From Nocardioides albidus (GTDB lineage: Bacteria; Actinomycetota; Actinomycetes; Propionibacteriales; Nocardioidaceae): a stretch of DNA of 64,000 nucleotides. The position numbers and the translations under genes were made by a program. Below are positions 1-64,000 of the stretch, piece after piece (position 1 is the stretch's first letter; each line of letters starts with the position of its first letter). The stretch lies in NCBI RefSeq assembly GCF_006335005.1, contig NZ_VDMP01000023.1, positions 82,577 through 146,576 on the forward strand. Direction: 5' to 3'. Below the pieces are notes generated by a model. The model saw nothing but the letters and a program-made list of their open reading frames with translations, was not told the origin of the DNA and made no database searches.

Positions 1-1556
1 CCGCCGTCCGTCCGACGCGAGGGGGCGCGTGGGACATCCGCAGCCTGGTCGCCGACCCGGACGCGAAGCGGGCCAACGAGGCGGCGCTCGTCGACCTCGA
101 CGGCGGGGTCACCAGCCTGTGGCTGGCCGCGGACGCCGACACCGACGTCGCGGCGACCCTGGCCGGCGTGCTGCTGGACCTCGCACCGGTCGTCCTGGAC
201 GCGCCGTCGGCGACCACCGCCGTCGCCGAGGCGTTCCTCGCCCTGCCCGGCGCCAAGCACCCCGACAGCAACCTCGGCATCGACCCGCTCGGCGTCATGC
301 TCCGCGAGATCCCGCTCGCGGTCGACGAGGCGGTCGCCGAGCTGCGGACGTTGGCCCGCAAGGCCGACCAGAACGACGTCCGCGCCATCGTCGTCGACGC
401 GACCGCGGCCCACGACCTCGGCGCCAGCGACGCGCAGGAGCTCGGCTGGTCCATCGCCGTCGGCGTCGCGTACCTCCGCTGGCTCACCGACCACGGCCTG
501 TCCGTGACCGACGCGGCCAACCAGGTCGAGTTCCGCTACGCCGCCACCGACGAGCAGTTCCCGACCATCGCCAAGCTGCGCGCCGCCCGTGTCCTGTGGG
601 CCCGGGTGCTCGAGCTCAGCGGGGTCTCGACAGGCTCGACCACCGCAGGCATCGCCCAGCGCCAGCACGCCGTGACGAGCCGGCCGATGCTGAGCAAGTA
701 CGACCCCTACGTCAACATGCTGCGCGGCACCGTCGCGGCCTTCGCCGCCGGCGTCGGTGGCGCCGACGCGGTCACCGTGCTCCCGTTCGACAGCGCCAAC
801 GGCCGCCCCGACGCCTTCGGTCGCCGGATCGCCCGCAACGTCAACCACCTGCTCATCGACGAGTCCCACGTCGCAGCGGTCGCCGATCCCGCCGGTGGCG
901 CGTACGCCGTCGAGCAGCTCACCGCCGACCTCGCCGCCGCCGGCTGGGCGGAGTTCCAGCAGCTCGAGAGCGAGTGGGAGGGCGGACACGACTTCGACCC
1001 GTTCCGGGCCCGGATCGCCGCCGTGGTCGAGAAGCGCGAGGCCGACATCGCCCGCCGCAAGCGCCCGCTGACCGGCGTCAGCGAGTTCCCCAACCTCGGC
1101 GAGACCCTGCCCGAGCGCGATGCGGACCCGCTCAACGACCGCGTCCGCCGCTACGGCGCGTCCTTCGAGGCGCTGCGCGACGAGCCGGCCGCCCAGCCGG
1201 TCTTCCTCGCCACGCTCGGCACCATCGCCCAGCACACCGCCCGCGCCACGTTCGTGAGCAACCTGCTCGCTGCCGGTGGCATCGCGGTCGAGGTCGCCGG
1301 AGCCACCGCGGGCGTCGAGGACCTGGTGGCGGCGTACCGCTCGTCGGGTGGGCGACCGGTGGTCTGCCTCGCCGGCACCGACGCCGCCTACGGCGAGTGG
1401 GGTGCCGCCGCGATCGCCGCCCTCCGCGAGGCGGGCGCCCAGCACGTGATCATCGCCGGCAAGCCGGACGCCGTGGACGCGGAGGTCGACGACGCCGCTG
1501 CCCTGGGCGTCGACGCACTGGCGTTCCTGACCGCCACGAGGGAGAAGCTGGCATGA
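1..1556 (+). CDS. mutA: methylmalonyl-CoA mutase small subunit MutA (5' end missing)
   Basis: Beta (small) subunit of adenosylcobalamin-dependent methylmalonyl-CoA mutase, which interconverts (R)-methylmalonyl-CoA and succinyl-CoA in the cytoplasm. The reading frame is already open at base 3, and its first residues ([13 protein letters not shown], then a GVTSLWL segment) are typical of the MutA TIM-barrel region. About 517 residues lie in the window, so roughly 100 N-terminal residues lie outside it. The stop overlaps the mutB start as ATGA, indicating translational coupling. The C-terminal B12-like domain lacks the DxHxxG cobalamin-ligand motif, as is normal for this non-catalytic subunit. 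The family assignment is firm; the gene's true start cannot be seen. Confidence 0.93.
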
Positions 1557-3721
1557 GCAGCATTCCGAAGAGCTTCGCCGGCCTCTCGCTGGCGCCCGAC
1601 GCCGCCGCCGGCTCCGCGCCCGCCCGGCCGACCGGCGAGGGCTGGAGGAGCCCCGAGGGGATCGAGATCGCGCCGTCGTACGGCCCGGAGGACCTCGCCG
1701 GCCTCGACGCGCTCGACACCTACCCCGGCCTGAGCCCCTTCCTGCGCGGGCCCTACCCGACGATGTACACCACCCAGCCGTGGACGATCCGGCAGTACGC
1801 CGGCTTCTCCACCGCCGAGGAGTCCAACGCGTTCTACCGCCGCAACCTCGCGGCCGGCCAGAAGGGCCTCTCGGTCGCCTTCGACCTCGCCACCCACCGC
1901 GGCTACGACTCCGACCACCCGCGCGTGCGCGGCGACGTCGGCATGGCCGGCGTGGCGATCGACTCGATCTACGACACCCGCACCCTGTTCGACGGCATCC
2001 CGCTCGACCAGATGTCGGTGTCGATGACGATGAACGGCGCCGTGCTCCCGGTGCTCGCGCTCTACATCGCGGCGGCGGAGGAGCAGGGGGTGAAGCCGGA
2101 GCAGCTCTCGGGGACCATCCAGAACGACATCCTCAAGGAGTTCATGGTCCGCAACACCTACATCTACCCGCCGACGCCGTCGATGCGGATCATCTCCGAC
2201 ATCTTCGCCTTCACCAGCCAGCGGATGCCGCGGTTCAACTCGATCTCGATCTCCGGCTACCACATGCAGGAGGCGGGCGCGACCGCCGACCTCGAGCTCG
2301 CCTACACGCTGGCCGACGGCGTCGAGTACATCCGCGCCGGGCTCGAGTCGGGCCTGACCATCGACCAGTTCGCGCCGCGCCTGTCGTTCTTCTGGGCGAT
2401 CGGCATGAACTTCTACATGGAGGTCGCCAAGATGCGCGCGGCCCGGGCGCTGTGGAGCCGGCTGGTGCGCCAGTTCGACCCGCAGAACCCGAAGTCGCTG
2501 TCGTTGCGCACCCATTCGCAGACCTCGGGCTGGTCGCTGACCGCGCAGGACGTGTTCAACAACGTCGGGCGCACCTGCATCGAGGCGATGGCCGCGACCC
2601 AGGGTCACACCCAGTCGCTGCACACCAACGCGCTGGACGAGGCGATCGCGCTGCCGACCGACTTCTCCGCCCGCATCGCCCGCAACACCCAGCTGCTGCT
2701 GCAGCAGGAGAGCGGGACGACGTACTCCATCGACCCGTGGGCCGGCTCCTACTACGTCGAGAGGCTCACCCACGACCTGGCCGAGCGCGCGTGGGCGCAC
2801 ATCCAGGAGGCCGAGGCCGCCGGCGGCATGGCCGCCGCCATCGAGCAGGGCATCCCGAAGATGCGCATCGAGGAGGCCGCCGCCCGCACCCAGGCCCGGA
2901 TCGACTCCGGCTCCCAGAAGGTCATCGGGGTCAACACCTTCCGGCTGCCCGCCGAGGACCCGCTCGACGTGCTCAAGGTCGACAACGACGACGTCTACCG
3001 CCAGCAGGTCGCCAAGCTGGAGCGCCTGCGCGCCGAGCGCGACCAGGCCGACGTCGACGCCGCCCTGGAGGCGCTCACCCGCAGCGCGGACACCGGGGAG
3101 GGCAACCTGCTCGACCTGGCCGTGGGCGCCGCCCGCGCCAAGGCCACCGTCGGCGAGATCTCCGACGCCCTGGAGAAGGTCTACGGCCGCCACCAGGCCG
3201 TGATCCGTACGATCAGCGGCGTGTACCGCGACGAGGCCGACCTGGCCAACGACGGCGAGGGCGACACCCTCGTCGCTCAGGCCCGCGCCACCACCGACGA
3301 GTTCGCCGAGGCCGAGGGCCGCCGCCCCCGGATCCTGGTGGCCAAGATGGGCCAGGACGGTCACGACCGCGGCCAGAAGGTCGTCGTGTCGGCCTTCGCC
3401 GACCTCGGCTTCGACGTCGACGTGGGGCCGCTGTTCTCCACGCCCGAGGAGGTCGCCCAGCAGGCGATCGACGCCGACGTGCACATCGTCGGTGTCTCGT
3501 CGCTCGCCGCCGGCCACCTCACCCTGCTCCCCGCCCTGAAGAGGGCGCTGGCCGAGCAGGGCCGTGACGACATCATGGTCGTCATCGGAGGCGTGATCCC
3601 GCCCGACGACGTCCCGACCCTCAAGGAGATGGGCGCCGCGGCGGTGTTCCTCCCCGGCACGGTGATCGCGGAGTCCGCGCTCGACCTGCTGGCGAGGCTG
3701 CGCGAGTCCCTCGGTCACTGA
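1553..3721 (+). CDS. mutB: methylmalonyl-CoA mutase large subunit MutB
   Basis: Catalytic alpha subunit of methylmalonyl-CoA mutase, 722 residues, the normal family length. The N-terminal TIM barrel carries the substrate-binding stretch [17 protein letters not shown] and the [16 protein letters not shown] segment. The C-terminal cobalamin domain has [13 protein letters not shown] with His604 as the expected lower axial cobalt ligand. The ATG overlaps the mutA stop by 4 nt, and meaB follows 13 nt downstream, the usual mutA-mutB-meaB operon. It links propionyl-CoA catabolism (odd-chain acids, Val, Ile, possibly methylmalonate from thymine) to succinyl-CoA. A longer upstream open frame is only the shadow of mutA. 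Confidence 0.97.
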
Positions 3722-3734
3722 TGGCGGGCCGCTG

Positions 3735-4733
3735 ATGCAGGTCGACGACCTCGTCGCCGGACTGCGTGCCGGTCACCGCGCCACCATGGCGCGGGCCATC
3801 ACGCTGGTGGAGTCGACGGCGCCCCGCCACCGCGAGACCGCCCGAGAGCTGCTCACCCGGCTGGCGGCGGACACCGCGTCGCCCGACGCGCCCGCGCCGG
3901 CCGTGCGGGTCGGCATCTCCGGCGTCCCCGGCGTGGGCAAGTCGACCTTCATCGAGGCGCTCGGCGGTCAGCTGACCGCCGCCGGCCACAAGGTCGGGGT
4001 GCTCGCCGTGGACCCGTCGTCGGTGCGCACCGGCGGCTCCGTGCTCGGCGACAAGACTCGGATGTCGACGCTGTCCGCCGACCCGAACGCGTTCATCCGC
4101 CCCTCGCCCTCGGCCGGCACCCTCGGGGGCGTCGCGCGCGCGACCACCCAGGCGATGGCGGTCCTCGAGGCCGGCGGGTACGACGTCGTCCTGGTCGAGA
4201 CGGTCGGCGTCGGACAGTCCGAGGTGACGGTCGCCGGCATGGTCGACACCTTCCTGTTCCTCACCCTGGCCCGCACCGGCGACCAGCTGCAGGGCATCAA
4301 GAAGGGCATCCTCGAGATCGCGGACGTCATCGCGGTCAACAAGGCCGATCCCGACGATCCGAGCCGTGAGCAGGAGGCCCGGGTCGCGGCCCGCGAGCTC
4401 GCCGGCGCGCTGCGCCTGGTGCGCGGTCACGGCGAGTGGGCGCCGCCCGTCGTCACCTGCTCCGGGCTGACCGGAGCCCGCGTCGACGAGGTGTGGGCCC
4501 AGGTCCTCCAGCACCGCGACCACCTCGGCGTCGACGGCCTGGCCCGCAAGCGCGCCGAGCAGCAGCTCGACTTCACCTGGGCGCTCGTCCGTGACGAGCT
4601 CGACCAGCGTCTGCGGCACAGCCCGGGCGTGAAGGCGGTCCAGGCCGACGTGCGCGCCGCCCTGCTCGCCGGCGAGCTCACCGCGCCGCTCGCGGCCGAC
4701 CGGCTGCTGGCGGCGTACGACGGCGACCACTGA
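3735..4733 (+). CDS. meaB: methylmalonyl-CoA mutase-associated GTPase MeaB
   Basis: G3E-family P-loop GTPase of the MeaB/ArgK group, 332 residues. It gates cobalamin delivery to methylmalonyl-CoA mutase and protects the mutase from inactivation. Walker A is GVPGVGKST near residues 63-71. The family segments DPSSVRTGGSVLGDKTRM, ETVGVGQSE and the guanine-specificity NKAD follow in order. It starts at ATG 13 nt after mutB and is almost certainly co-transcribed with mutAB. The older ArgK name (kinase of periplasmic transporters) is considered a misassignment for this family. Confidence 0.95.
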   Translation: MQVDDLVAGLRAGHRATMARAITLVESTAPRHRETARELLTRLAADTASPDAPAPAVRVGISGVPGVGKSTFIEALGGQLTAAGHKVGVLAVDPSSVRTGGSVLGDKTRMSTLSADPNAFIRPSPSAGTLGGVARATTQAMAVLEAGGYDVVLVETVGVGQSEVTVAGMVDTFLFLTLARTGDQLQGIKKGILEIADVIAVNKADPDDPSREQEARVAARELAGALRLVRGHGEWAPPVVTCSGLTGARVDEVWAQVLQHRDHLGVDGLARKRAEQQLDFTWALVRDELDQRLRHSPGVKAVQADVRAALLAGELTAPLAADRLLAAYDGDH

Positions 4734-4806
4734 AGTGGTGAGGTTTCGCTCATACCTTCTGAGGGCATCGATCCCGGGTCCAGGAACACGAAGGGACTGA
4801 GGAGCG

Positions 4807-6240
4807 ATGGTTCAAGACGACGGTGGCGGGGGCGGAGGCGGCTCGGTCGGGGCGTACAGCAGCCTGATCGCGGCAGCGGCGGCGAAGAACGAGCTGCTGC
4901 ACAAGGGCTGGGACTCCACGGGCGACTATTCGGCCAAGCGCGAGGTCGAGACCCACGGCGACGGGCTGGACCCGATCAACTACCACGTGCGCATCGAGGT
5001 CGACACCTACTCCGGGGAGTACACCACGCTCGCGGTGGGTCCCAGCGCGGAGATCGCCCGCGACAACTGGATCGAGGAGGCGACCGCCGCCGTCGACAAG
5101 TGGGGCCCCAAGATCGACGGCCTGTTCACGAAGTGGAAGGACCTTCCGAGCCGCTACAGCACGTCGGAGGCACTCCTCGACTGGGCGGTCCGCGAGCTCA
5201 ACATCGACCCCGACAACCTGACGGGCACCAGCGACTCCGCCGGCGGCGTCAACACCCGGCTGGCCGGGGATCTCGATCGCCTCCAGACGCGCACGGCCCA
5301 GCTCAAGGGGGAGTACGCGACGACGTTCGCCGACTACTACGTCAACCAACTGCCGACGACCTTCCAGGCCCAGTGCCTGCTCGTCTCGGCCCTCTCCGTG
5401 GCCTGCCGAGCCCAGGGTGAGATGTGGGGCCGGACCGCCGACGACCTAGCTACGTTCGAGTACGACGCCCTGCAGGCGATGAAGGACTGCGGGCCAGAGG
5501 GCGGTCCCAACACATCCTTGGTGCTGACCCTGACCGTCGTCGGTGCCCTGGCGGCTGCGCTCGCCGCGGTGCCGTCCCTCGGTGGCTCGGCGGTGCTCTT
5601 CGAGGCGATCGCACTCGGCGGCGCGATCGGGGCCGGGGTCGAGTCCGCCAAGACCGCGGACAAATCCTTCGAGGACCTGCCGCTCGGCGCGGGCCATCCC
5701 GATCAGGTCTTCACCAACATGGAAGACGCGCTCACGGCGTTGGACAGCGAGATCAGGAAGCAGGAGACCGGGATCCAGGACTTCCTCGTCGCCGCGAAGT
5801 CCTTCGCCGACAGCGGTGACTGCGAGCTGACCCGGCCCAGCCTGAACTCGGCACCGACCGGTGAGGTCTTCAGCGAGGTCAGCGTCGACAAGGACACCAT
5901 CGGCAAGATCACCGAGTTGTGGCTGCCCTCCATCGCCGCGGACCTGCGCGAGGCGGACAGCAGGCTCACGGTGACCTCGAGCGACGGCTTCCACCGGCCG
6001 ACCGATGTGGGCCTGGAGCCCAACGGCGCCTGGACCGAGTTCTCCGCCCTCCAGAACCGCACGTCGACGTTGCTCACTCGTCTGTCGACCGACATCGAGG
6101 ACGCCGGCACGAAGCTCGAGGAGGCTGCGAAGCTGATCGGCATGGCGGACGAGCAGACCAACCAGCACTACCGGGACGTCGAGCGGCAGGTCGAGAACCA
6201 GAATCTCAACGACCCCGACGACGTCCTGCCGCTGCTGTGA
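4807..6240 (+). CDS. hypothetical helical protein with central hydrophobic segment
   Basis: 477 residues, not recognised with confidence. The N-terminus has a glycine run just after the start. Then come long helical, coiled-coil-prone stretches (about 95-200 and 300-450) around a hydrophobic Ala/Gly/Leu-rich segment at about 238-275 that could insert in or lie on a membrane. There is no signal peptide. Large helical proteins with a central hydrophobic hinge occur among actinobacterial WXG100/ESX-like secretion substrates, but I see no clear WxG hairpin or C-terminal YxxxD/E signal, so this is only a suggestion. A good Shine-Dalgarno (GAGGAGCG) precedes the ATG. The stop overlaps the GTG start of the next lipoprotein gene, so the two are coupled. 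Confidence 0.6.
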   Translation: MVQDDGGGGGGGSVGAYSSLIAAAAAKNELLHKGWDSTGDYSAKREVETHGDGLDPINYHVRIEVDTYSGEYTTLAVGPSAEIARDNWIEEATAAVDKWGPKIDGLFTKWKDLPSRYSTSEALLDWAVRELNIDPDNLTGTSDSAGGVNTRLAGDLDRLQTRTAQLKGEYATTFADYYVNQLPTTFQAQCLLVSALSVACRAQGEMWGRTADDLATFEYDALQAMKDCGPEGGPNTSLVLTLTVVGALAAALAAVPSLGGSAVLFEAIALGGAIGAGVESAKTADKSFEDLPLGAGHPDQVFTNMEDALTALDSEIRKQETGIQDFLVAAKSFADSGDCELTRPSLNSAPTGEVFSEVSVDKDTIGKITELWLPSIAADLREADSRLTVTSSDGFHRPTDVGLEPNGAWTEFSALQNRTSTLLTRLSTDIEDAGTKLEEAAKLIGMADEQTNQHYRDVERQVENQNLNDPDDVLPLL

Positions 6241-7217
6241 GTCGTCCCTGGGCGGTGCTCGGGGCCGTGACGCTGGCCGCGATGCTCGTCGCTGGATGCT
6301 CGGACGACGAGCCCCGTGGCGTCGTACCGGATGCGCGCCCCGCGCAGGTCAGCGGAACCGAGCTCTGGGCGCAGCTGCCCACCGGCCGGGTCACGCTCAC
6401 CGTCGGCGCCCCGGTCCGCACGATCCCCGGCGACGAGGTCGTCGGCGGCGCCGCGATCGATGCCGACGACGACGCGGAGTTCCTGCCGGTCGCGGTCGAC
6501 TACGGCCGGCTCGAGGGCGTGCCGTGGAGCGCGCCGCTCGGATCGACCGATCCCGAGGAGCTCACGAAGCTGGCCGTCGAGGTGGGCGGGCGGTCCTACC
6601 CGGTCCCGTTCGACGACGTCGGTGGGAGGTCGTACGTCGAGGTGCCGGCCGGCGCCGACGACGATCTCGCCCTCGAAGTGACCTTCGACGGGGTCACCCA
6701 GCGCATCGACGCCGCCGGGAAGCGGGAGCTGGGGAAGGCGGCCGGCCTCTACGACGCGACGGAGCGCACGGGCGTGGTCTCCTGCGGGGAGTGGGACGTC
6801 GACCGACCCGGCGGTGCTCCCCGCGCGACGGCCCGCCGGTGCGGCTACGACCTGTGGGAGTACCCGTGGGTCGCGGGCCGGGGCTGGGCCGCGGAGCGCG
6901 AGGCCGGGGCGACCTGGGTGGTCGCCACGGCGGACATGTGGCTGCGCGCCGACGAGATCCGCTCGGGCTCGACGGCCTGCGAGTCCGACGACCTGGACGG
7001 GCGGCTGCTGCTGCGCGTCGACGGCCGGGACCGGACCGACGACGTCCGGGCGGAGACGGGCCATCCGCCGGGCGCGGGGCGCCTGGTCGCCCAGGAGGTG
7101 TTCCTGCTCCCGCCCGCTCCGCAGCACGACCTGGAGATCACCAGCACCTGGACCTGCCGGATCGGCGACCACGACGTGGAGCGCGAGTTCGTGGACCGGG
7201 TGAACGCGCCCTCCTGA
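6237..7217 (+). CDS. putative lipoprotein of unknown function
   Basis: 326 residues starting at a GTG that overlaps the preceding stop as GTGA. This start puts a short signal peptide in frame (SRPWAVLGAVTLAAML) followed by a lipobox LVAGC, so the mature protein is probably a lipoprotein anchored outside the membrane. The rest is acidic, with beta-rich character and several cysteines after residue 180 (VVSCGEW, RRCGYDLW, STACES, TWTCRIG) that could form disulfides. I recognise no domain. Coupling to the helical protein upstream suggests the pair act together at the cell envelope. No start further upstream in this frame gives a signal peptide. Confidence 0.7.
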   Translation: MSRPWAVLGAVTLAAMLVAGCSDDEPRGVVPDARPAQVSGTELWAQLPTGRVTLTVGAPVRTIPGDEVVGGAAIDADDDAEFLPVAVDYGRLEGVPWSAPLGSTDPEELTKLAVEVGGRSYPVPFDDVGGRSYVEVPAGADDDLALEVTFDGVTQRIDAAGKRELGKAAGLYDATERTGVVSCGEWDVDRPGGAPRATARRCGYDLWEYPWVAGRGWAAEREAGATWVVATADMWLRADEIRSGSTACESDDLDGRLLLRVDGRDRTDDVRAETGHPPGAGRLVAQEVFLLPPAPQHDLEITSTWTCRIGDHDVEREFVDRVNAPS

Positions 7218-7223
7218 CGGGCA

Positions 7224-7229
7224 TAGGCT
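7224..7229 (+). promoter_or_regulatory. -10 box of a leaderless promoter for the M20D amidohydrolase gene
   Basis: TAGGCT lies 7 nt before the GTG start at 7237, the TANNNT spacing expected when transcription begins at the start codon. No Shine-Dalgarno is present. Confidence 0.55.
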
Positions 7230-7236
7230 GGACACC

Positions 7237-8421
7237 GTGGTGGACGCTGCGCTTGCTCTGGTCGACTCCGTCGTCGCGAAGTACGACGACGAGCTGGTCG
7301 AGCTGCGCCGCGACCTCCATCGGCACCCGGAGGTCTCCTGGCAGGAGCAGCGCACCTCCGAGCGCGTCGTCGAGCATCTGCAGCGCCACGGCTGGCGGAT
7401 CAGCCGCATGCCGCGCAGCGGTGTCGTCGCCGACATCGGCGAGAGCGGGCCGACCGTCGCCCTGCGCGCCGACCTCGACGCGCTGCCGGTCGTCGACCTC
7501 ACCACCGACCCGTGGGCGAGCAGCGTCCCGGGCGTCGCCCATGCCTGCGGACACGACGTCCACACCAGCGCGCTCGTCGGCGCCTCGCACGCGCTCGCCG
7601 AGCTGCACGCCCAGGGGCTCCTGCGGGGCCGGGTGCGGCTGCTGTTCCAGCCGGCCGAGGAGGTCATGCCCGGCGGTGCCCGGCACCTGATCAACCACGG
7701 CGCGATCGAGGGGGTCGACCGGATCTTCGCGCTCCACTGCGACCCGTCGGTCGACGTCGGCGCCGTCGGCCTGCGCTCCGGTCCGATCACCAGCGCGGCC
7801 GACCGTATCGACGTACGCCTCGAGGGAAGTGGCGGGCACACCTCCCGCCCCCACCTCACCGGCGATCTCACCTTCGCGCTCGCGAAGATCACCAGCGAGC
7901 TGCCGGCCGTGCTCAGCCGGCGGATGGACCCCCGCGCCGGGGTCAGCGTGGTCTGGGGCATGCTGCGCGCCGGCTCGGCGGCCAACGTGATCCCCGACCA
8001 CGGCATCGCGAGCGGCACGGTCCGGATCCTCGACGCCGAGGCGTGGGCCTCGTGCGAGGTGGTGGTGCGCGAGGCCGTCCTCGACATCGTGCGTCCCTAC
8101 GGCGTCACCGCCCACGTCGACTATCTCCAGGGCGTCCCGCCGGTGGTCAACGAGCCCACCAGCATCGCCATGGTCGCCGCCGTGGCCGACGAGCTGCTCG
8201 GCCTGCACCACCGCACGGAGGTCGAGCAGAGCCTCGGGGGAGAGGACTTCGGGTGGTTCCTGGAGCAGGTCCCCGGCGCGATGTTCCGGCTCGGCACCCG
8301 CCGGCCGGGTGGTCCGACCCTCGACCTGCACCAGGGTGACTTCGAGGTCGACGAGGCGGCCATCGGGTACGGCGCCCGGATGCTGGCCGGCGTCGCCGTG
8401 AAGGCACTCGCCCGAGGCTAG
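7237..8421 (+). CDS. M20D-family amidohydrolase (N-acyl amino acid / IAA-conjugate hydrolase type)
   Basis: Zinc-dependent amidohydrolase of peptidase family M20D, 394 residues, cytoplasmic. RRDLHRHPEVSWQE opens the fold. HACGHDVHTS carries metal ligands, FQPAEEVMPGG carries the catalytic Glu, and GGEDFGWF supplies the late metal ligand. A dimerisation domain lies in between, containing GSGGHTSRPH. Relatives hydrolyse N-acyl amino acids, hippurate, IAA-amino acids or N-acetyl-diaminopimelate; the substrate here cannot be fixed from sequence. The GTG at 7237 is chosen because a -10-like TAGGCT lies 7 nt upstream. It stands alone between the lipoprotein and DUF3060 genes. Confidence 0.88.
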   Translation: MVDAALALVDSVVAKYDDELVELRRDLHRHPEVSWQEQRTSERVVEHLQRHGWRISRMPRSGVVADIGESGPTVALRADLDALPVVDLTTDPWASSVPGVAHACGHDVHTSALVGASHALAELHAQGLLRGRVRLLFQPAEEVMPGGARHLINHGAIEGVDRIFALHCDPSVDVGAVGLRSGPITSAADRIDVRLEGSGGHTSRPHLTGDLTFALAKITSELPAVLSRRMDPRAGVSVVWGMLRAGSAANVIPDHGIASGTVRILDAEAWASCEVVVREAVLDIVRPYGVTAHVDYLQGVPPVVNEPTSIAMVAAVADELLGLHHRTEVEQSLGGEDFGWFLEQVPGAMFRLGTRRPGGPTLDLHQGDFEVDEAAIGYGARMLAGVAVKALARG

Positions 8422-8469
8422 TTTCCGTCGCGGGGTTTGACCGGGCGGGTGCGAGGCAACGGTGGTCCC

Positions 8470-9075
8470 ATGTCTCGGAACACGCGTGCCCTGCGCACCC
8501 CTGCTGCCCTCCTCGCCGCCACCGTCGCGACCGCGACCCTCGCGACGGGTGCCCTCCTCCCGGCGCCCGCCCACGCGGCCATCACCCTCGACTGCACCGG
8601 CGGACCGGTCACCATCGACGGGAGCACCGAGGACTACGTCCTCACCGGCGCCTGCACGACCGTGATCCTCAACGGCAGCAACCTCAACGTGTCCCTGCCG
8701 AGTGCCACGTCCCTCATGATCACCGGTGCGAACGTCCGGGTGGCGGCGGCGGGTGCCGTCGGGTCCGTGGACGTGATGGGCTCGAACAGCTCGGTCGCCG
8801 CCACCGCGGCGACGAGCGCGCGCGTCGACGCCAGCAACGTCGTGCTGCGGATCCCCGCCCTGGACCGCGCCGTCGTCGTCGGCTCCACCAACCGGGTGGT
8901 CGCCGACCAGGGCGCGCGGGTCAAGGTCCGCGGATCGAACAACGTGGTGAAGTACCGCGCCCTGCGCAAGGTGGTCGTGCGAGGCTCCAACAACAAGGTC
9001 CGGGTGCGGACCGGCACGACCAAGGTCCGGGTCACCGGCGCCAACAACGTCGTGCGGGTGCACCGCAGGGGCTGA
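8470..9075 (+). CDS. secreted DUF3060 repeat protein
   Basis: 201 residues from the ATG at 8470, chosen because it puts a clean signal peptide at the N-terminus (MSRNTRALRTPAALL, a hydrophobic core, then APAHA before the predicted cleavage). The mature part is a run of short repeats built on V-x-G-[SA]-N-x-x-V: LNGSNLNV, ITGANVRV, VMGSNSSV, VRGSNNVV, VRGSNNKV, VTGANNVV. This is the DUF3060 pattern and suggests a small beta-solenoid outside the cell. The function of the family is unknown. The gene ends 3 nt from the end of the convergent permease gene, so the two transcripts must overlap or terminate inside each other. Confidence 0.82.
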   Translation: MSRNTRALRTPAALLAATVATATLATGALLPAPAHAAITLDCTGGPVTIDGSTEDYVLTGACTTVILNGSNLNVSLPSATSLMITGANVRVAAAGAVGSVDVMGSNSSVAATAATSARVDASNVVLRIPALDRAVVVGSTNRVVADQGARVKVRGSNNVVKYRALRKVVVRGSNNKVRVRTGTTKVRVTGANNVVRVHRRG

Positions 9076-9078
9076 ACC

Positions 9079-10368
9079 TCACCCCTTGCGGTACGGCACC
9101 CCGTCGGCGGCGGGGGCCCGCGAGTGCCCGACCAGGCCGGCGACGGCGATGATCGTGACGACGTACGGCAGCATCAGCATGAACTGGCTGGGCACGGGGG
9201 AGCCGATCACCGACAGCACGCCGGAGAGGTTCGTCGCGAACCCGAACAGCAGCGCCGCCAGGGTCGCGCGGACCGGGTCCCACCTGCCGAAGATGACGGC
9301 GGCCAGGGCGATGTAGCCCGCGCCGTCGGTCATCTCCTCGCCGAACTGCGGCACCGAGACGAGCGTGTACGTCGCGCCGCCGGCGCCGGCGATGAGGCCG
9401 GCGATGAGCAGGGTCGTGTAGCGGGTCCGGTTGACCTTGATGCCGACGGTGTCGGCGGCCTTGGGGTGCTCGCCGACCGCGCGCACCCGCAGACCCCAGC
9501 GGGTGCGGTACAGGGCCCAGGCGACGACCGCGACCGCGGCGTACATCAGGTAGACGAGGATCGTCTGGCGGAACAGCACCGGCCCCACCACGGGGATCTG
9601 GCCGAGCACCGGGATCGCGATCCGCTCGAAGTGGTCGGGGGCGTTCAGCTCCTGGGGGTGCTCGGCGAGCACCTGGCCGAACAGGAAGCTGGTCAGGCCG
9701 ATCACCAGGACGTTGAGGACGACACCGACGATCACCTGGTCGACGAAGTAGGTGATCGCGAAGAAGCCGAGCACCAGCGCGACCAGGGCGCCGGCGAGCA
9801 TCGCGGCGGCCAGGCCGCCCCAGGGCGAGCCGGCGATGGTGCCGAACATCGCGGCGGCGAAGGCGCCGAACAGCAGCTGGCCGTCGATCGCGATGTTGAC
9901 GACCCCGGCCCGCTCGCCGAGGACGCCGCCGAGGGCCCCGAAGACGAGGGGGACGGCGAGCGCGATCGAGCCGGCCAGCAGGCCGATGACCGGCACCGTC
10001 TTGCCGGCCGCCGCCCAGGCGAGGAACCCGGTCATCGCGACGACGGCGAAGACCGCGACCAACCACAACGGGGTGCGCCGGCCGCGGCTGACGACGAACG
10101 CCGACGCGGCCGTGATGGCGGCGAGCAGCACGACGACCGTCGCGACCGTGGCGGTCGAGGGCACGGTGATCTCGGGCAGGTCGAAGAAGTCGGAGTCGGT
10201 CCCGAGCCGGAAGGTGGTCTTGCCCGGGCGCGCCTTGAACCCGACGAGGAGGGCCACCAGCATCGTGACGATGCCGAGCATGATCGGCGCCTTGAGCGCG
10301 GCCCGCAGCGGGACGACGGCCGGCTCGGCCGACTCGTCGACCGGGACGGTGATCTTGGTGTCGGTCAT
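9079..10368 (-). CDS. ABC transporter permease (nucleoside importer, second permease)
   Basis: 429-residue integral membrane permease of the BPD_transp_2 type found in BMP/nucleoside importers (YufQ/NupQ-like). The N-terminal third is less conserved, with two or three membrane segments. The core has about eight more, including the stretch GERAGVVNIAIDGQLLFGA and the cytoplasmic loop TRWGLRVRAVGEHPKAADTVG that contacts the ATPase. The ATG overlaps the stop of the first permease (ATGA). It forms a four-gene importer with the upstream permease, the double ATPase and the BMP lipoprotein. Proximity to cdd and deoA suggests nucleosides as substrate. Confidence 0.92.
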   Translation of the reverse strand: MTDTKITVPVDESAEPAVVPLRAALKAPIMLGIVTMLVALLVGFKARPGKTTFRLGTDSDFFDLPEITVPSTATVATVVVLLAAITAASAFVVSRGRRTPLWLVAVFAVVAMTGFLAWAAAGKTVPVIGLLAGSIALAVPLVFGALGGVLGERAGVVNIAIDGQLLFGAFAAAMFGTIAGSPWGGLAAAMLAGALVALVLGFFAITYFVDQVIVGVVLNVLVIGLTSFLFGQVLAEHPQELNAPDHFERIAIPVLGQIPVVGPVLFRQTILVYLMYAAVAVVAWALYRTRWGLRVRAVGEHPKAADTVGIKVNRTRYTTLLIAGLIAGAGGATYTLVSVPQFGEEMTDGAGYIALAAVIFGRWDPVRATLAALLFGFATNLSGVLSVIGSPVPSQFMLMLPYVVTIIAVAGLVGHSRAPAADGVPYRKG

Positions 10369-11572
10369 GCCGTCGCCTCCTTCGGCAGCCGGAAGATAGC
10401 GCGCACCAACGGGGGAGCGGCGATGAACAGCACGATGAGGGACTGGATGACGAGCACGATCTCGACGGGGATGCCCTCGGCGGCGGCCATCGAGAAGCTG
10501 CCGGCCTTGAGCGCGCCGAAGAGCAGCCCGGCGGCCAGGATCCCGAGCGGCCGCGACCGGCCGAGGAGGGCGACCGTGATCGCGTCGAAGCCGATGCCGG
10601 CGTCCAGGTCGACGGTGACGCCGCTGGTGGCGGTGCCGAGGATCTGGTTGACCCCCGCGAGCCCGACCAGACCGCCGGCGATGAGCATGACCGTGATGTA
10701 GGTCCGCCCGACGTCGATGCCGGACGCGCGGGCGGCGTCCGGGTTCTCGCCGACCGCCCGGAACCGGAAGCCCATCGCGGACTTGTTGAGCAGCCACCAC
10801 ACGACGCCCACCGCCGCCAGCGCGAGCAGGAAGCCGGCGTGCAGGTTGAACCGGTCGCCCAGCAGCTTGGGCAGGATCACCGACTCGGGCATCGGCTGGG
10901 ACTTCGGGTTCAGCGAGCCGGGGGCCTGGAGCAGGCCCTGCTTGGAGAGGGCGTAGAAGACCAGGTAGTAGCCCACGTAGTTGAGCATGATCGTGACGAT
11001 CACCTCGTGGGCGCCGGCCTGCGCCTTGAGGAAGCCGGCGAGGCCCGCCCAGAGAGCACCGGCGAGGGCGCCGGCGAGGACGGCGAGGGGGAGGTGCAGC
11101 GCCAGGGGCAGGTCCATGCCGACGCCGACCCAGCCGGCCGCCGCTCCGGCCAGCAGCATCTGGCCGCGACCACCGATGTTGAACAGTCCGGCCCGGAAGG
11201 CCAGGCCGACGCCGAGACCGGCCAGGATCAGCGGGCCGGCGTACTTGAGGGTCTCGGTCAGCGGCCGGATCCGGGTCTCGAAGCCGTCGACGTTGGTGTT
11301 GTAGATCGCACCGTTGAACAACGCCGTGTAGGCGTCGGAGATCGCGGTCCACATGGCGTTGAGGAAGTCGCTCGGGCGGGCGCCGATGTAGCCGGCGGTC
11401 TCCCGCACGGTCTCGTCGGTGAGCAGGATCATCAGCGACCCGACGACCACGGCCAGGACCACCGACAGCACCGCGACCAGCGTGTTGCCCATGACGATCT
11501 CGCGCAGGACGCCGTCGAAGCGGCCCTGTGTCCGGCCCGGCTCGGGTGCGGGCTCGGTCTTCAGGTCGGTGC

Positions 11573-11576
<4 letters not shown>
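10365..11576 (-). CDS. ABC transporter permease (nucleoside importer, first permease)
   Basis: 403-residue permease of the same family as its neighbour (YufP/NupP-like), carrying FRAGLFNIGGRGQMLLAG and the ATPase-coupling loop SAMGFRFRAVGENPDAARASG. A hydrophilic N-terminus of about 35 residues precedes the first membrane helix, and there is a long extracytoplasmic loop after the first helix. The GTG start overlaps the stop of the ATPase gene as GTGA, and the stop overlaps the start of the next permease, so the three ABC genes are translationally coupled. In characterised members, two unlike permeases form a heterodimer with one double ATPase. Confidence 0.92.
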
Positions 11577-13087
<1,511 letters not shown>

Positions 13088-13180
13088 AGGGGGAATCCTC
13101 TCGGAGCGGACGGACAGAAGCCAGCACCCGGGCCACCGCGAGCACGACGGAAGGGGCGGTCCCGGCCGGGGAGAGAAAGC

Positions 13181-13214
13181 GTCCGGGGGAGGTCGTGACC
13201 GACCTCCCCCGGAC
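13181..13214 (-). terminator. 14-bp perfect hairpin between the BMP gene and the ABC genes
   Basis: Arms 13181-13194 and 13201-13214 are perfectly complementary around a 6-nt loop. Read on the minus strand, the stem is followed by a CT-rich stretch (GCTTTCTCT). Lying 27 nt after the BMP stop, it looks like a partial terminator or mRNA-stabilising stem. Either would allow more binding protein than transporter core from one transcript. Confidence 0.65.
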
Positions 13215-13240
13215 CCTGCGTCACCGCAGGTCGGCTCTCG

Positions 13241-14344
13241 TCACTGGTTGAGGTAGGACTCCACCGGGATGGAGCCGTCGACGATGCCCTTCTTGACCTC
13301 GTCGAGCTCCGCCTGGAGCGTGTCGGAGACCTTGGACTCGAAGTTGTGGAACGGCGCGAGGCCGACTCCGTCGTTCTCGAGCGTGCCGACGTACGGCGAG
13401 AAGTCGAGGTCGCCCTCGCCCGCCTGGACCACGGCCTCGGTGGTCGAGATCTTCATGTTCTTCAGGATCGAGGTGAGCACGAGGTCCTGGGTGGTCGGGT
13501 CGGTCTCGAAGAAGTCGGCGTCGACACCCACGAGGGCGACGTCCTTGCCCGAGTCCTTGATCGCGGTGATCGCGCCCTGGTAGATCGGGCCACCGACCGG
13601 CAGGATCACGTCGGCGTTCTGGTCGAGGATCTGCTTCGCGGCGTTGGTCGCCTTCTCGTTGGCGTCGAAGCCACCGGTGAAGACTCCCTTGTCGTTGCCC
13701 TCCCAGCCGATGAGCTTGACGTCCTTGCCCTTCGTCTTGGCGTAGTGCTCGACGCCCTGCTTGAAGCCGTCCATGAAGATCGTGACGGTCGGGAACGGCT
13801 GGCCGCCGTAGGTGCCGACGACACCGGTCTTCGTGTAGTCCGCCGCGGCGTAGCCGGCGAGGAAGGCCGCCTGCGCGGTGTCGTAGAGGATCGGCTTGAT
13901 GTTGGGCTGGTCGGGCTTGCCGTCGAAGGTCTTGCCGTCCTCGCCGCCGTCGGCGGCGTCGTCGATGAGGATGTACTCGATGTCGGGGTTGGCGGCCGCC
14001 GACTCCTTGGTCGCCGTGGCGAGGGCGAAGCCCACCGTGACGATGGCGTCGCAGCCCTGGGCGACGAACTGCTCCAGCGCGCCGGCGTAGTCGTTCTCGT
14101 TCTTGGACTCGAACTCCTTGTACTCGCTGCCGAGCTCCTCGGCCGCGTCCTGCACTCCCTCGTAGCTGAGCTGGTTGAACGACTTGTCGTCGAAGCCGCC
14201 GGCGTCGGAGAGGATGCAGGGAAGGAAGTCGTTCTTCTCCGACGCCTTGCCCTCCTCGTCGGGGGCGTCGCCACAAGCGGCCAGGGCCGCGCTCGCCATG
14301 AGCGCCACGGCCGCGGCGGCCGTCGTCCTCTTCCAGGTCTTCAC
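13241..14344 (-). CDS. BMP-family nucleoside-binding lipoprotein
   Basis: 367-residue solute-binding lipoprotein of the BMP/Med/PnrA family. It starts at a GTG (14344) preceded by a strong GGAGGAG. A signal peptide (KTWKRTTAAAAVALMASA) ends in the lipobox ALAACG. The mature domain has the family motifs DAGGFDDKSFNQLSYEG and VGGPIYQGAI. Characterised relatives bind purine and pyrimidine nucleosides. A possible extension further upstream has no signal-peptide logic and is rejected. It heads the minus-strand importer operon and is divergent from cdd-deoA, which would process the imported nucleosides. Confidence 0.94.
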   Translation of the reverse strand: MKTWKRTTAAAAVALMASAALAACGDAPDEEGKASEKNDFLPCILSDAGGFDDKSFNQLSYEGVQDAAEELGSEYKEFESKNENDYAGALEQFVAQGCDAIVTVGFALATATKESAAANPDIEYILIDDAADGGEDGKTFDGKPDQPNIKPILYDTAQAAFLAGYAAADYTKTGVVGTYGGQPFPTVTIFMDGFKQGVEHYAKTKGKDVKLIGWEGNDKGVFTGGFDANEKATNAAKQILDQNADVILPVGGPIYQGAITAIKDSGKDVALVGVDADFFETDPTTQDLVLTSILKNMKISTTEAVVQAGEGDLDFSPYVGTLENDGVGLAPFHNFESKVSDTLQAELDEVKKGIVDGSIPVESYLNQ

Positions 14345-14542
14345 AGATCTCCTCCAGATCGACGCCCGGCTCCGAACGCAGGGCAGAGATGTTGGTTCTG
14401 GTTGTTCCGGTGCATCCTCACCCACGGACCGCGGCGCGGGAAGCGCATTGGCGGAAACGGTTACCAACTTGGGACATTTCTCGTCGGGGGGCGTCTGCGC
14501 GGAAGATCCTCACGTCGAGCGCGCATGGCCTAACGTGACAGC
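14345..14542. promoter_or_regulatory. divergent control region between BMP importer and cdd-deoA
   Basis: This 198-bp gap separates two divergent operons. On the plus strand TAACGT (14531-14536) lies 6 nt before the cdd GTG, a leaderless-type -10. An unusually AT-rich patch at 14455-14482 contains a 9-bp palindrome, CCAACTTGG (14464-14472), a plausible operator that could serve both sides. No regulator gene is adjacent. Confidence 0.45.
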
Positions 14543-14956
14543 GTGGTCGACTGGGACGCTCTCACGCAGGCGGCGAACGACATCGCCGCACGGGCCTATG
14601 CGCCGTACTCCGGCTTCCGGGTGGGCGCCGCGGCGCTCGTCGACGACGGTCGGCAGGTGGTGGGCTGCAACGTCGAGAACGCGGCGTACGGCGTCACGCT
14701 GTGCGCCGAGTGCGGGCTCGTCTCCCAGCTGCACGCCACCGGTGGCGGCCGGCTGACGCACTTCGTGTGCGTGAACGGCGCCGGCGACGTGATCATGCCG
14801 TGCGGCCGCTGCCGCCAGCTGCTGTGGGAGTTCGGCGGCGCGACGCTCGAGGTGCTGACCCCGCGGGGAGTGCTGACGATGGACGCCGTGCTTCCGCAGG
14901 CGTTCGGGCCGGCTGACCTCGATCGTGGGGCGACTACTGGTACAAACGCACGGTGA
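14543..14956 (+). CDS. cdd: cytidine deaminase
   Basis: Homotetrameric zinc cytidine deaminase (137 residues, the short bacterial form) converting cytidine and deoxycytidine to uridine and deoxyuridine in the cytoplasm. YAPYSGFRVGAA and NVENAAYGVTLCAE (zinc Cys and catalytic Glu) are followed by PCGRCRQLLWEF with the other two zinc Cys. The GTG at 14543 sits 6 nt after a -10-like TAACGT, so the message is probably leaderless. The stop overlaps the deoA GTG. It feeds uridine into the pyrimidine catabolic genes downstream in the window. Confidence 0.96.
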   Translation: MVDWDALTQAANDIAARAYAPYSGFRVGAAALVDDGRQVVGCNVENAAYGVTLCAECGLVSQLHATGGGRLTHFVCVNGAGDVIMPCGRCRQLLWEFGGATLEVLTPRGVLTMDAVLPQAFGPADLDRGATTGTNAR

Positions 14957-16263
14957 GCAGCCAGAGCGCCCCGTCGGGCCCCCAGCACGATGCCGTCGAG
15001 GTCATCCTCGCCAAGCGCGACAAGGGCACCCTGACCACCAGCCAGATCGACTGGATGGTCGATGCCTACACGCGCGGGGCCGTCGCCGACGAGCAGATGT
15101 CGTCACTGCTGATGGCGATCCTCCTCAACGGCATGGACCGGCGCGAGATCGCCGACTGGACGGGCGCGATGATCGCCTCCGGCGAGCGGATGGACTTCTC
15201 CTCGCTGTCCCGGCCGACCGCCGACAAGCACTCCACCGGCGGCGTCGGCGACAAGATCACCCTGCCGCTGGCTCCGCTCGTGGCGGCGTGCGGGGTCGCC
15301 GTCCCCCAGCTCTCGGGGCGCGGGCTCGGCCACACCGGAGGCACGCTCGACAAGCTCGAGTCCATCCCCGGCTGGCGCGCCGCGCTGTCCAACGAGGAGA
15401 TGCTGGCCCAGCTCGAGTCGGTCGGCGCGGTGATCTGCGCGGCCGGCGACGGCCTGGCGCCGGCCGACAAGAAGCTCTACGCGCTGCGCGACGTGACCGG
15501 CACCGTCGAGGCGATCCCGCTCATCGCGTCGTCGATCATGAGCAAGAAGATCGCCGAGGGCACCGGCGCTCTGGTGCTCGACGTCAAGGTCGGCTCCGGC
15601 GCGTTCATGAAGGACGTCGACCGGGCGCGCGAGCTCGCCGAGGTGATGGTCGCGCTCGGCACCGACGCGGGCGTGCGGACCGTCGCGCTGCTGACCGACA
15701 TGTCCGTGCCCCTCGGCCTCACCGCCGGCAACGCCATCGAGGTCGCCGAGTCGGTCGAGGTGCTCGCCGGCGGCGGCCCCGCCGACGTCGTCGAGTTGAC
15801 CCTCGCCCTGGCCCGCGAGATGCTCGCCGGCGCGGGGCGCGACGACGTCGACCCGGCCGACCGGCTCGCCGACGGCTCCGCCATGGACGCGTGGCGCCGG
15901 ATGATCTCGGCCCAGGGCGGCGACCCCGACGCGCCGCTGCCGGTCGCGCGCGAGCAGCACGTCGTCAACGCGCCCGCCGACGGGGTGCTCGCCCGCCTCG
16001 ACGCGCTGTCCGTCGGCCTCGCCGCCTGGCGCCTCGGCGCCGGCCGCGAGCGCAAGGAGGACCCCGTGCAGGCCGGGGCCGGCGTCGTGTGGCACGCCCG
16101 TCCCGGTGACGAGGTTCGCGCCGGCGAGCCGCTCTTCACGCTGCACACCGACACCCCCGAGCGGTTCGAGCGGGCGCTCGCCGCGCTCGAGGGCGGTTAC
16201 GAGGTCGCGGGTGCCGGGTCGGCGTACACCCCCGGGCAGTTGATCATCGACCGCGTCGGCTGA
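14953..16263 (+). CDS. deoA: thymidine/pyrimidine-nucleoside phosphorylase
   Basis: 436-residue phosphorylase splitting thymidine or deoxyuridine (and uridine if of the PyNP type) into free base and (deoxy)ribose-1-phosphate. It shows KHSTGGVGDKITLPLAPLVA (phosphate-binding loop), SGRGLGHTGGTLDKLES (the family signature) and KKIAEGTGALVLDVKVGSGAFM. The GTG start overlaps the cdd stop. The gene ends at 16263 directly abutting the end of the convergent DUF1116 gene at 16264, leaving no room for a terminator. It provides thymine/uracil for the molybdenum hydroxylases encoded further on. Confidence 0.96.
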   Translation: MSSQSAPSGPQHDAVEVILAKRDKGTLTTSQIDWMVDAYTRGAVADEQMSSLLMAILLNGMDRREIADWTGAMIASGERMDFSSLSRPTADKHSTGGVGDKITLPLAPLVAACGVAVPQLSGRGLGHTGGTLDKLESIPGWRAALSNEEMLAQLESVGAVICAAGDGLAPADKKLYALRDVTGTVEAIPLIASSIMSKKIAEGTGALVLDVKVGSGAFMKDVDRARELAEVMVALGTDAGVRTVALLTDMSVPLGLTAGNAIEVAESVEVLAGGGPADVVELTLALAREMLAGAGRDDVDPADRLADGSAMDAWRRMISAQGGDPDAPLPVAREQHVVNAPADGVLARLDALSVGLAAWRLGAGRERKEDPVQAGAGVVWHARPGDEVRAGEPLFTLHTDTPERFERALAALEGGYEVAGAGSAYTPGQLIIDRVG

Positions 16264-17676
16264 TCACGCCCGGTCGCGGGTACGCCGGGCCAGCTCGGCG
16301 AGGGCGGCGGGGAAGATCGAGGCGGGCGGCGTGACCAGGCCGGCGCCGACCTGGCCGACGCCGGCGACCTTGCCGGCCATGCCGGTGTTGATCTGCGGCA
16401 GGATGCCCGTCCGGCACACCGAGCTCACGTCGATGCCGGTGGCGGCGCCGGCGAAGTCGAGCACGGGGATCGGCCAGCGGTCGTTCTCGCCGATGGTGAT
16501 CTCCCGCATCCGGCGGCTGGTGGCCAGCGCGTCGGGGACGGTGCCGCCGACGAAGCGCACGATGGCGGGGGCGGCGGCCATCGCGAAGCCGCCGATGCCG
16601 GCGGTCTCGGTGATGGCCGAGTCGCCGATGTCGGGGTTGGCGTCCTCGGGGCCGTAGTCGCCGAGGAACAGGCCGTCGGCGAGCTGGGCCGGACCGGTGA
16701 ACCACTGGTCGCCGGTGCCGGAGACCTGGATGCCGAAGTCGGTGCCGTTGCGGGCCATCGCGACGACCATCGTCGAGCCCGGGATGTCGCGGGCCGCATC
16801 GAGGGCCAGCTTGCACGCGGGCATCGCGACGTTGAGGAAGAAGTGGTCGTTGCCCCCGACGAACGCGAAGGCCTCGGCGATCTCGTCGGCGGACCGCGAC
16901 GAGCGGACCAGGGAAGGCGCGAGATCGCGCATCAGCATCAGCGTCCCGGCGCGGTTGCGGTTGTGCGCCTCGTCGCCCATCTGCAGCATCTGGCCGAGGA
17001 TCGCGGTCGCGTCGACCGGCCCGGCCGCCGCGACCGCCTCGCCGAGCAGCGGCCCGAGGACGTCGCGCATCCAGTGCAGCCGCGCGAGCACCTCGGGGCC
17101 GTAGGCGCCATAGCGCAGCACCTTGCCGAGACCCTCGTTGAGCGAGCAATAGGTACGACGACCGGTGGCGGGATCCTCCAGCACGAACATCCACATGGAG
17201 GGCGACACGACCCCGGCCATCGGACCGACCGCGCTGCGGTGGTGGCAGGGCTCCAGCGACACCTCGGTGCCCGACTCGAAGAGGGCGGCGGCGTCCTCGG
17301 GGTCCTCGACCAGTCCCTCGAACGCGGCGGCGCCCAGGAGCGCCCCGCGCAGCGGGCCGGAGGTGCGCGCCCACTCGATCGGCGGTCCGGCGTGCAGGAA
17401 CTGGCCCCTCTCGAGCCCGAGCAGCTCGGAGGCGGGAGCGACGCCGACGAGCATCGCCTGCACGTCGAGCATCCGGGACACGGCGAGCGCGTTGGCGTCG
17501 CGGCGCAGCGGGTCGGCGGCGACGGTCGCGAGGTCGTCCGCGGTGCCGTCCATCGGTGGTGTCCACTCGACCCGCTCGACGGGGACCGCCTGGTCGGCGA
17601 CGGCGGTGGCGAACATGTCCGCGCCGACGGCGGCGACGGCGGCGGGAGCGGTGCTGGGCAGCAGTGCATGGGTCAT
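16264..17676 (-). CDS. allG: DUF1116 protein, AllG-like subunit of an FdrA-type carbamoyltransferase
   Basis: 470-residue DUF1116 protein homologous to E. coli YlbE/AllG, a subunit of the oxamate carbamoyltransferase that phosphorolyses oxalurate to oxamate plus carbamoyl phosphate. Conserved features include the RNRAGTLMLMRDLAP segment, ARNGTDFGIQVSGTGDQWF and the C-terminal TGIDVSSVCRTGILPQINTG. The ATG overlaps the fdrA stop by 4 nt, so DUF2877, FdrA and DUF1116 are made as one coupled unit. No ureidoglycolate or allantoin genes are visible, so the substrate may differ from E. coli. A ureidomalonate-type substrate is my inference from the neighbouring barbiturase-family gene. Confidence 0.85.
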   Translation of the reverse strand: MTHALLPSTAPAAVAAVGADMFATAVADQAVPVERVEWTPPMDGTADDLATVAADPLRRDANALAVSRMLDVQAMLVGVAPASELLGLERGQFLHAGPPIEWARTSGPLRGALLGAAAFEGLVEDPEDAAALFESGTEVSLEPCHHRSAVGPMAGVVSPSMWMFVLEDPATGRRTYCSLNEGLGKVLRYGAYGPEVLARLHWMRDVLGPLLGEAVAAAGPVDATAILGQMLQMGDEAHNRNRAGTLMLMRDLAPSLVRSSRSADEIAEAFAFVGGNDHFFLNVAMPACKLALDAARDIPGSTMVVAMARNGTDFGIQVSGTGDQWFTGPAQLADGLFLGDYGPEDANPDIGDSAITETAGIGGFAMAAAPAIVRFVGGTVPDALATSRRMREITIGENDRWPIPVLDFAGAATGIDVSSVCRTGILPQINTGMAGKVAGVGQVGAGLVTPPASIFPAALAELARRTRDRA

Positions 17677-19151
17677 CGGGCGCCTCCGGCGGTGACATGG
17701 GTGAGAGCGATCGCGCGGCGGGTGGCCGCGGCGTTGGACAGGTGGACCTCGGCGCCGGCGGCGGCCAGCGCCTCGGCCTGACGGGACAGCCCCTGCGGGT
17801 CGCTCGAGGTGCCGACGCAGGCGACGACGACCGGCAGGTCGCGGGCGGCCCGCGCCGCGGCGATGGCCGGCGCGAGCTCGGCGGCCGGGTCGTCCTGGGC
17901 GCCGTGGCCGAGGACGACGTCCATCAGGATCACCGCCGTCTCGGGGTCGGCGGCGACCTTGGCGAGGTGCTCGAGGCGCAGGGTCGGGTCGATCATGGGG
18001 TGCGCCCGGCCGCGGGTCAGGCCGTCGTCGCCGAAGTCGATCATCACGTGGCCGTCGGCGACGAGACTCGCGTCGAGCGCGAGCTCCGGGGACAGCGGGA
18101 TGTTGCTGCGGATCGGGCCGAGGCTCTCCGCCGCGAGCAGCATCGCCTCGTCGCACAGCGTGCCTCCGACGAACAGCCCGCGCAGGGCGCTGCCGCCCGC
18201 CGGGGCGGCGGGGGAGCCCCACACCGGCCACGCCGGTACGGCGACGCCGAGGTCGCCGAGCAGCGCCTCGGTCTGCGTGGTGAGGTCGGGCTGACCGGCG
18301 CCGAGCAGCGCGAAGCGCACCGGCGTGCCGAGGTCGGCGGCGTACTTCTCGACGGCGGCGGCCACCTCGGCCGCCGGGGGCTTGGACACGACGACGACGT
18401 GCTCGACCGACGGGTCGGCGTCGAGACGGTCCAGCGCCGTGCGGGTGGAGATGCCGCCGATCGCTGCGGACAGGTCGCGCCCACCCACGCCGAGGGCAGC
18501 GGCGACGCCGACTCCGGCGGCGTCGAGGAGGGCCAGGACCTGCTGGCAGCCGGTGCCGGAGGCGGCGACGATGCCGACCCGCCCCGGGGTGACGGTGTTG
18601 GCGAAGCCGAGGCCCACGCCGCCGACGACGGCGGTCCCGCAGTCGGGCCCCATCACGAGCAGGCCGCGGTCGCGGGCGATCCGCTTCATCGCGAGCTCCT
18701 GCTCGACCGGGACGTTGTCGCTGAAGATCATCACGTCGACGCCGGCGTCCAGGGCGTCCATCGCCTCGACCAGCGCGGAGGCGCCGGGCACGGACACCAG
18801 CGCGAGATCCGCGCCGGCGCGGCGCAGGGCCGAGGCCGTCGTCCGCGGCGGCGCGGCGACCTCGCCGCCCGAGGAGCCCTTGCGGGCCGCGGCCAGCGCG
18901 GCGTCCACCGCGGCGAGGGCCGCCGGCAGCGCCGACTCGTCCTCGAGCCGCAGCGCCACCACCATGTCGTTGGCGCCGGCCGGGGGCAGCGTGAAGCCCA
19001 TGCCCTGCAGCACCTCCACGTTGAGCTCGGTGGCCATCGCCACCTGTGCGGCGGCGACGCCGGGGGTGGCGGCGACGTCGCGGCTGACCTGCAGCAGCGC
19101 CACGCTGTCGGCGTACGCGCCGGGTCGGATCTCGACGTGCTGGTGCGTCAT
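17673..19151 (-). CDS. fdrA: FdrA (AllF-like) carbamoyltransferase subunit, acyl-CoA synthetase-like fold
   Basis: 492-residue FdrA-family protein with a succinyl-CoA synthetase alpha-like architecture. The N-terminal region includes MATELNVEVLQGMGF. A CoA-binding-like Rossmann segment holds VMGPDCGTAVVGGVGLGFANTV, and a C-terminal ligase-like half includes ALLGAGQPDLTTQTEALL. In E. coli, FdrA/AllF with AllG and AllH forms the oxamate transcarbamylase of anaerobic allantoin use. Overlaps at both ends (4 nt with DUF2877 and with DUF1116) mean the three subunits are synthesised together. The carbamate kinase needed to turn carbamoyl phosphate into ATP is at 33603. The exact carbamoyl donor is not known from sequence. 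Confidence 0.88.
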   Translation of the reverse strand: MTHQHVEIRPGAYADSVALLQVSRDVAATPGVAAAQVAMATELNVEVLQGMGFTLPPAGANDMVVALRLEDESALPAALAAVDAALAAARKGSSGGEVAAPPRTTASALRRAGADLALVSVPGASALVEAMDALDAGVDVMIFSDNVPVEQELAMKRIARDRGLLVMGPDCGTAVVGGVGLGFANTVTPGRVGIVAASGTGCQQVLALLDAAGVGVAAALGVGGRDLSAAIGGISTRTALDRLDADPSVEHVVVVSKPPAAEVAAAVEKYAADLGTPVRFALLGAGQPDLTTQTEALLGDLGVAVPAWPVWGSPAAPAGGSALRGLFVGGTLCDEAMLLAAESLGPIRSNIPLSPELALDASLVADGHVMIDFGDDGLTRGRAHPMIDPTLRLEHLAKVAADPETAVILMDVVLGHGAQDDPAAELAPAIAAARAARDLPVVVACVGTSSDPQGLSRQAEALAAAGAEVHLSNAAATRRAIALTHVTAGGAR

Positions 19152-19930
19152 CGAGGGCTCCCTTCAAGGGCTTGATGGCTGGTGGAGTGGGTGGAGGCGG
19201 TCGAGGAGGTGGGTGCGAGGCGGGCGCCGAGGAGCATCCCGGCGCCCGAGGTGTGGCCCACGGCCAGCAGGGCGGCGACCGCGTCGGCGTCGCCCGTCGC
19301 GAGGGCTGCGCGGAAGGGCGCGATCGCCTCGCCGGCGACGGCATGGCGCAGCAGGGCCGCGGAGAGGCTGGTGGTGCGGGGGAGGCGGGCCTCGACCGCG
19401 GCGGCGACGGCGCTCGGGTCGCCGCCGTGTGCGCGGGTCGCGACCAGCCAGCCGGCGAGCACGTCGTCGCCGACCGGGGTGAGCCCGTCGCCGCGTCCGA
19501 CCAGGATCGGTACGGCGCCCGGGTCGCCCGCGGCGAGCAGGTCGAGGGCGTCGGCGGGCAGCTGGTCGCGGGCGGGGGAGAGGTCGGCGAGGAGCAACTC
19601 GTCCAGAGCGGGTGCGGACGCGAGCCGCGGGACCGCGAAGGAGACCAGCCGGGTCACCGCGACGCGCAACGGTCCGATGCGCAGCAGGCCGTCGCCCACG
19701 ACGGCCGGGTCGCCGACCGCCACCTCGGGGAGGTCCGGCAGCGTCGTCGCGATCGCGCACGGCACGTGCACGGCGCCCCGGGCGAGGACGCCGACGACCC
19801 CGGTCGGGAGCTCGGCGTACACGGCCCGACGTCCCGCGTGCACGACGCCGCCGGGGACGGCCGGGCCGTGCAGCAGGGCGCGCAGCGCGGACGATCCGGC
19901 TCCCGCCACCTGCATCTCGGCCCTCTGCAC
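19148..19930 (-). CDS. allH: DUF2877 protein, AllH-like carbamoyltransferase subunit
   Basis: 260-residue DUF2877 protein homologous to E. coli YlbF/AllH. The hallmark is VGRGDGLTPVGDDVLAGWL, and the C-terminal GHTSGAGMLLGA is also typical. The GTG at 19930 is preferred over ATG 19915 because a -10-like TAGCGT lies 7 nt before it on the minus strand. It heads the operon that continues into fdrA and DUF1116 and is transcribed divergently from the PucR-type regulator only 35 nt away, so that regulator is the obvious candidate to control it. Confidence 0.85.
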   Translation of the reverse strand: MQRAEMQVAGAGSSALRALLHGPAVPGGVVHAGRRAVYAELPTGVVGVLARGAVHVPCAIATTLPDLPEVAVGDPAVVGDGLLRIGPLRVAVTRLVSFAVPRLASAPALDELLLADLSPARDQLPADALDLLAAGDPGAVPILVGRGDGLTPVGDDVLAGWLVATRAHGGDPSAVAAAVEARLPRTTSLSAALLRHAVAGEAIAPFRAALATGDADAVAALLAVGHTSGAGMLLGARLAPTSSTASTHSTSHQALEGSPR

Positions 19931-19937
19931 CTCTGGG

Positions 19938-19943
19938 ACGCTA
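19938..19943 (-). promoter_or_regulatory. -10 box for the DUF2877-fdrA-DUF1116 operon
   Basis: On the minus strand TAGCGT lies 7 nt before the GTG at 19930. It sits 9 nt from the opposing -10 box of the regulator gene, so the two promoters overlap back to back and binding at one is likely to affect the other. Confidence 0.5.
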
Positions 19944-19952
19944 ACGGCTGGG

Positions 19953-19958
19953 TATCGT
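19953..19958 (+). promoter_or_regulatory. -10 box for the PucR-type regulator gene
   Basis: TATCGT lies 7 nt before ATG 19966, matching the leaderless pattern seen repeatedly in this window. It supports the longer start of the regulator. Just downstream, TTGCC (19976) and GGCAA (about 19999) form a spaced inverted repeat that could be an autoregulatory site. Confidence 0.5.
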
Positions 19959-19965
19959 GCATCGA

Positions 19966-21279
19966 ATGGTGAGCATTGCCAACGTGCAGGCAGAAGTCGG
20001 GCAAGAGTTGATAGGCACCGCAGGGGGCGGCATCGCGGACGATGGCGTCATGGACACCGACGAGCTCGCCGAGGCGCTCGCGCAGCTCGTGCTGGCCGGC
20101 GCCGACCTCGCCGACCTGGTCGCCGCGATCGGCGACGCCCTCGACGTGCACGTCGCCGTCACGACCACCGACGGCCGCGAGCGTGCCGCGCGGATCGACG
20201 AGGCGATGCGGGAGCGGATCACCGCCGCCGGCCTGACCGACGAGACCGGGCGTCTGCGCGTCGAGTGGCTCGGCGACCGCGGCGGTCACGAGGGCCAGCC
20301 GGTGCCGGGCGCCCACGTCCACCGCGAGCCGCTCGCGGCGCCCAACCAGGCGCTCGGGCACCTCGTCGCGATCGCCGAGGGCGACATGGTCCCCCAGCAG
20401 GTCGTCGCGCTGCAGCGGGCGGCCACGGCCGTGTCGCTCTCGATCACCCGCGAGCAGGCCGTCTCGGCGGTGGAGAACAAGTACCGCGGCGACTTCCTGC
20501 GCGACGTCTTCCTCGGCCGCGCGGGCAGTGACGAGTTCGTCCGCGAGCACGTGGTCGGCTTCGGCTGGGACCTGAGCGGCCCGACCGTCGTGCTCGTCGC
20601 GCAGATCGACCCGCAGCCGTCGTACCAGCCGCCGGCCTCGGTGGAGGACCGTCGCCACTGGCAGGAGCGGTTCGCGAACGCCTGGCGCCAGGTGGCGGCG
20701 GCGGTCGACCGGGCGATCCCGATCGCCGACTTCGGGTCCGAGGTGGTGGCGGTGCTGCCGGCCGAGGACCTCGAGGCCACCGCCGCGCTCGTACGACGCC
20801 TGGTGGTCGCCGTCGCGGGCGACAAGGGCGGCGGGCGTCGTCCCTTCACCGCGGGCGTCGGACGGGCGGCCTCGAGCCCGTCCGGGCTGCCCGACAGCTA
20901 CACCCAGGCGCGGCGCGCGCTCGAGGTGGGACGCCGGTTCCGCGGGTCGAGCACGACGACCTGGTTCGACGACCTCGGACTGCACCGCCTGATCGCGATG
21001 GTGCCCGACACCGAGGAGCTGCGGGCGTTCGCGCACGACGTGCTCGGCGAGCTGGCCGGCTCCACCGACGAGGCGATCACCCTGCGCGAGACCCTGCAGG
21101 TGCTGCTCAACACCAACTTCAACGTGGCCGAGGCCGCGCGGACGCAGTTCTTCCACTACAACACGATGCGCTACCGGGTCGGGAAGCTCGAACGGATGCT
21201 GGGCCCGGTCGCGTCCGACCAGAACCTGCGCCTCGACGTCGCGGTCGCGCTCAAGGTCCTCGAGGTCGTCAGCCGATGA
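19966..21279 (+). CDS. PucR/CdaR-family transcriptional regulator
   Basis: 437-residue regulator of the PucR family (purine/pyrimidine and related catabolic control). A GAF-like sensory region follows the N-terminus (LDVHVAVTTTDGRERAARID). A degenerate GGDEF-like domain covers about 190-320 (VAVAGDKGGGRRPFTAGVGRAASS). The C-terminal PucR helix-turn-helix is at about 365-430 (TLQVLLNTNFNVAEAARTQF, then HYNTMRYRVGKLE). Divergence from the FdrA complex and the uraA operon downstream make it the likely controller of both. The start is uncertain. ATG 19966 has a -10 box at leaderless spacing, but the first 28 codons include AT-rich codons (ATT, CAA, TTG, ATA) unlike the rest, so ATG 20050 is a real alternative. 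Confidence 0.85.
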   Translation: MVSIANVQAEVGQELIGTAGGGIADDGVMDTDELAEALAQLVLAGADLADLVAAIGDALDVHVAVTTTDGRERAARIDEAMRERITAAGLTDETGRLRVEWLGDRGGHEGQPVPGAHVHREPLAAPNQALGHLVAIAEGDMVPQQVVALQRAATAVSLSITREQAVSAVENKYRGDFLRDVFLGRAGSDEFVREHVVGFGWDLSGPTVVLVAQIDPQPSYQPPASVEDRRHWQERFANAWRQVAAAVDRAIPIADFGSEVVAVLPAEDLEATAALVRRLVVAVAGDKGGGRRPFTAGVGRAASSPSGLPDSYTQARRALEVGRRFRGSSTTTWFDDLGLHRLIAMVPDTEELRAFAHDVLGELAGSTDEAITLRETLQVLLNTNFNVAEAARTQFFHYNTMRYRVGKLERMLGPVASDQNLRLDVAVALKVLEVVSR

Positions 21280-21398
21280 GCTGAGGCAACTTCCGCCAGC
21301 AGTTCCCCCGGATCCTTTGGCGAATGTGGCCAGTGAGGTGTGATCTGGCCCTCAATAGGTTGGTTGGTCTCGGAGCCCTGCAGTGCACCCCCCAATCC

Positions 21399-21404
21399 AG
21401 GAGG
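21399..21404 (+). promoter_or_regulatory. strong ribosome binding site deciding the permease start
   Basis: AGGAGG 7 nt before ATG 21412. It rules out in-frame starts further upstream (from 21340), which have no such site and would add a hydrophilic tail before the first membrane helix. Confidence 0.8.
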
Positions 21405-21411
21405 ATCCAGC

Positions 21412-22776
21412 ATGTCGATGTTCAAGTGGGAGGTCGTGGACCCGGCGCCCGGCGAACCCGTCGCGCCGCACCAGCGGCTCCCGTGGGGTCGGACCGTCGG
21501 CCTGGGAGCCCAGCACGTCGTCGCGATGTTCGGTGCGACCTTCGTGTTCCCGATCGTCATGGGCCTCGACCCCAACCTCGCGATCATGTTCTCGGGCCTG
21601 TGCACGATCGGCTTCCTGCTGATCTGCAGCAACAAGGTGCCCAGCTACCTCGGCACCAGCGCGTCCTTCGTCGCGGGCGTCGCCGCCATCCGTGCCCAGG
21701 GCGGTGACTCCGCGGACGTCACCGGCGCGATCCTCATCGCAGGCGTGGTCCTCGCCGCGGTCGGCGTCGCCGTCCACTTCGCCGGCTCCGGGCTGATCCA
21801 CAAGATCCTCCCGCCCGCCGTCACCGGCGCCGTCGTGATGCTGATCGGCTTCAACCTCGCCCCGGTCGTCGCGGGGATCTACTGGCCCCAGGACCAGTGG
21901 ATCGCCCTGGCGACCGCGGCGTTCATGGTCTGCGCGGCCGTCCTGCTGCCGGGCTTCTGGTCGCGCATCGCCGTCTTCCTCGCGCTGATCTTCGGCTACG
22001 TGCTGTCGTTCGTCGCCGACAAGACGTTCGGTGCGATCACGTCGGTCACGCCCGTCTCCGGCGGCGAGGCCGTCGAGCACGACCGCGTCTCCTGGGCCGG
22101 CGTGAAGGCGGCCGACTGGATCGGCTTCCCGAGCGGCGACCTCGCCGACGGCGTCTCCGTCGTGCACGGCCCGAGCTTCTCGATGACCTTCATCCTGCTC
22201 GTCCTGCCCGGCGTCATCGCGCTGATCGCCGAGAACACCGGCCACGTCAAGGCGGTCGCAGAGATGACCGGCGAGAACCTCGACCCCTACATGGGCCGGG
22301 CGATCGCCGCGGACGGCGGAGCGACCGCGCTGGCCAGCCTCTTCGGCGGCTCGCCGACCACCACGTACGCCGAGAACATCGGCGTCATGGGGGCGACCAA
22401 GGTCTACTCGACCGCCGCCTACTACGTCGCGGGTCTCGTCGCGATCCTCCTCGGTCTGTGCCCGAAGTTCGGCGCGATCGTCAACGCCACCCCGGGCGGC
22501 GTCCTCGGCGGCATCACCGTCGTCCTCTACGGCATGATCGGCCTCGTCGGCGCCAAGATCTGGGTCGAGAACCGGGTCGACTTCGGCAACCCGATCAACA
22601 TGGTCGGCCTCGCCGGCGGCCTGATCGCCGGCATCGGCGGCGTGACGCTCAAGGTCACCGACGACTTCGAGCTCGGCGGCATCGCCCTCGGCACGATCAT
22701 GGTCATCGTCTTCTTCCACCTCGTGAAGGGACGCAGCGTCGACGCCACGTCGGGAGAGGTGACCAAGCTGTTGTGA
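21412..22776 (+). CDS. uraA: NCS2 nucleobase:cation symporter, uracil permease (UraA) type
   Basis: 454-residue membrane transporter of the NCS2/NAT family with about 12-14 helices, importing a nucleobase with a proton. GTSASFVAGVAAIRAQGG and VTGAVVMLIGFNLAP fit the family. The decisive stretch is TTTYAENIGVMGATKVYS in helix 10, matching UraA-type uracil carriers (Glu in [AG]ENIGVM) and unlike the xanthine/urate carriers, which have an NNGV-type motif there. It is the first gene of a coupled run. Its stop overlaps the GTG of the FAD subunit downstream, so uptake and oxidation are co-expressed. Uracil or thymine is the favoured substrate; xanthine is less likely. Confidence 0.9.
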   Translation: MSMFKWEVVDPAPGEPVAPHQRLPWGRTVGLGAQHVVAMFGATFVFPIVMGLDPNLAIMFSGLCTIGFLLICSNKVPSYLGTSASFVAGVAAIRAQGGDSADVTGAILIAGVVLAAVGVAVHFAGSGLIHKILPPAVTGAVVMLIGFNLAPVVAGIYWPQDQWIALATAAFMVCAAVLLPGFWSRIAVFLALIFGYVLSFVADKTFGAITSVTPVSGGEAVEHDRVSWAGVKAADWIGFPSGDLADGVSVVHGPSFSMTFILLVLPGVIALIAENTGHVKAVAEMTGENLDPYMGRAIAADGGATALASLFGGSPTTTYAENIGVMGATKVYSTAAYYVAGLVAILLGLCPKFGAIVNATPGGVLGGITVVLYGMIGLVGAKIWVENRVDFGNPINMVGLAGGLIAGIGGVTLKVTDDFELGGIALGTIMVIVFFHLVKGRSVDATSGEVTKLL

Positions 22777-23635
22777 AGCCCGCACCGTTCGACTACGTCC
22801 GGCCGGGGAGCCTGGAGGAGGCCCTCCAGGCCCTGGCCGGGCACCCGGAGGCCAAGGTCCTGGCAGGGGGCCAGAGCCTGGTCCCGCTCCTCTCGATGCG
22901 GCTCGCCGCGCCGGCGCTCCTGGTCGACATCAACGACCTGCCGGGCCTCGACCACGTCCGGGCGGACGCCGACGGCGTCCGGATCGGCGCCCTCGCCCGG
23001 CACGCGGCGGTCCTCGCCGACCCCGACGTCGCCCGGGTGCAGCCCCTGGTGCCGCTGGCGCTGGCCGACGTCGCGCACGCGACGATCCGCAACCGCGGCA
23101 CCACCGTCGGCTCGCTGGTGCACGCCGACGCGGCCGCGGAGATGCCGATGGTGCTGCGCCTGCTCGAGGGATCGATCGACGTCGCCGGACCCGGCGGTCG
23201 TCGTACGATCCCGGCCGCGGAGCTGTACGTCGGCCCGCTCGAGTCGAGCCTGCATCACGACGAGATCGCGGTGGAGGCGTTCTTCCCGGCCCTGCCGGCC
23301 GGCAGCGGCGTGGCGTTCGAGGAGATCGCGCGGCGGCACGGCGACTACGCCATGTGCGGTGTCGCCGCGGTCGTCGCGGTCGAGGGCGACCGGGTGGTGT
23401 CGGCGAGGGCGGGCTACCTCTCCGTCTCCGACATCCCGGTCGTGGTCGACCTGACCGAGGCCCTCGACGGATCCGTCCAGCCGGCCGCACTGGCGGCGGC
23501 CGCGGACGCCGCGCTCGCACAGCTCGACCCGGAGACCGACATCCACGCCACGGCCGACTACCGCGCGCACCTCGCCCGGGTGCTGACCGCGCGGGTCGTC
23601 ACGGCGGCCCACGACCACGCACGCGAGGAGCAGCG

Positions 23636-23639
<4 letters not shown>
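22773..23639 (+). CDS. molybdenum hydroxylase FAD-binding subunit (xanthine dehydrogenase family, complex 1)
   Basis: 288-residue medium (FAD) subunit of a xanthine dehydrogenase/CO dehydrogenase-family hydroxylase. The FAD pyrophosphate loop is AKVLAGGQSLVP near the N-terminus and the second FAD contact is IRNRGTTVGSLVHADAAAE. A C-terminal CO_deh_flav_C domain follows. It passes electrons from the iron-sulfur subunit to NAD or another acceptor. It starts at a GTG overlapping the permease stop and ends overlapping the 2Fe-2S subunit gene. The gene order FAD, FeS, Mo differs from complex 2 (FeS, Mo, FAD). By context the substrate is probably a pyrimidine or purine. Confidence 0.92.
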
Positions 23640-24144
<505 letters not shown>

Positions 24145-24148
<4 letters not shown>

Positions 24149-26553
24149 CGACGAAGCTGATGGGCCAGAAGGTCCAGCGGGTCGAGGACGACCGGCTGGT
24201 GCGCGGCGCGGGACGCTACGTCGACGACGTGGCCCCCGACGCCCTGCACGCCGCGGTGCTGCGCAGCCCGCACGCCCACGCCCGGATCATCTCGATCGAC
24301 GTCGACGCGGTCCTCGACGTCGAGGGCGTGCACGCGGTGTGGACCTACGAGGACCTCGAGGGCGCGATGGCCGAGCCGCTGCCGCTGCTCATCCCGCACC
24401 CCACCCTGACCCACGGCCGCACGCAGTACGCCCTGGCCAAGGACGAGGTCAACCACGTCGGCGAGGCGATCGCGTTCGTCGTCGCCGACGACAGGTACGT
24501 CGCCGAGGACGCCCTCGCGCGGATCGTGGTCGACTACGAGCCGCTGCCGGCAGTGGTCGGCATCGAGTCCGCGCGCTCCGGCGACCGGCTCGTGCACGAC
24601 GACGTGCCCGGCAACGTGGCCGCCAGCATGGAGCAGTCCAACGGCGACGCGCCGGCCGCGATCGCCGGCGCACCGCACCGGCTCTCCCTCGACCTGCACA
24701 TCGAGCGCAGCGCCTGCATGCCGATGGAGGGCCGCGGCGTCGTCGCGCGCTGGGACCCCGACCAGGGCCGGCTGCAGGTGTGGTCCTCCACCCAGACCTC
24801 CACCGGCGTGCGCGCCGCCGTCGCGGCCAAGCTCGGCCTCGACCTCGGGCAGGTCGACGTCATCACGCCCGACGTGGGCGGCGGCTTCGGCGTCAAGATC
24901 GTGCACCCCTGGCCCGAGGAGCTCCTCGTCCCGCTCGCCGCACAGCGGCTCGGCCGCCCGGTGAAGTTCACCGAGGACCGCCGCGAGCACTTCATCTCCG
25001 CGGCCCACGAGCGCTCCCAGGTGCACCACGTCGAGGTCGGCTTCGACGACGACGGCAGGGTGCTCGGCCTGGACGTGCGGTTCTGGCACGACCACGGCGC
25101 CTACACGCCGTACGGACTCATCGTCCCGATCATCACCTCCACCCAGCTCCTGGGGCCCTACAAGCCGGGCGCCTACCGGGTGCGCTTCGACTCGCTCTAC
25201 ACGAACACCGTCATCGTCACGCCCTACCGCGGCGCCGGCCGGCCGCAGGGCTGCTTCGTGATGGAGCGGACCATGGACGCGATCGCCGCCGAGCTGGGCA
25301 AGGACCGCGCCGACGTCCGGGCCGCGAACTTCATCCAGCCCGACGAGTTCCCCTACGAGCACGGCCTGATCTTCCAGGACGGTCGCGACCTGACCTACGA
25401 CTCCGGCGACTACCCGGCGATGCTGGACAAGATCAAGGAGCTCGTCGACTGGGACGGCTTCGAGTCGTTCCGGGCGGCGAAGGCCGCCGAGGGGAAGCGG
25501 GTCGGCCTGGGCCTGGCCTGCTACGTCGAGGGCACCGGCGTCGGCCCCTACGAGGGCGCGCACATCAACATCGAGACCTCCGGCAAGGTCAAGGTCGCCA
25601 CCGGCCTGACCTCGCAGGGCCAGGGCCACCAGACCGCCTTCGCGCAGATCGTGGCCGACGAGCTCGGCGTACGGTTCGAGAACGTCGAGATCACCACCGG
25701 CGACACCCGCCGGATGCCGTACGCCGTGGGCACCTTCGCCTCCCGCGCCGCGGTGATGAGCGGCTCGGCGATCCACCTCGCGGCCAAGCGGACCAAGGAG
25801 AAGGCGCTGCGGATCGCGGCCGAGGCGCTCGAGGCCGACATCGACGACCTCGAGATCGTCGACGGCGTCGTGAGCGTCAAGGGCACCGACACCTCGATCC
25901 CGCTCGGCACCGTCGCGGTCCTGTCCAACCCGCTGCGCTACGCCTTCGACGAGGCGTCGAAGGCCGCGACCCAGTTCAGCGTCGGGGACCCCGGCAAGCC
26001 GCCCGTCGCCGAGGACGACGAGCCCGGTCTGGAGGGCAAGGACTTCTACTCCCCGCCGCGCTCCACCTTCGCCTCCGGCATGCACGCCGTGATCGTGGAG
26101 ACCGACGCGGAGACCGCGGAGATCCGAATCCTCAAGTACGCCGTGGTCCACGACTGCGGGCACCTGATCAACCCGATGATCGTCGAGGGCCAGATCCACG
26201 GCGGCGTCGCGCAGGGCGTCGGCGGGGCGCTCTACGAGCGGATGGCGTACGACGAGTCCGGCCAGCTGCTCAACGCGTCCTTCATGGACTTCCTCATGCC
26301 GTACGTCACCGAGGTCCCGACCAGCATCGAGATCGACCACCTGGAGACGCCGTCCCCGCTCAACCCGCTCGGCATCAAGGGCGCCGGTGAGGCCGGTGTG
26401 ATCCCCGGGTCCGCCGCCATCGCCGCCGCCATCGAGGACGCCGAGCGGGCCGTCCTGCCCGGGTTCGGCATCACCGCCATGCCCATCTCGCCCTCGGAGC
26501 TGTTCGCGCTCCGCGCGGCGCACACCCCCCGAGACGCTCAGGAGTCGAAGTGA
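24145..26553 (+). CDS. molybdenum hydroxylase catalytic Mo-binding subunit (complex 1)
   Basis: 802-residue large subunit binding the molybdopterin cofactor and substrate. It shows DVGGGFGVKI at about 245-255, YRGAGRPQGCFVMERTMD at about 361 (the generic form, not the AYRCSFR loop of CO dehydrogenase form I), GQGHQTAF, and GAGEAG at about 745 with the catalytic Glu. These identify a xanthine dehydrogenase-type hydroxylase. Placement after a UraA-like carrier and in the same neighbourhood as a barbiturase-family enzyme suggests uracil/thymine dehydrogenase (uracil to barbiturate) as the reaction. Xanthine, nicotinate or another heteroaromatic cannot be excluded. Confidence 0.92.
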
Positions 26554-27182
26554 AGATCAGCGGCCAGAACACCATCGGCGCCCCCGTCGACAAGGTCTGG
26601 GAGGCGATCCTCGACCCGCGCGTGCTCGTCGCGACGATCCCGGGCTGCGAGCGGCTAGAGGCGACCGGCGACAACGCCTACGCGATGACCGTCAGCGCCG
26701 GCGTCGCGGCGATCAAGGGGACCTACTCGGGCTCGTGCGTGCTGTCGGACCTGCGTCCCGGCGAGGGCCTGACGATGAGCCTCAAGGGAGCCGGCGCGCC
26801 CGGAACCATCGACGCCACGGTGCTGGTGACCTTCGCGGCCTCCGGCGAGGAGACCGTCCTGTCGTACGACGCCGACGCGGTCGTCGGCGGCATGATCGGC
26901 GGCGTCGGCCAGCGGATGCTCACCAGTGTCTCGCGGCGGATGGCGGCGGAGTTCTTCGGCAACGTCGAGAAGGTGATCGCGAACGGGCTGCCGGTCGCGG
27001 CCGCTGCCGAGCCCACCGTGTCGGCCGACGGCGCGCCGGTCTTCGCGGCTCCGGCCAAGGGGTCGTCGGTCCCGTCGGCGCTGTCGGGGGGCGGCGAGTC
27101 GTTCCTGATGGGCGTCGCCGTCGGTGGCGCGCTCGTGCTCGCCGGTGTGATCGTCGGCGGGCTGCTGGGCCGCCGCCGATGA
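26550..27182 (+). CDS. CoxG-type SRPBCC protein with C-terminal membrane anchor (complex 1)
   Basis: 210 residues: an SRPBCC-fold CoxG domain (DKVWEAILDPRVLVATIPGCE, then AAIKGTYSGSC), a low-complexity linker and a C-terminal transmembrane helix at about 183-205 ending in RRR. In Oligotropha, CoxG recruits CO dehydrogenase to the membrane; here it may dock complex 1 near the respiratory chain. GTG overlaps the Mo-subunit stop and GGAG lies 5 nt upstream. The stop overlaps the amidase ATG. A paralogue follows complex 2, so each hydroxylase has its own anchor. Confidence 0.88.
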   Translation: MKISGQNTIGAPVDKVWEAILDPRVLVATIPGCERLEATGDNAYAMTVSAGVAAIKGTYSGSCVLSDLRPGEGLTMSLKGAGAPGTIDATVLVTFAASGEETVLSYDADAVVGGMIGGVGQRMLTSVSRRMAAEFFGNVEKVIANGLPVAAAAEPTVSADGAPVFAAPAKGSSVPSALSGGGESFLMGVAVGGALVLAGVIVGGLLGRRR

Positions 27183-28573
27183 CCCACCCGGTCTCGGTCG
27201 ACTCGACCGCGCGGGACCAGGCGGCCGCCGTACGTCGTCGCGAGATCTCGGCCCGCGAGCTGCTCGACCTGCACCTGGACCGGATCGCGGAGCGGAACCC
27301 GGAGCTCAACGCGATCGTCTCCCTCGACGAGTCGCGTGCCCGGGCGGGCGCGCTCGCGGCCGATGAGGCGCTGGCCTCGGGCGCGGAGGTGGGGCCGCTG
27401 CACGGCCTGCCGTTCGCGTTCAAGGACACCCACGCGGTGGGCGGTTGGCGCACGACCTACGGCTCCACGGTGATGGCCGACAACGTGCCGGAGCGCGACG
27501 AGCTCATCGTGGAGCGGGTGCGCGGGGCGGGTGCGGTCACGATCGGCAAGACCAATGTGCCGGAGTTCGCGGCCGGGTCGCACACGTTCAACAAGGTCTT
27601 CGGCACGACGCTGAACCCGGTCGATCCCACGCGCTCCGCGGGCGGGTCGAGCGGGGGAGCGGCCTGCGCGCTCGCCGCGGGCATGGTCCCGCTGGCCGAC
27701 GGCTCCGACATGGGCGGCTCGCTGCGCAACCCGGCGTCGTTCTGCGGCGTCGTCGGGATGCGGCCCAGCCTCGGCCGCGTGCCGGAGTGGCCGCTCTACA
27801 ACCAGTGGGAGACCACCTCGGTCGGCGGCCCGATGGCCCGCAACGTCGGGGATCTCGCCCTGTTGCTGTCGGTGATGGCCGGTCCGGATCCTCGGGCGCC
27901 GCAGGCGCTGGGTGATCCGGGCTCGACGTTCGCGTCGCCTGCCGCGGCCTCGTCGGCGGGGCTGCGGGTCGCGCTGAGCGTCGACCTCGGCGGAGCGCTC
28001 GAGGTCGACCACGAGGTCGCAGCGGTGGTCGAGGCCGCTGGCCGTGCACTGGCCGGTGCCGGGGCCGCGGTCGGCTCGGCGTACCCCGACCTGTCGCTCG
28101 CCGAGGACACCTTCCGCACCCTGCGCGCCTGGCACTTCCAGGCCAAGCTGGGCCGCTTGTTGGCCGAGCATCCCGACGCGTTCAAGCCGTCGCTCGCCGA
28201 CAACATCCGGGCGGGGGAGTCCCTCACCGGCGCCGATGTCGCCCGGGCCTACGCCCAGCGCACCGCGCTCTCGGAGACGATGCGGCTGTTCTTCGCGTCG
28301 TACGACGTCCTCGTGCTGCCGGTCTCCCAGGTCCCGCCGTTCCCGGCCGACCAGGAGTTCCCCACCGAGATCAACTCACAACCGATGGCGTCCTACCTCG
28401 ACTGGATGCGGTCGGCGTACTTCATCACCGTCACCGGCTGTCCCGCCATCTCGGTGCCCTTCGGGACCACCGCTGACGGCCTGCCGGTCGGTGTGCAGCT
28501 GGTCGCCCGGCACGGCGCGGACCGTCGGCTGCTCGAGGTGGCGCTGGCGGTCGAGGAGCTGGCGGGCCGCTGA
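27179..28573 (+). CDS. amidase-signature family amidohydrolase
   Basis: 464-residue amidase-signature enzyme with the Ser-cisSer-Lys triad: Lys in FAFKDTHAVGG, GGSSGGAACALAAGMV for the cis-Ser, and GSDMGGSLRNPASFCG for the nucleophile. Cytoplasmic. The ATG overlaps the CoxG stop, so it belongs to the uraA operon. In the inferred pathway it could hydrolyse ureidomalonate to malonate and urea (ureidomalonase) or remove ammonia from malonamate. AtzE-like carboxybiuret hydrolase is another possibility, but no AtzG partner is seen. Specificity cannot be read from sequence in this family. Confidence 0.88.
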   Translation: MTHPVSVDSTARDQAAAVRRREISARELLDLHLDRIAERNPELNAIVSLDESRARAGALAADEALASGAEVGPLHGLPFAFKDTHAVGGWRTTYGSTVMADNVPERDELIVERVRGAGAVTIGKTNVPEFAAGSHTFNKVFGTTLNPVDPTRSAGGSSGGAACALAAGMVPLADGSDMGGSLRNPASFCGVVGMRPSLGRVPEWPLYNQWETTSVGGPMARNVGDLALLLSVMAGPDPRAPQALGDPGSTFASPAAASSAGLRVALSVDLGGALEVDHEVAAVVEAAGRALAGAGAAVGSAYPDLSLAEDTFRTLRAWHFQAKLGRLLAEHPDAFKPSLADNIRAGESLTGADVARAYAQRTALSETMRLFFASYDVLVLPVSQVPPFPADQEFPTEINSQPMASYLDWMRSAYFITVTGCPAISVPFGTTADGLPVGVQLVARHGADRRLLEVALAVEELAGR

Positions 28574-28581
28574 CCCGGCAA

Positions 28582-28616
28582 CATCTGCCCACGACCCGGC
28601 GATCCATCGGCAGATG
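28582..28616. repeat. 8-bp inverted repeat between amidase and hyuA
   Basis: CATCTGCC (28582-28589) and GGCAGATG (28609-28616) are perfect complements around a 19-nt centre. The centre contains ACCCGGCGATCC, resembling the repeated word in the 35.7-kb element. It may be a weak terminator for the uraA run or an operator for hyuA. No poly-T tail follows. Confidence 0.5.
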
Positions 28617-28649
28617 ATGCCGTCGTGCACCGCGCCCCGGCTCACTTGA

Positions 28650-30746
28650 ATGAGTGCCATGACAGCGAGGCGGATCAGGATCGGCATCGACACGGGCGGG
28701 ACGTTCACCGACGTCGTGGCGTTCGACGAGGACAGCGGTGAGGTCGTCACCACCAAGACCCCGAGCACGCCGGGCAACCCGGCCGACGGGTTCCTGGCGG
28801 GCATCGACAAGGTGCTCGACATCGCCGGGGCGGAGTTCGCCGACGTCGTCGCCGTCAGTCACGGCACCACGGTCGCGACCAACCAGCTCCTCGAGGGCAA
28901 GGTGGACGCGCTCGGGTTCATCACCACGGCGGGCTACGAGGCGATGCTCGAGATCGCCCGGCAGTCGGTCCCGGACGGCTACGGCAACTCGTACTTCTGG
29001 GTGAAGCCGGACCGGATCGTGCCGCGCGACCTGGTCAAGGGCGTCGGCGGCCGCCTCGACTTCACCGGTGCGGAGCTCCGCCCGTTCGACGAGGCCGAGG
29101 CCCGGGAGACGGCCCGCTGGTTCAAGGCCAAGGGCATCGACACCCTGGGTGTCTGCTTCCTGCACGCCTACGCCAACCCCGCCCACGAGGAGCGGATGCG
29201 CGAGATCATCGCCGAGGAGCACCCGGGCGCCGTGGTCTCCATCTCCAGCGAGGTGCTGCGCGAGTACCGCGAGTACGAGCGCTCGATGACCACCCTGGTC
29301 GACGCCGCGGTCAAGCCCAAGCTGAGCCGCTACGTCACCAACATCAAGGAGCGGCTGGCCACCCAGAGCGGCCGCACCATCCCGTTCTACGTCATGAAGT
29401 CCAACGGCGGCGTGCTCTCGGCCGACGAGGTCGTTCACCAGCCGATCACCACCGTGCTCTCCGGCCCGGCCGCCGGCGCCCTCGGTGCCGCGCTGATCGC
29501 CAAGGTCGCCGGCTTCGACAAGGTGCTCACCTCCGACGGCGGCGGTACGTCGACCGACGTCTCGGTCGTCATCGACGGCGAGCCGACGTTGACCACCGAG
29601 GGCAGCGTGGGCGTCTACCCGTCCAAGATCCCGATGATCGACGTCGTCACCGTCGGCGCGGGCGGAGGCTCGATCGCGTGGCTCTCGCCCGAGGGCACGC
29701 TCAAGGTCGGACCCCACTCGGCCGGCGCCGACCCGGGCCCGATCTGCTACCGCAAGGGCGGCAGCGAGGTCACCATCACCGACGCCCACGTCTTCCTCGG
29801 CCGGATCCCTCCCCACCTGCTCGGTGGCGAGATCCCGCTCGACGTCGACGCGGCGAGCGCGGCGATCCAGCAGTTGGCCGGCAAGCTCGGCATCACCGCC
29901 GAGGCCTGCGCGACCGGCATCCTGGAGATCTCCGCGTGGAACCAGGCCAACGCGCTGCGTCAGGTCACGGTCAAGCGCGGCCTCGACGTCCGCGACTTCA
30001 CCCTCACCACGTTCGGCGGCTCGGGCTCACTGCTGCTGTGCCGGCTGATGGACATCCTCAACGTGCCGACCGTGCTGGTGCCGCCCAACCCGGGCAACGT
30101 CTCGGCGTTCGGCCTACTGACCGTCGACGTCAAGAACGACTACGTGCAGACCCACGTCGCGCTCCAGGAGAACCTCGACCCGGCGGACCTCCAGCAGGAG
30201 TACGACGTCCTCACGGCCCGCGCCGCCGAGGCGCTGAGCAAGGAGGGCTTCGCTCAGGACCAGCACGCCTTCGTGCGGACCGCCGACGTGCGCTACTTCG
30301 GCCAGGCCTTCGAGGTGCGCGTCGGCGTACCGGACGGCCCGGTCACCACGGAGACCCTGGCCACCGTCGCGGACCGCTTCCACGTGGAGCACCGGGTGCT
30401 CTACGGCTACGACTTCTCCGGCGACCCCACCCAGCAGGTCGAGTTCGTCAACCTGCGCGTCTCCGGCGTCGGCCCGATCAAGCGCCCCGAGATCCTGAAG
30501 GCCGGCGCGGCCGGCGCGGTGCCGCAGCCGACCGGCTCGCGCTCGGTCTGCTTCGACGCCGAGGCGGGGTACGTCGAGACGCCGGTCTTCTGGCGCACCG
30601 ACCTGCCCGCCGGCCAGGTGCTCGCGGGCCCGGTGATCATCGAGGAGTTCGGCTCCACCGTGCCCATCCACCCCGGCTTCACGGCCCGGGTCGACGACTA
30701 CGCCAACATCATCGTGACGCGCACCGCGCAGTCGGAGGAGAGCTGA
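28650..30746 (+). CDS. hyuA: hydantoinase/oxoprolinase family subunit HyuA
   Basis: 698-residue HyuA-type subunit of an ATP-dependent hydantoinase/5-oxoprolinase/acetone-carboxylase-like enzyme. It has an acetate kinase-like ATPase fold with IGIDTGGTFTDVVAF at about 11-25, VSHGTTVATNQLLEGK, and SDGGGTSTDVSVV for the second phosphate loop. It acts with HyuB, whose gene starts 1 nt after its stop. The family phosphorylates and opens cyclic imides or lactams, or carboxylates ketones; here a cyclic ureide or imide is suggested by context. The start at ATG 28650 has no clear Shine-Dalgarno; ATG 28659 is possible. Confidence 0.9.
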   Translation: MSAMTARRIRIGIDTGGTFTDVVAFDEDSGEVVTTKTPSTPGNPADGFLAGIDKVLDIAGAEFADVVAVSHGTTVATNQLLEGKVDALGFITTAGYEAMLEIARQSVPDGYGNSYFWVKPDRIVPRDLVKGVGGRLDFTGAELRPFDEAEARETARWFKAKGIDTLGVCFLHAYANPAHEERMREIIAEEHPGAVVSISSEVLREYREYERSMTTLVDAAVKPKLSRYVTNIKERLATQSGRTIPFYVMKSNGGVLSADEVVHQPITTVLSGPAAGALGAALIAKVAGFDKVLTSDGGGTSTDVSVVIDGEPTLTTEGSVGVYPSKIPMIDVVTVGAGGGSIAWLSPEGTLKVGPHSAGADPGPICYRKGGSEVTITDAHVFLGRIPPHLLGGEIPLDVDAASAAIQQLAGKLGITAEACATGILEISAWNQANALRQVTVKRGLDVRDFTLTTFGGSGSLLLCRLMDILNVPTVLVPPNPGNVSAFGLLTVDVKNDYVQTHVALQENLDPADLQQEYDVLTARAAEALSKEGFAQDQHAFVRTADVRYFGQAFEVRVGVPDGPVTTETLATVADRFHVEHRVLYGYDFSGDPTQQVEFVNLRVSGVGPIKRPEILKAGAAGAVPQPTGSRSVCFDAEAGYVETPVFWRTDLPAGQVLAGPVIIEEFGSTVPIHPGFTARVDDYANIIVTRTAQSEES

Positions 30747-30747
30747 C

Positions 30748-32766
30748 ATGTGCCTGAGCTGCCAGACCATCCACAACGGCCCCAGCAGCACAGCGGCCGT
30801 CGGGCACGCCGGTGATGCGGGGACCGGCGCGAAGACCGGCTCGCGTCGGGCGCCCACGCAGTTCCCGTTCGGCACCCTGACCGCCGACGCCGGCCGCAGC
30901 GCCGACCCCGTCCTGGTCGAGATCGTCCAGGGCTCGCTGGCCGCCGTCGAGCACGAGGTCGAGACCGCCATCGCGCGCACCAGCCGCAGCCCGATGATCC
31001 GCGACGCCCACGACTTCCGGGCCGGGATCCACGACCGGCTGCTGCGCAAGCTGACCGGCCGCTCGTACTCCGCGCTCGTGCACCCCGTCGCCCGGGACTT
31101 CCCGATCGAGGAGATGGCTGAGGGCGACGTCTTCTTCCACAACGACGTCTACCTCTCCGAGGGCGGCATCGGCCACCTGCCCGACCTGTGCGTCACCGTC
31201 CCCGTCTTCGCCGGCCCGACGGGGGAGCGCCGCGTCGTCGCCTTCATCCAGGCGTTCGGCCACCACGACGACATCGGCGGCGCGGTGCCGGGCTCGATGC
31301 CCTCACACGCCACCAGCGTGTTCGAGGAGGGCCTCGCCGTCCCGCCCATCAAGCTGTGGGACGCCGGCGTGCCCAACAAGGCGGCGCTGCGGATCATGAC
31401 GCGCAACTCGCGGATGCCCGAGTCGCTGGCCGCCGACCTGGACGCCGAGTGCTCCGCCTGCCTGATGGGGGCGCGTCGCCTCGGCGAGCTCTTCGACCGG
31501 TACGGCGTCGACACGGTCGAGGCCTGCTTCGACGCGATCATCGACCGCTCCACCGAGACCTACCGCCGCGAGATCCTCTCCAAGATCCCGGTCGGCACCT
31601 GGACCTGGGAGGACTATGCCGAGCACGACGGCGTCGACGAGCCGCAGCTGCACACGCAGCGGATCACCCTGACCCGCACCGCGGCCGACGACCCGGAGGG
31701 CGAGCGGATCATCCTCGACTTCGACGGCACCGGCCCGCAGGCCAAGGGCCCGATCAACCACTGCGGCGACTACTCCGACGGCGTCTTCCTCAAGAAGTGG
31801 CTGGCGCCCATCCTGCGCAACCTGGCCGACACCCCGGAGCGGATGGCCGAGCTCGACGTCAACGAGGGCGTCGTGCCGCTGATCGAGATGCGGTTCCCGC
31901 CGCCGGGCACGCTGCTGACGCCGGTCTTCCCGGCGCCGACGAACGCCCGCACCTTCGTCATCCTGCGCCTGCTCGGCGTGCTGGCCGGCGTGATCGCCAA
32001 GGCGGTCGACGGCAAGATGCCCGCCGACCAGGAGACGATCCGCTACACCGGTGTGTACGGCGAGGACCTCGAGGGCCGCTCGTACCTCATGCGCGAGGTG
32101 CTCGGCGGCGGCTCCGGCGGCCGCTACTACGCCGACGGCGAGGACACCATCCACGTCGTCCCGGACTCGCGGAACCTCCCCACGGAGTTCACCGAGTCGC
32201 GCTTCCCGTTCGTGGTCGAGTCGCTCGGCCTCGCCATGGACTCCGGCGGCGCCGGCCGGTTCCGCGGCGGTCTGGGCTACGAGAAGCACATCCGGATGCT
32301 GAAGGACGCCCACTTCATGTCCATCGCGGACCGCTCGATCCTCGCCTGCTGGGGCGTGAAGGGCGGCAAGGCCGGCAGGCCGTTCGAGGTCACCGTCGAC
32401 CCCGGCGGCCCGACCGAGCGCGAGGTCGACGCCCTCGCCGACTCCGAGCCCGTCCTCGCCGGCGAGACGATCCGGATCCGCACCACCGGCGGCGGCGGCT
32501 GGGGGAGTCCGCTCGAGCGCGACCCGGCGCTCGTCGTGCGCGACGTCGTGTGGCGCAAGGTCTCCCCGGAGGCGGCGCTCGCCGACTACGGCGTCGTCCT
32601 CACCGGATCGCTCGACGACGACACCCTCGGGTACGACGCCGACGCGACCGCCGCGGAGCGCGCCGGCCGTCCGGTGCCCGCCGAGGACGACGCCTTCTTC
32701 GACCGCGGCCCGGGCTACGGGGTGCTCGCCGGGGGCGCGCCGTTCGCCACGGTGGACGTCCTCTGA
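30748..32766 (+). CDS. hyuB: hydantoinase B/oxoprolinase family subunit HyuB
   Basis: 672-residue HyuB-type subunit partnering HyuA. The family core has DPVLVEIVQGSLAAVEHEVE, then SRSPMIRDAHDF and AEGDVFFHNDVYLSEGGIGHLPD with the metal-binding region, GGGSGGRYYADGEDTIH, and a C-terminal GGGGWGSPLERDP. The first 50 residues are unusual: MCLSCQTIHNG with a CxxC pair, then a Ser/Thr/Gly-rich linker, before the family domain begins. They may bind a metal. The gene lies 1 nt after hyuA, so the pair is coupled. The cyclic substrate is unknown. Confidence 0.9.
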   Translation: MCLSCQTIHNGPSSTAAVGHAGDAGTGAKTGSRRAPTQFPFGTLTADAGRSADPVLVEIVQGSLAAVEHEVETAIARTSRSPMIRDAHDFRAGIHDRLLRKLTGRSYSALVHPVARDFPIEEMAEGDVFFHNDVYLSEGGIGHLPDLCVTVPVFAGPTGERRVVAFIQAFGHHDDIGGAVPGSMPSHATSVFEEGLAVPPIKLWDAGVPNKAALRIMTRNSRMPESLAADLDAECSACLMGARRLGELFDRYGVDTVEACFDAIIDRSTETYRREILSKIPVGTWTWEDYAEHDGVDEPQLHTQRITLTRTAADDPEGERIILDFDGTGPQAKGPINHCGDYSDGVFLKKWLAPILRNLADTPERMAELDVNEGVVPLIEMRFPPPGTLLTPVFPAPTNARTFVILRLLGVLAGVIAKAVDGKMPADQETIRYTGVYGEDLEGRSYLMREVLGGGSGGRYYADGEDTIHVVPDSRNLPTEFTESRFPFVVESLGLAMDSGGAGRFRGGLGYEKHIRMLKDAHFMSIADRSILACWGVKGGKAGRPFEVTVDPGGPTEREVDALADSEPVLAGETIRIRTTGGGGWGSPLERDPALVVRDVVWRKVSPEAALADYGVVLTGSLDDDTLGYDADATAAERAGRPVPAEDDAFFDRGPGYGVLAGGAPFATVDVL

Positions 32767-32783
32767 GGGATCGGGACTCCGCG

Positions 32784-33512
32784 GTGAAGATCGCGATCCT
32801 CGGGGGATCCGGCAAGACCGGCCGCGCCGTCGGCGCAGCCCTGGCCCGAGCGGGCGTGGCGACACGCCCCCTGGGCCGGGCGGCGTTCGACGACCTGCCG
32901 GCCGCCCTGGCCGGCGCCGACGCCGTCCAGGTCATCGCGCCGAACCTGCACCCCGACGAGCCGTCGTACGTCGCCGCGGTCCTCGCGGCCGCGGCCGAGG
33001 TCGGCGTCGGGCGGGTGAGCTACCACTCGGTGGCCTCGCCCTACGTCCCGGCGATGCCGCACCACCTCGGCAAGGCGGAGTCGGAGGACCTGGTCCGCCG
33101 CTCCGGCCTCGACTGGACGATCCTGCAGCCCTGCGCCTACGCGCAGAACCTGCTGCCGGCCGTCCGCTCCGGCGAGCTCGCGGTGCCCTACTCCGTCGAC
33201 GCGCCCTTCGGCCTGGTCGACCTCCGCGACGTCGCCGAGGCGACGGCCGTGGTGCTGACCGGGGACGGTCACGTAGGCGCGACGTACGAGCTCGGCGGCC
33301 CGGCCCTGGTCTCGGTCGCCGACGTGGCCGCCGCCGCGGGCATCCCCGCTCGGCGGGTCCTCGCGCCGGACGACGCGCACCCCTGGCTGCGCGCCATGTT
33401 CGACTACTACGACGCCCACGGCCTGCCCACCGGCGGCGTCCCGCTGCGCGCGCTGCTCGGCCGCCCGCCGACCGCGGTCGCAGCGGTGCTCACCCGCGAT
33501 CTCGGGGCGTGA
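32784..33512 (+). CDS. NAD(P)-binding NmrA/SDR-like protein
   Basis: 242-residue atypical short-chain dehydrogenase/NmrA-like protein. The Rossmann glycine motif ILGGSGKTGRAVG is at the N-terminus, VSYHSVASPY lies in the middle and WTILQPCAYAQNLL is typical of NmrA/quinone reductase 2-like proteins. A canonical SDR catalytic YxxxK is not evident; the nearest candidate is HHLGKAE. A GTG start with GAGGGA upstream sits 17 nt after hyuB, so it is probably the last gene of the hyu run. It could be a redox sensor or a reductase acting on a pathway intermediate; no specific role can be assigned. Confidence 0.78.
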   Translation: MKIAILGGSGKTGRAVGAALARAGVATRPLGRAAFDDLPAALAGADAVQVIAPNLHPDEPSYVAAVLAAAAEVGVGRVSYHSVASPYVPAMPHHLGKAESEDLVRRSGLDWTILQPCAYAQNLLPAVRSGELAVPYSVDAPFGLVDLRDVAEATAVVLTGDGHVGATYELGGPALVSVADVAAAAGIPARRVLAPDDAHPWLRAMFDYYDAHGLPTGGVPLRALLGRPPTAVAAVLTRDLGA

Positions 33513-33517
33513 GCACC

Positions 33518-33536
33518 GCTGGCAGGTGTTGCCAGC
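33518..33536. terminator. 7-bp hairpin at the end of the hyu run
   Basis: GCTGGCA (33518-33524), loop GGTGT, TGCCAGC (33530-33536), then CTTCT. It starts 5 nt after the stop at 33512 and is upstream of a separate promoter for carbamate kinase, so a terminator is the simplest reading. The T tract is weak. Confidence 0.5.
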
Positions 33537-33590
33537 CTTCTCCGCCCGCGTTGGCTGTTCCTCACGATGAACCGTGGTGATCCGGCTCAC

Positions 33591-33596
33591 TAGGTT
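33591..33596 (+). promoter_or_regulatory. -10 box of the carbamate kinase promoter
   Basis: TAGGTT lies 6 nt before ATG 33603 with no Shine-Dalgarno, the leaderless arrangement. It implies carbamate kinase starts a new transcript rather than continuing from hyuB. Confidence 0.55.
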
Positions 33597-33602
33597 CGCT
33601 GC

Positions 33603-34538
33603 ATGAGGATCCTGCTGGCGCTCGGCGGCAACGCCATGACGTCCCCGGACGGCAAGGCCCGTCCCGAGGACCAGATCGCTGCCGCGACCGAGGCGATGGA
33701 GGCCGTGGCGGACCTCGTCGCGGCCGGTGTCGACGTCGTCATCACCCACGGCAACGGCCCGCAGGTCGGCAACCTGCTCGTCAAGAACGAGCTGGCCGCG
33801 AGCGTCGTACCGCCCGTGCCGCTGGACTGGTGCGGAGCCCAGACCCAGGGCACCCTCGGCGACATCCTGATGAACGCGCTCGACGGGGCGCTGGCGGCGC
33901 GCGGCCTGACCCGGCCCACCGCGGCTCTCGTCACCCGGACCCTCGTCGACGCCGACGACCCGGCGTTCGCGAAGCCGAGCAAGCCCGTGGGCCGCTACCT
34001 GTCGGCCGACGAGGCGCGCACGATGATCGAGCACGGCGAGACCTGGGAGGACCGCGGCGAGCGGGGATGGCGGCGGATGGTCGCCTCGCCCGAGCCGCTG
34101 GAGGTCCTCGACGCCCCCGCCGCGATCGCCCTCGTGGACGCCGGCTTCGTCGTGATCGCCAACGGCGGCGGAGGAATCCCGACCGTGCGGCACGCCGACG
34201 GGCGGCTGTCCGGCGTCGAGGCGGTCATCGACAAGGACCTCGGCGCGGCCCTGCTGGCCCACGCGATCGAGGTCGACCTGCTCGTCATCGCCACCGACGT
34301 CGCGCACGCCGTTCTCGGCTTCGGTACGCCGGAGGCCCGCGACATCGGCGAGGTGACGCTCGACGAGATGCGCGCCTACGCCGCCGAGGGCCACTTCGCC
34401 GGCGGCTCGATGGGCCCCAAGGTCGACGCGGTCTGCCGCTTCGTCGCCGACTCCGGCCGCCGCGGCGTCATCACCGATCTCGGCAGCATCCTCGCGGCCG
34501 CCGACGGTCGCGCCGGAACGATCGTCACCCCCCACTGA
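33603..34538 (+). CDS. arcC: carbamate kinase
   Basis: 311-residue carbamate kinase converting carbamoyl phosphate and ADP to ATP, CO2 and ammonia. It shows LLALGGNAM at the start, THGNGPQVGNLL, VIANGGGGIPTV, the KDLGAALLA region and a C-terminal GGSMGPKVDA. Cytoplasmic. There is no arginine deiminase or ornithine carbamoyltransferase nearby, so its carbamoyl phosphate must come from another reaction. The FdrA/DUF1116/DUF2877 complex at 16264-19930 is the obvious source, as with the kinase of the E. coli allantoin cluster. The barbiturase-family gene follows 36 nt downstream, probably in the same transcript. Confidence 0.95.
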   Translation: MRILLALGGNAMTSPDGKARPEDQIAAATEAMEAVADLVAAGVDVVITHGNGPQVGNLLVKNELAASVVPPVPLDWCGAQTQGTLGDILMNALDGALAARGLTRPTAALVTRTLVDADDPAFAKPSKPVGRYLSADEARTMIEHGETWEDRGERGWRRMVASPEPLEVLDAPAAIALVDAGFVVIANGGGGIPTVRHADGRLSGVEAVIDKDLGAALLAHAIEVDLLVIATDVAHAVLGFGTPEARDIGEVTLDEMRAYAAEGHFAGGSMGPKVDAVCRFVADSGRRGVITDLGSILAAADGRAGTIVTPH

Positions 34539-34574
34539 AGAACCAGCCCGACCCAACTGAAAGGTAGGCCGCAG

Positions 34575-35681
34575 ATGCCTTCTGCCATCGAGGTCCGCAA
34601 GGTCCCGATCCACTCCGTCGCCGACGCCTCCGAGCTGGCCAAGCTCATCGACGACGGTGTCTTCAAGGCCGACCGCGTCATCGCGATCATCGGCAAGACC
34701 GAGGGCAACGGCGGGGTGAACGACTACACGCGGATCATCGCCGACCGCGCCTTCCGGGAGGTGCTGGTCGACAAGGGCACCCCGGCCGACCAGGTCAAGC
34801 AGGTCCCGATCGTGTGGTCGGGCGGCACCGACGGCGTGATCAGCCCCCACGCCACCATCTTCGCCACCACCGACGTCGCCGAGGACGACCCGAGCCGCGA
34901 GGAGCAGCGCCTCACCGTCGGCTTCGCGATGAGCGAGCCGATCCTGCCGGAGGAGATCGGCTACGTCGCGATGATCGAGAAGGTCGCCGCCGGCGTGAAG
35001 GTCGCGATGGAGCGCGCCGGCATCACCGACCCCGCCGACGTGCACTACGTGCAGACCAAGACCCCGCTGCTCACCATCCACACCATCCGCGACGCCCACA
35101 GCCGCGGCAAGCAGGTGTGGACCGAGCACACCCACGAGTCGATGGACCTCTCCAACGGCGTCACGGGCCTCGGCATCGCCGTCGCCCTCGGCGAGATCGA
35201 GATGCCCACCGACGAGGACGTCATGAAGAACCGCGAGCTCTACTCGTCGGTGGCCTCCTGCTCGTCGGGTGTCGAGCTCGACCAGGCGCAGATCGTCGTC
35301 GTGGGCAACGCCAAGGGTGTCGGCGGCCGCTACCGGATCGGCCACTCGGTCATGAAGGACGCCCTCGACCAGGACGGCATCTGGGCCGCCATCAAGGACG
35401 CCGGCCTCGACCTCCCCGAGCGTCCGCACCACACCGACCTCGACGGCCGCCTGGTCAACGTCTTCCTCAAGTGCGAGGCCTCCCAGAACGGCGAGGTCCG
35501 CGGCCGCCGCAACGCCATGCTCGACGACTCCGACGTGCACTGGCACCGCCAGATCAAGTCGTGCGTCGGTGGCGTCACCGCCGCCGTGACCGGCGACCCG
35601 GCCGTCTTCGTCTCGGTCTCCGCCGCCCACCAGGGCCCGGAGGGCGGCGGCCCCGTCGCCGCGATCGTCGACCTCGGCTGA
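34575..35681 (+). CDS. ring-opening amidohydrolase, barbiturase / cyanuric acid hydrolase (AtzD) family
   Basis: 368 residues, the usual length for this small family, built from three similar domains each donating a Lys-Ser pair. The three pairs I see are Lys41 ([10 protein letters not shown]) with Ser82 (WSGGTDG), Lys162 (QTKTPLL) with Ser230/231 (CSSGVELD), and Lys299 with Ser347 ([11 protein letters not shown]). These positions match the known family pattern closely. Characterised members open barbiturate to ureidomalonate or cyanurate to carboxybiuret. Neighbouring molybdenum hydroxylases and pyrimidine salvage genes favour barbiturase. GAAAGGTAGG precedes the ATG. A complex repeat lies immediately downstream. 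Confidence 0.92.
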
Positions 35682-35685
35682 CCGC

Positions 35686-35860
35686 GACCCGGCGCATCCT
35701 GACCCCGGATTCTCGTCGACCCGGCTCATCCTGACCCCGGATTCTCGTCGACCCGGCTCATCCTTACCTCGCGCAAGGTAAGGATCAGCCGGGTCGGCGT
35801 CGTTCGGAGGTGAGGACGGGCCGGGTCGGCGTCGTTCGGAGGTGAGGATGCGCCGGGTCG
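35686..35860. repeat. symmetric intergenic repeat: 32-bp units flanking a 20-bp-arm hairpin
   Basis: Two direct 32-bp units (35686-35717, 35718-35749; each begins GACCCGGC) lead into a hairpin. Its arms, 35750-35769 and 35776-35795, pair at 19 of 20 positions around a CGCGCA loop. Two further units of about 31-32 bp then run in the opposite orientation (from 35789 and 35820, each beginning GCCGGGTC). The left and right units share the ends and an ATCCT-N-ACC core when inverted but differ in the middle. The block starts 5 nt after the barbiturase-family stop. It may act as a terminator, an mRNA-stability element or a protein-binding array. Confidence 0.85.
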
Positions 35861-35934
35861 GCGCCAACCCCCGGCCAACCAACCCTCCCTAGCGTGAGCT
35901 GGGTCACAGGTCCCTCTGAGCTCAAGGGAGAGTC

Positions 35935-36414
35935 ATGACCCGGATCAACCTCACCGTCGACGGCCAGTCGGTCGCTGACGACGTCGAACCGCGGATGCTG
36001 CTCGTGCAGTACCTCCGCGAGAAGCTCGGCAAGACCGGCACCGTCATCGGTTGCGACACCAGCAACTGCGGTGCGTGCACGGTTCATCTCAACGGCAGGA
36101 GCGTGAAGTCCTGCAACGTGCTGGCGGTTCAGGCCGACGGCGGTGAGGTCACCACCATCGAGGGGCTGGCCGGGGAGGACGGCGCCCTGCACCCGGTGCA
36201 GGAGGCCTTCCGTGAGTGCCACGGCCTGCAGTGCGGGTTCTGCACGCCCGGGATGATCATGCAGACCGTCGACCTGCTGGCCGAGAACCCCAGCCCGTCG
36301 GAGGAGGCGATCCGCCTCGGCCTCGAGGGCAACCTGTGCCGGTGCACCGGCTACCACAACATCGTCCGCGCGGTGCAGCACGCCGCTGGTACGACGGAGG
36401 GGGCGTCGGCATGA
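35935..36414 (+). CDS. molybdenum hydroxylase [2Fe-2S] subunit (complex 2)
   Basis: 159-residue small subunit with two [2Fe-2S] sites: [16 protein letters not shown] plus VKSCNV, and [14 protein letters not shown] with [11 protein letters not shown]. The N-terminal [10 protein letters not shown] is typical. AAGGGAGA precedes the ATG. It is the first gene of complex 2, whose order (FeS, Mo, FAD, CoxG) differs from complex 1. Two full hydroxylases so close together suggest two oxidation steps or two related bases. The stop overlaps the Mo-subunit ATG. Confidence 0.95.
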
Positions 36415-38864
36415 CCGCCACCCAGGAGCCCACCCAGGGCGAGATCGGCCGCGACCGCCGCCGCAAGGAGGACCAGCGGCTGATCACCGGCCGCACCCGC
36501 TGGACCGACAACATCACGCTGCCGGGCATGCTGCACCTGGCGATGGTGCGCAGCCCCTTCCCGCACGCGCGGATCACCGGCATCGACACCAGCGCGGCCA
36601 AGGCCGGCACCAATGTCGTCGCCGTCTACACCGGTGCCGACCTCGGCGAGTCCCAGGGCGCGTGCATCAACGCCTGGCCCGTCGTGCCCGACCAGGTCAC
36701 GCCGGCGCACCTGCCGATGCCCTCGGACCGGGTCGCCTTCGCCGGCGAGACCGTCGCCGTGGTGGTCGCCCGCAGCGCCGCCGAGGCCCGCGACGCCGCG
36801 GAGCTGGTCGAGGTCGACTACGAGGAGCTGCCCGCGGCCCTCGACCTCAAGGAGTCGGCGGAGGCGCACACCAACGGCGGGGCGCTCGCGCACCCCGACC
36901 TCGGCACCAACGTCAGCGCGGTGTGGAGGTTCGACTCGGCCGAGGCCGGCACGGGCGGCGACGTCGAGCAGGCGATCGCCGAGGCCCGCCAGGACGGCAT
37001 CGTCATCGAGCGGGAGTACCGCCAGCAGCGGCTGATCCCCGCGTTCATGGAGCCGCGCAGCGTCGTGGTCGACCCGACCGGCGAGCAGATCACGATGTGG
37101 TCGGCGACCCAGGTGCCCCACATCCTGCGCTTCGCGCTCGCCGCGACGACCGGCGTACCCGAGTCCAAGATCCGGGTCATCGCGCCCGACGTGGGCGGCG
37201 GCTTCGGCGGCAAGCTGCAGCAGACGCCCGAGGAGATGATCGCGTTCGCGGTCGCCCGCAAGCTCGGCAAGCCGGTGAAGTTCACCGAGACCCGCAGCGA
37301 GTCGCTGCTCACCGCCCACCACGGCCGTGACCAGTGGCAGCGGCTCACCCTCGCCGCCACGAAGGACGGGCACGTCACCGGGCTGAAGGTCGACCTGCTC
37401 GCCGACCTCGGCGCCTACGTCGCGATCGTCGGCGGCGGCGTCCCGGTGCTCGGCGCGTTCATGTTCAACGCGATCTACAAGTTCCCGGCCTACCAGTTCC
37501 AGACCACCAACGTCCTCACCAACAAGACCTGGACCGACGCCTACCGCGGCGCCGGGCGGCCCGAGGCGACCTTCGCCATCGAGCGGCTCATGGACGAGCT
37601 CGCCAACGAGCTCGGCAAGGACCCGCTCGAGGTCCGGGAGATGAACTGGATCAAGCACGAGGAGTTCCCGTTCACCACCGTGGCCGGCCTCGAGTACGAC
37701 TCCGGCAACTACGAGGCCGCCACCGCGCGGGCCAAGGAGATGTTCGGGTACGACGCGCTGCGCGCCGAGCAGGCCGAGCGACGCTCGCGCGGCGACAAGG
37801 TCCAGCTGGGCATCGGCGTCTCGACCTTCACCGAGATGTGCGGCCTGGCGCCGTCCCGCGTCCTGGGGAGCCTCAACTACGGCGCCGGCGGCTGGGAGCA
37901 TGCCGAGGTCCGGATGCTGCCGACCGGCAAGGTCGAGGTCGTCACCGGGGCGTCCGCCCACGGGCAGGGTCACGAGACGGCGTTCAGCCAGATCGTGGCC
38001 GACCGCCTCGGCGTACCGTTCGAGGACGTCGAGGTCCTGCACGGCGACACCCAGATCTCCCACAAGGGCCTGGACACCTACGGCTCGCGCAGCCTGGTCG
38101 TCGGCGGCGAGGCCCTGGTGCGGGCGGTCGACAAGGTGATCGAGAAGGCGAAGCCGGTCGCGGCCCACCTGCTCGAGGCCTCCGCCGACGACCTCGAGTT
38201 CAGCGGTGGCCGGTTCTCCGTGCGGGGCACCGATCAGGGGATGGCGATCACGGAGATCGCGACCGCCGTCTTCGCCGCCCACAACCTCCCCGACGGTGTC
38301 GAGGCGTCGATCGACTCCGAGGCGACCTACGACCCGGTGAACTTCAACTACCCGCACGGCACCCACCTGTGCGCCGTGGAGGTCGACACCGAGACCGGTC
38401 AGGTCAGGATGCGCAAGTACGCCTGCTGCGACGACATCGGCAACGTCATCAACCCGCTGATCGTGTCCGGACAGGTGCACGGCGGCCTGGTCCAGGGCAT
38501 CGCCCAGGCGCTGTGGGAGGAGGCGGTCTACGACGAGAACGGCACCCTCGTGACCGGGTCGTTCGTCGACTACCTGCTGCCGACGGCCGCCGACACGATC
38601 AGCTTCGACCTCGACCACACCACGTCGCCGGCGACGACCAACTCGCTCGGCACCAAGGGCGTCGGCGAGGCCGGCACGATCGCCTCGACCCCGGCGGTGG
38701 TCAACGCGGTGGTCGACGCGCTGCGTCCGTACGGCGTCCACGACGTCGCGATGCCCTGCACCCCGGAACGGGTCTGGCGTGCGATCAACACCGGCGGCTC
38801 CGGGGGAGAGACGACCGAAGCCGCCGCACCCCACTTCGACGAGTCGGAAGGAGCAGCCCAGTGA
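36411..38864 (+). CDS. molybdenum hydroxylase catalytic Mo-binding subunit (complex 2)
   Basis: 817-residue molybdopterin subunit of a xanthine dehydrogenase/CO dehydrogenase-family hydroxylase. It has [12 protein letters not shown] at about 259, [19 protein letters not shown] at about 377, [18 protein letters not shown], and [15 protein letters not shown] with the catalytic Glu at about 750. The [10 protein letters not shown] loop excludes true form I CO dehydrogenase (AYRCSFR). The ATG overlaps the FeS-subunit stop with GGAGGGGG upstream, and its stop overlaps the FAD-subunit GTG. Given the barbiturase-family gene just upstream, this complex is at least as good a candidate for uracil/thymine dehydrogenase as complex 1. 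Confidence 0.93.
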
Positions 38865-39718
38865 TCCCCGCAGCCTTCGAGTACGTCGCCCCGACCTCGG
38901 TCGAGGAGGCGCTGGCGGCCCTCGCCGAGCACGGTGACGACGCCAAGGTGATCGCCGGCGGCCAGAGCCTCCTTCCGGTCCTCCGGATGCGGCTCAACGC
39001 CCCCGAGTGGGTCATCGACCTCGGCCGGATCGACAGCCTGCGCGGGGTACGCGACGGCGGCGACCACCTCGCCATCGGCGCGATGACGACCCATCACGAC
39101 GTCGGCGAGGACCCGCTGATCCACGAGCACGCCCTGCTGATCAGCAAGGCGATCACGCATCTGGCCGACGCGCAGGTGCGCCACCGCGGCACCTTCGGCG
39201 GCGCCCTCGCCCACGCGGACCCCGCCGGCGACCTGGGCGCGCCGGCGCTCGCGCTCGGCTCCACGTTCGTGGTCCAGGGCCCCGGCGGCACCCGGGAGAT
39301 CCCGGCCGACGACTTCTTCGTCGACCTCTTCGAGACCTCCATCTCCGAGGACGAGATCCTCACCGAGGTGCGCGTCCCGAAGCACGGCGGCTGGGGCGCG
39401 GCGTACGAGAAGTTCGTCCGGATCGCCCACCAGTGGCCGATCGTCGCCGTCGCGGCGGCGGTGCGGATGGAGGGCGACACCATCGCCGAGGCGCGGATCG
39501 GGCTCACCAACATGGGTTCCACGCCCCTGCGTGCTCGGGCGGCGGAGCAGGCCCTGGCGGGCCAGCCCGCCACCGAGGAGGGGGTCGCGGCCGGCGCGGC
39601 GGCAGCGGCCGAGGGCACCAACCCGCCCAGCGACCTCAACGGCGACGCCGACTACCGGCGTCACCTGGCCACGGTGCTCACCCGGCGAGCGGTCCTCGCC
39701 GCAGCGGGAAGGGGCTGA
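38861..39718 (+). CDS. molybdenum hydroxylase FAD-binding subunit (complex 2)
   Basis: 285-residue FAD subunit with AKVIAGGQSLLPVLRMRL near the N-terminus and VRHRGTFGGALAHADPAGD as the second FAD contact, plus a C-terminal CO_deh_flav_C domain. GTG overlaps the Mo-subunit stop; a GGAAGGAG lies upstream. It completes complex 2. It is similar in design to the FAD subunit at 22773 but clearly a separate paralogue. Confidence 0.93.
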   Translation: MIPAAFEYVAPTSVEEALAALAEHGDDAKVIAGGQSLLPVLRMRLNAPEWVIDLGRIDSLRGVRDGGDHLAIGAMTTHHDVGEDPLIHEHALLISKAITHLADAQVRHRGTFGGALAHADPAGDLGAPALALGSTFVVQGPGGTREIPADDFFVDLFETSISEDEILTEVRVPKHGGWGAAYEKFVRIAHQWPIVAVAAAVRMEGDTIAEARIGLTNMGSTPLRARAAEQALAGQPATEEGVAAGAAAAAEGTNPPSDLNGDADYRRHLATVLTRRAVLAAAGRG

Positions 39719-39727
39719 CGAGCGGCG

Positions 39728-40459
39728 ATGGATCTCAGCCACTCCTTCACGGTCCCGACGTCGCTCGACGCGACCTGGGCGCACTTCCAGGACATCGGCG
39801 GCCTCGCCGAGTGCTTCCCCGGCGCCCAGGTCACCTCGGTCGGCGAGGACGAGGACGGCGCCCCGACCTTCGAGGGCACCTGCAAGGTCAAGCTCGGCCC
39901 GATCGCGCTCGTCTACACCGGCTCCGGCAAGTTCGTCGAGCGCGACGAGGCCGGCAGGCGGTTCGTCGTCGACGCGAAGGGCCGCGACAAGCGCGGCAAC
40001 GGCACGGCGGGCGCGAAGGTGACCGTCACGATGAGCGACGCGGGCGGCGACCGGACCCAGGTCGACGTCGTCACCGACCTCGCGATCACCGGCAAGCCGG
40101 CCCAGTTCGGGCGCGGCGTGATGCAGGACGTCTCCGACAAGCTGCTCGGGCAGTTCGTGTCCTGCCTCGAGCAGCGGCTCGCCGGAGACGGTTCGGATGG
40201 CGCTTCCGACCAGCCGGCCGACCAGTCGGCCGACCAGTCGGCCGACCAGCCGGCCGACCCGCCCTCCGGACCCAGCCCGCAGCCCACCTCGCAGCCCACC
40301 CCGATCCGACCGGCCGCCGACGACGACGCGCTGGACCTCGGCTCCGCCGTGCTGCCGGTGCTGCTCAAGAGCTACGGCAAGCAGGTCGGCGCCGTGCTGG
40401 CGTTGGTGGTCGCGCTGGCCTTCCTCCGGCGGCGGAAGGGGAGCCGGAAGGGCCGCTGA
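39728..40459 (+). CDS. CoxG-type SRPBCC protein with C-terminal membrane anchor (complex 2)
   Basis: 243 residues. The SRPBCC domain (LDATWAHFQDIGGLAECFPGA, then KVKLGPIALVYTGSG) is followed by a Pro/Ser/Gln-rich linker and a hydrophobic helix near residues 218-236 before a basic tail (RRRKGSRKGR). The linker contains a DQ[PS]A tetrapeptide repeat encoded by a 12-bp minisatellite. Like its paralogue at 26550 it probably tethers its hydroxylase to the membrane. It lies 9 nt after the FAD subunit gene. Confidence 0.87.
   Translation: MDLSHSFTVPTSLDATWAHFQDIGGLAECFPGAQVTSVGEDEDGAPTFEGTCKVKLGPIALVYTGSGKFVERDEAGRRFVVDAKGRDKRGNGTAGAKVTVTMSDAGGDRTQVDVVTDLAITGKPAQFGRGVMQDVSDKLLGQFVSCLEQRLAGDGSDGASDQPADQSADQSADQPADPPSGPSPQPTSQPTPIRPAADDDALDLGSAVLPVLLKSYGKQVGAVLALVVALAFLRRRKGSRKGR
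40208..40259 (+). repeat. 12-bp coding minisatellite in the CoxG linker
   Basis: Four tandem copies of GACCAG[CT]CGGCC (40208-40255) plus a partial fifth, encoding DQPA/DQSA. The copies differ at a single base, suggesting recent slippage. Copy number probably sets linker length between the SRPBCC domain and the membrane helix. Confidence 0.85.
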
Positions 40460-40588
40460 CCAAGCGGTGCCGGACACGCTGGAGATCTGGTCAGACAGCG
40501 GCGCGGACCGGCTCGGCGGCCCTACAGTGGCGACCGTCGGGCCGGCGGCGCGTCCAGACTGGTCCGCCGCGTACCACCGGGAGGAACC

Positions 40589-43500
40589 ATGACCGAGATC
40601 CAGGCCATTCCGCAGCCGCCGCCCCATCCCGAGCACGGGCACGCCGGCCTGATCGACGGCAACACCCCCGTGCAGAGCCTGATGCGGCTGGCCCGGATGC
40701 ACGGCCCGATCTATCAGCTGAACGTTCCGTCGCCGCTGATCGTGGTCAGCTCCCAGGAGCTGGTCGACGAGGTCTGCGACACCTCCCGCTTCGACAAGAG
40801 TGTCGCGGGCGCGCTGCGCAACGTCCGCGACTTCACCGGCGACGGGCTGTTCACCGCCCACACGACCGAGCAGAACTGGGCGGTGGCCCACCGTCTCCTC
40901 ATGCCGGCCTTCGGGCCGCTCGGGATCCGCGGCATGTTCGACAAGATGCTCGACATCGCCGACCAGATGCTGCTGCGGTGGGAGCGGTTCGGCCCCAGCA
41001 ACGTCATCGACGTCGCCGACGACATGACCCGGATGACGCTCGACACGATCGGGCTGTGTGCCTTCGACTTCCGGTTCAACAGCTTCTACCAGCGGGAGTT
41101 GCACCCGTTCATCGGCGCGATGGTCGACGCCCTCGCCGAGGCCGGCGCGCGCACCCGCCGTACGCCGGAGGCCAACCAGCTGTTGTTGAGCAGCCGGCGC
41201 AAGTACGAGCACGACCTCGAGCTGATGAAGCGGGTCGCCGACGAGGTGATCGCCGAGCGCAAGCGGGACCCGCGCGCCGCGGAGAAGGACGACCTCCTGG
41301 CCACCCTGCTCAACGGGCGGGACCCGATCACGGGGGAGGGGCTCTCGGACGAGAACATCCGCTACCAGCTGGTCACCTTCCTGATCGCGGGTCACGAGAC
41401 GACCAGCGGACTGCTGACCTTCACCACCTACTTCCTGCTCAGGAACCCCGAGGTGTTGGCGAAGGCGCGCGCCGAGGTCGACGCCGTCCTGGGGGACGAC
41501 CCGCCGACCGTCGACGACATCGGGCGGCTCAAGTACGTCGAGCAGACACTGCTCGAGGCCCTGCGGATCTGGCCGACCGCCGCCGCGTTCACCCTGCGCG
41601 CGCTCGACGACACCGTGATCGGCGGTCGCTACCCGATCAGCAGACGCGACACGATCATGGTGATCAGCCCCCAGCTGCACCGGGACACCACCGTGTGGGG
41701 GGACGACGTCGAGTCCTTCCGGCCCGAGCGGTTCGCGCCCGAGCTCATGGCGGAGCTCCCGCCGAACGCCTGGAAGCCCTTCGGCAACGGCCAGCGCGCC
41801 TGCATCGGCCGGCCGTTCGCCATGCAGGAGGCGGTGCTGCTGGTGGCGATGATGCTGCAGCGCTTCGACCTGATCGAGGACGACCCGTCCTATCAGCTGC
41901 GGGTGGAGGAGACGCTGACCCTCAAGCCGAAGGGATTCCGGATCCGGGCCAAGAGCCGCGGCCGCACCTCCTTCGCCCCCCGCAGCGTCCTCGCCCCGCG
42001 CCAGGCCTCGACGGAGCGGACCACGCCGGTCGTCCAGCCGCCCGCCGACGCGACGCCCCTCTACGTCCTGTTCGGGTCCAACACCGGCTCGGCCGAGAAC
42101 TTCGCCCAACGGGTCGGCAGCGATGCGGCCGCCCAGGGCTACGCCGCCGAGGTCGCGCCGCTCGACGACTACGCCGGGCACCTGCCGACCGACGGACCGG
42201 TCATCATCCTCGCCGCGTCCTACGAGGGACAGCCCACCGACAACGCGCGACAGTTCGTCTCCTGGGCCGATGGGCTCGCGTCGGGCGCGCTCACGGGCGT
42301 GCGGTACGCCGTCTTCGGATGCGGCAACCGGCAGTGGGCGCGCACCTACCAGGCCGTCCCGTCGCGCCTCGACGAAGCCCTCGCGCGGGCCGGCGCGACC
42401 CGGCTGCGCGGGCGCGGCGAGACCGACGCCGGCGGCGACTTCTTCGGTGGCTTCGACGACTGGTACGCCGACCTGTGGGCCGACCTGGGTGCCGCACTCG
42501 GCAAGGACGTGGCGGCCGCGCCGGCCGGCCACCAGTTCGAGGTGGAGGTCGTCGAGGAGGGCCGCGCGTCGATCCTGCGCCTCGGCGACCTGGAGTACGG
42601 CGAGGTCGTCGTCAATCGCGAGCTGGTCGACATGTCCTCGCCGCTGGGCCGGTCGAAGCGACACATCGAGATCGCCCTCCCGGAGGGGATGACCTACCGC
42701 GCGGGCGACTACCTCGCGGTGCTGCCGCACAACCCGGTCGGCCTGGTGATGCGGGCGCTGAAGCGCTTCGACCTCGCCTCCGACAGCCGGGTCGTGATCC
42801 GAGCCGCGAGCGGCAGCCGGACCTCCCTGCCGGTCGGTCATCCGATCGCGGCCAGCGAGCTCCTCTTCCACTACGTCGAGCTGGGGCAGCCGGCGACCCG
42901 CAGTCAGGTGGCCGCGCTCGCGGCGCTCGCCGGGGGCGCGCAGCGGACCGAGCTCGCCGCTCTCGCCGAGGAGGACGCCTACCAGCTCGACGTGCTCGGC
43001 AAGCGGGTCAGCCTGCTGGACCTGCTCGAGCGCCATCCGGGCTGCCCGCTCAGCTTCGCCGGGTTCTTGGAGATGCTGCCCCCGGCCCGGGCCCGTCAGT
43101 ACTCCATCTCGTCCTCGCCGCTGTGGAACGACGAGCGGTGCTCGATCACCGTGGCCGTCGTGGACGCGCCGGCGATGTCGGGCAACGGGCGGTTCCAGGG
43201 CATGGCGTCGAGCTACCTGGCCAACTGCCCGCCGGGCACCCGGGTGACCGTCGCGGTGCGCACCTCCCACGACCTGTTCCATCCGCCGGCGGCGCTCGAC
43301 GTCCCGATGGTGATGGTGTGCGCGGGCACCGGCCTCGCGCCCTTCCGGGGATTCCTCCAGGAGCGTGCCGTGCAGGCGCGCAACGGCCGCACCGTGGCGA
43401 CCTCGCTGCTCTTCTTCGGCTGCGACCACCCCGACGTCGACCTCCTCTATCGCGACGAGCTCGCCGAGTGGGAGGCGGCCGGCATCGTCAGCGTTCGCCC

Positions 43501-43762
43501 GGCGTACTTCAAGGCGCCGGAGGGCGACGTCACCTTCGTCCAGCACCGTCTGTGGCAGGACCGCGCCGACGTCGCCGACGCCTTCAACCGCGGCGCGAAC
43601 GTCTATGTCTGCGGCGACGGCCGGCACATGGCGCCCGCGGTCCGGGAGACGATCGTGCGGATCTACCAGGAGGCGACCTCGGCGAGCGACGACGACGCGC
43701 AGGCCTGGGCCGACCGCATCGAGCAGGAGGCCGGCCGGTACGTCTCGGACGTCTTCGCCTGA
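40589..43762 (+). CDS. self-sufficient cytochrome P450/NADPH-P450 reductase fusion (CYP102 family)
   Basis: 1057 residues, the length of P450 BM3. The N-terminal heme domain (1-470) has the oxygen-activation AGHETTS, the LLEALRIWPT K-helix (ExxR) and heme loop FGNGQRACIGR with Cys405 as the thiolate ligand. An FMN flavodoxin domain follows (FGSNTGSAENFAQRVG from about 495), then FAD and NADPH domains (RQYSISSSPLWND, CAGTGLAPFRGFLQE). CYP102 enzymes hydroxylate fatty acids near the omega end, using NADPH without partners. GAGGAA precedes the ATG, and a possible -10 (TACAGT) lies about 60 nt upstream. Its link with the catabolic genes before it is unclear; it may be an independent transcription unit. 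Confidence 0.96.
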   Translation: MTEIQAIPQPPPHPEHGHAGLIDGNTPVQSLMRLARMHGPIYQLNVPSPLIVVSSQELVDEVCDTSRFDKSVAGALRNVRDFTGDGLFTAHTTEQNWAVAHRLLMPAFGPLGIRGMFDKMLDIADQMLLRWERFGPSNVIDVADDMTRMTLDTIGLCAFDFRFNSFYQRELHPFIGAMVDALAEAGARTRRTPEANQLLLSSRRKYEHDLELMKRVADEVIAERKRDPRAAEKDDLLATLLNGRDPITGEGLSDENIRYQLVTFLIAGHETTSGLLTFTTYFLLRNPEVLAKARAEVDAVLGDDPPTVDDIGRLKYVEQTLLEALRIWPTAAAFTLRALDDTVIGGRYPISRRDTIMVISPQLHRDTTVWGDDVESFRPERFAPELMAELPPNAWKPFGNGQRACIGRPFAMQEAVLLVAMMLQRFDLIEDDPSYQLRVEETLTLKPKGFRIRAKSRGRTSFAPRSVLAPRQASTERTTPVVQPPADATPLYVLFGSNTGSAENFAQRVGSDAAAQGYAAEVAPLDDYAGHLPTDGPVIILAASYEGQPTDNARQFVSWADGLASGALTGVRYAVFGCGNRQWARTYQAVPSRLDEALARAGATRLRGRGETDAGGDFFGGFDDWYADLWADLGAALGKDVAAAPAGHQFEVEVVEEGRASILRLGDLEYGEVVVNRELVDMSSPLGRSKRHIEIALPEGMTYRAGDYLAVLPHNPVGLVMRALKRFDLASDSRVVIRAASGSRTSLPVGHPIAASELLFHYVELGQPATRSQVAALAALAGGAQRTELAALAEEDAYQLDVLGKRVSLLDLLERHPGCPLSFAGFLEMLPPARARQYSISSSPLWNDERCSITVAVVDAPAMSGNGRFQGMASSYLANCPPGTRVTVAVRTSHDLFHPPAALDVPMVMVCAGTGLAPFRGFLQERAVQARNGRTVATSLLFFGCDHPDVDLLYRDELAEWEAAGIVSVRPAYFKAPEGDVTFVQHRLWQDRADVADAFNRGANVYVCGDGRHMAPAVRETIVRIYQEATSASDDDAQAWADRIEQEAGRYVSDVFA

Positions 43763-43778
43763 CCGCCCACCGGGCCGG

Positions 43779-44486
43779 TCACCAGGTGTCGGGCCGGGTG
43801 TAGTCCTCGTCCTCGTAGAGGCCCTGGTCGTCGTGGCGCTGGTCGGCGCCACGGTCGTTCTGCTCCTGGAGCCGGTCGCGGCGGGGGTCGGACTCGCCCG
43901 GCTCCTGGGGCGGGGACTCCTGCTCGGGCGGCGGCTCCTCGCCGGGGTCCGGCGGCGGCTCCTGGTTCTGCTCCAGCTTCTCGCTGAGCCTCCTCTCGAC
44001 GGCGGCGGCGTCCTCGGTCTGCTCCTTGCCGCGCCCGGCGTCCTCCGGGCAGTCGCCGCCGGCGAGGGCGTCCAGGCCGGCCTTGAACGAGGCGAGCGCG
44101 TCCTCCAGCGCTCCCGAGGCGAGGGCGGCGTCGCCGACGGCCTCGTGGGCGAGCGCCAGGTTGATCCGGACGGTGCACTCGTCGCGCTGGGGGACGTCCT
44201 CGAGAGCGGCCTCGTACGAGGCGATCGCGTCGTCGTACTCGCCCTGGGCGTGGTCGGCCGCACCCTCGTCGAAGGCCGCGACCCACGGTTCGAGCCAGTT
44301 CAGCCTGCGGGTGTCGGCGAACTCCGCAGCCGCCCCGTCGAGGTCGCCACGGTCGAACGCGTCGCGGCCCGAGGCGTTGGCGTTCAGCATCAGCGTCACC
44401 TTGAGGACGTACGCCGCCAGCAGCAGGGTCGGCAGCAGGCCGGCCAGGAGCAGGATCCGCCGCAGGCGGCCGCGCGGGTTCGTCAT
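43779..44486 (-). CDS. membrane-anchored TPR-type protein
   Basis: 235 residues. An N-terminal transmembrane helix (ILLLAGLLPTLLLAAYVLKV) follows a basic start. TPR-like helices come at about 40-140 (FDRGDLDGAAAEFADTRRL, YDDAIASYEAALEDV), then an acidic Pro/Glu/Gln-rich tail. The ATG overlaps the stop of the VWA gene upstream, so it is the last gene of the MoxR-DUF58-VWA operon, where TPR (BatC/E-like) proteins are usual. An upstream start at 44531 is less likely because it would lie well inside the VWA gene. Role: probably scaffolding with the VWA proteins at the membrane. Confidence 0.75.
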   Translation of the reverse strand: MTNPRGRLRRILLLAGLLPTLLLAAYVLKVTLMLNANASGRDAFDRGDLDGAAAEFADTRRLNWLEPWVAAFDEGAADHAQGEYDDAIASYEAALEDVPQRDECTVRINLALAHEAVGDAALASGALEDALASFKAGLDALAGGDCPEDAGRGKEQTEDAAAVERRLSEKLEQNQEPPPDPGEEPPPEQESPPQEPGESDPRRDRLQEQNDRGADQRHDDQGLYEDEDYTRPDTW

Positions 44487-45409
44487 CGGACCGTTCCCTT
44501 CCGGGGCGCCAGGACGTGCCGCGACGCCCACACCGCGCGCCAGCCGGCGTGCAGCTCGAACAGCAGCAGGGTGAGCAGCAGCACGCCCGCCAGCCAGGTC
44601 AGATCGTGCTTCGCCGGGCGCGCGCCGGCCCCGGTCCCGTCGGCGTACGACGACTCGAAGGACGCCGCCACGCCGTCGAGCCCGCCGGGCCGGGTGCGAT
44701 GCTCGAAGGGCACTCCGAGCTCGTCGGCGATCTGCCGGAGGTTGTCGAGGTCGGCGTGCGACTGCGCGGTGTCGCCGGTCTCCGGGTCCTGGACGAAGCC
44801 GAGCGACTCGTCGAGGTCGTCGTCCTGGGGCATGGGCGCGCCCTCGGTCCCGCCGTACCCGAGCACGACGCCGCCGGCGATGAGCTCGTCGACGTCGGCG
44901 TAGGTCTGGTCGTCGCCCTCGTCGGTCGTGTCCTCGCCGTCGCCGACGTAGACGACGATGCGGCGGCGCTGGGGCGCCTTCTCCGCCGCGCGCTCGAGCA
45001 GGTCGGTGAGCTCCGGCACCGGACGGTCGGACCGGGAGCCGATGCCGTCCTTGGGGCGCTCGAGGTAGAGCGTCTCGACGGCCGCGCCGAAGGCCGCGCT
45101 GTCGGAGGTGAGCGGGAGCACCACCCGGGCGTCGGTGCCGAAGGCGAGCATCCCGAAGCGCGCTCCGGGCAGGGTCTCGGCGAGCGCGACGAGGTCGGCC
45201 TTCGCGCCGGTGATCCGGGGCTGCTTCCCGTCGTGGTCGAGCGCCGCCATGGACCGGGTGCGGTCGATGACGATCACCACGTCGATGTCGGACAGCTGCG
45301 CGGGCACCTCGGCCCGGCCGAACCCGGGGCGCAGCAGGATCACGACGAAGAGCAGCACGATCCCGATCCGGCGGGCGAGGACGAGGGCGGTGGACAGGGT
45401 CGGGCTCAT
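44483..45409 (-). CDS. VWA-domain membrane protein (BatA/BatB type)
   Basis: 308 residues with a transmembrane helix at each end and a von Willebrand A domain between. The MIDAS motif is VIVIDRTRSMAALD (DxTxS rather than the usual DxSxS, a conservative change), with a late VYVGDGEDT loop. It starts at ATG 45409 overlapping the stop of the second VWA gene. Genes of this type sit in MoxR operons and are thought to help insert cofactors or metal ions or assemble complexes at the membrane. Its specific client is unknown. Confidence 0.85.
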   Translation of the reverse strand: MSPTLSTALVLARRIGIVLLFVVILLRPGFGRAEVPAQLSDIDVVIVIDRTRSMAALDHDGKQPRITGAKADLVALAETLPGARFGMLAFGTDARVVLPLTSDSAAFGAAVETLYLERPKDGIGSRSDRPVPELTDLLERAAEKAPQRRRIVVYVGDGEDTTDEGDDQTYADVDELIAGGVVLGYGGTEGAPMPQDDDLDESLGFVQDPETGDTAQSHADLDNLRQIADELGVPFEHRTRPGGLDGVAASFESSYADGTGAGARPAKHDLTWLAGVLLLTLLLFELHAGWRAVWASRHVLAPRKGTVR

Positions 45410-46449
45410 CGGCGGACCTTCCCGCGGTCCCGCAGCACGAGGACGCCCTGGCCGACCCACAGCAGGGCCAGCCCGACGAGGCCGATCCCGGCGACGACGG
45501 TGCCGACCTGGGGTCGGTCGAGCACCTGCACGAGCGGTGGTCGCTCGATCGGCTTGGCGTCCAGGTCGGCGATGGCGTCGATCACCGCCTTGCTGCTGCC
45601 GTCGGCGCCGAGCAGCGAGAACGTGCCGCCGGTGCTCGTCACCGCCGTCTGGAACTGCTGGACGGCGTCGGGCCGCTCCGCGGTCTTGGGCGCGGCGATC
45701 CCGTGCACGATGACCTTCTTCTCGCGGGCGAAGTCGGCCGCCTCGGGCACGCTGAAGATGCCCTTGCCGACGGGCTCGTTGTCGGAGGCGAGCACGATGG
45801 CGCGGCTGCGGTCCTCGTCGCCGCGGTCGAAGCGCTGGACGCACGACGCCAGCCCGTCGCCCATCTGCGACTGGACGTCCCAGTCCAGCACGGTGCCGGC
45901 GGTGTAGATGGCGTACTCGTCGCTGTAGACGTCGCCGGACGCGAACGCCTGCTCCGCCTCGCTGAGCTGCTCGACGACGTACTCGTAGTCGTCGGTCAGG
46001 GGGAAGACGGTGATCGCGGCGCCGCTCCAGATCGTCAGCCCCACCCGCTCACCGCGCAGCCCCGCGATGATCGTGCGGAACTGGCGCAGCACCTCGGCGT
46101 CCACCTCGGCCATCGAGCCGGACGCGTCGAGGCACAGCACGATGTCGCGGGTGCGGTCCTCCTGGGTCATGGTCTGGCGCTGCTGCAGCCGTCCGGCGAG
46201 GACGACCGCGCCCGAGCAGGCCACCAGCGACGTGAGGGTCAGGCAGGAGCCGAGGACGACCTGGCGTCGCACCAGCGTGCGATAGCGGGGGAGGGACCGC
46301 AGCCGGGCCGCATGGGCGACGTACGCCGCGCCGGCCGTCGAGGGCCGTCGCCACGGCCGCAGCCACACGACGAGGAGGAGCAGCACGAGGGCGCCGAGCG
46401 CCAGGGCCAGCCACGGCCACCGGAACGCCGTGCTCTCGTCGTCCCACAT
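45406..46449 (-). CDS. VWA-domain membrane protein
   Basis: 347 residues: two N-terminal membrane helices (about 12-32 and 65-88), a VWA domain with the canonical MIDAS DIVLCLDASGSMAEVD, and a C-terminal helix (VGTVVAGIGLVGLALLWVG). The ATG at 46449 overlaps the previous gene's stop by one base (TGATG), a typical coupled start. A start at 46476 would overlap that gene by 28 nt and is disfavoured. It works with the neighbouring VWA protein, DUF58 and MoxR. Confidence 0.86.
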   Translation of the reverse strand: MWDDESTAFRWPWLALALGALVLLLLVVWLRPWRRPSTAGAAYVAHAARLRSLPRYRTLVRRQVVLGSCLTLTSLVACSGAVVLAGRLQQRQTMTQEDRTRDIVLCLDASGSMAEVDAEVLRQFRTIIAGLRGERVGLTIWSGAAITVFPLTDDYEYVVEQLSEAEQAFASGDVYSDEYAIYTAGTVLDWDVQSQMGDGLASCVQRFDRGDEDRSRAIVLASDNEPVGKGIFSVPEAADFAREKKVIVHGIAAPKTAERPDAVQQFQTAVTSTGGTFSLLGADGSSKAVIDAIADLDAKPIERPPLVQVLDRPQVGTVVAGIGLVGLALLWVGQGVLVLRDRGKVRR

Positions 46450-46964
46450 CAGGCCGCGCTCCCGACCGGGCTCCACGTGCTCACGAGTCCGCGAGCCTGC
46501 GCGACCGCGGTCTCGAACAGGTCGCGCGCCACGGCGTCCTCCGGCGCGAACTCCGGCGGATAGACGAGCTCGAGGACCTCGACCAGCGCGACCGGCGCGT
46601 GGTCGCGGAAGTCGGCCAGCGCCATCGTGCGCGCGGGCAGCGTGGTCACCGCCGCGACGTAGTCGCGCACGATCTCGCTGAGCTGCTGGTGCCCCTCGCG
46701 CGGCTCCATCCGGCCGGACCGCACGAGCGAGTCGATCTCCTCTATCCGGGCCAGGTGCCGCTGGCGTACGTCGGGCAGCGGGACGCCCGGCCTGGCGAGC
46801 TCACGGGGCCGCGGCGCGCGCGTGAGCCACCAGGCGAGCAGGTAGTAGAGGACGAGCGCGAGCGCGAGCCCGACGCCGATCCACACCCACCGGTCGGCGT
46901 ACCCGACGGGACCGGTGAACTCCTCGGGGAGCTCGATCGCCAGGACTTCAGCGGCGGCGGGCAT
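46449..46964 (-). CDS. hypothetical single-pass membrane protein of the MoxR/VWA operon
   Basis: 171 residues, with one transmembrane helix (WIGVGLALALVLYYLLAWWL) near residues 28-47 and a cytoplasmic helical region (EIDSLVRSGRMEPREGHQQL, IVRDYVAAV). It resembles the small DUF4381-like proteins between DUF58 and VWA genes in such operons, but I do not recognise a catalytic motif. Its start overlaps the end of the DUF58 gene by 17 nt. Confidence 0.72.
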   Translation of the reverse strand: MPAAAEVLAIELPEEFTGPVGYADRWVWIGVGLALALVLYYLLAWWLTRAPRPRELARPGVPLPDVRQRHLARIEEIDSLVRSGRMEPREGHQQLSEIVRDYVAAVTTLPARTMALADFRDHAPVALVEVLELVYPPEFAPEDAVARDLFETAVAQARGLVSTWSPVGSAA

Positions 46965-47862
46965 GGCGGTGCCTCTCGAGCATGCGGTAGATCGTGGTCA
47001 CGGCGCCGTCGAGATCCCGCACCTGCTCCTCGACGATGCCGAGCTGCTCGAGGCGACGGCGCATCTCCAGGGCCTGGTCGGCGACCAGGCTGCCGAGCTG
47101 GCGGTGGAGCTCGGCGTCGCGGCGCAGCCAGGCCGGCACCTCGGCGCCGGCGTCGACGTCGAGCAGGCGGCGGCCGGCCAGGGCGGGGGTGGTCGGGTCG
47201 AGGTCGCCGATGGAGAGCAGGAGCACCTCGTGCTGGGCGGTCAGCCGTCGCAGCAGCATCGCCTGCTCCTCGGTGACGGCGGGCTCGTCGGTGATCACGA
47301 CCAGGATGGTGCGCCGCCGGATCGTGCGGACGACGTGGCGCAGCAGGGCGGTCAGGTCGCCCGGCGGGCCGTCGGGCCGGATCGCGTCGTGCACGGTGGC
47401 GAGCAGGCGCTCCAGGTGCAGCTCGCCGCTGCCGGGGCGGGCGACGTGCTGACGCTCGGCGTTCCCGTGGACCAGGCCGACCACGTCGCCGTGCTGGACG
47501 GCCAGGAAGCCGGTCACCCCGGCGACGAAGACGGCGAGCTCGCGCTTCGAGACCGGTGTCCGCGCCGCGCCGCCCTCGGGGAGCGCGGCGAGGGCGGCCA
47601 TGCTGCGGCCGGTGGAGACGCACAGCTGCACGGTGTGCTTGCGCTCGGCGACGTACCTCTTCACCAGCAGCTGCCGGCTGCGGGCCGACGCCTTCCAGTC
47701 GATGTCCTTGACGTCGTCGCCGCGGACGTACTCGCGCAGGTCGTTGAAGTCGATGCCCCGGCCGGCATGGATCGCGGCGTACTCGCCCTCCAGCATCCCG
47801 CGCACCTTGCGGTGGGCGTGGATGGAGAGGCGGGACTTGATCCGCGTCAGGTGGGCGGTCAT
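46948..47862 (-). CDS. DUF58 domain protein
   Basis: 304-residue DUF58 protein. The family hallmark GRGIDFNDLREYVRGDDVKDIDWKAS region is at about residues 34-58, and VKRYVAERKHTVQLCVSTGRSM begins a VWA-like fold. No transmembrane helix is visible, unlike many DUF58 proteins. The partner MoxR ATPase gene lies just upstream (13 nt), and VWA/TPR genes follow. Function unknown; the family is linked to stress and complex assembly. Confidence 0.88.
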   Translation of the reverse strand: MTAHLTRIKSRLSIHAHRKVRGMLEGEYAAIHAGRGIDFNDLREYVRGDDVKDIDWKASARSRQLLVKRYVAERKHTVQLCVSTGRSMAALAALPEGGAARTPVSKRELAVFVAGVTGFLAVQHGDVVGLVHGNAERQHVARPGSGELHLERLLATVHDAIRPDGPPGDLTALLRHVVRTIRRRTILVVITDEPAVTEEQAMLLRRLTAQHEVLLLSIGDLDPTTPALAGRRLLDVDAGAEVPAWLRRDAELHRQLGSLVADQALEMRRRLEQLGIVEEQVRDLDGAVTTIYRMLERHRHARRR

Positions 47863-47875
47863 GGCTCGCGCGACG

Positions 47876-48928
47876 TCACGGCGTGGGGACCGCGCGGAAG
47901 ACCGCGTCGATCACCGTCTCGGGGCGGACGCGGTCGGCGAGCGCCTCGAAGCTGAGGTGGAGGCGGTGCCGCAGGACGCTGTGCCGCAGCTCGCGGACGT
48001 CCTCGGGGATGACGTAGTGGCGACCCTGGACGACGGCCATCGCGCGGGCGGCCTGGAAGAACGCGATCGAGCCGCGGGGGCTGGCGCCGATCTCGACGTA
48101 GTTGCCCAGCTCGGGTCCCAGCAGGGTGGGGACGTCGCGGGTCGCCCGGACCAGGGCCGTGATGTAGCGGCGGATCGCGGGGTCGACGTAGACGCGCCGG
48201 ACCATCTCCTGCAGGTCGGCGACCTCCTGCGTCGAGATCACCGCGGTCACGTCGGCCATGTGCTGGCCCAGGGTGCCGTCGTCGATGCGCTCGAGGACCA
48301 TCAGCTCGTCGTCCTCGGTGGGGTAGTCGACGATCTCCTTGAGCAGGAACCGGTCCATCTGCGCGTGCGGGAGGACGTAGGTGCCCTCCTCCTCGATGGG
48401 GTTCTGGGTGGCGAGCACCATGAACGGGTCGGGCAGCGGGTGGATGGTGCCGGCGATCGAGGTCTGGCGCTCCTGCATCGCCTCCAGCAGCGCCGACTGG
48501 GTCTTGGCGCTGGCCCGGTTGATCTCGTCGAGGAGCACGAAGTTGGCGTGCACCGGGCCGAGCTGGGTCTCGAACTCGTGGCGGCGCGGGTCGTAGACCT
48601 GGGTGCCGATGATGTCGCTGGGCAGGAGGTCGGGCGTGCACTGGATGCGGGCGAAGCGTGCGCTCACCGCCTGGGACAGGGTCGAGGCGGCGAGGGTCTT
48701 CGCCAGGCCGGGTACGCTCTCGAGCAGCACGTGTCCCTCGGAGAGCAGGGTGACCAGGAGCGCCGTACGGATGCGGTGCTGACCCACGACCCGGCTCGAG
48801 AAGGCGTCGGAGACCTTGCCGATCGCCTCTGTCGCCCGCGCCAGCTCGTCGATCGTCAGCGGCGCGGTGGGCCCGGCGGGGGTGCGCCGGGTGCTGGGGA
48901 CGGTCGGCGACTCGTTGACCTGCGTCAT
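47876..48928 (-). CDS. MoxR-family AAA+ ATPase
   Basis: 350-residue AAA+ ATPase. The Walker A region is degenerate (LLESVPGLAKTLAA, i.e. GxxGxxKT). Walker B is FVLLDEINRASAKTQSALLEAM, sensor 1 is VLATQNPIEEEGTYVLPHAQ, and the C-terminal lid has GASPRGSIAFFQAARAMA. It starts at ATG 48928, supported by TAGGTT 7 nt upstream (leaderless). It is the first gene of the minus-strand operon with DUF58, membrane, VWA, VWA and TPR proteins, and acts as a chaperone-like ATPase with the VWA partners. Confidence 0.94.
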   Translation of the reverse strand: MTQVNESPTVPSTRRTPAGPTAPLTIDELARATEAIGKVSDAFSSRVVGQHRIRTALLVTLLSEGHVLLESVPGLAKTLAASTLSQAVSARFARIQCTPDLLPSDIIGTQVYDPRRHEFETQLGPVHANFVLLDEINRASAKTQSALLEAMQERQTSIAGTIHPLPDPFMVLATQNPIEEEGTYVLPHAQMDRFLLKEIVDYPTEDDELMVLERIDDGTLGQHMADVTAVISTQEVADLQEMVRRVYVDPAIRRYITALVRATRDVPTLLGPELGNYVEIGASPRGSIAFFQAARAMAVVQGRHYVIPEDVRELRHSVLRHRLHLSFEALADRVRPETVIDAVFRAVPTP

Positions 48929-48935
48929 GCGGCCC

Positions 48936-48941
48936 AACCTA
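48936..48941 (-). promoter_or_regulatory. -10 box of the MoxR operon
   Basis: On the minus strand TAGGTT lies 7 nt before ATG 48928, the leaderless spacing, and decides the start against the TTG at 48937. Confidence 0.55.
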
Positions 48942-48958
48942 CCCAGCGACCGGGTGGC

Positions 48959-49786
48959 TCACCCCTGGTGTCGTGACTCCTCGGCCAGGAGCCGGCTGCG
49001 GAGCTGGTCGTCGCGCCGCAGCCGGGCGAGGTCGCGCTCGCGGCGCTCGGCCACGACGGCCATCAGGACCAGCTCGGGCGGCGCTCCCCGCGGCGGGGCG
49101 GGGGCGACGTGCGGGAGGACGTCGGCGAGCAGGGCGCGCCCGACCCGGTCGCGGGAGACGGGGTCCAGGGTGGGCAGTCGGCCGAGGAACTGGCGTACGG
49201 CGAGCGCGGTGCCGGTGGGCAGGGTGCCGAGATCGGTACGCCGCGCCCAGGACGCGAGCTCACGCGGCATGGGCGGCGGAGCGGGCAGGCGCAGCGGCAC
49301 CCGCTCCCGCACGACGTAGGTGCCGGCGGCGTAGTCGCCGAGCCGCTTGCCGCGGGTGCTGAGCATGATCGAGAAGAACGCCGGAGCCCCGGAGAACGCG
49401 TAGATCTCCACGAACCCGATGAGGGCGCGGACCAGCGCGTGCTGGAAGCTGATCGGCCCTCCGTCGTCGCGCACCGTGCGCAGGCCGAGCGCGAGCTTGC
49501 CGAGGGACCGGCCGCGGGTCAGCGTCTCCAGCGCCGTCGGCAGGACCAGGAAGGTCAGCACCGAGGTGAGCACGACGCCGGCCCCGATGAGCGCCTCGTC
49601 GTGGGCGACCGACGCCGCCACGATGAGCAGGATGGACAGCAGGACCATCGTCAGCAGGGTCGCGGCGACGTCGATCAGGCCGCTGGCCATCCGCACGCCG
49701 AGCGAGGCAGCCGGCAGGTCGAGTGCGACGCCCTCGCCGGTGACGAGGTCGTCGGAGGTGACGGTGGCGAAGTCGGAGGTGGCCAT
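48959..49786 (-). CDS. RDD-family membrane protein
   Basis: 275 residues with an RDD domain of three or four membrane helices (LGVRMASGLIDVAATLLTMV, then GRSLGKLALGLRTVRDDGGP and RGKRLGDYAAGTYVV). A long cytoplasmic Arg-rich C-terminus ends in ESRHQG. ATG 49786 is chosen: on the minus strand a TAGGCT lies 8 nt upstream, while a start at 49828 would run into the divergent SpoIIM-like gene. RDD proteins are implicated in ion transport. The divergent pairing with a SpoIIM-like gene recurs in actinobacteria. Confidence 0.88.
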   Translation of the reverse strand: MATSDFATVTSDDLVTGEGVALDLPAASLGVRMASGLIDVAATLLTMVLLSILLIVAASVAHDEALIGAGVVLTSVLTFLVLPTALETLTRGRSLGKLALGLRTVRDDGGPISFQHALVRALIGFVEIYAFSGAPAFFSIMLSTRGKRLGDYAAGTYVVRERVPLRLPAPPPMPRELASWARRTDLGTLPTGTALAVRQFLGRLPTLDPVSRDRVGRALLADVLPHVAPAPPRGAPPELVLMAVVAERRERDLARLRRDDQLRSRLLAEESRHQG

Positions 49787-49797
49787 CGCGGTCCAGC

Positions 49798-49816
49798 CTA
49801 GGAGATAGCCTCCTAG
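49798..49816. promoter_or_regulatory. shared palindromic divergent promoter, RDD / SpoIIM-like genes
   Basis: The 31-bp gap contains CTAGGAG (49798-49804) and CTCCTAG (49810-49816), a perfect inverted repeat around ATAGC. It embeds both -10 boxes: TAGCCT (49806-49811) 6 nt before GTG 49818, and on the minus strand TAGGCT (49795-49800) 8 nt before ATG 49786. The two promoters therefore overlap almost completely. Confidence 0.6.
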
Positions 49817-49817
49817 C

Positions 49818-50822
49818 GTGCCGCGCATCGACCTCGACGCCTATGTCGCCGCCCACGGAGGATCGTGGGCGCGCCTCGACCAGCTGGTGCGCCAGCGGCG
49901 GCGTACCGGCGCCGAAGCCGACGAGCTCGTCGACCGCTACCAGCAGGTCGCGACGCACCTGTCCGTCGTGCGCACCTCGGCGCCGGACGGGGAGCTGGTG
50001 GCCCACCTCTCCTCGCTGCTGGGCCGAGCCCGGATCGCGATGCTGGCCTCGCGCGTGCCGAGCTGGCGGGGGCTGAGCGGGTTCTTCACCGAGCGCTTCC
50101 CGGCCGCCCTCTACCAGCTGCGCTGGTGGTGGCTGGGCTGCCTGGCCGGCAACGTGGTGGTCACCGCGGTGATGATGATCTGGCTGGGCCAGCATCCCCA
50201 GGTCGAGCAGAGCCTGCTCTCGCCGCAGGAGGTCGACCAGCTGGTCAACAGCGACTTCGAGAGCTACTACAGCGAGAACGCCGCGGGCGCCTTCGCGGCC
50301 CACGTGTGGGTCAACAACGCCTGGGTGAGCGCGCTGTGCATCGCGCTCGGGATCCTCGGCGTTCCCGTCATCTACCTGTTGTTCCAGAACATCGCGAACC
50401 TCGCGATCGTCGGCTCGATCATGATCCGCCACGACCGGGGCGAGCTGTTCTGGGGCCTGATCATCCCGCACGGCCTGCTCGAGCTCACCTGCGTCTTCGT
50501 CGCCGGCGGGGTCGGCCTGCGGCTGTTCTGGTCGTGGGTCGAGCCTGGTCAGCTCTCCCGCGCCGGCTCTCTCGCCCGGGCGGGACGGACGTCGGTCACC
50601 ATCGCTCTCGGCCTCGCCGTCTGCCTGTTCGTGAGCGGCATCATCGAGGGCTTCGTCACGCCCTCCCCGCTCCCGACCTGGGCCCGGATCGCCATCGGCG
50701 TGCTGGCCGAGGCGGCGTTCCTCGCCTACGTGTTCGTCGTCGGCCGCGCCGCCGCCTCCCGGGGCGTCACCGGGGACATCTCGGCCTCCCTGCTCGAGGA
50801 CCGGGTCGCCACCCAGGCCTGA
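49818..50822 (+). CDS. SpoIIM-like stage II sporulation family membrane protein
   Basis: 334-residue membrane protein of the SpoIIM/DUF95 family. An N-terminal soluble helical part is followed by about five or six membrane helices, with the family region NNAWVSALCIALGILG and HGLLELTCVFVAGGVGL. The GTG start at 49818 follows a leaderless -10 box. In non-spore-forming actinobacteria this family is not sporulation-specific, and its genes often pair with RDD and MoxR/DUF58 genes, as here. Function unknown, probably an envelope or transport role. Confidence 0.88.
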   Translation: MPRIDLDAYVAAHGGSWARLDQLVRQRRRTGAEADELVDRYQQVATHLSVVRTSAPDGELVAHLSSLLGRARIAMLASRVPSWRGLSGFFTERFPAALYQLRWWWLGCLAGNVVVTAVMMIWLGQHPQVEQSLLSPQEVDQLVNSDFESYYSENAAGAFAAHVWVNNAWVSALCIALGILGVPVIYLLFQNIANLAIVGSIMIRHDRGELFWGLIIPHGLLELTCVFVAGGVGLRLFWSWVEPGQLSRAGSLARAGRTSVTIALGLAVCLFVSGIIEGFVTPSPLPTWARIAIGVLAEAAFLAYVFVVGRAAASRGVTGDISASLLEDRVATQA

Positions 50823-50834
50823 GACACTGCTCCC

Positions 50835-52184
50835 ATGAGCCGGGCGGTCGTCGTGGGAGCGGGGATCGCGGGACTGACCGCCGCCCGTGCGCTGGCCGAG
50901 GCGGGGCTCGACGTCCTGGTCCTGGAGGCGACCGGACGCCCGGGTGGCAAGCTGCGGGCCGGCACCGTCGCCGGCGTGACGGTCGACGTCGGCGCGGAGG
51001 CGATGATCCACCGGCGTCCCGAGGGGACCGCGCTCGCCACGCAGCTCGGCCTGCCGATCACGCACCCGACCGCGGCCGGCTCGCGGGTCTGGACCCGCGA
51101 CGCGCTGCGCCGGCTGCCCCGCACCGTGATGGGGGCGCCGGTCGACCTCGACGACCTCGCGGAGACGGGCATCCTGTCGCCCGAGGGCCTGGAGCGGGCC
51201 CGGCACCAGGTCGTCGTACGTCCCGACGGGGACGTCTCCGTCGGCGAGCTGGTCGCCGCGCGGTACGGCGAGGAGGTGGTCGACCGGCTCGTCGAGCCCC
51301 TGCTCGGCGGCGTCTACGCCGGCCAGGCCCGCCGCATCTCGGCAGGCTCCGCGGCCCCCCAGCTCCTCGACCTGCTGTCCCGCCCCGAGGTGGTCCTCCC
51401 GCCCCCGGCGGCCGGCGCCCCGCCGGTCTTCGCCGGCATCGACGGCGGGATGTGGCGCCTGCCCGCGGCGCTCGACGCCGACGTGCGGGAGCGACCCTCC
51501 GCCGCGATCCGGTACGACGCCCCGGTCACCGCCGCCCGGCGTACTGCCCAGGGCTTCGCCGTCACCACCCCCACCGGCGACGAGGCGGCCGAGCTCCTCG
51601 TCCTGGCGACGCCGGCCGCACCCACCGCCCGCCTCCTCGACGAGCTCGTCCCGGCTGCGGCTGCCGATCTCGCCGGGATCGCCTACGCCTCCGTCGCCCT
51701 GGTGACCCTCGCCTTCCGCTGCGACGACCCCGGCGTCGCCGAGACCCTCGACACGGGCGCCTCCGGCTTCCTCGTCCCGCCGGTGGACGGCCGCCGGGTC
51801 AAGGCGTCGACCTTCTCCTTCGCCAAGTGGGACTGGGTCCGCCGGGCGGGGGAGGGGCTCCTGGTCCTGCGCACTTCCCTGGGCCGCCTCGGCGAGGAGA
51901 CGACCCTCCAGGTGCCCGACGACACCCTGGTCCGGGCCTCGCTGGCCGATCTCGCCGAGGCGACCGGGCTCACCGCCGCCCCGGTCGACACCGTCGTGCA
52001 GCGGTGGGGCGGAGGACTGCCGCAGTACTGGGTCGGTCACGCCGACCGGATCGCCCGCGTCCGCGGCGCCGTCGCGCAGGTGCCAGGACTCGCGCTCTGC
52101 GGCGCGGCGTACGACGGCGTCGGCATCCCCGCGACCATCGGCTCCGCCCAGCGGGCCGTCGCGGACCTGCTCGCCGCCCCCTGA
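50835..52184 (+). CDS. hemY: protoporphyrinogen/coproporphyrinogen III oxidase (HemY/CgoX)
   Basis: 449-residue FAD enzyme of the HemY type. The Rossmann FAD motif VVVGAGIAGLTAARALAEAG is at the N-terminus, RPGGKLRAG follows, and the C-terminal FAD contact is GAAYDGVGIPATIGSAQRA. With HemQ at 55925 it belongs to the coproporphyrin-dependent heme pathway of Gram-positives: coproporphyrinogen III to coproporphyrin III, then HemQ acts after iron insertion. It starts at ATG 50835; GACACT 6 nt upstream is a weak -10. The HemQ gene is separated from it by a membrane protein and a two-component system. Confidence 0.92.
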   Translation: MSRAVVVGAGIAGLTAARALAEAGLDVLVLEATGRPGGKLRAGTVAGVTVDVGAEAMIHRRPEGTALATQLGLPITHPTAAGSRVWTRDALRRLPRTVMGAPVDLDDLAETGILSPEGLERARHQVVVRPDGDVSVGELVAARYGEEVVDRLVEPLLGGVYAGQARRISAGSAAPQLLDLLSRPEVVLPPPAAGAPPVFAGIDGGMWRLPAALDADVRERPSAAIRYDAPVTAARRTAQGFAVTTPTGDEAAELLVLATPAAPTARLLDELVPAAAADLAGIAYASVALVTLAFRCDDPGVAETLDTGASGFLVPPVDGRRVKASTFSFAKWDWVRRAGEGLLVLRTSLGRLGEETTLQVPDDTLVRASLADLAEATGLTAAPVDTVVQRWGGGLPQYWVGHADRIARVRGAVAQVPGLALCGAAYDGVGIPATIGSAQRAVADLLAAP

Positions 52185-52189
52185 CCCCC

Positions 52190-52326
52190 GCCGAGGTGCC
52201 ACGAAAGTACCGCCGAAGTGCCACGAAAGTACCCTCCAGGTGCCAGGAACGGCCGAGGCGGCGGACCAGACATGGCACCTCGACGGGACTGACCTGGCAC
52301 CTCGGCGGGGCTGGGGTGGCACCTCG
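52190..52326. repeat. head-to-head array of 22-bp-period repeats (GAGGTGCCA core)
   Basis: Three direct copies begin at 52190, 52212 and 52234. The first two are 22-mers differing at one base, with the shared part GTGCCACGAAAGTACC; the third has only CAGGTGCCAGGAA. Three inverted copies of TGGCACCTCG then lie at 52273, 52295 and 52317, again exactly 22 bp apart. The layout mirrors the 35.7-kb element with a different sequence and period. It is non-coding, immediately after hemY. Confidence 0.85.
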
Positions 52327-52346
52327 TCCCCGCGAGCTTTGCCCCG

Positions 52347-52368
52347 GTGTCCCTGTTCCGCGGGACAC
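52347..52368. repeat. 7-bp hairpin upstream of the membrane protein gene
   Basis: GTGTCCC (52347-52353) and GGGACAC (52362-52368) around an 8-nt loop. It could be the terminator of the hemY transcript or part of the 5' region of the next gene, 21 nt downstream. Confidence 0.4.
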
Positions 52369-52389
52369 CCGGCCCGGGATGGTCCTGCC

Positions 52390-53103
52390 ATGACAGCACA
52401 GACCCACCTCCCCGCCACTGCCCTCGACCACAGCGCACCGCGCGACGAGCCGGTCGTCCACCCCCCGACACGCTGGGCCCTCGCCGGCCTCGGCGCCGGC
52501 CTCGCCGGTGTCGGCGTCATGGTCTCGTCCTCCATGGTCGACGCCGTCTACGACCCGAAGCTCCAGGGCGACGCTGACGCGATCTCCGAAGCGCTCGGCG
52601 ACCTCGTGCCGCAGATGCTCGCCTTCCACCTCAGCGCGATGACCGGCGCCGTCCTCATGATCGTCTTCGCCGCCGGCCTGTTCCGGCGTCTGAAGGCGAC
52701 CACCCCGGCCGACAGCGTCCTGCCGCTGGTCGCCTTCTCCGGCGTGCTGATCACCGCGATCATGCTGATCGTCGGGGCGGGGCTCGACACCGAGTTCATC
52801 TTCGCCGCCAGCGACCCCGACATGGTCGTCCCCGAGGACGCCGCGATGTTCAACCACTGGATCGGGACCATCCCGTGGTGCTGGGGCCTGCTCGGCCTCT
52901 CCGGCATCGCGCTGTTCGGCGCGGCCCGCCACGGCGGGCTCCCGAAGTGGCTCGGTCTGGTCGGTCTCGTCGGCGGCGGGCTGACCCTCCTGCTCGGCAT
53001 CTCGCCCCTGCAGTACATGGCCGGCATGACCGGCCCGATCGGCCTGATCGTGATCGCGCTCGGCTTCCTCGCCGGGGACAAGGCGTTCCGCGGTCGCTCG
53101 TGA
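52390..53103 (+). CDS. multi-pass membrane protein of unknown function
   Basis: 237 residues. A hydrophilic N-terminus of about 28 residues is followed by about six predicted membrane helices (ALAGLGAGLAGVGVMVSSSM, LSAMTGAVLMIVFAAGLF, FSGVLITAIMLIVGAGL, WCWGLLGLSGIALFGAAR, LGLVGLVGGGLTLLLG, GPIGLIVIALGFLAG). It resembles DUF4386-like proteins in size and layout, but I see no diagnostic motif. The ATG at 52390 is preferred over open frame further upstream, which runs through the repeat array. A 14-bp palindrome follows it. Confidence 0.75.
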   Translation: MTAQTHLPATALDHSAPRDEPVVHPPTRWALAGLGAGLAGVGVMVSSSMVDAVYDPKLQGDADAISEALGDLVPQMLAFHLSAMTGAVLMIVFAAGLFRRLKATTPADSVLPLVAFSGVLITAIMLIVGAGLDTEFIFAASDPDMVVPEDAAMFNHWIGTIPWCWGLLGLSGIALFGAARHGGLPKWLGLVGLVGGGLTLLLGISPLQYMAGMTGPIGLIVIALGFLAGDKAFRGRS

Positions 53104-53137
53104 ACCGACCCGCTGTGAGGCCATCCGGCCCCAATTC

Positions 53138-53170
53138 AGCCGGTCCGCACCGTGGGGGTGCGGACCGGCT
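53138..53170. repeat. perfect 14-bp inverted repeat between membrane protein and sensor kinase genes
   Basis: Arms 53138-53151 and 53157-53170 are perfect complements with a GTGGG loop. The right arm ends 1 nt before the probable -10 box of the kinase gene, so it may terminate the upstream gene, act as the operator of the two-component system, or both. No T tract follows. Confidence 0.75.
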
Positions 53171-53171
53171 G

Positions 53172-53177
53172 CACAAT
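53172..53177 (+). promoter_or_regulatory. -10 box of the two-component operon
   Basis: CACAAT lies 6 nt before GTG 53184. The same CACAAT at the same spacing precedes hemQ (55912-55917), suggesting related promoters. Confidence 0.5.
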
Positions 53178-53183
53178 GTGCCG

Positions 53184-55247
53184 GTGACCGAGCCGGTGCC
53201 GCAGCACACCGACACCCGCCCGCGCGGCCCGATGGTCGTCGCGGCCCTCGCCGTGCCCGCACTCTGCATCGCTCTCGTGCCCGCCGCCCTCTGGCTCGAC
53301 ATGGGCGCGCCGACCTCCGGCCCGGGGTACGACGTATCGCTCGGCCCGGGCTGGCCGTGGACGTTGATCGGTGCGCTGCTGGGCGTGCTCGCCGGAGTCA
53401 TCCTGGTGAAGGAGCCGCGCCAGCGGGTCGGCTGGGTGCTGGCCGGCTCCGGCCTCTTCTGGGCGCTCGACGGCTTCTCGCAGAGCTACATCCTGTCCGG
53501 CCTGCGGGAGGCCGACTCGTGGCCGGGGATGACCTTCGCGCTGTGGTTCCTCAATCGCTTCGGGTCCTACCTGACGTCGGTGACCGCGGTGCTGGTGATG
53601 ATCTTCCCGACCGGCCGCTTCCTGTCCGGTCGCTGGGGCACGGCGTCCTGGGTCGCCACGGTCGCGATGGTGATCAGCGGCCTGTGCTTCCTCGTCATCC
53701 CGGCCGAGGGTGATCGGTCGATCCCCGATCTGCCGGCCGGCGTCGACGAGGACCCGACCTCGATCAGCGCCCTCTCCGGGCACGCCGACCAGGTCGCGAC
53801 ACTCGGGCTCGCGCTCGGCATCGGCGGCTTCTTCTTCGCACTGCTCTCCGTCGTCGTGCGCTACCGCCGCTCCGAGGGCCTCGACCGCGACCGGATGCGC
53901 TGGCTGCTGTGGAGCGTCATCGTCGTCGTCGCGGTGAGCATCGGGACGCTGGCCTTCTCGGTGCCCGACGGCGACTTCATCGGCGCCCTCGTGGCGTCGG
54001 TCGTGCCGCCGATGGCGATGACGATCGCGATCGTCCGCCCGACGCTCGTGTCGATCCAGGACCTGCTGGCCCGCACGGCCGTGCTGGCGGCCGTCTTCGC
54101 CGTACTCGTCGCCGCCGACGCCCTGGTGCTGTGGCTGTTCACCCTGATCCTCGACGACGAGCTCACCCAGGCCCAGGTCGTCGGGGTGGTGCTCATCGTC
54201 TCCGTGGTGCTCTACGGCCCGGTGCGGCAACGACTCTCCGCCGCCGTGCGCCGGGTGATGCTCGGCGAGCGCGGCAACCGGTACGACGCCGTGGCCGGTC
54301 TGGCCTCCACGCTGGAGAACACCGACGACACCACCGAGCAGCTCGCCGCGGTCGCCCGGGCCGTGGCCTCCGCGTTCGCCGTCCCGTTCGTCAGCGTCGA
54401 GGTCGACCGCGGCCACGGCGAGCGCCTCGTGACCACCGTCGGCGAGCGCCCGGCGGACGTGCGCACCCTCCCGATCACCTACCGCGACGCCACCATCGGC
54501 CGCCTGGTGCTCCCCGCCCGCGGCCTGCGCAGCCGGCTCACCGTGCGCGACGAGGAGCTGCTCGGCGACCTCGTCCGCCAGGCCGCCACCGCCGCGCGGA
54601 CCGGCCAGCTCGCCGAGGAGGTCCAGCGCAGCCGCGAGACCCTCGTGACCGCCCGCGAGGAGGAGCGGCGCCGGATCCGGCGGGACCTGCACGACGGGTT
54701 CGGGCCGGCGCTGAGCGGGATCGTCTTCCAGCTCGAGGCCGCGCGGATGACCGTCGAGCGCGACCCGGCCCGGGCGCGGTCCCAGCTGGAGACGGTCAGT
54801 GCCCAGGTGCAGGAGGTCGTCGCCGACGTACGGCGGCTGGTGCACGAGCTGCGCCCGCCGGCGCTCGACGACCGCGGCCTGGTCGGCGCGCTGCGCCAGC
54901 AGGCCGAGCACCTCGCCGTACCCCTCGACGTCACCGCGCCCGAGGACCTGCGCCTGCCTGCGGCGGTCGAGGTGGCGGCCTACCGGATCGCGGGGGAGGC
55001 GCTCACCAACGTGGCGCGCCACGCCGAGGCGACCCGGGCGAGCCTGCTGGTCGAGGCCGCCGACGACGCGCTGGTGCTCGAGGTCATCGACGACGGGTGC
55101 GGGATCCCCGTCGACCGGGCCGCCGGCGTCGGCCTGTCCAGCCTGCGGGAGCGCGCCGCCGAGCTCGGCGGCACCACCACCATCACCAGCCCTCCCGGAG
55201 GCGGCACCGTCGTCCGGGCCCGACTGCCCCTGAGGGATCCAGCATGA
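53184..55247 (+). CDS. membrane sensor histidine kinase (NarL/LiaS/DegS type)
   Basis: 687-residue sensor kinase. The N-terminal half has about eight membrane helices, followed by a GAF-like region (YDAVAGLASTLENTDDTTEQ onward). The HisKA_3 dimerisation helix is EEERRRIRRDLHDGFGPALSG with phospho-acceptor His503. The HATPase_c domain has AYRIAGEALTNVARHAEA (N box) and DDGCGIPVDRAAGVGLSSLRER region (G boxes). It phosphorylates the NarL-type regulator whose ATG overlaps its stop. Signal unknown; the location between hemY and hemQ hints at envelope or heme-linked stress. The GTG at 53184 is favoured by promoter spacing. Confidence 0.92.
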   Translation: MTEPVPQHTDTRPRGPMVVAALAVPALCIALVPAALWLDMGAPTSGPGYDVSLGPGWPWTLIGALLGVLAGVILVKEPRQRVGWVLAGSGLFWALDGFSQSYILSGLREADSWPGMTFALWFLNRFGSYLTSVTAVLVMIFPTGRFLSGRWGTASWVATVAMVISGLCFLVIPAEGDRSIPDLPAGVDEDPTSISALSGHADQVATLGLALGIGGFFFALLSVVVRYRRSEGLDRDRMRWLLWSVIVVVAVSIGTLAFSVPDGDFIGALVASVVPPMAMTIAIVRPTLVSIQDLLARTAVLAAVFAVLVAADALVLWLFTLILDDELTQAQVVGVVLIVSVVLYGPVRQRLSAAVRRVMLGERGNRYDAVAGLASTLENTDDTTEQLAAVARAVASAFAVPFVSVEVDRGHGERLVTTVGERPADVRTLPITYRDATIGRLVLPARGLRSRLTVRDEELLGDLVRQAATAARTGQLAEEVQRSRETLVTAREEERRRIRRDLHDGFGPALSGIVFQLEAARMTVERDPARARSQLETVSAQVQEVVADVRRLVHELRPPALDDRGLVGALRQQAEHLAVPLDVTAPEDLRLPAAVEVAAYRIAGEALTNVARHAEATRASLLVEAADDALVLEVIDDGCGIPVDRAAGVGLSSLRERAAELGGTTTITSPPGGGTVVRARLPLRDPA

Positions 55248-55900
55248 ACCAGGCCATCCGCGTCGTCGTCGTCGACGACCACCAGATCGTCCGCGACGGG
55301 CTCATCTCGCTGCTCGGGGCGCTCGACGGGATCGAGGTCGTCGGCTTCGCCTCCGACGGACGTGAGGCGCTGCACGTGGTCGAGAGCACCGCCCCCGATC
55401 TGGTGGTCATGGACATCCAGATGCCGCACCTCGACGGCATCGAGGCCACCCGCTTCCTCACCGGCCGCGACCCGGGCCTGCGGGTGGTCATGCTGACGAT
55501 GAACGAGGACGACGACATGGTGTTGAGCGCGATCCGCGCGGGCGCCTGCGGCTACCTGCTCAAGGGGGCCGGCGCGGACGAGGTGCAGCACGCCATCCGC
55601 TCCGCGGCGGCCGGCGGGATGGTGTTCGGCGCCAGCCTCGCCGCCAAGGTCGCCGGGTTCTTCACCGGCGCCGTCCCTGCCGCCCGGGCCGACGACGAGC
55701 CCTTCCCCGAGCTGACCGACCGGGAGCGCGACGTCCTCCAGCGCATCGCCGCCGGCCGCACCAACGACGAGATCGCCGCCGCGCTCTACGTGTCCAACAA
55801 GACCGTGCGCAACACGGTCTCGGCGATCTACGCCAAGCTGCACGCGACCGGTCGGGCCGACGCCATCGTCAAGGCGCGGGAGGCGGGCTACGGCCGCTGA
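55244..55900 (+). CDS. NarL/LuxR-family response regulator
   Basis: 218 residues: a receiver domain with acidic pair VVDDHQIVRDG, phospho-acceptor Asp57 in VVMDIQMPHLDG and conserved Lys in GYLLKGAG, then a LuxR-type helix-turn-helix at about 152-205 (LTDRERDVLQRIAAGRTNDE, then VSNKTVRNTVSAIYAKL). The ATG overlaps the kinase stop, so the pair is coupled. Its operators may include the 14-bp palindrome upstream of the kinase gene, but that is untested. Confidence 0.94.
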   Translation: MNQAIRVVVVDDHQIVRDGLISLLGALDGIEVVGFASDGREALHVVESTAPDLVVMDIQMPHLDGIEATRFLTGRDPGLRVVMLTMNEDDDMVLSAIRAGACGYLLKGAGADEVQHAIRSAAAGGMVFGASLAAKVAGFFTGAVPAARADDEPFPELTDRERDVLQRIAAGRTNDEIAAALYVSNKTVRNTVSAIYAKLHATGRADAIVKAREAGYGR

Positions 55901-55911
55901 CCGGCGGTCGG

Positions 55912-55917
55912 CACAAT
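55912..55917 (+). promoter_or_regulatory. -10 box of hemQ
   Basis: CACAAT lies 7 nt before ATG 55925. It overlaps the alternative ATG at 55916, which would therefore lie upstream of the transcription start. Confidence 0.5.
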
Positions 55918-55924
55918 GGACGTC

Positions 55925-56656
55925 ATGTCGGACCAGGACCCCCAGGCGCACATCAAGTCCAACGCGGCGAAGATCAACGAGCTCAACGACACGATCCGCT
56001 TCACCATGTGGTCGGTCTTCCGCCTCGAGCAGCCGCTCGGCGCCGACGACGTCGTCCGCAAGAGCGAGGCTGCCGAGCTCGACGCCCTGCTGGCCGAGCT
56101 GGCCGCCGAGGACGTCGTCGTCCGCGGGCTGTACGACGTCGCGGGGCTGCGCGCCGACGCGGACCTGATGGTCTGGTGGCACGCCGCGACCAGCGACCAG
56201 CTCCAGGCCGCCTACCACCGGCTGCGCCGTACCTCCTTCGGCGCCCGCCTGGCCGCCGTGTGGTCGCAGATGGCGCTGCACCGCCCTGCCGAGTTCAACC
56301 GCAGCCACCTGCCGGCCTTCCTGGCCGACGAGCGGGCGCACGACTACGTCGCGGTCTACCCCTTCGTCCGCTCCTACGAGTGGTACCTCCTCGAGGACTC
56401 CGAGCGTCGCCGTCTGCTCGCCGAGCACGGCCAGATGGCTCGCGACTACCCGGACGTGCGCGCCAACACCGTCCCGAGCTTCGCGCTGGGCGACTACGAG
56501 TGGATCCTCGCCTTCGAGGCCGACGACCTGACCCGGATCGTCGATCTGATGCGCCATCTGCGCGGCTCGGAGACCCGCCGCCACGTCCGCGAGGAGGTCC
56601 CCTTCTACACCGGCCGCCGGGTCACCGTCGGCGACCTGGTCGACCGCCTGCCCTGA
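55925..56656 (+). CDS. hemQ: coproheme decarboxylase HemQ/ChdC (chlorite dismutase-like)
   Basis: 243-residue chlorite dismutase-family protein of the actinobacterial HemQ type, the last enzyme of the coproporphyrin-dependent heme pathway (coproheme to heme b by two oxidative decarboxylations). It contains [12 protein letters not shown] at the N-terminus, [36 protein letters not shown], and the propionate-pocket [21 protein letters not shown] 55925 is chosen over 55916 because of promoter spacing. With hemY at 50835 it makes this a heme-biosynthesis locus. Confidence 0.94.
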
Positions 56657-56691
56657 TCGGGCGTTCTCGCCCGCACGGCAGTCGGCCGGAC

Positions 56692-56697
56692 TACTGT
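56692..56697 (+). promoter_or_regulatory. -10 box of the lipoprotein gene
   Basis: TACTGT lies 6 nt before ATG 56704 with no Shine-Dalgarno, the leaderless arrangement. Confidence 0.55.
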
Positions 56698-56703
56698 CGC
56701 GCC

Positions 56704-57423
56704 ATGATCCGCCGTGTCGTCCTGGTCCTGCTGGCTGCCCTCGTCGGGCTCGGCCTCGTCGCGTGCAGCGACGAGAAGGAGAGCGCGAAGGAGAGCGGTG
56801 AGAAGCAGTCGGGCGCGGGGTCGTCGTCCTACGAGCCCTACGACCGCGAGTCGCTCATCGCCGCCATGGGCAAGGCGATCGAGGCGAACCCGACCGTGCG
56901 CTTCCGGGTCGACGCGGGCAACGAGCAGATGGACTTCCGGGTGCGCTTCGGCAAGGGCGACGAGGTCGCCATGGCCGGCACGATCGAGGGCGACGAGCCG
57001 TTCGAGATGGTCGCCGTCGACGGGCACTACTACGGCCGCGAGCCCGGGGACGCGAAGTACGTCGAGCTGCCCCAGGAGCTCCTCGGGCCGCTCCTGGAGG
57101 AGATCGGCGACATGTCGCCGCGCGCCATGGTCGAGGACATGCGTCGCGACACGAAGTCCGTCGAGTACGCCGGGTCGGAGACCGTCGACGGCGAGGTGCT
57201 CCATCGCTATGACGTCGAGGTGAGCCCGGCCGCGGTCCAGGAGGAGCTCGGTGCGGACGCCAAGGGGCTCCGGGTGCGCTACCGGATGTGGCTGGCGGAG
57301 GACGACCTCATGCGCAAGGTGGTGGTGAAGGCGATGGGCGCCGAGGTCGTCGCGCACATGAGCGACTGGGGCGCCGACCTGGACATCCAGGCGCCCGACC
57401 CCGCCGACGTCGAACAGCCCTAG
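56704..57423 (+). CDS. LppX/LprG-like lipoprotein
   Basis: 239 residues. The signal peptide MIRRVVLVLLAALVGLGLVA leads to a lipobox VAC at residue 21 and a charged linker (SDEKESAKESGEKQSG). The mature domain looks like the LolA/LppX-LprG fold of actinobacterial lipoproteins: ESLIAAMGKAIEANPTVRFR, later GHYYGREPGDAKYVEL and RYRMWLAEDDLMRKVVV. Such proteins carry lipids or glycolipids across the envelope; the cargo here is unknown. It is a single gene on its own promoter. Confidence 0.82.
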   Translation: MIRRVVLVLLAALVGLGLVACSDEKESAKESGEKQSGAGSSSYEPYDRESLIAAMGKAIEANPTVRFRVDAGNEQMDFRVRFGKGDEVAMAGTIEGDEPFEMVAVDGHYYGREPGDAKYVELPQELLGPLLEEIGDMSPRAMVEDMRRDTKSVEYAGSETVDGEVLHRYDVEVSPAAVQEELGADAKGLRVRYRMWLAEDDLMRKVVVKAMGAEVVAHMSDWGADLDIQAPDPADVEQP

Positions 57424-57447
57424 GCGCCACGCCGTCCGCCGTTTCGT

Positions 57448-57476
57448 TTGCAAAGTCTATTGACTTAATCCACTAT
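57448..57476 (+). promoter_or_regulatory. promoter of the cysteine leader peptide / cysteine dioxygenase operon
   Basis: TTGCAA (57448-57453) and CACTAT (57471-57476) are separated by 17 nt in an AT-rich patch. The -10 is 6 nt before the leader ATG at 57483, so the transcript probably begins at the leader start codon. Confidence 0.6.
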
Positions 57477-57482
57477 GGAGGC

Positions 57483-57551
57483 ATGACCAGCCTCCTCCCA
57501 GTCCTGCACGGCATCCGCCGGGCGTCCGGGCTGTGTTGTCGCTGCTGTTGA
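57483..57551 (+). CDS. 22-residue cysteine-rich leader peptide (putative attenuator)
   Basis: A 22-codon ORF encodes MTSLLPVLHGIRRASG followed by LCCRCC and stop, with four Cys in the last five codons. It lies 44 nt before cysteine dioxygenase and follows its own -10 box at leaderless spacing. Actinobacterial leaderless short ORFs with terminal polycysteine are known to sense cysteinyl-tRNA and control downstream sulfur genes. The leader contains CCTCCTCCC (57491-57499), part of which complements the GGAGGA Shine-Dalgarno of the next gene (57585-57590), a possible basis for ribosome-stall control. Function is inferred from position and composition. Confidence 0.82.
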   Translation: MTSLLPVLHGIRRASGLCCRCC

Positions 57552-57595
57552 TCCGCGCCACCCGATCCAGCACCGACCACTCCCGGAGGAATCCC

Positions 57596-58045
57596 GTGAC
57601 CCAGCTCGCCGTCCTGCCCCTGCTCGAGGTCGTGCGCGACCATGCGACCGATCCCGACCTGCTCCACCTCCTCGACCACGACCCGCACGAGCGCTCCTGG
57701 ATCCGCCTGCTCGCCACCGACGACTACGAGCTCTGGCTGATCTCGTGGCCGCCCGGCGCCGCCACCGACTGGCACGACCACGGCTCGTCGTCCGGCGCCT
57801 TCACCGTCCTCGAGGGCCGGCTCACCGAGCACACCTTCGACGGCGGGCTCCAACTGATCGACGTCGGCCCCGGCGACGGCAAGGCCTTCGGCGCCGGCTA
57901 CGCCCACGACGTACGCAACGCCACCGACCGCCCGGCCCTCTCGCTGCATGCCTACTCCCCGCGCCTGCACACCATGACCCGGTTCCGGTTCCGCGGCGAC
58001 CGGCTGGAGATGCTCGGCGTCGAGCGCGCGGGGGAGGAGTGGTGA
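57596..58045 (+). CDS. cdo: cysteine dioxygenase
   Basis: 149-residue cupin of the bacterial cysteine dioxygenase type I family, oxidising cysteine to cysteine sulfinate with O2 and Fe(II). The iron ligands are His60 and His62 (TDWHDHGSSSGAF) and His104 (YAHDVRN). The GTG at 57596 has a strong GGAGGA 5 nt upstream, and a longer frame from 57533 has no such site and overlaps the leader peptide. The stop overlaps the rhodanese GTG. A Cys-responsive leader peptide upstream fits control by cysteine supply. Confidence 0.93.
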   Translation: MTQLAVLPLLEVVRDHATDPDLLHLLDHDPHERSWIRLLATDDYELWLISWPPGAATDWHDHGSSSGAFTVLEGRLTEHTFDGGLQLIDVGPGDGKAFGAGYAHDVRNATDRPALSLHAYSPRLHTMTRFRFRGDRLEMLGVERAGEEW

Positions 58046-58485
58046 GCGTCGTCGCACCCGCCCCGGGACCGGCGCTCCCACCGGTCAGGTACGACGGCGT
58101 CGACGCCCTGCTCGAGGCCGCTCGCTCCCGACTCGACCGGATCAGCGCCCGGGCCGCCTTCCAGGAGCTGGTCGGCGCCGGCGCCCTGCTCGTCGACATC
58201 CGGCCCGCCGCGCAGCGCGCCCGCGAGGGCGAGGTCGCCCGCTGGCTGCCCGCCCTCGTGGTCGAGCGCAACGTGCTCGAGTGGCGCTTCGACCCGCGCA
58301 GCGACGCGCGCCTGCCCGAGGCGTCGTACGACCGCCGGGTGATCGTGCTGTGCCAGGAGGGCTACACCTCCTCCCTCGCCGCGGACGCCCTGCGCAGCAT
58401 CGGCGTGGAGCGGGCGACCGACGTCGTCGGCGGCTTCGCGGCCTGGCGCGCGGCCGGCATGCCGGTCTCCGGCGTGGCCGCGTGA
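58042..58485 (+). CDS. rhodanese-domain sulfurtransferase
   Basis: 147 residues with a single rhodanese domain: [17 protein letters not shown], then the active-site loop [15 protein letters not shown] with catalytic Cys104, and [16 protein letters not shown] at the end. It probably transfers sulfane sulfur from a persulfide. GTG overlaps the cysteine dioxygenase stop, so the two act together in cysteine/sulfide handling. No partner thiosulfate- or persulfide-producing enzyme is adjacent. Confidence 0.92.
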
Positions 58486-58509
58486 TCCCGCCCGCGAGGG
58501 TCGCCTGAG

Positions 58510-58515
58510 TAGGCT
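58510..58515 (+). promoter_or_regulatory. -10 box of msrB
   Basis: TAGGCT lies 7 nt before ATG 58523, leaderless spacing. Confidence 0.55.
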
Positions 58516-58522
58516 CGGAGCC

Positions 58523-58930
58523 ATGGCATACGAGGTCGAGAAGACGGACGAGGAGTGGCGCGCCGAGCTGACTCCCGAGGAGTACCAGGTCCTCCGCAAG
58601 GCCGGCACCGAGCGGGCCTTCACCGGCGAGTACACCGACACCGAGACCACGGGCGTCTACCGCTGCAAGGCCTGCCAGGCCAAGCTGTTCGAGTCCGACA
58701 CGAAGTTCCACTCCGGCTGCGGCTGGCCGAGCTTCTACCAGCCGCTCGACAACGACGCCATCGAGTACATCGAGGACAACTCGCACGGCATGAAGCGGGT
58801 CGAGGTGCGCTGCGCCAACTGCGGGTCCCACCTCGGCCACGTCTTCCCCGACGGGTACGGCACCCCGACCGGTGATCGCTACTGCATCAACTCGATCAGC
58901 CTCACCCTGGAGCCGACCGAGTCCGCATAG
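58523..58930 (+). CDS. msrB: peptide-methionine (R)-S-oxide reductase MsrB
   Basis: 135-residue MsrB repairing methionine-R-sulfoxide in proteins. Zinc is held by Cys48/Cys51 ([11 protein letters not shown]) and Cys97/Cys100 ([14 protein letters not shown]). [11 protein letters not shown] and the catalytic Cys121 in DRYCINS are present. It follows the cysteine dioxygenase and rhodanese genes but has its own -10 box. Confidence 0.97.
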
Positions 58931-58933
58931 GCT
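58928..58933 (+). promoter_or_regulatory. -10 box of the LigD-type polymerase gene
   Basis: TAGGCT, starting inside the msrB stop region, lies 6 nt before ATG 58940; leaderless spacing. Confidence 0.55.
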
Positions 58934-58939
58934 CGCGCC

Positions 58940-60034
58940 ATGGCGAAGACCGCGGCCGCGATGGTCCAGGCAGGTGACCGCGAGGTGCGGGTGTCCAGCC
59001 CGGACCGGGTGATCTACGAGGCGACCGAGCGCACCGCCGAGGTGACCAAGCTGATGGTCGCCGAGTTCTTCGTTTCTGTCGGCGACGGGCTGATGCGGGC
59101 GCTCGGCGAGCGTCCCACCGCCCTCGAACGGTGGCCCTCCGGCGTCCGCGAGGGCTTCCGCCTGGCGACCGGGCCGCGCGACAACGACGCCGAGGCGTTC
59201 TACCAGAAGCGCGTGCCCAAGGGCGCTCCCGACTACCTCGAGTCCGTCGAGATCACCTTCCCCTCCGGCCGGACGGCCGAGGAGATCTGCCCGACCGAGA
59301 TCGCCGTGCCGGTCTGGTGCGCGCAGATGGGCACGCTCACCTTCCACCCGTGGCCGGTACGCCGAGACGATGTCGACCACCCCGACGAGCTGCGCATCGA
59401 CCTCGACCCCCAGCCCGGGACGACGTTCGGGGACGCCGTCCGCGTCGCCGGTGTCGCCCGCGAGCTGCTCGAGGAGCTCGGCCTGGTCGGCTACCCGAAG
59501 ACCTCAGGCAACCGCGGCGTCCACGTCTACGTGCGGATCGAGCCGCGGTGGGAGTTCACCGACGTGCGCCACGCCGCCATCGCCTTCGGGCGCGAGCTGG
59601 CCCGCCGCGACGACCAGGTCACCACCGCCTGGTGGAAGGAGGAGCGCGGGATGAGGATCTTCATCGACTACAACCAGAACAACCGCGACCGCACCATCGC
59701 CTCCGCCTACTCCCTGCGCCCCCTCCCCGGTGCGCCCGTCTCGACGCCGATGACCTGGGACGAGCTCGCCGACGTGACCGACCCCCGCGAGTTCAACCTG
59801 TTCACCGTCCCCGACCGGATGGCCGACGGCGATCCGTGGGCGGGGATCGACGACACGTCGTACTCCCTCCAGCCGCTGCTGGACCTCTGGGAGCGCCAGA
59901 TCGCCGACGGCGAGGGCGAGCTCAACTTCCCGCCGGACTATCCGAAGATGCCGGGCGAGCCGCCGCGGGTGCAGCCGAGCAAGAAGGTCGCCGAGCACTG
60001 GGACGCCCAGGGCAACCGGGTCGACGGGACCTGA
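58940..60034 (+). CDS. stand-alone LigD-type polymerase domain (archaeo-eukaryotic primase superfamily)
   Basis: 364-residue protein equivalent to the PolDom of LigD, a primase-polymerase for gap filling in end joining or repair. It has an N-terminal DRVIYEATERTAEVTKLMVA region, the catalytic RIDLDPQPGTTF (DxD), SGNRGVHVYVRIEP, and a third acidic motif FIDYNQNNRDRTIASAYSLR. No ligase or nuclease domain is fused. A separate ATP-dependent ligase (LigC type) is encoded 1 kb downstream on the other strand. No Ku gene is seen. Its stop is at the very edge of a palindromic element. Confidence 0.92.
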   Translation: MAKTAAAMVQAGDREVRVSSPDRVIYEATERTAEVTKLMVAEFFVSVGDGLMRALGERPTALERWPSGVREGFRLATGPRDNDAEAFYQKRVPKGAPDYLESVEITFPSGRTAEEICPTEIAVPVWCAQMGTLTFHPWPVRRDDVDHPDELRIDLDPQPGTTFGDAVRVAGVARELLEELGLVGYPKTSGNRGVHVYVRIEPRWEFTDVRHAAIAFGRELARRDDQVTTAWWKEERGMRIFIDYNQNNRDRTIASAYSLRPLPGAPVSTPMTWDELADVTDPREFNLFTVPDRMADGDPWAGIDDTSYSLQPLLDLWERQIADGEGELNFPPDYPKMPGEPPRVQPSKKVAEHWDAQGNRVDGT

Positions 60035-60193
60035 GCTTGGATTCACCGATTTCCCGCTGCTGCGCGCCACCAGATGGAGCGTTGGCGGCGCCGCCGACGC
60101 TCAACAGACGCCCAGTCTGCCCTCGCGCCGGCGGCTTGCCACCGCACCCATCTGGTGACGCTCGCGACGCGGCAAATCGGTGAATCCAAGCTG
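60034..60193. repeat. 160-bp palindromic MITE-like element with 19-bp terminal inverted repeats
   Basis: The ends 60034-60052 and 60175-60193 are perfect 19-bp inverted repeats (left end AGCTTGGATTCACCGATTT). Inside, CACCAGATGG is complemented by a near-matching CCATCTGGTG on the right side, and the centre holds CAGAC-GCCCA-GTCTG. No ORF of any plausible product is encoded. The element begins at the last base of the polymerase gene's stop codon and ends 11 nt before the end of the small gene on the minus strand. It may be a MITE-like insertion or a two-sided terminator. Confidence 0.75.
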
Positions 60194-60203
60194 AGCGCCG
60201 ACC

Positions 60204-60464
60204 TCAGAGACCGCGGACGACCGCGACCTCGCACAGCCGTGCGATGTCACCCCGGACCTGCGCGTCGAGTGCCGGCACGGTCTCGCCGACGAGCAGGTGC
60301 ACCGCTGTGCGCGTCGTACGCCCGGGATGGGGGAGTCCGGACCCGGGGACCATGTCGACGACGAAGTCGCACAGGTCGATGACCCGGTCCCGCTCGGTGG
60401 CGGACAGGCCGGCGCCCGCGAGCGCCTCGTAGAGACGGACGTCGAGGGTGTGCAGGGCCGACAT
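60204..60464 (-). CDS. small hypothetical protein
   Basis: 86 residues, not recognised. A helical protein with conserved-looking LYEALAGAGLSATERDRVID and RTAVHLLVGETVPALDAQVR. There is no signal peptide or membrane segment. A GGGAGG lies upstream of ATG 60464. It follows the universal-stress-like gene on the minus strand by 30 nt and is probably co-transcribed with it. Codon bias fits a real gene, but its function is unknown. Confidence 0.6.
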   Translation of the reverse strand: MSALHTLDVRLYEALAGAGLSATERDRVIDLCDFVVDMVPGSGLPHPGRTTRTAVHLLVGETVPALDAQVRGDIARLCEVAVVRGL

Positions 60465-60494
60465 GACTGATCAACGACCTCCCTCGGCCCGGCG

Positions 60495-61022
60495 TTACGA
60501 CTGCTCGTGCTCGAGCAGGTGGAGAACGGGGACGCCCAGCTTGCGGCGGGCCCGCGAGGTCCAGTCGACGTGGAAGAACTCCGCGACGAGGTGGGGCCGG
60601 GTGAGGATGATCGACTCCCGGCCGTCGACCTCCTTGACCTTGCTGATCAGCGCGTCCACCGGCGGCTCGGTGACGACGGTGAGCGATCCGATGATCGCTC
60701 CCGCCGCGACCAGAGCCTCACGGGTCGAGGCGAGCTCGCGCTCGGCCTGGTCGCGGTACTCGCCGCGCAGCCGCTCGATCTCGTCCGGCGACGGCGTGAT
60801 CGGCGGGGCGATCAGGTCGGCGCCGCCGATGACGCCGAGGGAGGCCTCGACCGCCGCGGCGGCGTCCGCCATGGGCAGGAGCACGTGGTACTGAACCTCG
60901 ATCGTCGGGTCGTCGTCGAGCTCCTGGTGCAGTCCGCGGACCTGGGCTGCGTCGGCGGCGGACAGTGCCTGCTCGACGAGCAGGACGACTGCATACGGTT
61001 CCTCGCGGGGAGCGGTGCTCAT
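60495..61022 (-). CDS. universal stress protein-like protein
   Basis: 175 residues resembling an alpha/beta UspA-like fold. A first beta strand (EEPYAVVLLVEQAL) precedes a helical middle, then VDGRESIILTRPHLVAEFF and KLGVPVLHLLEHEQS close the fold. The G-x2-G-x9-G[ST] ATP-binding motif of classical UspA is not evident, so ATP binding is uncertain. It starts at ATG 61022, with a weak AGGAT upstream. It lies between the ligase gene and a small hypothetical gene on the same strand. Confidence 0.6.
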   Translation of the reverse strand: MSTAPREEPYAVVLLVEQALSAADAAQVRGLHQELDDDPTIEVQYHVLLPMADAAAAVEASLGVIGGADLIAPPITPSPDEIERLRGEYRDQAERELASTREALVAAGAIIGSLTVVTEPPVDALISKVKEVDGRESIILTRPHLVAEFFHVDWTSRARRKLGVPVLHLLEHEQS

Positions 61023-61072
61023 GAGTCCATCCTGCCGCTCCGGTGGGCGCGCGTCAGCCCCTCGGCCCGGTC

Positions 61073-62197
61073 TCAGCCCCCGAGCACGTCGGCGAGGTCG
61101 TAGCGCACCGGCTGATCGAGCTGCTCGTAGCCGCACGACTCGGGGTCGCGGTCGTCCCGCCACCTCTTGAAGTGGGCGGTGTGCCGGAAGCGCCGGCCCT
61201 CCATGGCGTCGTACTTCACCTCGATCACGCGCTCGGGACGCAGCGGCGTGAACGAGAGGTCCTTGCCCTGGCTCCACCGGCTCTGCGTGCCGGGCTGCCG
61301 CCCGGGGTTGGCGACGAGGAACTCCTGCCACCTGCCCCACGGGTGCTCCTCGATCGGTACGACGAGCGGCTGGAGCTCGTGCCAGAGCTCGGCGCGGCGC
61401 TTCGCGGTGAAGCTCGCGCTGACCCCGATGTGCTGGAGCTCACCGCCGTCGTAGAGGCCCAGCAGGAGGCTGCCGATCAGCGGGTTCTCCGGCGTGCTGG
61501 TCTTGTGCTCCCGATAGCCCGCGAGGACGACGTCGGCGGTCCGCTCGTGCTTGATCTTCAGCATGGTGCGGGCGTTGGGGGAGTACGGCGCGCTCAGCGG
61601 CTTGGCGACGACGCCGTCGAGCCCGGCGCCCTCGAAGATGTGGAACCACTCCTCGGCGACGGCGGGGTCGGTGCTGGTCCGGGTCAGGTGACAGCGGCCC
61701 GGGCTCTCGAGGGGGTCGGCCGACAGGTGGCCGAGCGCCTCCTCGAGCGCCGCCCGCCGCTGCGCGAACGGCCGGTCGAGGTAGGACTCGTCGCCCAGGG
61801 CGAGCAGGTCGAAGGCGACGAAGTCGGCCGGCGTCTGCTCGGAGAGCAGCGTGATCCGCGACGCGGCGGGGTGGATCCGCTCCTGCAGGACCTCGAACTG
61901 CAGCCGTCCCCTGCCGTCCTCGCCCTCGAGCGCCACGAAGATCTCGCCGTCGAGCACGCACCGCTCCGGCAGCTCGGCCAGCATCGCCTCGACCAGCTCG
62001 GGGAAGTAGCGCGTCAGCGGCTTGGTGTTGCGGCTCGCCAGCTCGATCTCGTCGCCGTCGCGGAACACGATGCACCGGAACCCGTCCCACTTCGGCTCGA
62101 AGCTCAGCCCCTGCTCGTCGTACTTCGCCGGATCGGGCACCCCCGACACGGCCTTGGCGAGCATCGGCAGGACGGGCGGCATCACGGGGAGGTCCAC
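61073..62197 (-). CDS. ligC: ATP-dependent DNA ligase (LigC type)
   Basis: 374-residue ATP-dependent DNA ligase with catalytic Lys36 in motif I (FEPKWDGFRCIVF), then ASRNTKPLTRYFPE, VLDGEIFV (motif III) and the nucleotidyltransferase DGVVAKPLSAPYSP. It closes with KIKHERTADVVLAGYR and an OB-fold ending SFTPLRPERVIEVKYDAMEG. The GTG at 62197 is preferred over ATG 62230 because TAGTCT lies 7 nt upstream at leaderless spacing. With the separate LigD-type polymerase at 58940 it forms a split repair pair; in mycobacteria LigC supports alternative end joining. Confidence 0.94.
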   Translation of the reverse strand: MDLPVMPPVLPMLAKAVSGVPDPAKYDEQGLSFEPKWDGFRCIVFRDGDEIELASRNTKPLTRYFPELVEAMLAELPERCVLDGEIFVALEGEDGRGRLQFEVLQERIHPAASRITLLSEQTPADFVAFDLLALGDESYLDRPFAQRRAALEEALGHLSADPLESPGRCHLTRTSTDPAVAEEWFHIFEGAGLDGVVAKPLSAPYSPNARTMLKIKHERTADVVLAGYREHKTSTPENPLIGSLLLGLYDGGELQHIGVSASFTAKRRAELWHELQPLVVPIEEHPWGRWQEFLVANPGRQPGTQSRWSQGKDLSFTPLRPERVIEVKYDAMEGRRFRHTAHFKRWRDDRDPESCGYEQLDQPVRYDLADVLGG

Positions 62198-62204
62198 GGT
62201 GGTG

Positions 62205-62210
62205 AGACTA
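62205..62210 (-). promoter_or_regulatory. -10 box of ligC
   Basis: On the minus strand TAGTCT lies 7 nt before GTG 62197, deciding that start against ATG 62230. Confidence 0.55.
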
Positions 62211-62239
62211 GTCAGGACGCCGACACTCATCGCTCGGCA

Positions 62240-62644
62240 TCAGTACGACTGGCCGTTGGCGTACCGCTCTCGCCGGAAGTGCCGGCCCTTGCCCCGGTTG
62301 CGGCTCTTGAACGTCGGGAGCTGGGAGTCGCAGTTGGGACAGACCATGCGCAGGTTGTCGCGGTGGTTGTTGGCTGCATCGCCGTCGATGTGGTCGAGCA
62401 CGAAGACCAAGGGCTGGTCGTTCCACTCCTCGACGATGCCACAGATCTCGCAGCAGCCGTCCTGGGCGTCGAGGAGGTAGCGACGGATGTAGTGGTCGCG
62501 GCGACTGGCGGCGACGGCGTTTCCCGACCGCAGCCACTCGGCAGTGAGGACCACGCGCCGGTGCGACTGCCCGCAGTCCATGCTGCAATAGACCTTCTGG
62601 CTCCGCTTGGTCAGTTGCTTTCCGCAGCCGAGACAGCTCCTCAT
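62240..62644 (-). CDS. HNH endonuclease-domain protein
   Basis: 134 residues. An N-terminal zinc-knuckle (CLGCGKQL, later CSMDC) precedes an HNH domain with VLDHIDGDAANNHRDNLRMV and the metal-binding CCEICGIVEEW and CPNCDSQL pairs. These are the usual His-Asn and zinc Cys features of phage-type and genomic HNH nucleases. It lies upstream of ligC on the same strand with its own -10 box (TAGCGT, 62651-62656), and no restriction or phage genes are nearby. It could be a domesticated nuclease or a mobile-element remnant. Confidence 0.88.
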   Translation of the reverse strand: MRSCLGCGKQLTKRSQKVYCSMDCGQSHRRVVLTAEWLRSGNAVAASRRDHYIRRYLLDAQDGCCEICGIVEEWNDQPLVFVLDHIDGDAANNHRDNLRMVCPNCDSQLPTFKSRNRGKGRHFRRERYANGQSY

Positions 62645-62650
62645 GAGGCG

Positions 62651-62656
62651 ACGCTA
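62651..62656 (-). promoter_or_regulatory. -10 box of the HNH gene
   Basis: TAGCGT on the minus strand, 6 nt before ATG 62644; leaderless spacing. Confidence 0.5.
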
Positions 62657-62691
62657 TGCACGGGGGCCGACAGAATCTGCCGGCCCGGTCG

Positions 62692-62764
62692 AGCCGCCTG
62701 GGGGACTCGAACCCCCAGCCTTCACATTACAAGGGTGCTGCGCTACCAATTGCGCCAAGGCGGC
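62692..62764 (-). tRNA. tRNA-Thr (anticodon TGT)
   Basis: On the minus strand the 73-nt cloverleaf has a perfect 7-bp acceptor (GCCGCCT/AGGCGGC) and a 4-bp D stem (GCGC/GCGC) with an AATTGGTA loop. The anticodon loop is CTTGTAA with TGT. The T stem is GGGGG/CCCCC with loop TTCGAGT. The anticodon stem is weak: GCACC opposite TGTGA gives only three pairs with mismatches at both ends. No CCA is encoded. It lies between pdxY and the HNH gene. Confidence 0.9.
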
Positions 62765-62810
62765 GTGCGCACGCGAAGCGAGCGACACGCCCATCCTAGT
62801 CAGCCCGCGC

Positions 62811-63674
62811 TCACCGCAGGCGCTCGACCTCGAACCGCTCGTCCGGTACGGCGATCGCGTCCTGAGCCGCGATCAGCCGCAGCTCCCGCTCGCCGGACTC
62901 CAGGGTCGCCTCGAGCACGTCGTAGACCGACGCGACGGTCCGCCCGAGGGCCACGGCGGGGGAGCCGGTGGTGTGCAGGTGGGCGGTGAAGAGGGCGGCG
63001 GTGATGTCGCCGGAGCCGTTGGCCTTCATCGGCAGCCGCGGGGTCTGCACGATCCAGGCGCCGTCGCCGGTGACGGCGACCATCTCGATCACGTCGGCGG
63101 GTGCGCCGGCGCGCTCCACCGAGGTGACCAGCACGGTCGACGGGCCCATCTCGCGCACGGCGTCGGCCGCGGAGAGGACGTCCTCGATCGGCGAGGGACC
63201 GCTCAGCGAGTCGCGGCCGGTGATGAACCCGAGCTCGAACTGGTTGGGTGTGAGGATGTCCGCCACGGGGACGACCTCCGAGCGGATGATCGGGGGGATC
63301 TCCGGATTCACGAAGCACCCGGACTTCGCGTTGCCCATCACCGGGTCGCAGGTGTAGGTCGCGGCCGGGTTGGCTGCCTTCACCCGCTTGACCGCGTCGA
63401 CGATCACCGCCGCGACGGCGGGCGAGCCCTGGTAGCCGGACAGCACGGCGTCGCACGTCGCGAGCACGCCACGCTCCTCGATCCCGGTGATCACCTCGGC
63501 GACGTCGGCCGGGTCGAGCAGCGGGCCGCGCCAGGCGCCGTACCCGGTGTGGTTGGAGAAGTGGACCGTGAACACCGGCCACACCTCGTGGCCGAGCCGC
63601 TGCAGCGGGAAGACCGCCGCGGAGTTGCCGACGTGGCCGTAGGCGACCGAGGACTGGATGGAGAGGATCCGCAC
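62811..63674 (-). CDS. pdxY: pyridoxal kinase PdxY
   Basis: 287-residue ribokinase-family pyridoxal kinase of the PdxY type, phosphorylating pyridoxal in B6 salvage. It has VAYGHVGNSAAVFPLQRLGH, VFTVHFSNHTGYGAWRG, CDPVMGNAKSGCFV and the anion-hole/base region MKANGSGDITAALFTAHL. It starts at a GTG (63674) with GGGAGGA upstream; an upstream extension to 63932 would run into the divergent GMC gene. It is divergent from the GMC oxidoreductase across an 81-bp control region. Confidence 0.93.
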   Translation of the reverse strand: MRILSIQSSVAYGHVGNSAAVFPLQRLGHEVWPVFTVHFSNHTGYGAWRGPLLDPADVAEVITGIEERGVLATCDAVLSGYQGSPAVAAVIVDAVKRVKAANPAATYTCDPVMGNAKSGCFVNPEIPPIIRSEVVPVADILTPNQFELGFITGRDSLSGPSPIEDVLSAADAVREMGPSTVLVTSVERAGAPADVIEMVAVTGDGAWIVQTPRLPMKANGSGDITAALFTAHLHTTGSPAVALGRTVASVYDVLEATLESGERELRLIAAQDAIAVPDERFEVERLR

Positions 63675-63755
63675 GCGGCCATCCTCCCGCGCTCGCCTGC
63701 GATCGAGAAAGTGAAACCCTTTCGCAACGAAACTAGAACACGTTACAGTGCGGAC
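63675..63755. promoter_or_regulatory. divergent control region between pdxY and the GMC oxidoreductase gene
   Basis: AT-rich for this genome. TACAGT (63744-63749) lies 6 nt before GTG 63756, and TTCGCA (63721-63726) lies 17 nt further upstream as a possible -35. An inverted repeat, GAAAG (63707-63711) with CTTTC (63719-63723), straddles the -35 and may be an operator. Confidence 0.5.
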
Positions 63756-64000
63756 GTGGTCAACAACGAAGCCGACTATGTCGTGGTGGGTTCCGGCAGC
63801 TCCGGGGCGGTGGTCGCGGGCCGCCTGGCCCAGTCCGGGGCCTCGGTGATCCTGCTCGAGGCGGGCAAGTCCGACGCCAAGGGCCTGCACGGCTACTTCA
63901 CGCGCAAGCCCGGGATGATCGGGCCGATGCACTCCGAGCCCAAGCTGGAGCGGCTCTTCGACTGGGGCTACCGCTCGGTGCCGCAGCCCGGCCTCGACGG
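63756..64000 (+). CDS. GMC-family oxidoreductase (3' end missing)
   Basis: The first 81 codons of a FAD-dependent GMC oxidoreductase (choline dehydrogenase/glucose oxidase family). The ADP-binding fold is at residues 7-33 (ADYVVVGSGSSGAVVAGRLA, then SVILLEAGKSD). This is followed by a segment before the usual substrate-specific region (DWGYRSVPQPGLDG). It starts at GTG 63756 after a leaderless -10 box. The substrate class cannot be told from this fragment; the rest of the gene is beyond the window. Confidence 0.85.
   Translation, partial: MVNNEADYVVVGSGSSGAVVAGRLAQSGASVILLEAGKSDAKGLHGYFTRKPGMIGPMHSEPKLERLFDWGYRSVPQPGLD

What the first reader, a model, noticed from the sequence alone, without database searches (positions are those of the whole stretch)
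16264..34538. Energy-conserving cleavage of ureidomalonate by an FdrA/DUF1116/DUF2877 complex plus carbamate kinase
The three subunits match E. coli AllF/AllG/AllH, which phosphorolyse oxalurate to oxamate and carbamoyl phosphate. No ureidoglycolate dehydrogenase, allantoate or allantoin gene is in the window. Instead there is a barbiturase-family enzyme whose product, ureidomalonate, is the one-carbon homologue of oxalurate. Phosphorolysis would give malonamate plus carbamoyl phosphate. The carbamate kinase at 33603, with no arginine-deiminase genes around it, would then make ATP, and the amidase at 27179 could deaminate malonamate. I know of no description of such a branch.
Basis: inference. 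Interest (0 to 1): 0.88.

Follow-up and report, generated by a model that had tools for sequence, protein, structure and literature searches.

The report
Barbiturase-linked carbamoyl-phosphate-forming pyrimidine breakdown cluster
A soil actinobacterium carries a gene set that probably breaks down uracil and thymine through barbituric acid and then, instead of releasing urea, cuts the opened ring with phosphate so that part of its energy is recovered as ATP, and nearly all barbiturase-bearing relatives examined keep the same genes.

Summary
The window encodes AllG/AllF/AllH (16264-19930, minus), a carbamate kinase (33603-34538) and, just past the given end, a barbiturase (34575-35681) with the exact barbiturase signature N194/H324/K328/V348/S349; it scores far closer to a solved barbiturase than to cyanuric acid hydrolases.

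In 394 class genomes, window-like AllG and barbiturase co-occur in 76, with one exception each way, over 16 families and 35 genera. Carbamate kinase directly precedes barbiturase in 80 of 80 loci. The barbiturase-linked AllG sequences form their own clade, apart from E. coli AllG and YahG. 24 of 52 barbiturase genomes in the genus have no allantoinase above cut-off; the own genome's allantoin genes lie on another contig, and no AllD-family gene was found.

Independently, proteobacterial plasmids join AllFGH and carbamate kinase to cyanuric acid hydrolase, once probably the trzD of an atrazine degrader. That enzyme's product is the aza-analogue of ureidomalonate.

Most likely AllFGH phosphorolyses ureidomalonate to malonamate and carbamoyl phosphate, and carbamate kinase makes ATP. 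The linkage is shown; the reaction is inferred. HyuAB is unexplained.

The parts
16264..17676 (-). AllG (DUF1116, PF06545) homologue, third gene of the allHFG operon
   Evidence: Pfam AllG 320.6 bits; PDB 3clq 390 bits; in one clade with AllG of other barbiturase genomes
17673..19151 (-). AllF (FdrA, succinyl-CoA-synthetase-alpha-like) homologue
   Evidence: PDB 3dmy FdrA 241 bits; 4-base overlap with both neighbours
19148..19930 (-). AllH (DUF2877, PF11392) homologue
   Evidence: Pfam AllH 70.9 bits, cut-off 25
19957..21279 (+). PucR-family regulator, divergent from allHFG
   Evidence: GGDEF_2 + HTH_30; same divergent position in loci
21340..22776 (+). NCS2 nucleobase transporter, nearest to RutG/uracil permease models (below their cut-offs)
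22773..26553 (+). molybdenum hydroxylase set 1 (FAD 22773-23639, 2Fe-2S 23636-24148, MoCo 24145-26553): candidate uracil/thymine dehydrogenase
   Evidence: function inferred from context
26550..27182 (+). CoxG-like protein
27179..28573 (+). amidase-signature protein: candidate malonamate amidohydrolase; rival: ureidomalonase
   Evidence: same slot holds an amidase in 19 and a nitrilase-family protein in 2 of 21 named loci
28650..30746 (+). HyuA-like subunit (hydantoinase/oxoprolinase A); role unknown
30748..32766 (+). HyuB-like subunit; role unknown
32763..33512 (+). NmrA-like NAD(P)-binding protein (start approximate)
   Evidence: neighbours
33603..34538 (+). carbamate kinase
   Evidence: PRK12352 294.5 bits, cut-off 266, and TIGR00746 327 bits, cut-off 358; PDB carbamate kinases
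34575..35681 (+). barbiturase
   Evidence: PDB 5hwe Barbiturase 670 bits against 317 bits or less for cyanuric acid hydrolases; 84.6% identity to 5hwe; signature N194 H324 K328 V348 S349
35935..40459 (+). molybdenum hydroxylase set 2 (2Fe-2S, MoCo, FAD) plus second CoxG; seen beside barbiturase in 3 of the 80 named loci
9079..14467 (-). BMP-type ABC transporter (permease, ATPase, substrate-binding protein), probable nucleoside uptake
   Evidence: specificity inferred
14543..16263 (+). cytidine deaminase (14543-14956) and pyrimidine-nucleoside/thymidine phosphorylase (14953-16263)

Best explanation
This is an oxidative pyrimidine-breakdown cluster in which the urea-forming step is replaced by an energy-conserving one. 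Nucleosides are taken up and turned into uracil and thymine (transporters, cytidine deaminase, phosphorylase: families shown, roles inferred). A molybdenum hydroxylase oxidises uracil to barbiturate (inferred). Barbiturase opens the ring to ureidomalonate (enzyme identity shown by residues and closest solved structure). The AllF-AllG-AllH complex then phosphorolyses the acyl-urea, ureidomalonate + Pi to malonamate + carbamoyl phosphate (inferred from family chemistry and linkage). Carbamate kinase converts carbamoyl phosphate + ADP to ATP + NH3 + CO2 (family shown, direction inferred). The amidase, or a nitrilase-family enzyme in the same slot elsewhere, deaminates malonamate to malonate (inferred).
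For: Barbiturase identity. Co-occurrence: in the genus 52 of 52 barbiturase genomes have AllH and 1 of 36 others does, that one being 84% complete with a contig that ends inside the cluster; in 394 class genomes 76 have both barbiturase and AllG at 60% identity or more, one has barbiturase alone, one AllG alone; 25 of 25 non-Nocardioides genomes tested (25 of the 33 such loci) have AllH. Linkage: carbamate kinase upstream of barbiturase on the same strand within 500 bases in 80 of 80 loci; gene order kept in Nocardioides, Pseudonocardia, Terrabacter and Janibacter, and in two blocks in Embleya. Co-occurrence survives separation: in 8 genomes the two lie 65 kb to 1.7 Mb apart on one contig. Not allantoin: no AllD-family gene in the genome; 24 of 52 barbiturase genomes have no allantoinase above cut-off; the own genome's allantoin cluster has uricase, AllE, allantoinase and glyoxylate carboligase on another contig. 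Clades: 12 AllG sequences of barbiturase genomes plus that of G031 form one supported clade; E. coli AllG groups with two genomes, in one of which an allantoinase lies about 9 kb away. Independent recurrence: on plasmids AllFGH and carbamate kinase stand with cyanuric acid hydrolase (signature RTRGG), and no HyuA, HyuB, amidase or nitrilase match was found in the fetched plasmid stretches, so the ring opener's product is the natural ureide there. E. coli AllFGH is a demonstrated oxamate carbamoyltransferase (PMC11326118).
Against: No biochemistry. Urea-forming ureidomalonase is a described enzyme of this pathway (Soong 2001, cited in a passage of PMC3758960; the organism, Rhodococcus erythropolis, is recalled), and I could not examine that genome. 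The amide hydrolase present in all visible slots of the named loci could be that enzyme. Carbamoyltransferase equilibria favour carbamoylation (PMC4016543), so phosphorolysis needs pulling by carbamate kinase. E. coli AllFGH was assayed only in reverse with oxamate (PMC11326118). HyuAB is a core neighbour without a role in this scheme. The own genome has urease, so urea would not be a dead end here. One 100%-complete genome (G369) has barbiturase but no AllH or AllG, and no carbamate kinase match in the 20 kb around it. AllH is weakly conserved (37.5% over 128 residues to E. coli AllH).
Confidence: 0.7

Rival explanations
1. The amidase (or the nitrilase-family protein in its slot) is the classical ureidomalonase: ureidomalonate is hydrolysed to malonate and urea, and AllFGH with carbamate kinase handles another ureide, for example a product of HyuAB or of the thymine branch.
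For: Ureidomalonase is a known activity next to barbiturase (PMC3758960 passages). An amide hydrolase sits before HyuA in all 21 named loci where the slot is visible: amidase 19, nitrilase family 2. HyuAB is a core neighbour (HyuB in 62 of 80 loci).
Against: On cyanuric acid plasmids AllFGH and carbamate kinase accompany the ring opener with no HyuA, HyuB, amidase or nitrilase match in the fetched stretches. 40 of 52 barbiturase genomes in the genus have no clear urease, against 18 of 36 without barbiturase (not corrected for relatedness). It leaves the near-perfect pairing of AllFGH with barbiturase needing a second, unnamed ureide.
Confidence: 0.18
2. AllFGH is a standing oxamate carbamoyltransferase of purine breakdown that happens to sit in a mixed purine/pyrimidine cluster.
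For: Sequence family. Only oxalurate/oxamate chemistry has been shown for the family in the papers I saw (PMC11326118). The genome has an allantoin cluster.
Against: No AllD-family gene in the genome; 24 of 52 barbiturase genomes have no allantoinase above cut-off; AllG tracks barbiturase, and barbiturase does not associate with allantoinase; separate clade from E. coli AllG.
Confidence: 0.06
3. The pathway is as proposed, but the main substrate is the thymine-derived methyl homologue (ureido-methylmalonate), feeding methylmalonate.
For: A pyrimidine-nucleoside/thymidine phosphorylase is in the adjoining operon and a MeaB gene is at 3735-4733.
Against: Barbiturase is described as acting on barbituric acid (PMC3758960); no MeaB match lies in the fetched barbiturase loci.
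Confidence: 0.05

Closest known systems
E. coli AllFGH-AllK (oxamate carbamoyltransferase plus carbamate kinase; Kim and Kim 2024, PMC11326118)
   Same: Three homologous subunits plus carbamate kinase; same proposed chemistry, acyl-urea + Pi to amide + carbamoyl phosphate.
   Different: Window proteins are 39% (AllF), 49% (AllG) and 37.5% over 128 residues (AllH) identical; different clade; linked to barbiturase and pyrimidine genes, not to allantoin genes; proposed substrate one carbon longer.
Classical oxidative pyrimidine pathway (uracil dehydrogenase, barbiturase, ureidomalonase; cited in PMC3758960)
   Same: Oxidation to barbiturate and ring opening by barbiturase.
   Different: The last step is proposed to be phosphorolysis with ATP gain instead of hydrolysis to urea and malonate.
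E. coli YahDEFG-YahI (unknown function)
   Same: AllH/AllF/AllG/carbamate-kinase homologues in one cluster.
   Different: Separate AllG clade; the own genome carries a second copy of this type on C18 with an ankyrin protein.
TrzD/AtzD cyanuric acid hydrolases
   Same: Same protein family as barbiturase; on some plasmids also linked to AllFGH and carbamate kinase.
   Different: Signature RTRGG instead of NHKVS; about 46% identical; opens cyanuric acid, not barbiturate.
Ureidoglycine carbamoyltransferase of Rubrobacter (PMC4016543 passages) and E. coli YgeW (function unknown, PMC11326118)
   Same: Rubrobacter enzyme: ureide phosphorolysis paired with a carbamate kinase gene.
   Different: Relatives of ATCase/OTCase; AllFGH is reported to show no similarity to that family (PMC11326118).

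Membership tests
Barbiturase (group VI of the AtzD family, Peat 2013) | Asn195/His321/Lys325/Val345/Ser-Ala346 (AtzD numbering) = Asn194/His324/Lys328/Val348/Ser349 (Bar numbering) | tested here: met
   N194 H324 K328 V348 S349 in the window protein, at identical numbering (signature from PMC3758960)
Barbiturase (group VI of the AtzD family, Peat 2013) | Hydrolyses barbiturate, not cyanuric acid | not testable with these tools
   Nearest solved protein is 5hwe, named Barbiturase, 84.6% identical
Cyanuric acid hydrolase (AtzD/TrzD) | Arg195/Thr321/Arg325/Gly345/Gly346 signature | tested here: not met
   All five positions differ, although NCBIfam NF052395 is passed
AllFGH-type carbamoyltransferase | All three subunits encoded together | tested here: met
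   PF11392, FdrA-like, PF06545, overlapping genes
AllFGH-type carbamoyltransferase | Carbamate kinase linked | tested here: met
   33603-34538 in the same cluster; next to barbiturase in 80 of 80 loci
Oxamate carbamoyltransferase (EC 2.1.3.5) sensu stricto | Serves allantoin/oxalurate breakdown (ureidoglycolate dehydrogenase present) | tested here: not met
   No PF02615 match in the own genome, 96% complete; allantoin cluster on another contig with no AllF or AllG match in the 27 kb fetched
Oxamate carbamoyltransferase (EC 2.1.3.5) sensu stricto | Converts oxalurate/oxamate | not testable with these tools
   Needs purified complex
Ureidomalonase (as role of the amidase) | Urea-forming hydrolysis of ureidomalonate | not testable with these tools
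   Amidase family only; the listings pointed to no sequenced ureidomalonase
Malonamidase E2 (as role of the amidase) | Close sequence relation to malonamidase E2 | tested here: inconclusive
   87 bits to 1ock, weaker than GatA (207 bits) and urethanases (187 bits)

The most novel reading that the evidence does not exclude
AllFGH-like complexes are a general class of acyl-urea phosphorylases that work behind ring-opening amidohydrolases: ureidomalonate behind barbiturase in actinobacteria, and 1-carboxybiuret or biuret behind cyanuric acid hydrolase on proteobacterial plasmids, probably including the trzD plasmid of an atrazine degrader. Bacteria would then recover ATP from barbiturate and from s-triazine herbicide rings, by a route that none of my paper searches listed.
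Probability: 0.5. Interest if true: 0.88.

Novelty: new variant of a known kind. Interest (0 to 1): 0.8.

Why it matters
It gives a testable gene-level answer to how ureidomalonate is broken down in nearly all barbiturase-bearing actinobacteria of the sample, predicts ATP gain where the described pathway has urea release, and proposes new substrates for a three-subunit carbamoyltransferase family whose first member was identified in 2024 (PMC11326118). It also offers a candidate for uracil dehydrogenase (molybdenum hydroxylase set 1, which NCBIfam names a CO dehydrogenase). The parallel module beside cyanuric acid hydrolase suggests an unrecognised end of atrazine breakdown, with practical interest for bioremediation.

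Tried and rejected
Cyanuric acid hydrolase reading of the window enzyme (NCBIfam name): rejected on residues and closest solved structure.

Allantoin reading: rejected because no AllD-family gene was found, AllG does not track allantoinase, and the allantoin cluster is elsewhere.

Purine reading from the 'Xan_ur_permease' label: the NCBIfam best models are RutG and uracil permease, both below cut-off.

CO dehydrogenase reading of molybdenum hydroxylase set 1 (NF040766): the AYxCSFR motif (recalled as typical of true CO dehydrogenase) was not found in either large subunit. The substrate stays open.

An argument I dropped on checking: I had counted the replacement of the amidase by a nitrilase-family protein as evidence against a ureidomalonase role. 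One search shows an amide hydrolase in every visible slot of the named loci, which fits both readings, so I lowered the main reading from 0.72 to 0.70 and raised the ureidomalonase rival from 0.15 to 0.18.

Considered, not done: regulatory motif search between split loci, complex modelling, structure prediction. Malonamidase E2 as proof of the amidase's role: too weak.

Limits of counts: Fisher values ignore relatedness. The 77 'barbiturase' class genomes are 82 family hits minus five whose fetched sequences lack the signature; the signature was read in only some of the 77, and two of them (G192, G372) are fragments. A label printed by the script ('signature or score>455') overstates this: no score cut was applied. 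For G258, G265, G507 and G287 the letter at one position differed between two alignments, so only 'not barbiturase-like' is claimed. G085's 26-bit urease match was left out of the urease count. In one search several of the 129 rows may be the same gene reached through two collections. One search was given 25 of the 33 non-Nocardioides loci; I left out eight, among them short contigs and metagenome bins, and Pimelobacter.

Full report
Anatomy. The minus-strand operon allH-allF-allG (19930 down to 16264) overlaps by four bases at each junction. AllH matches PF11392 (70.9 bits) and AllF the Ligase_CoA and CoA_binding families; AllG matches PF06545 (320.6 bits). Divergent from it runs a plus-strand series: PucR regulator, NCS2 transporter, molybdenum hydroxylase (FAD, 2Fe-2S and MoCo subunits), CoxG, amidase, HyuA, HyuB, NmrA-like, carbamate kinase, AtzD/barbiturase-family protein, then a second molybdenum hydroxylase and CoxG. 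Beyond allG lie pyrimidine-nucleoside phosphorylase, cytidine deaminase and a BMP-type ABC transporter. The transporter's best named models are RutG and uracil permease, both below their cut-offs. The whole stretch reads as pyrimidine salvage and breakdown; the roles of transporters and hydroxylases are inferred.

Which ring opener. Peat et al. 2013 (PMC3758960, passages read) give residues that separate cyanuric acid hydrolase (R195, T321, R325, G345, G346) from barbiturase (N194, H324, K328, V348, S349 in Bar numbering). The window protein has N194, H324, K328, V348 and S349 at exactly those numbers. Its best PDB match is 5hwe, Barbiturase, 670 bits, against 317 bits or less for cyanuric acid hydrolases, with 84.6% identity. 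Of 129 rows aligned from fetched loci, the window included, 119 carry NHKVS, 3 NHKVA and 1 NYKVS; six others are not barbiturase-like. The NCBIfam name 'cyanuric acid amidohydrolase' is therefore doubtful here.

Co-occurrence in the genus. Among 145 relatives 52 have the AtzD family and 56 have AllH. Within the 88 genomes of the genus, 52 of 52 with barbiturase have AllH and 1 of 36 without it does. That one, G031, is 84% complete and its AllFGH contig ends after the transporter. Of 54 barbiturase genes, 48 share a contig with an AllH, 47 of them within 50 kb, median 24 kb. G013 has two barbiturases and two AllFGH sets in two clusters. Three genomes outside the genus have AllH without barbiturase (G115, G119, G141); their AllG sequences fall in the E. 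coli AllG or YahG clades.

Co-occurrence across the class. Of 394 genomes 82 have the AtzD family and 80 have AllH. By AllH the table is 73 both, 9 AtzD only, 7 AllH only. Five of the nine have fetched sequences that are not barbiturase-like, so they act as a control: AtzD relatives without the barbiturase signature lack AllH. With AllG itself, genomes with AllG at 60% identity or more to the window number 77, some by fragments, and the remaining AtzD-family genomes number 77; 76 have both, G369 has barbiturase only, G273 (80% complete) AllG only. The 76 span 16 families and 35 genera. In 8 of the 48 genomes with both on one contig they lie 65 kb to 1.7 Mb apart, and in 28 they are on different contigs, so the pairing is not only physical linkage. 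Fisher values ignore relatedness. G369 is a real exception: a 100%-complete genome with a barbiturase (NHKVA), no AllH or AllG found, and no carbamate kinase match in 20 kb.

Carbamate kinase. In 80 of 80 named loci found by barbiturase (the best 80 of 530 relatives), carbamate kinase lies directly upstream of barbiturase on the same strand with a gap under 500 bases. Of the 33 non-Nocardioides loci among them I gave 25 to a genome search (Terrabacter, Knoellia, Janibacter, Pedococcus, Aeromicrobium, Pseudonocardia and others), and 25 of 25 have AllH. The order AllGFH, PucR, transporter, hydroxylase, CoxG, HyuAB, carbamate kinase, barbiturase is kept in Terrabacter, Pseudonocardia and Janibacter, and in two blocks in Embleya.

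Not allantoin. The genome has no PF02615 (AllD family) match. It has an allantoin cluster on contig C26: urate oxidase, hydroxyisourate hydrolase, OHCU decarboxylase, ureidoglycine aminohydrolase, allantoinase and glyoxylate carboligase, the glyoxylate branch. No AllF or AllG match lies in the 27 kb fetched there. Across the genus 24 of 52 barbiturase genomes have no allantoinase above its cut-off, and barbiturase does not associate with it (allantoinase in 28 of 52 with, 26 of 36 without barbiturase).

Clades. In trees of AllG built from the loci in hand (26 rows, 29), the sequences from barbiturase genomes together with G031 form one clade (support 100/99 and 100/100). E. coli AllG groups with G115 and G141; in G115 an allantoinase lies about 9 kb away. 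E. coli YahG groups with the second copy found in the window's own genome and with G014, G082 and G119.

Independent recurrence. Citrobacter freundii plasmid pRHBSTW-00342_2 carries ring-opening amidohydrolase, NCS2 symporter, DUF2877, FdrA, DUF1116, carbamate kinase and a LysR gene in a row. 49 plasmid records in nine genera match this operon and 47 hold at least 80% of it; no E. coli genome of that collection matches. Aminobacter (Chelatobacter) sp. SR38 plasmid pSR8 has FdrA, DUF1116, ring-opening amidohydrolase, carbamate kinase, an amidohydrolase-family protein and, after a BMP transporter, DUF2877. Its genome paper places atzB, atzC and trzD on the 197-kb contig, the size of pSR8, and the strain was grown on atrazine as sole nitrogen source (PMC8407692, passages); that this ring opener is the trzD is my inference. 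Both ring openers have the cyanuric acid hydrolase signature RTRGG, and their AllG proteins fall outside the barbiturase clade. 1-Carboxybiuret, HOOC-NH-CO-NH-CO-NH2, differs from ureidomalonate, HOOC-CH2-CO-NH-CO-NH2, only by NH for CH2. No match to the window's HyuA, HyuB or amidase or to the nitrilase was found in the fetched plasmid stretches, so the ring opener's product is the natural substrate. This is the strongest argument that AllFGH relatives act on what the ring opener makes. A 2025 paper reports allFGHK beside biuret and triuret genes in comammox bacteria and reads it as oxalurate breakdown (PMC12625717, passages).

Amide hydrolase and downstream. In the 21 named loci where the slot between CoxG and HyuA is visible it holds the amidase in 19 and a nitrilase-family protein in 2; the nitrilase family (PF00795) also follows CoxG in Janibacter, a second Terrabacter and Embleya. 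G063 has no amidase in the slot but a 51% homologue next to barbiturase. Two unrelated amide hydrolases in one slot fit malonamate to malonate, and equally a ureidomalonase. CoA-transferase family III occurs in 33 of 80 loci and a fused AccD/AccA-like carboxyltransferase in 14 of 80; the CoA-transferase's nearest models, all below cut-off, act on glutarate, oxalate and mesaconate. This suggests malonate to malonyl-CoA to acetyl-CoA in those genomes (inference).

Energetics and doubts. Carbamoyltransferases favour carbamoylation at equilibrium (PMC4016543), so carbamate kinase must pull the reaction. E. coli AllFGH was assayed only in reverse with oxamate, Km 36.9 mM (PMC11326118), so its own substrate range is open. 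Urease is present in 12 of 52 barbiturase genomes of the genus against 18 of 36 others, which fits a urea-free route but is uncorrected for relatedness, and the window's genome itself has urease. HyuAB remains unexplained.

Novelty in print. The listings of searches in the held open-access library showed no paper joining barbiturase or cyanuric acid hydrolase to AllFGH and carbamate kinase; I read few of the listed papers. That library lacks most subscription journals, among them the 2012 AtzD-family survey, so a mention there cannot be excluded. Of the papers cited I saw: PMC11326118 abstract, outline, discussion and passages; PMC3758960, PMC4051656, PMC12625717, PMC3364942, PMC4016543 and PMC8407692 passages only.

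Noticed in passing
G000 contig C18, L061 13628-19199 and L062: Second AllFGH-carbamate-kinase set in the same genome, of the E. coli Yah type (ankyrin neighbour), near a trimethylamine-methyltransferase-like gene, a pterin-binding MtrH-like gene, RACo and an MTHFR-like gene: perhaps a methylated ureide is its substrate.
   Followed up: partly
L263 11928-19569; 49 plasmid records, 47 with at least 80% of it: Compact mobile operon cyanuric acid hydrolase, NCS2 symporter, AllH, AllF, AllG, carbamate kinase, LysR on plasmids of nine proteobacterial genera; at least one of these plasmids also bears a beta-lactamase gene.
   Followed up: partly
L266 8956-22768 (Aminobacter sp. SR38 pSR8): Ring-opening amidohydrolase (probably the trzD of an atrazine degrader) flanked by FdrA, DUF1116 and carbamate kinase; possible energy-conserving biuret or carboxybiuret step.
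   Followed up: partly
window 34575-35681 and 24145-26553: NCBIfam NF052395 names the barbiturase a cyanuric acid amidohydrolase, and NF040766 names the molybdenum hydroxylase large subunit an aerobic CO dehydrogenase; both names look doubtful in this context.
   Followed up: partly
window 28650-32766: HyuA/HyuB (hydantoinase/oxoprolinase-like) are core neighbours of barbiturase (HyuB in 62 of 80 loci) with no role in the proposed route.
   Followed up: no
L261 15355-16287, 4803-6296, 6293-7555: In Janibacter a nitrilase-family protein fills the amidase slot, and a CoA-transferase III plus AccDA-like carboxyltransferase sit before carbamate kinase: possible malonate to acetyl-CoA route.
   Followed up: partly
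L212, L213, L214, L215: AtzD-family proteins in actinobacteria with neither barbiturase nor cyanuric acid hydrolase signature, in genomes without AllH: function unknown.
   Followed up: no
G013 (L063-L066): One genome holds two barbiturase-AllFGH clusters of different sequence.
   Followed up: no
L209 (G369): The one complete genome of the class sample with barbiturase and no AllH or AllG; may be where a urea-forming ureidomalonase can be found.
   Followed up: partly
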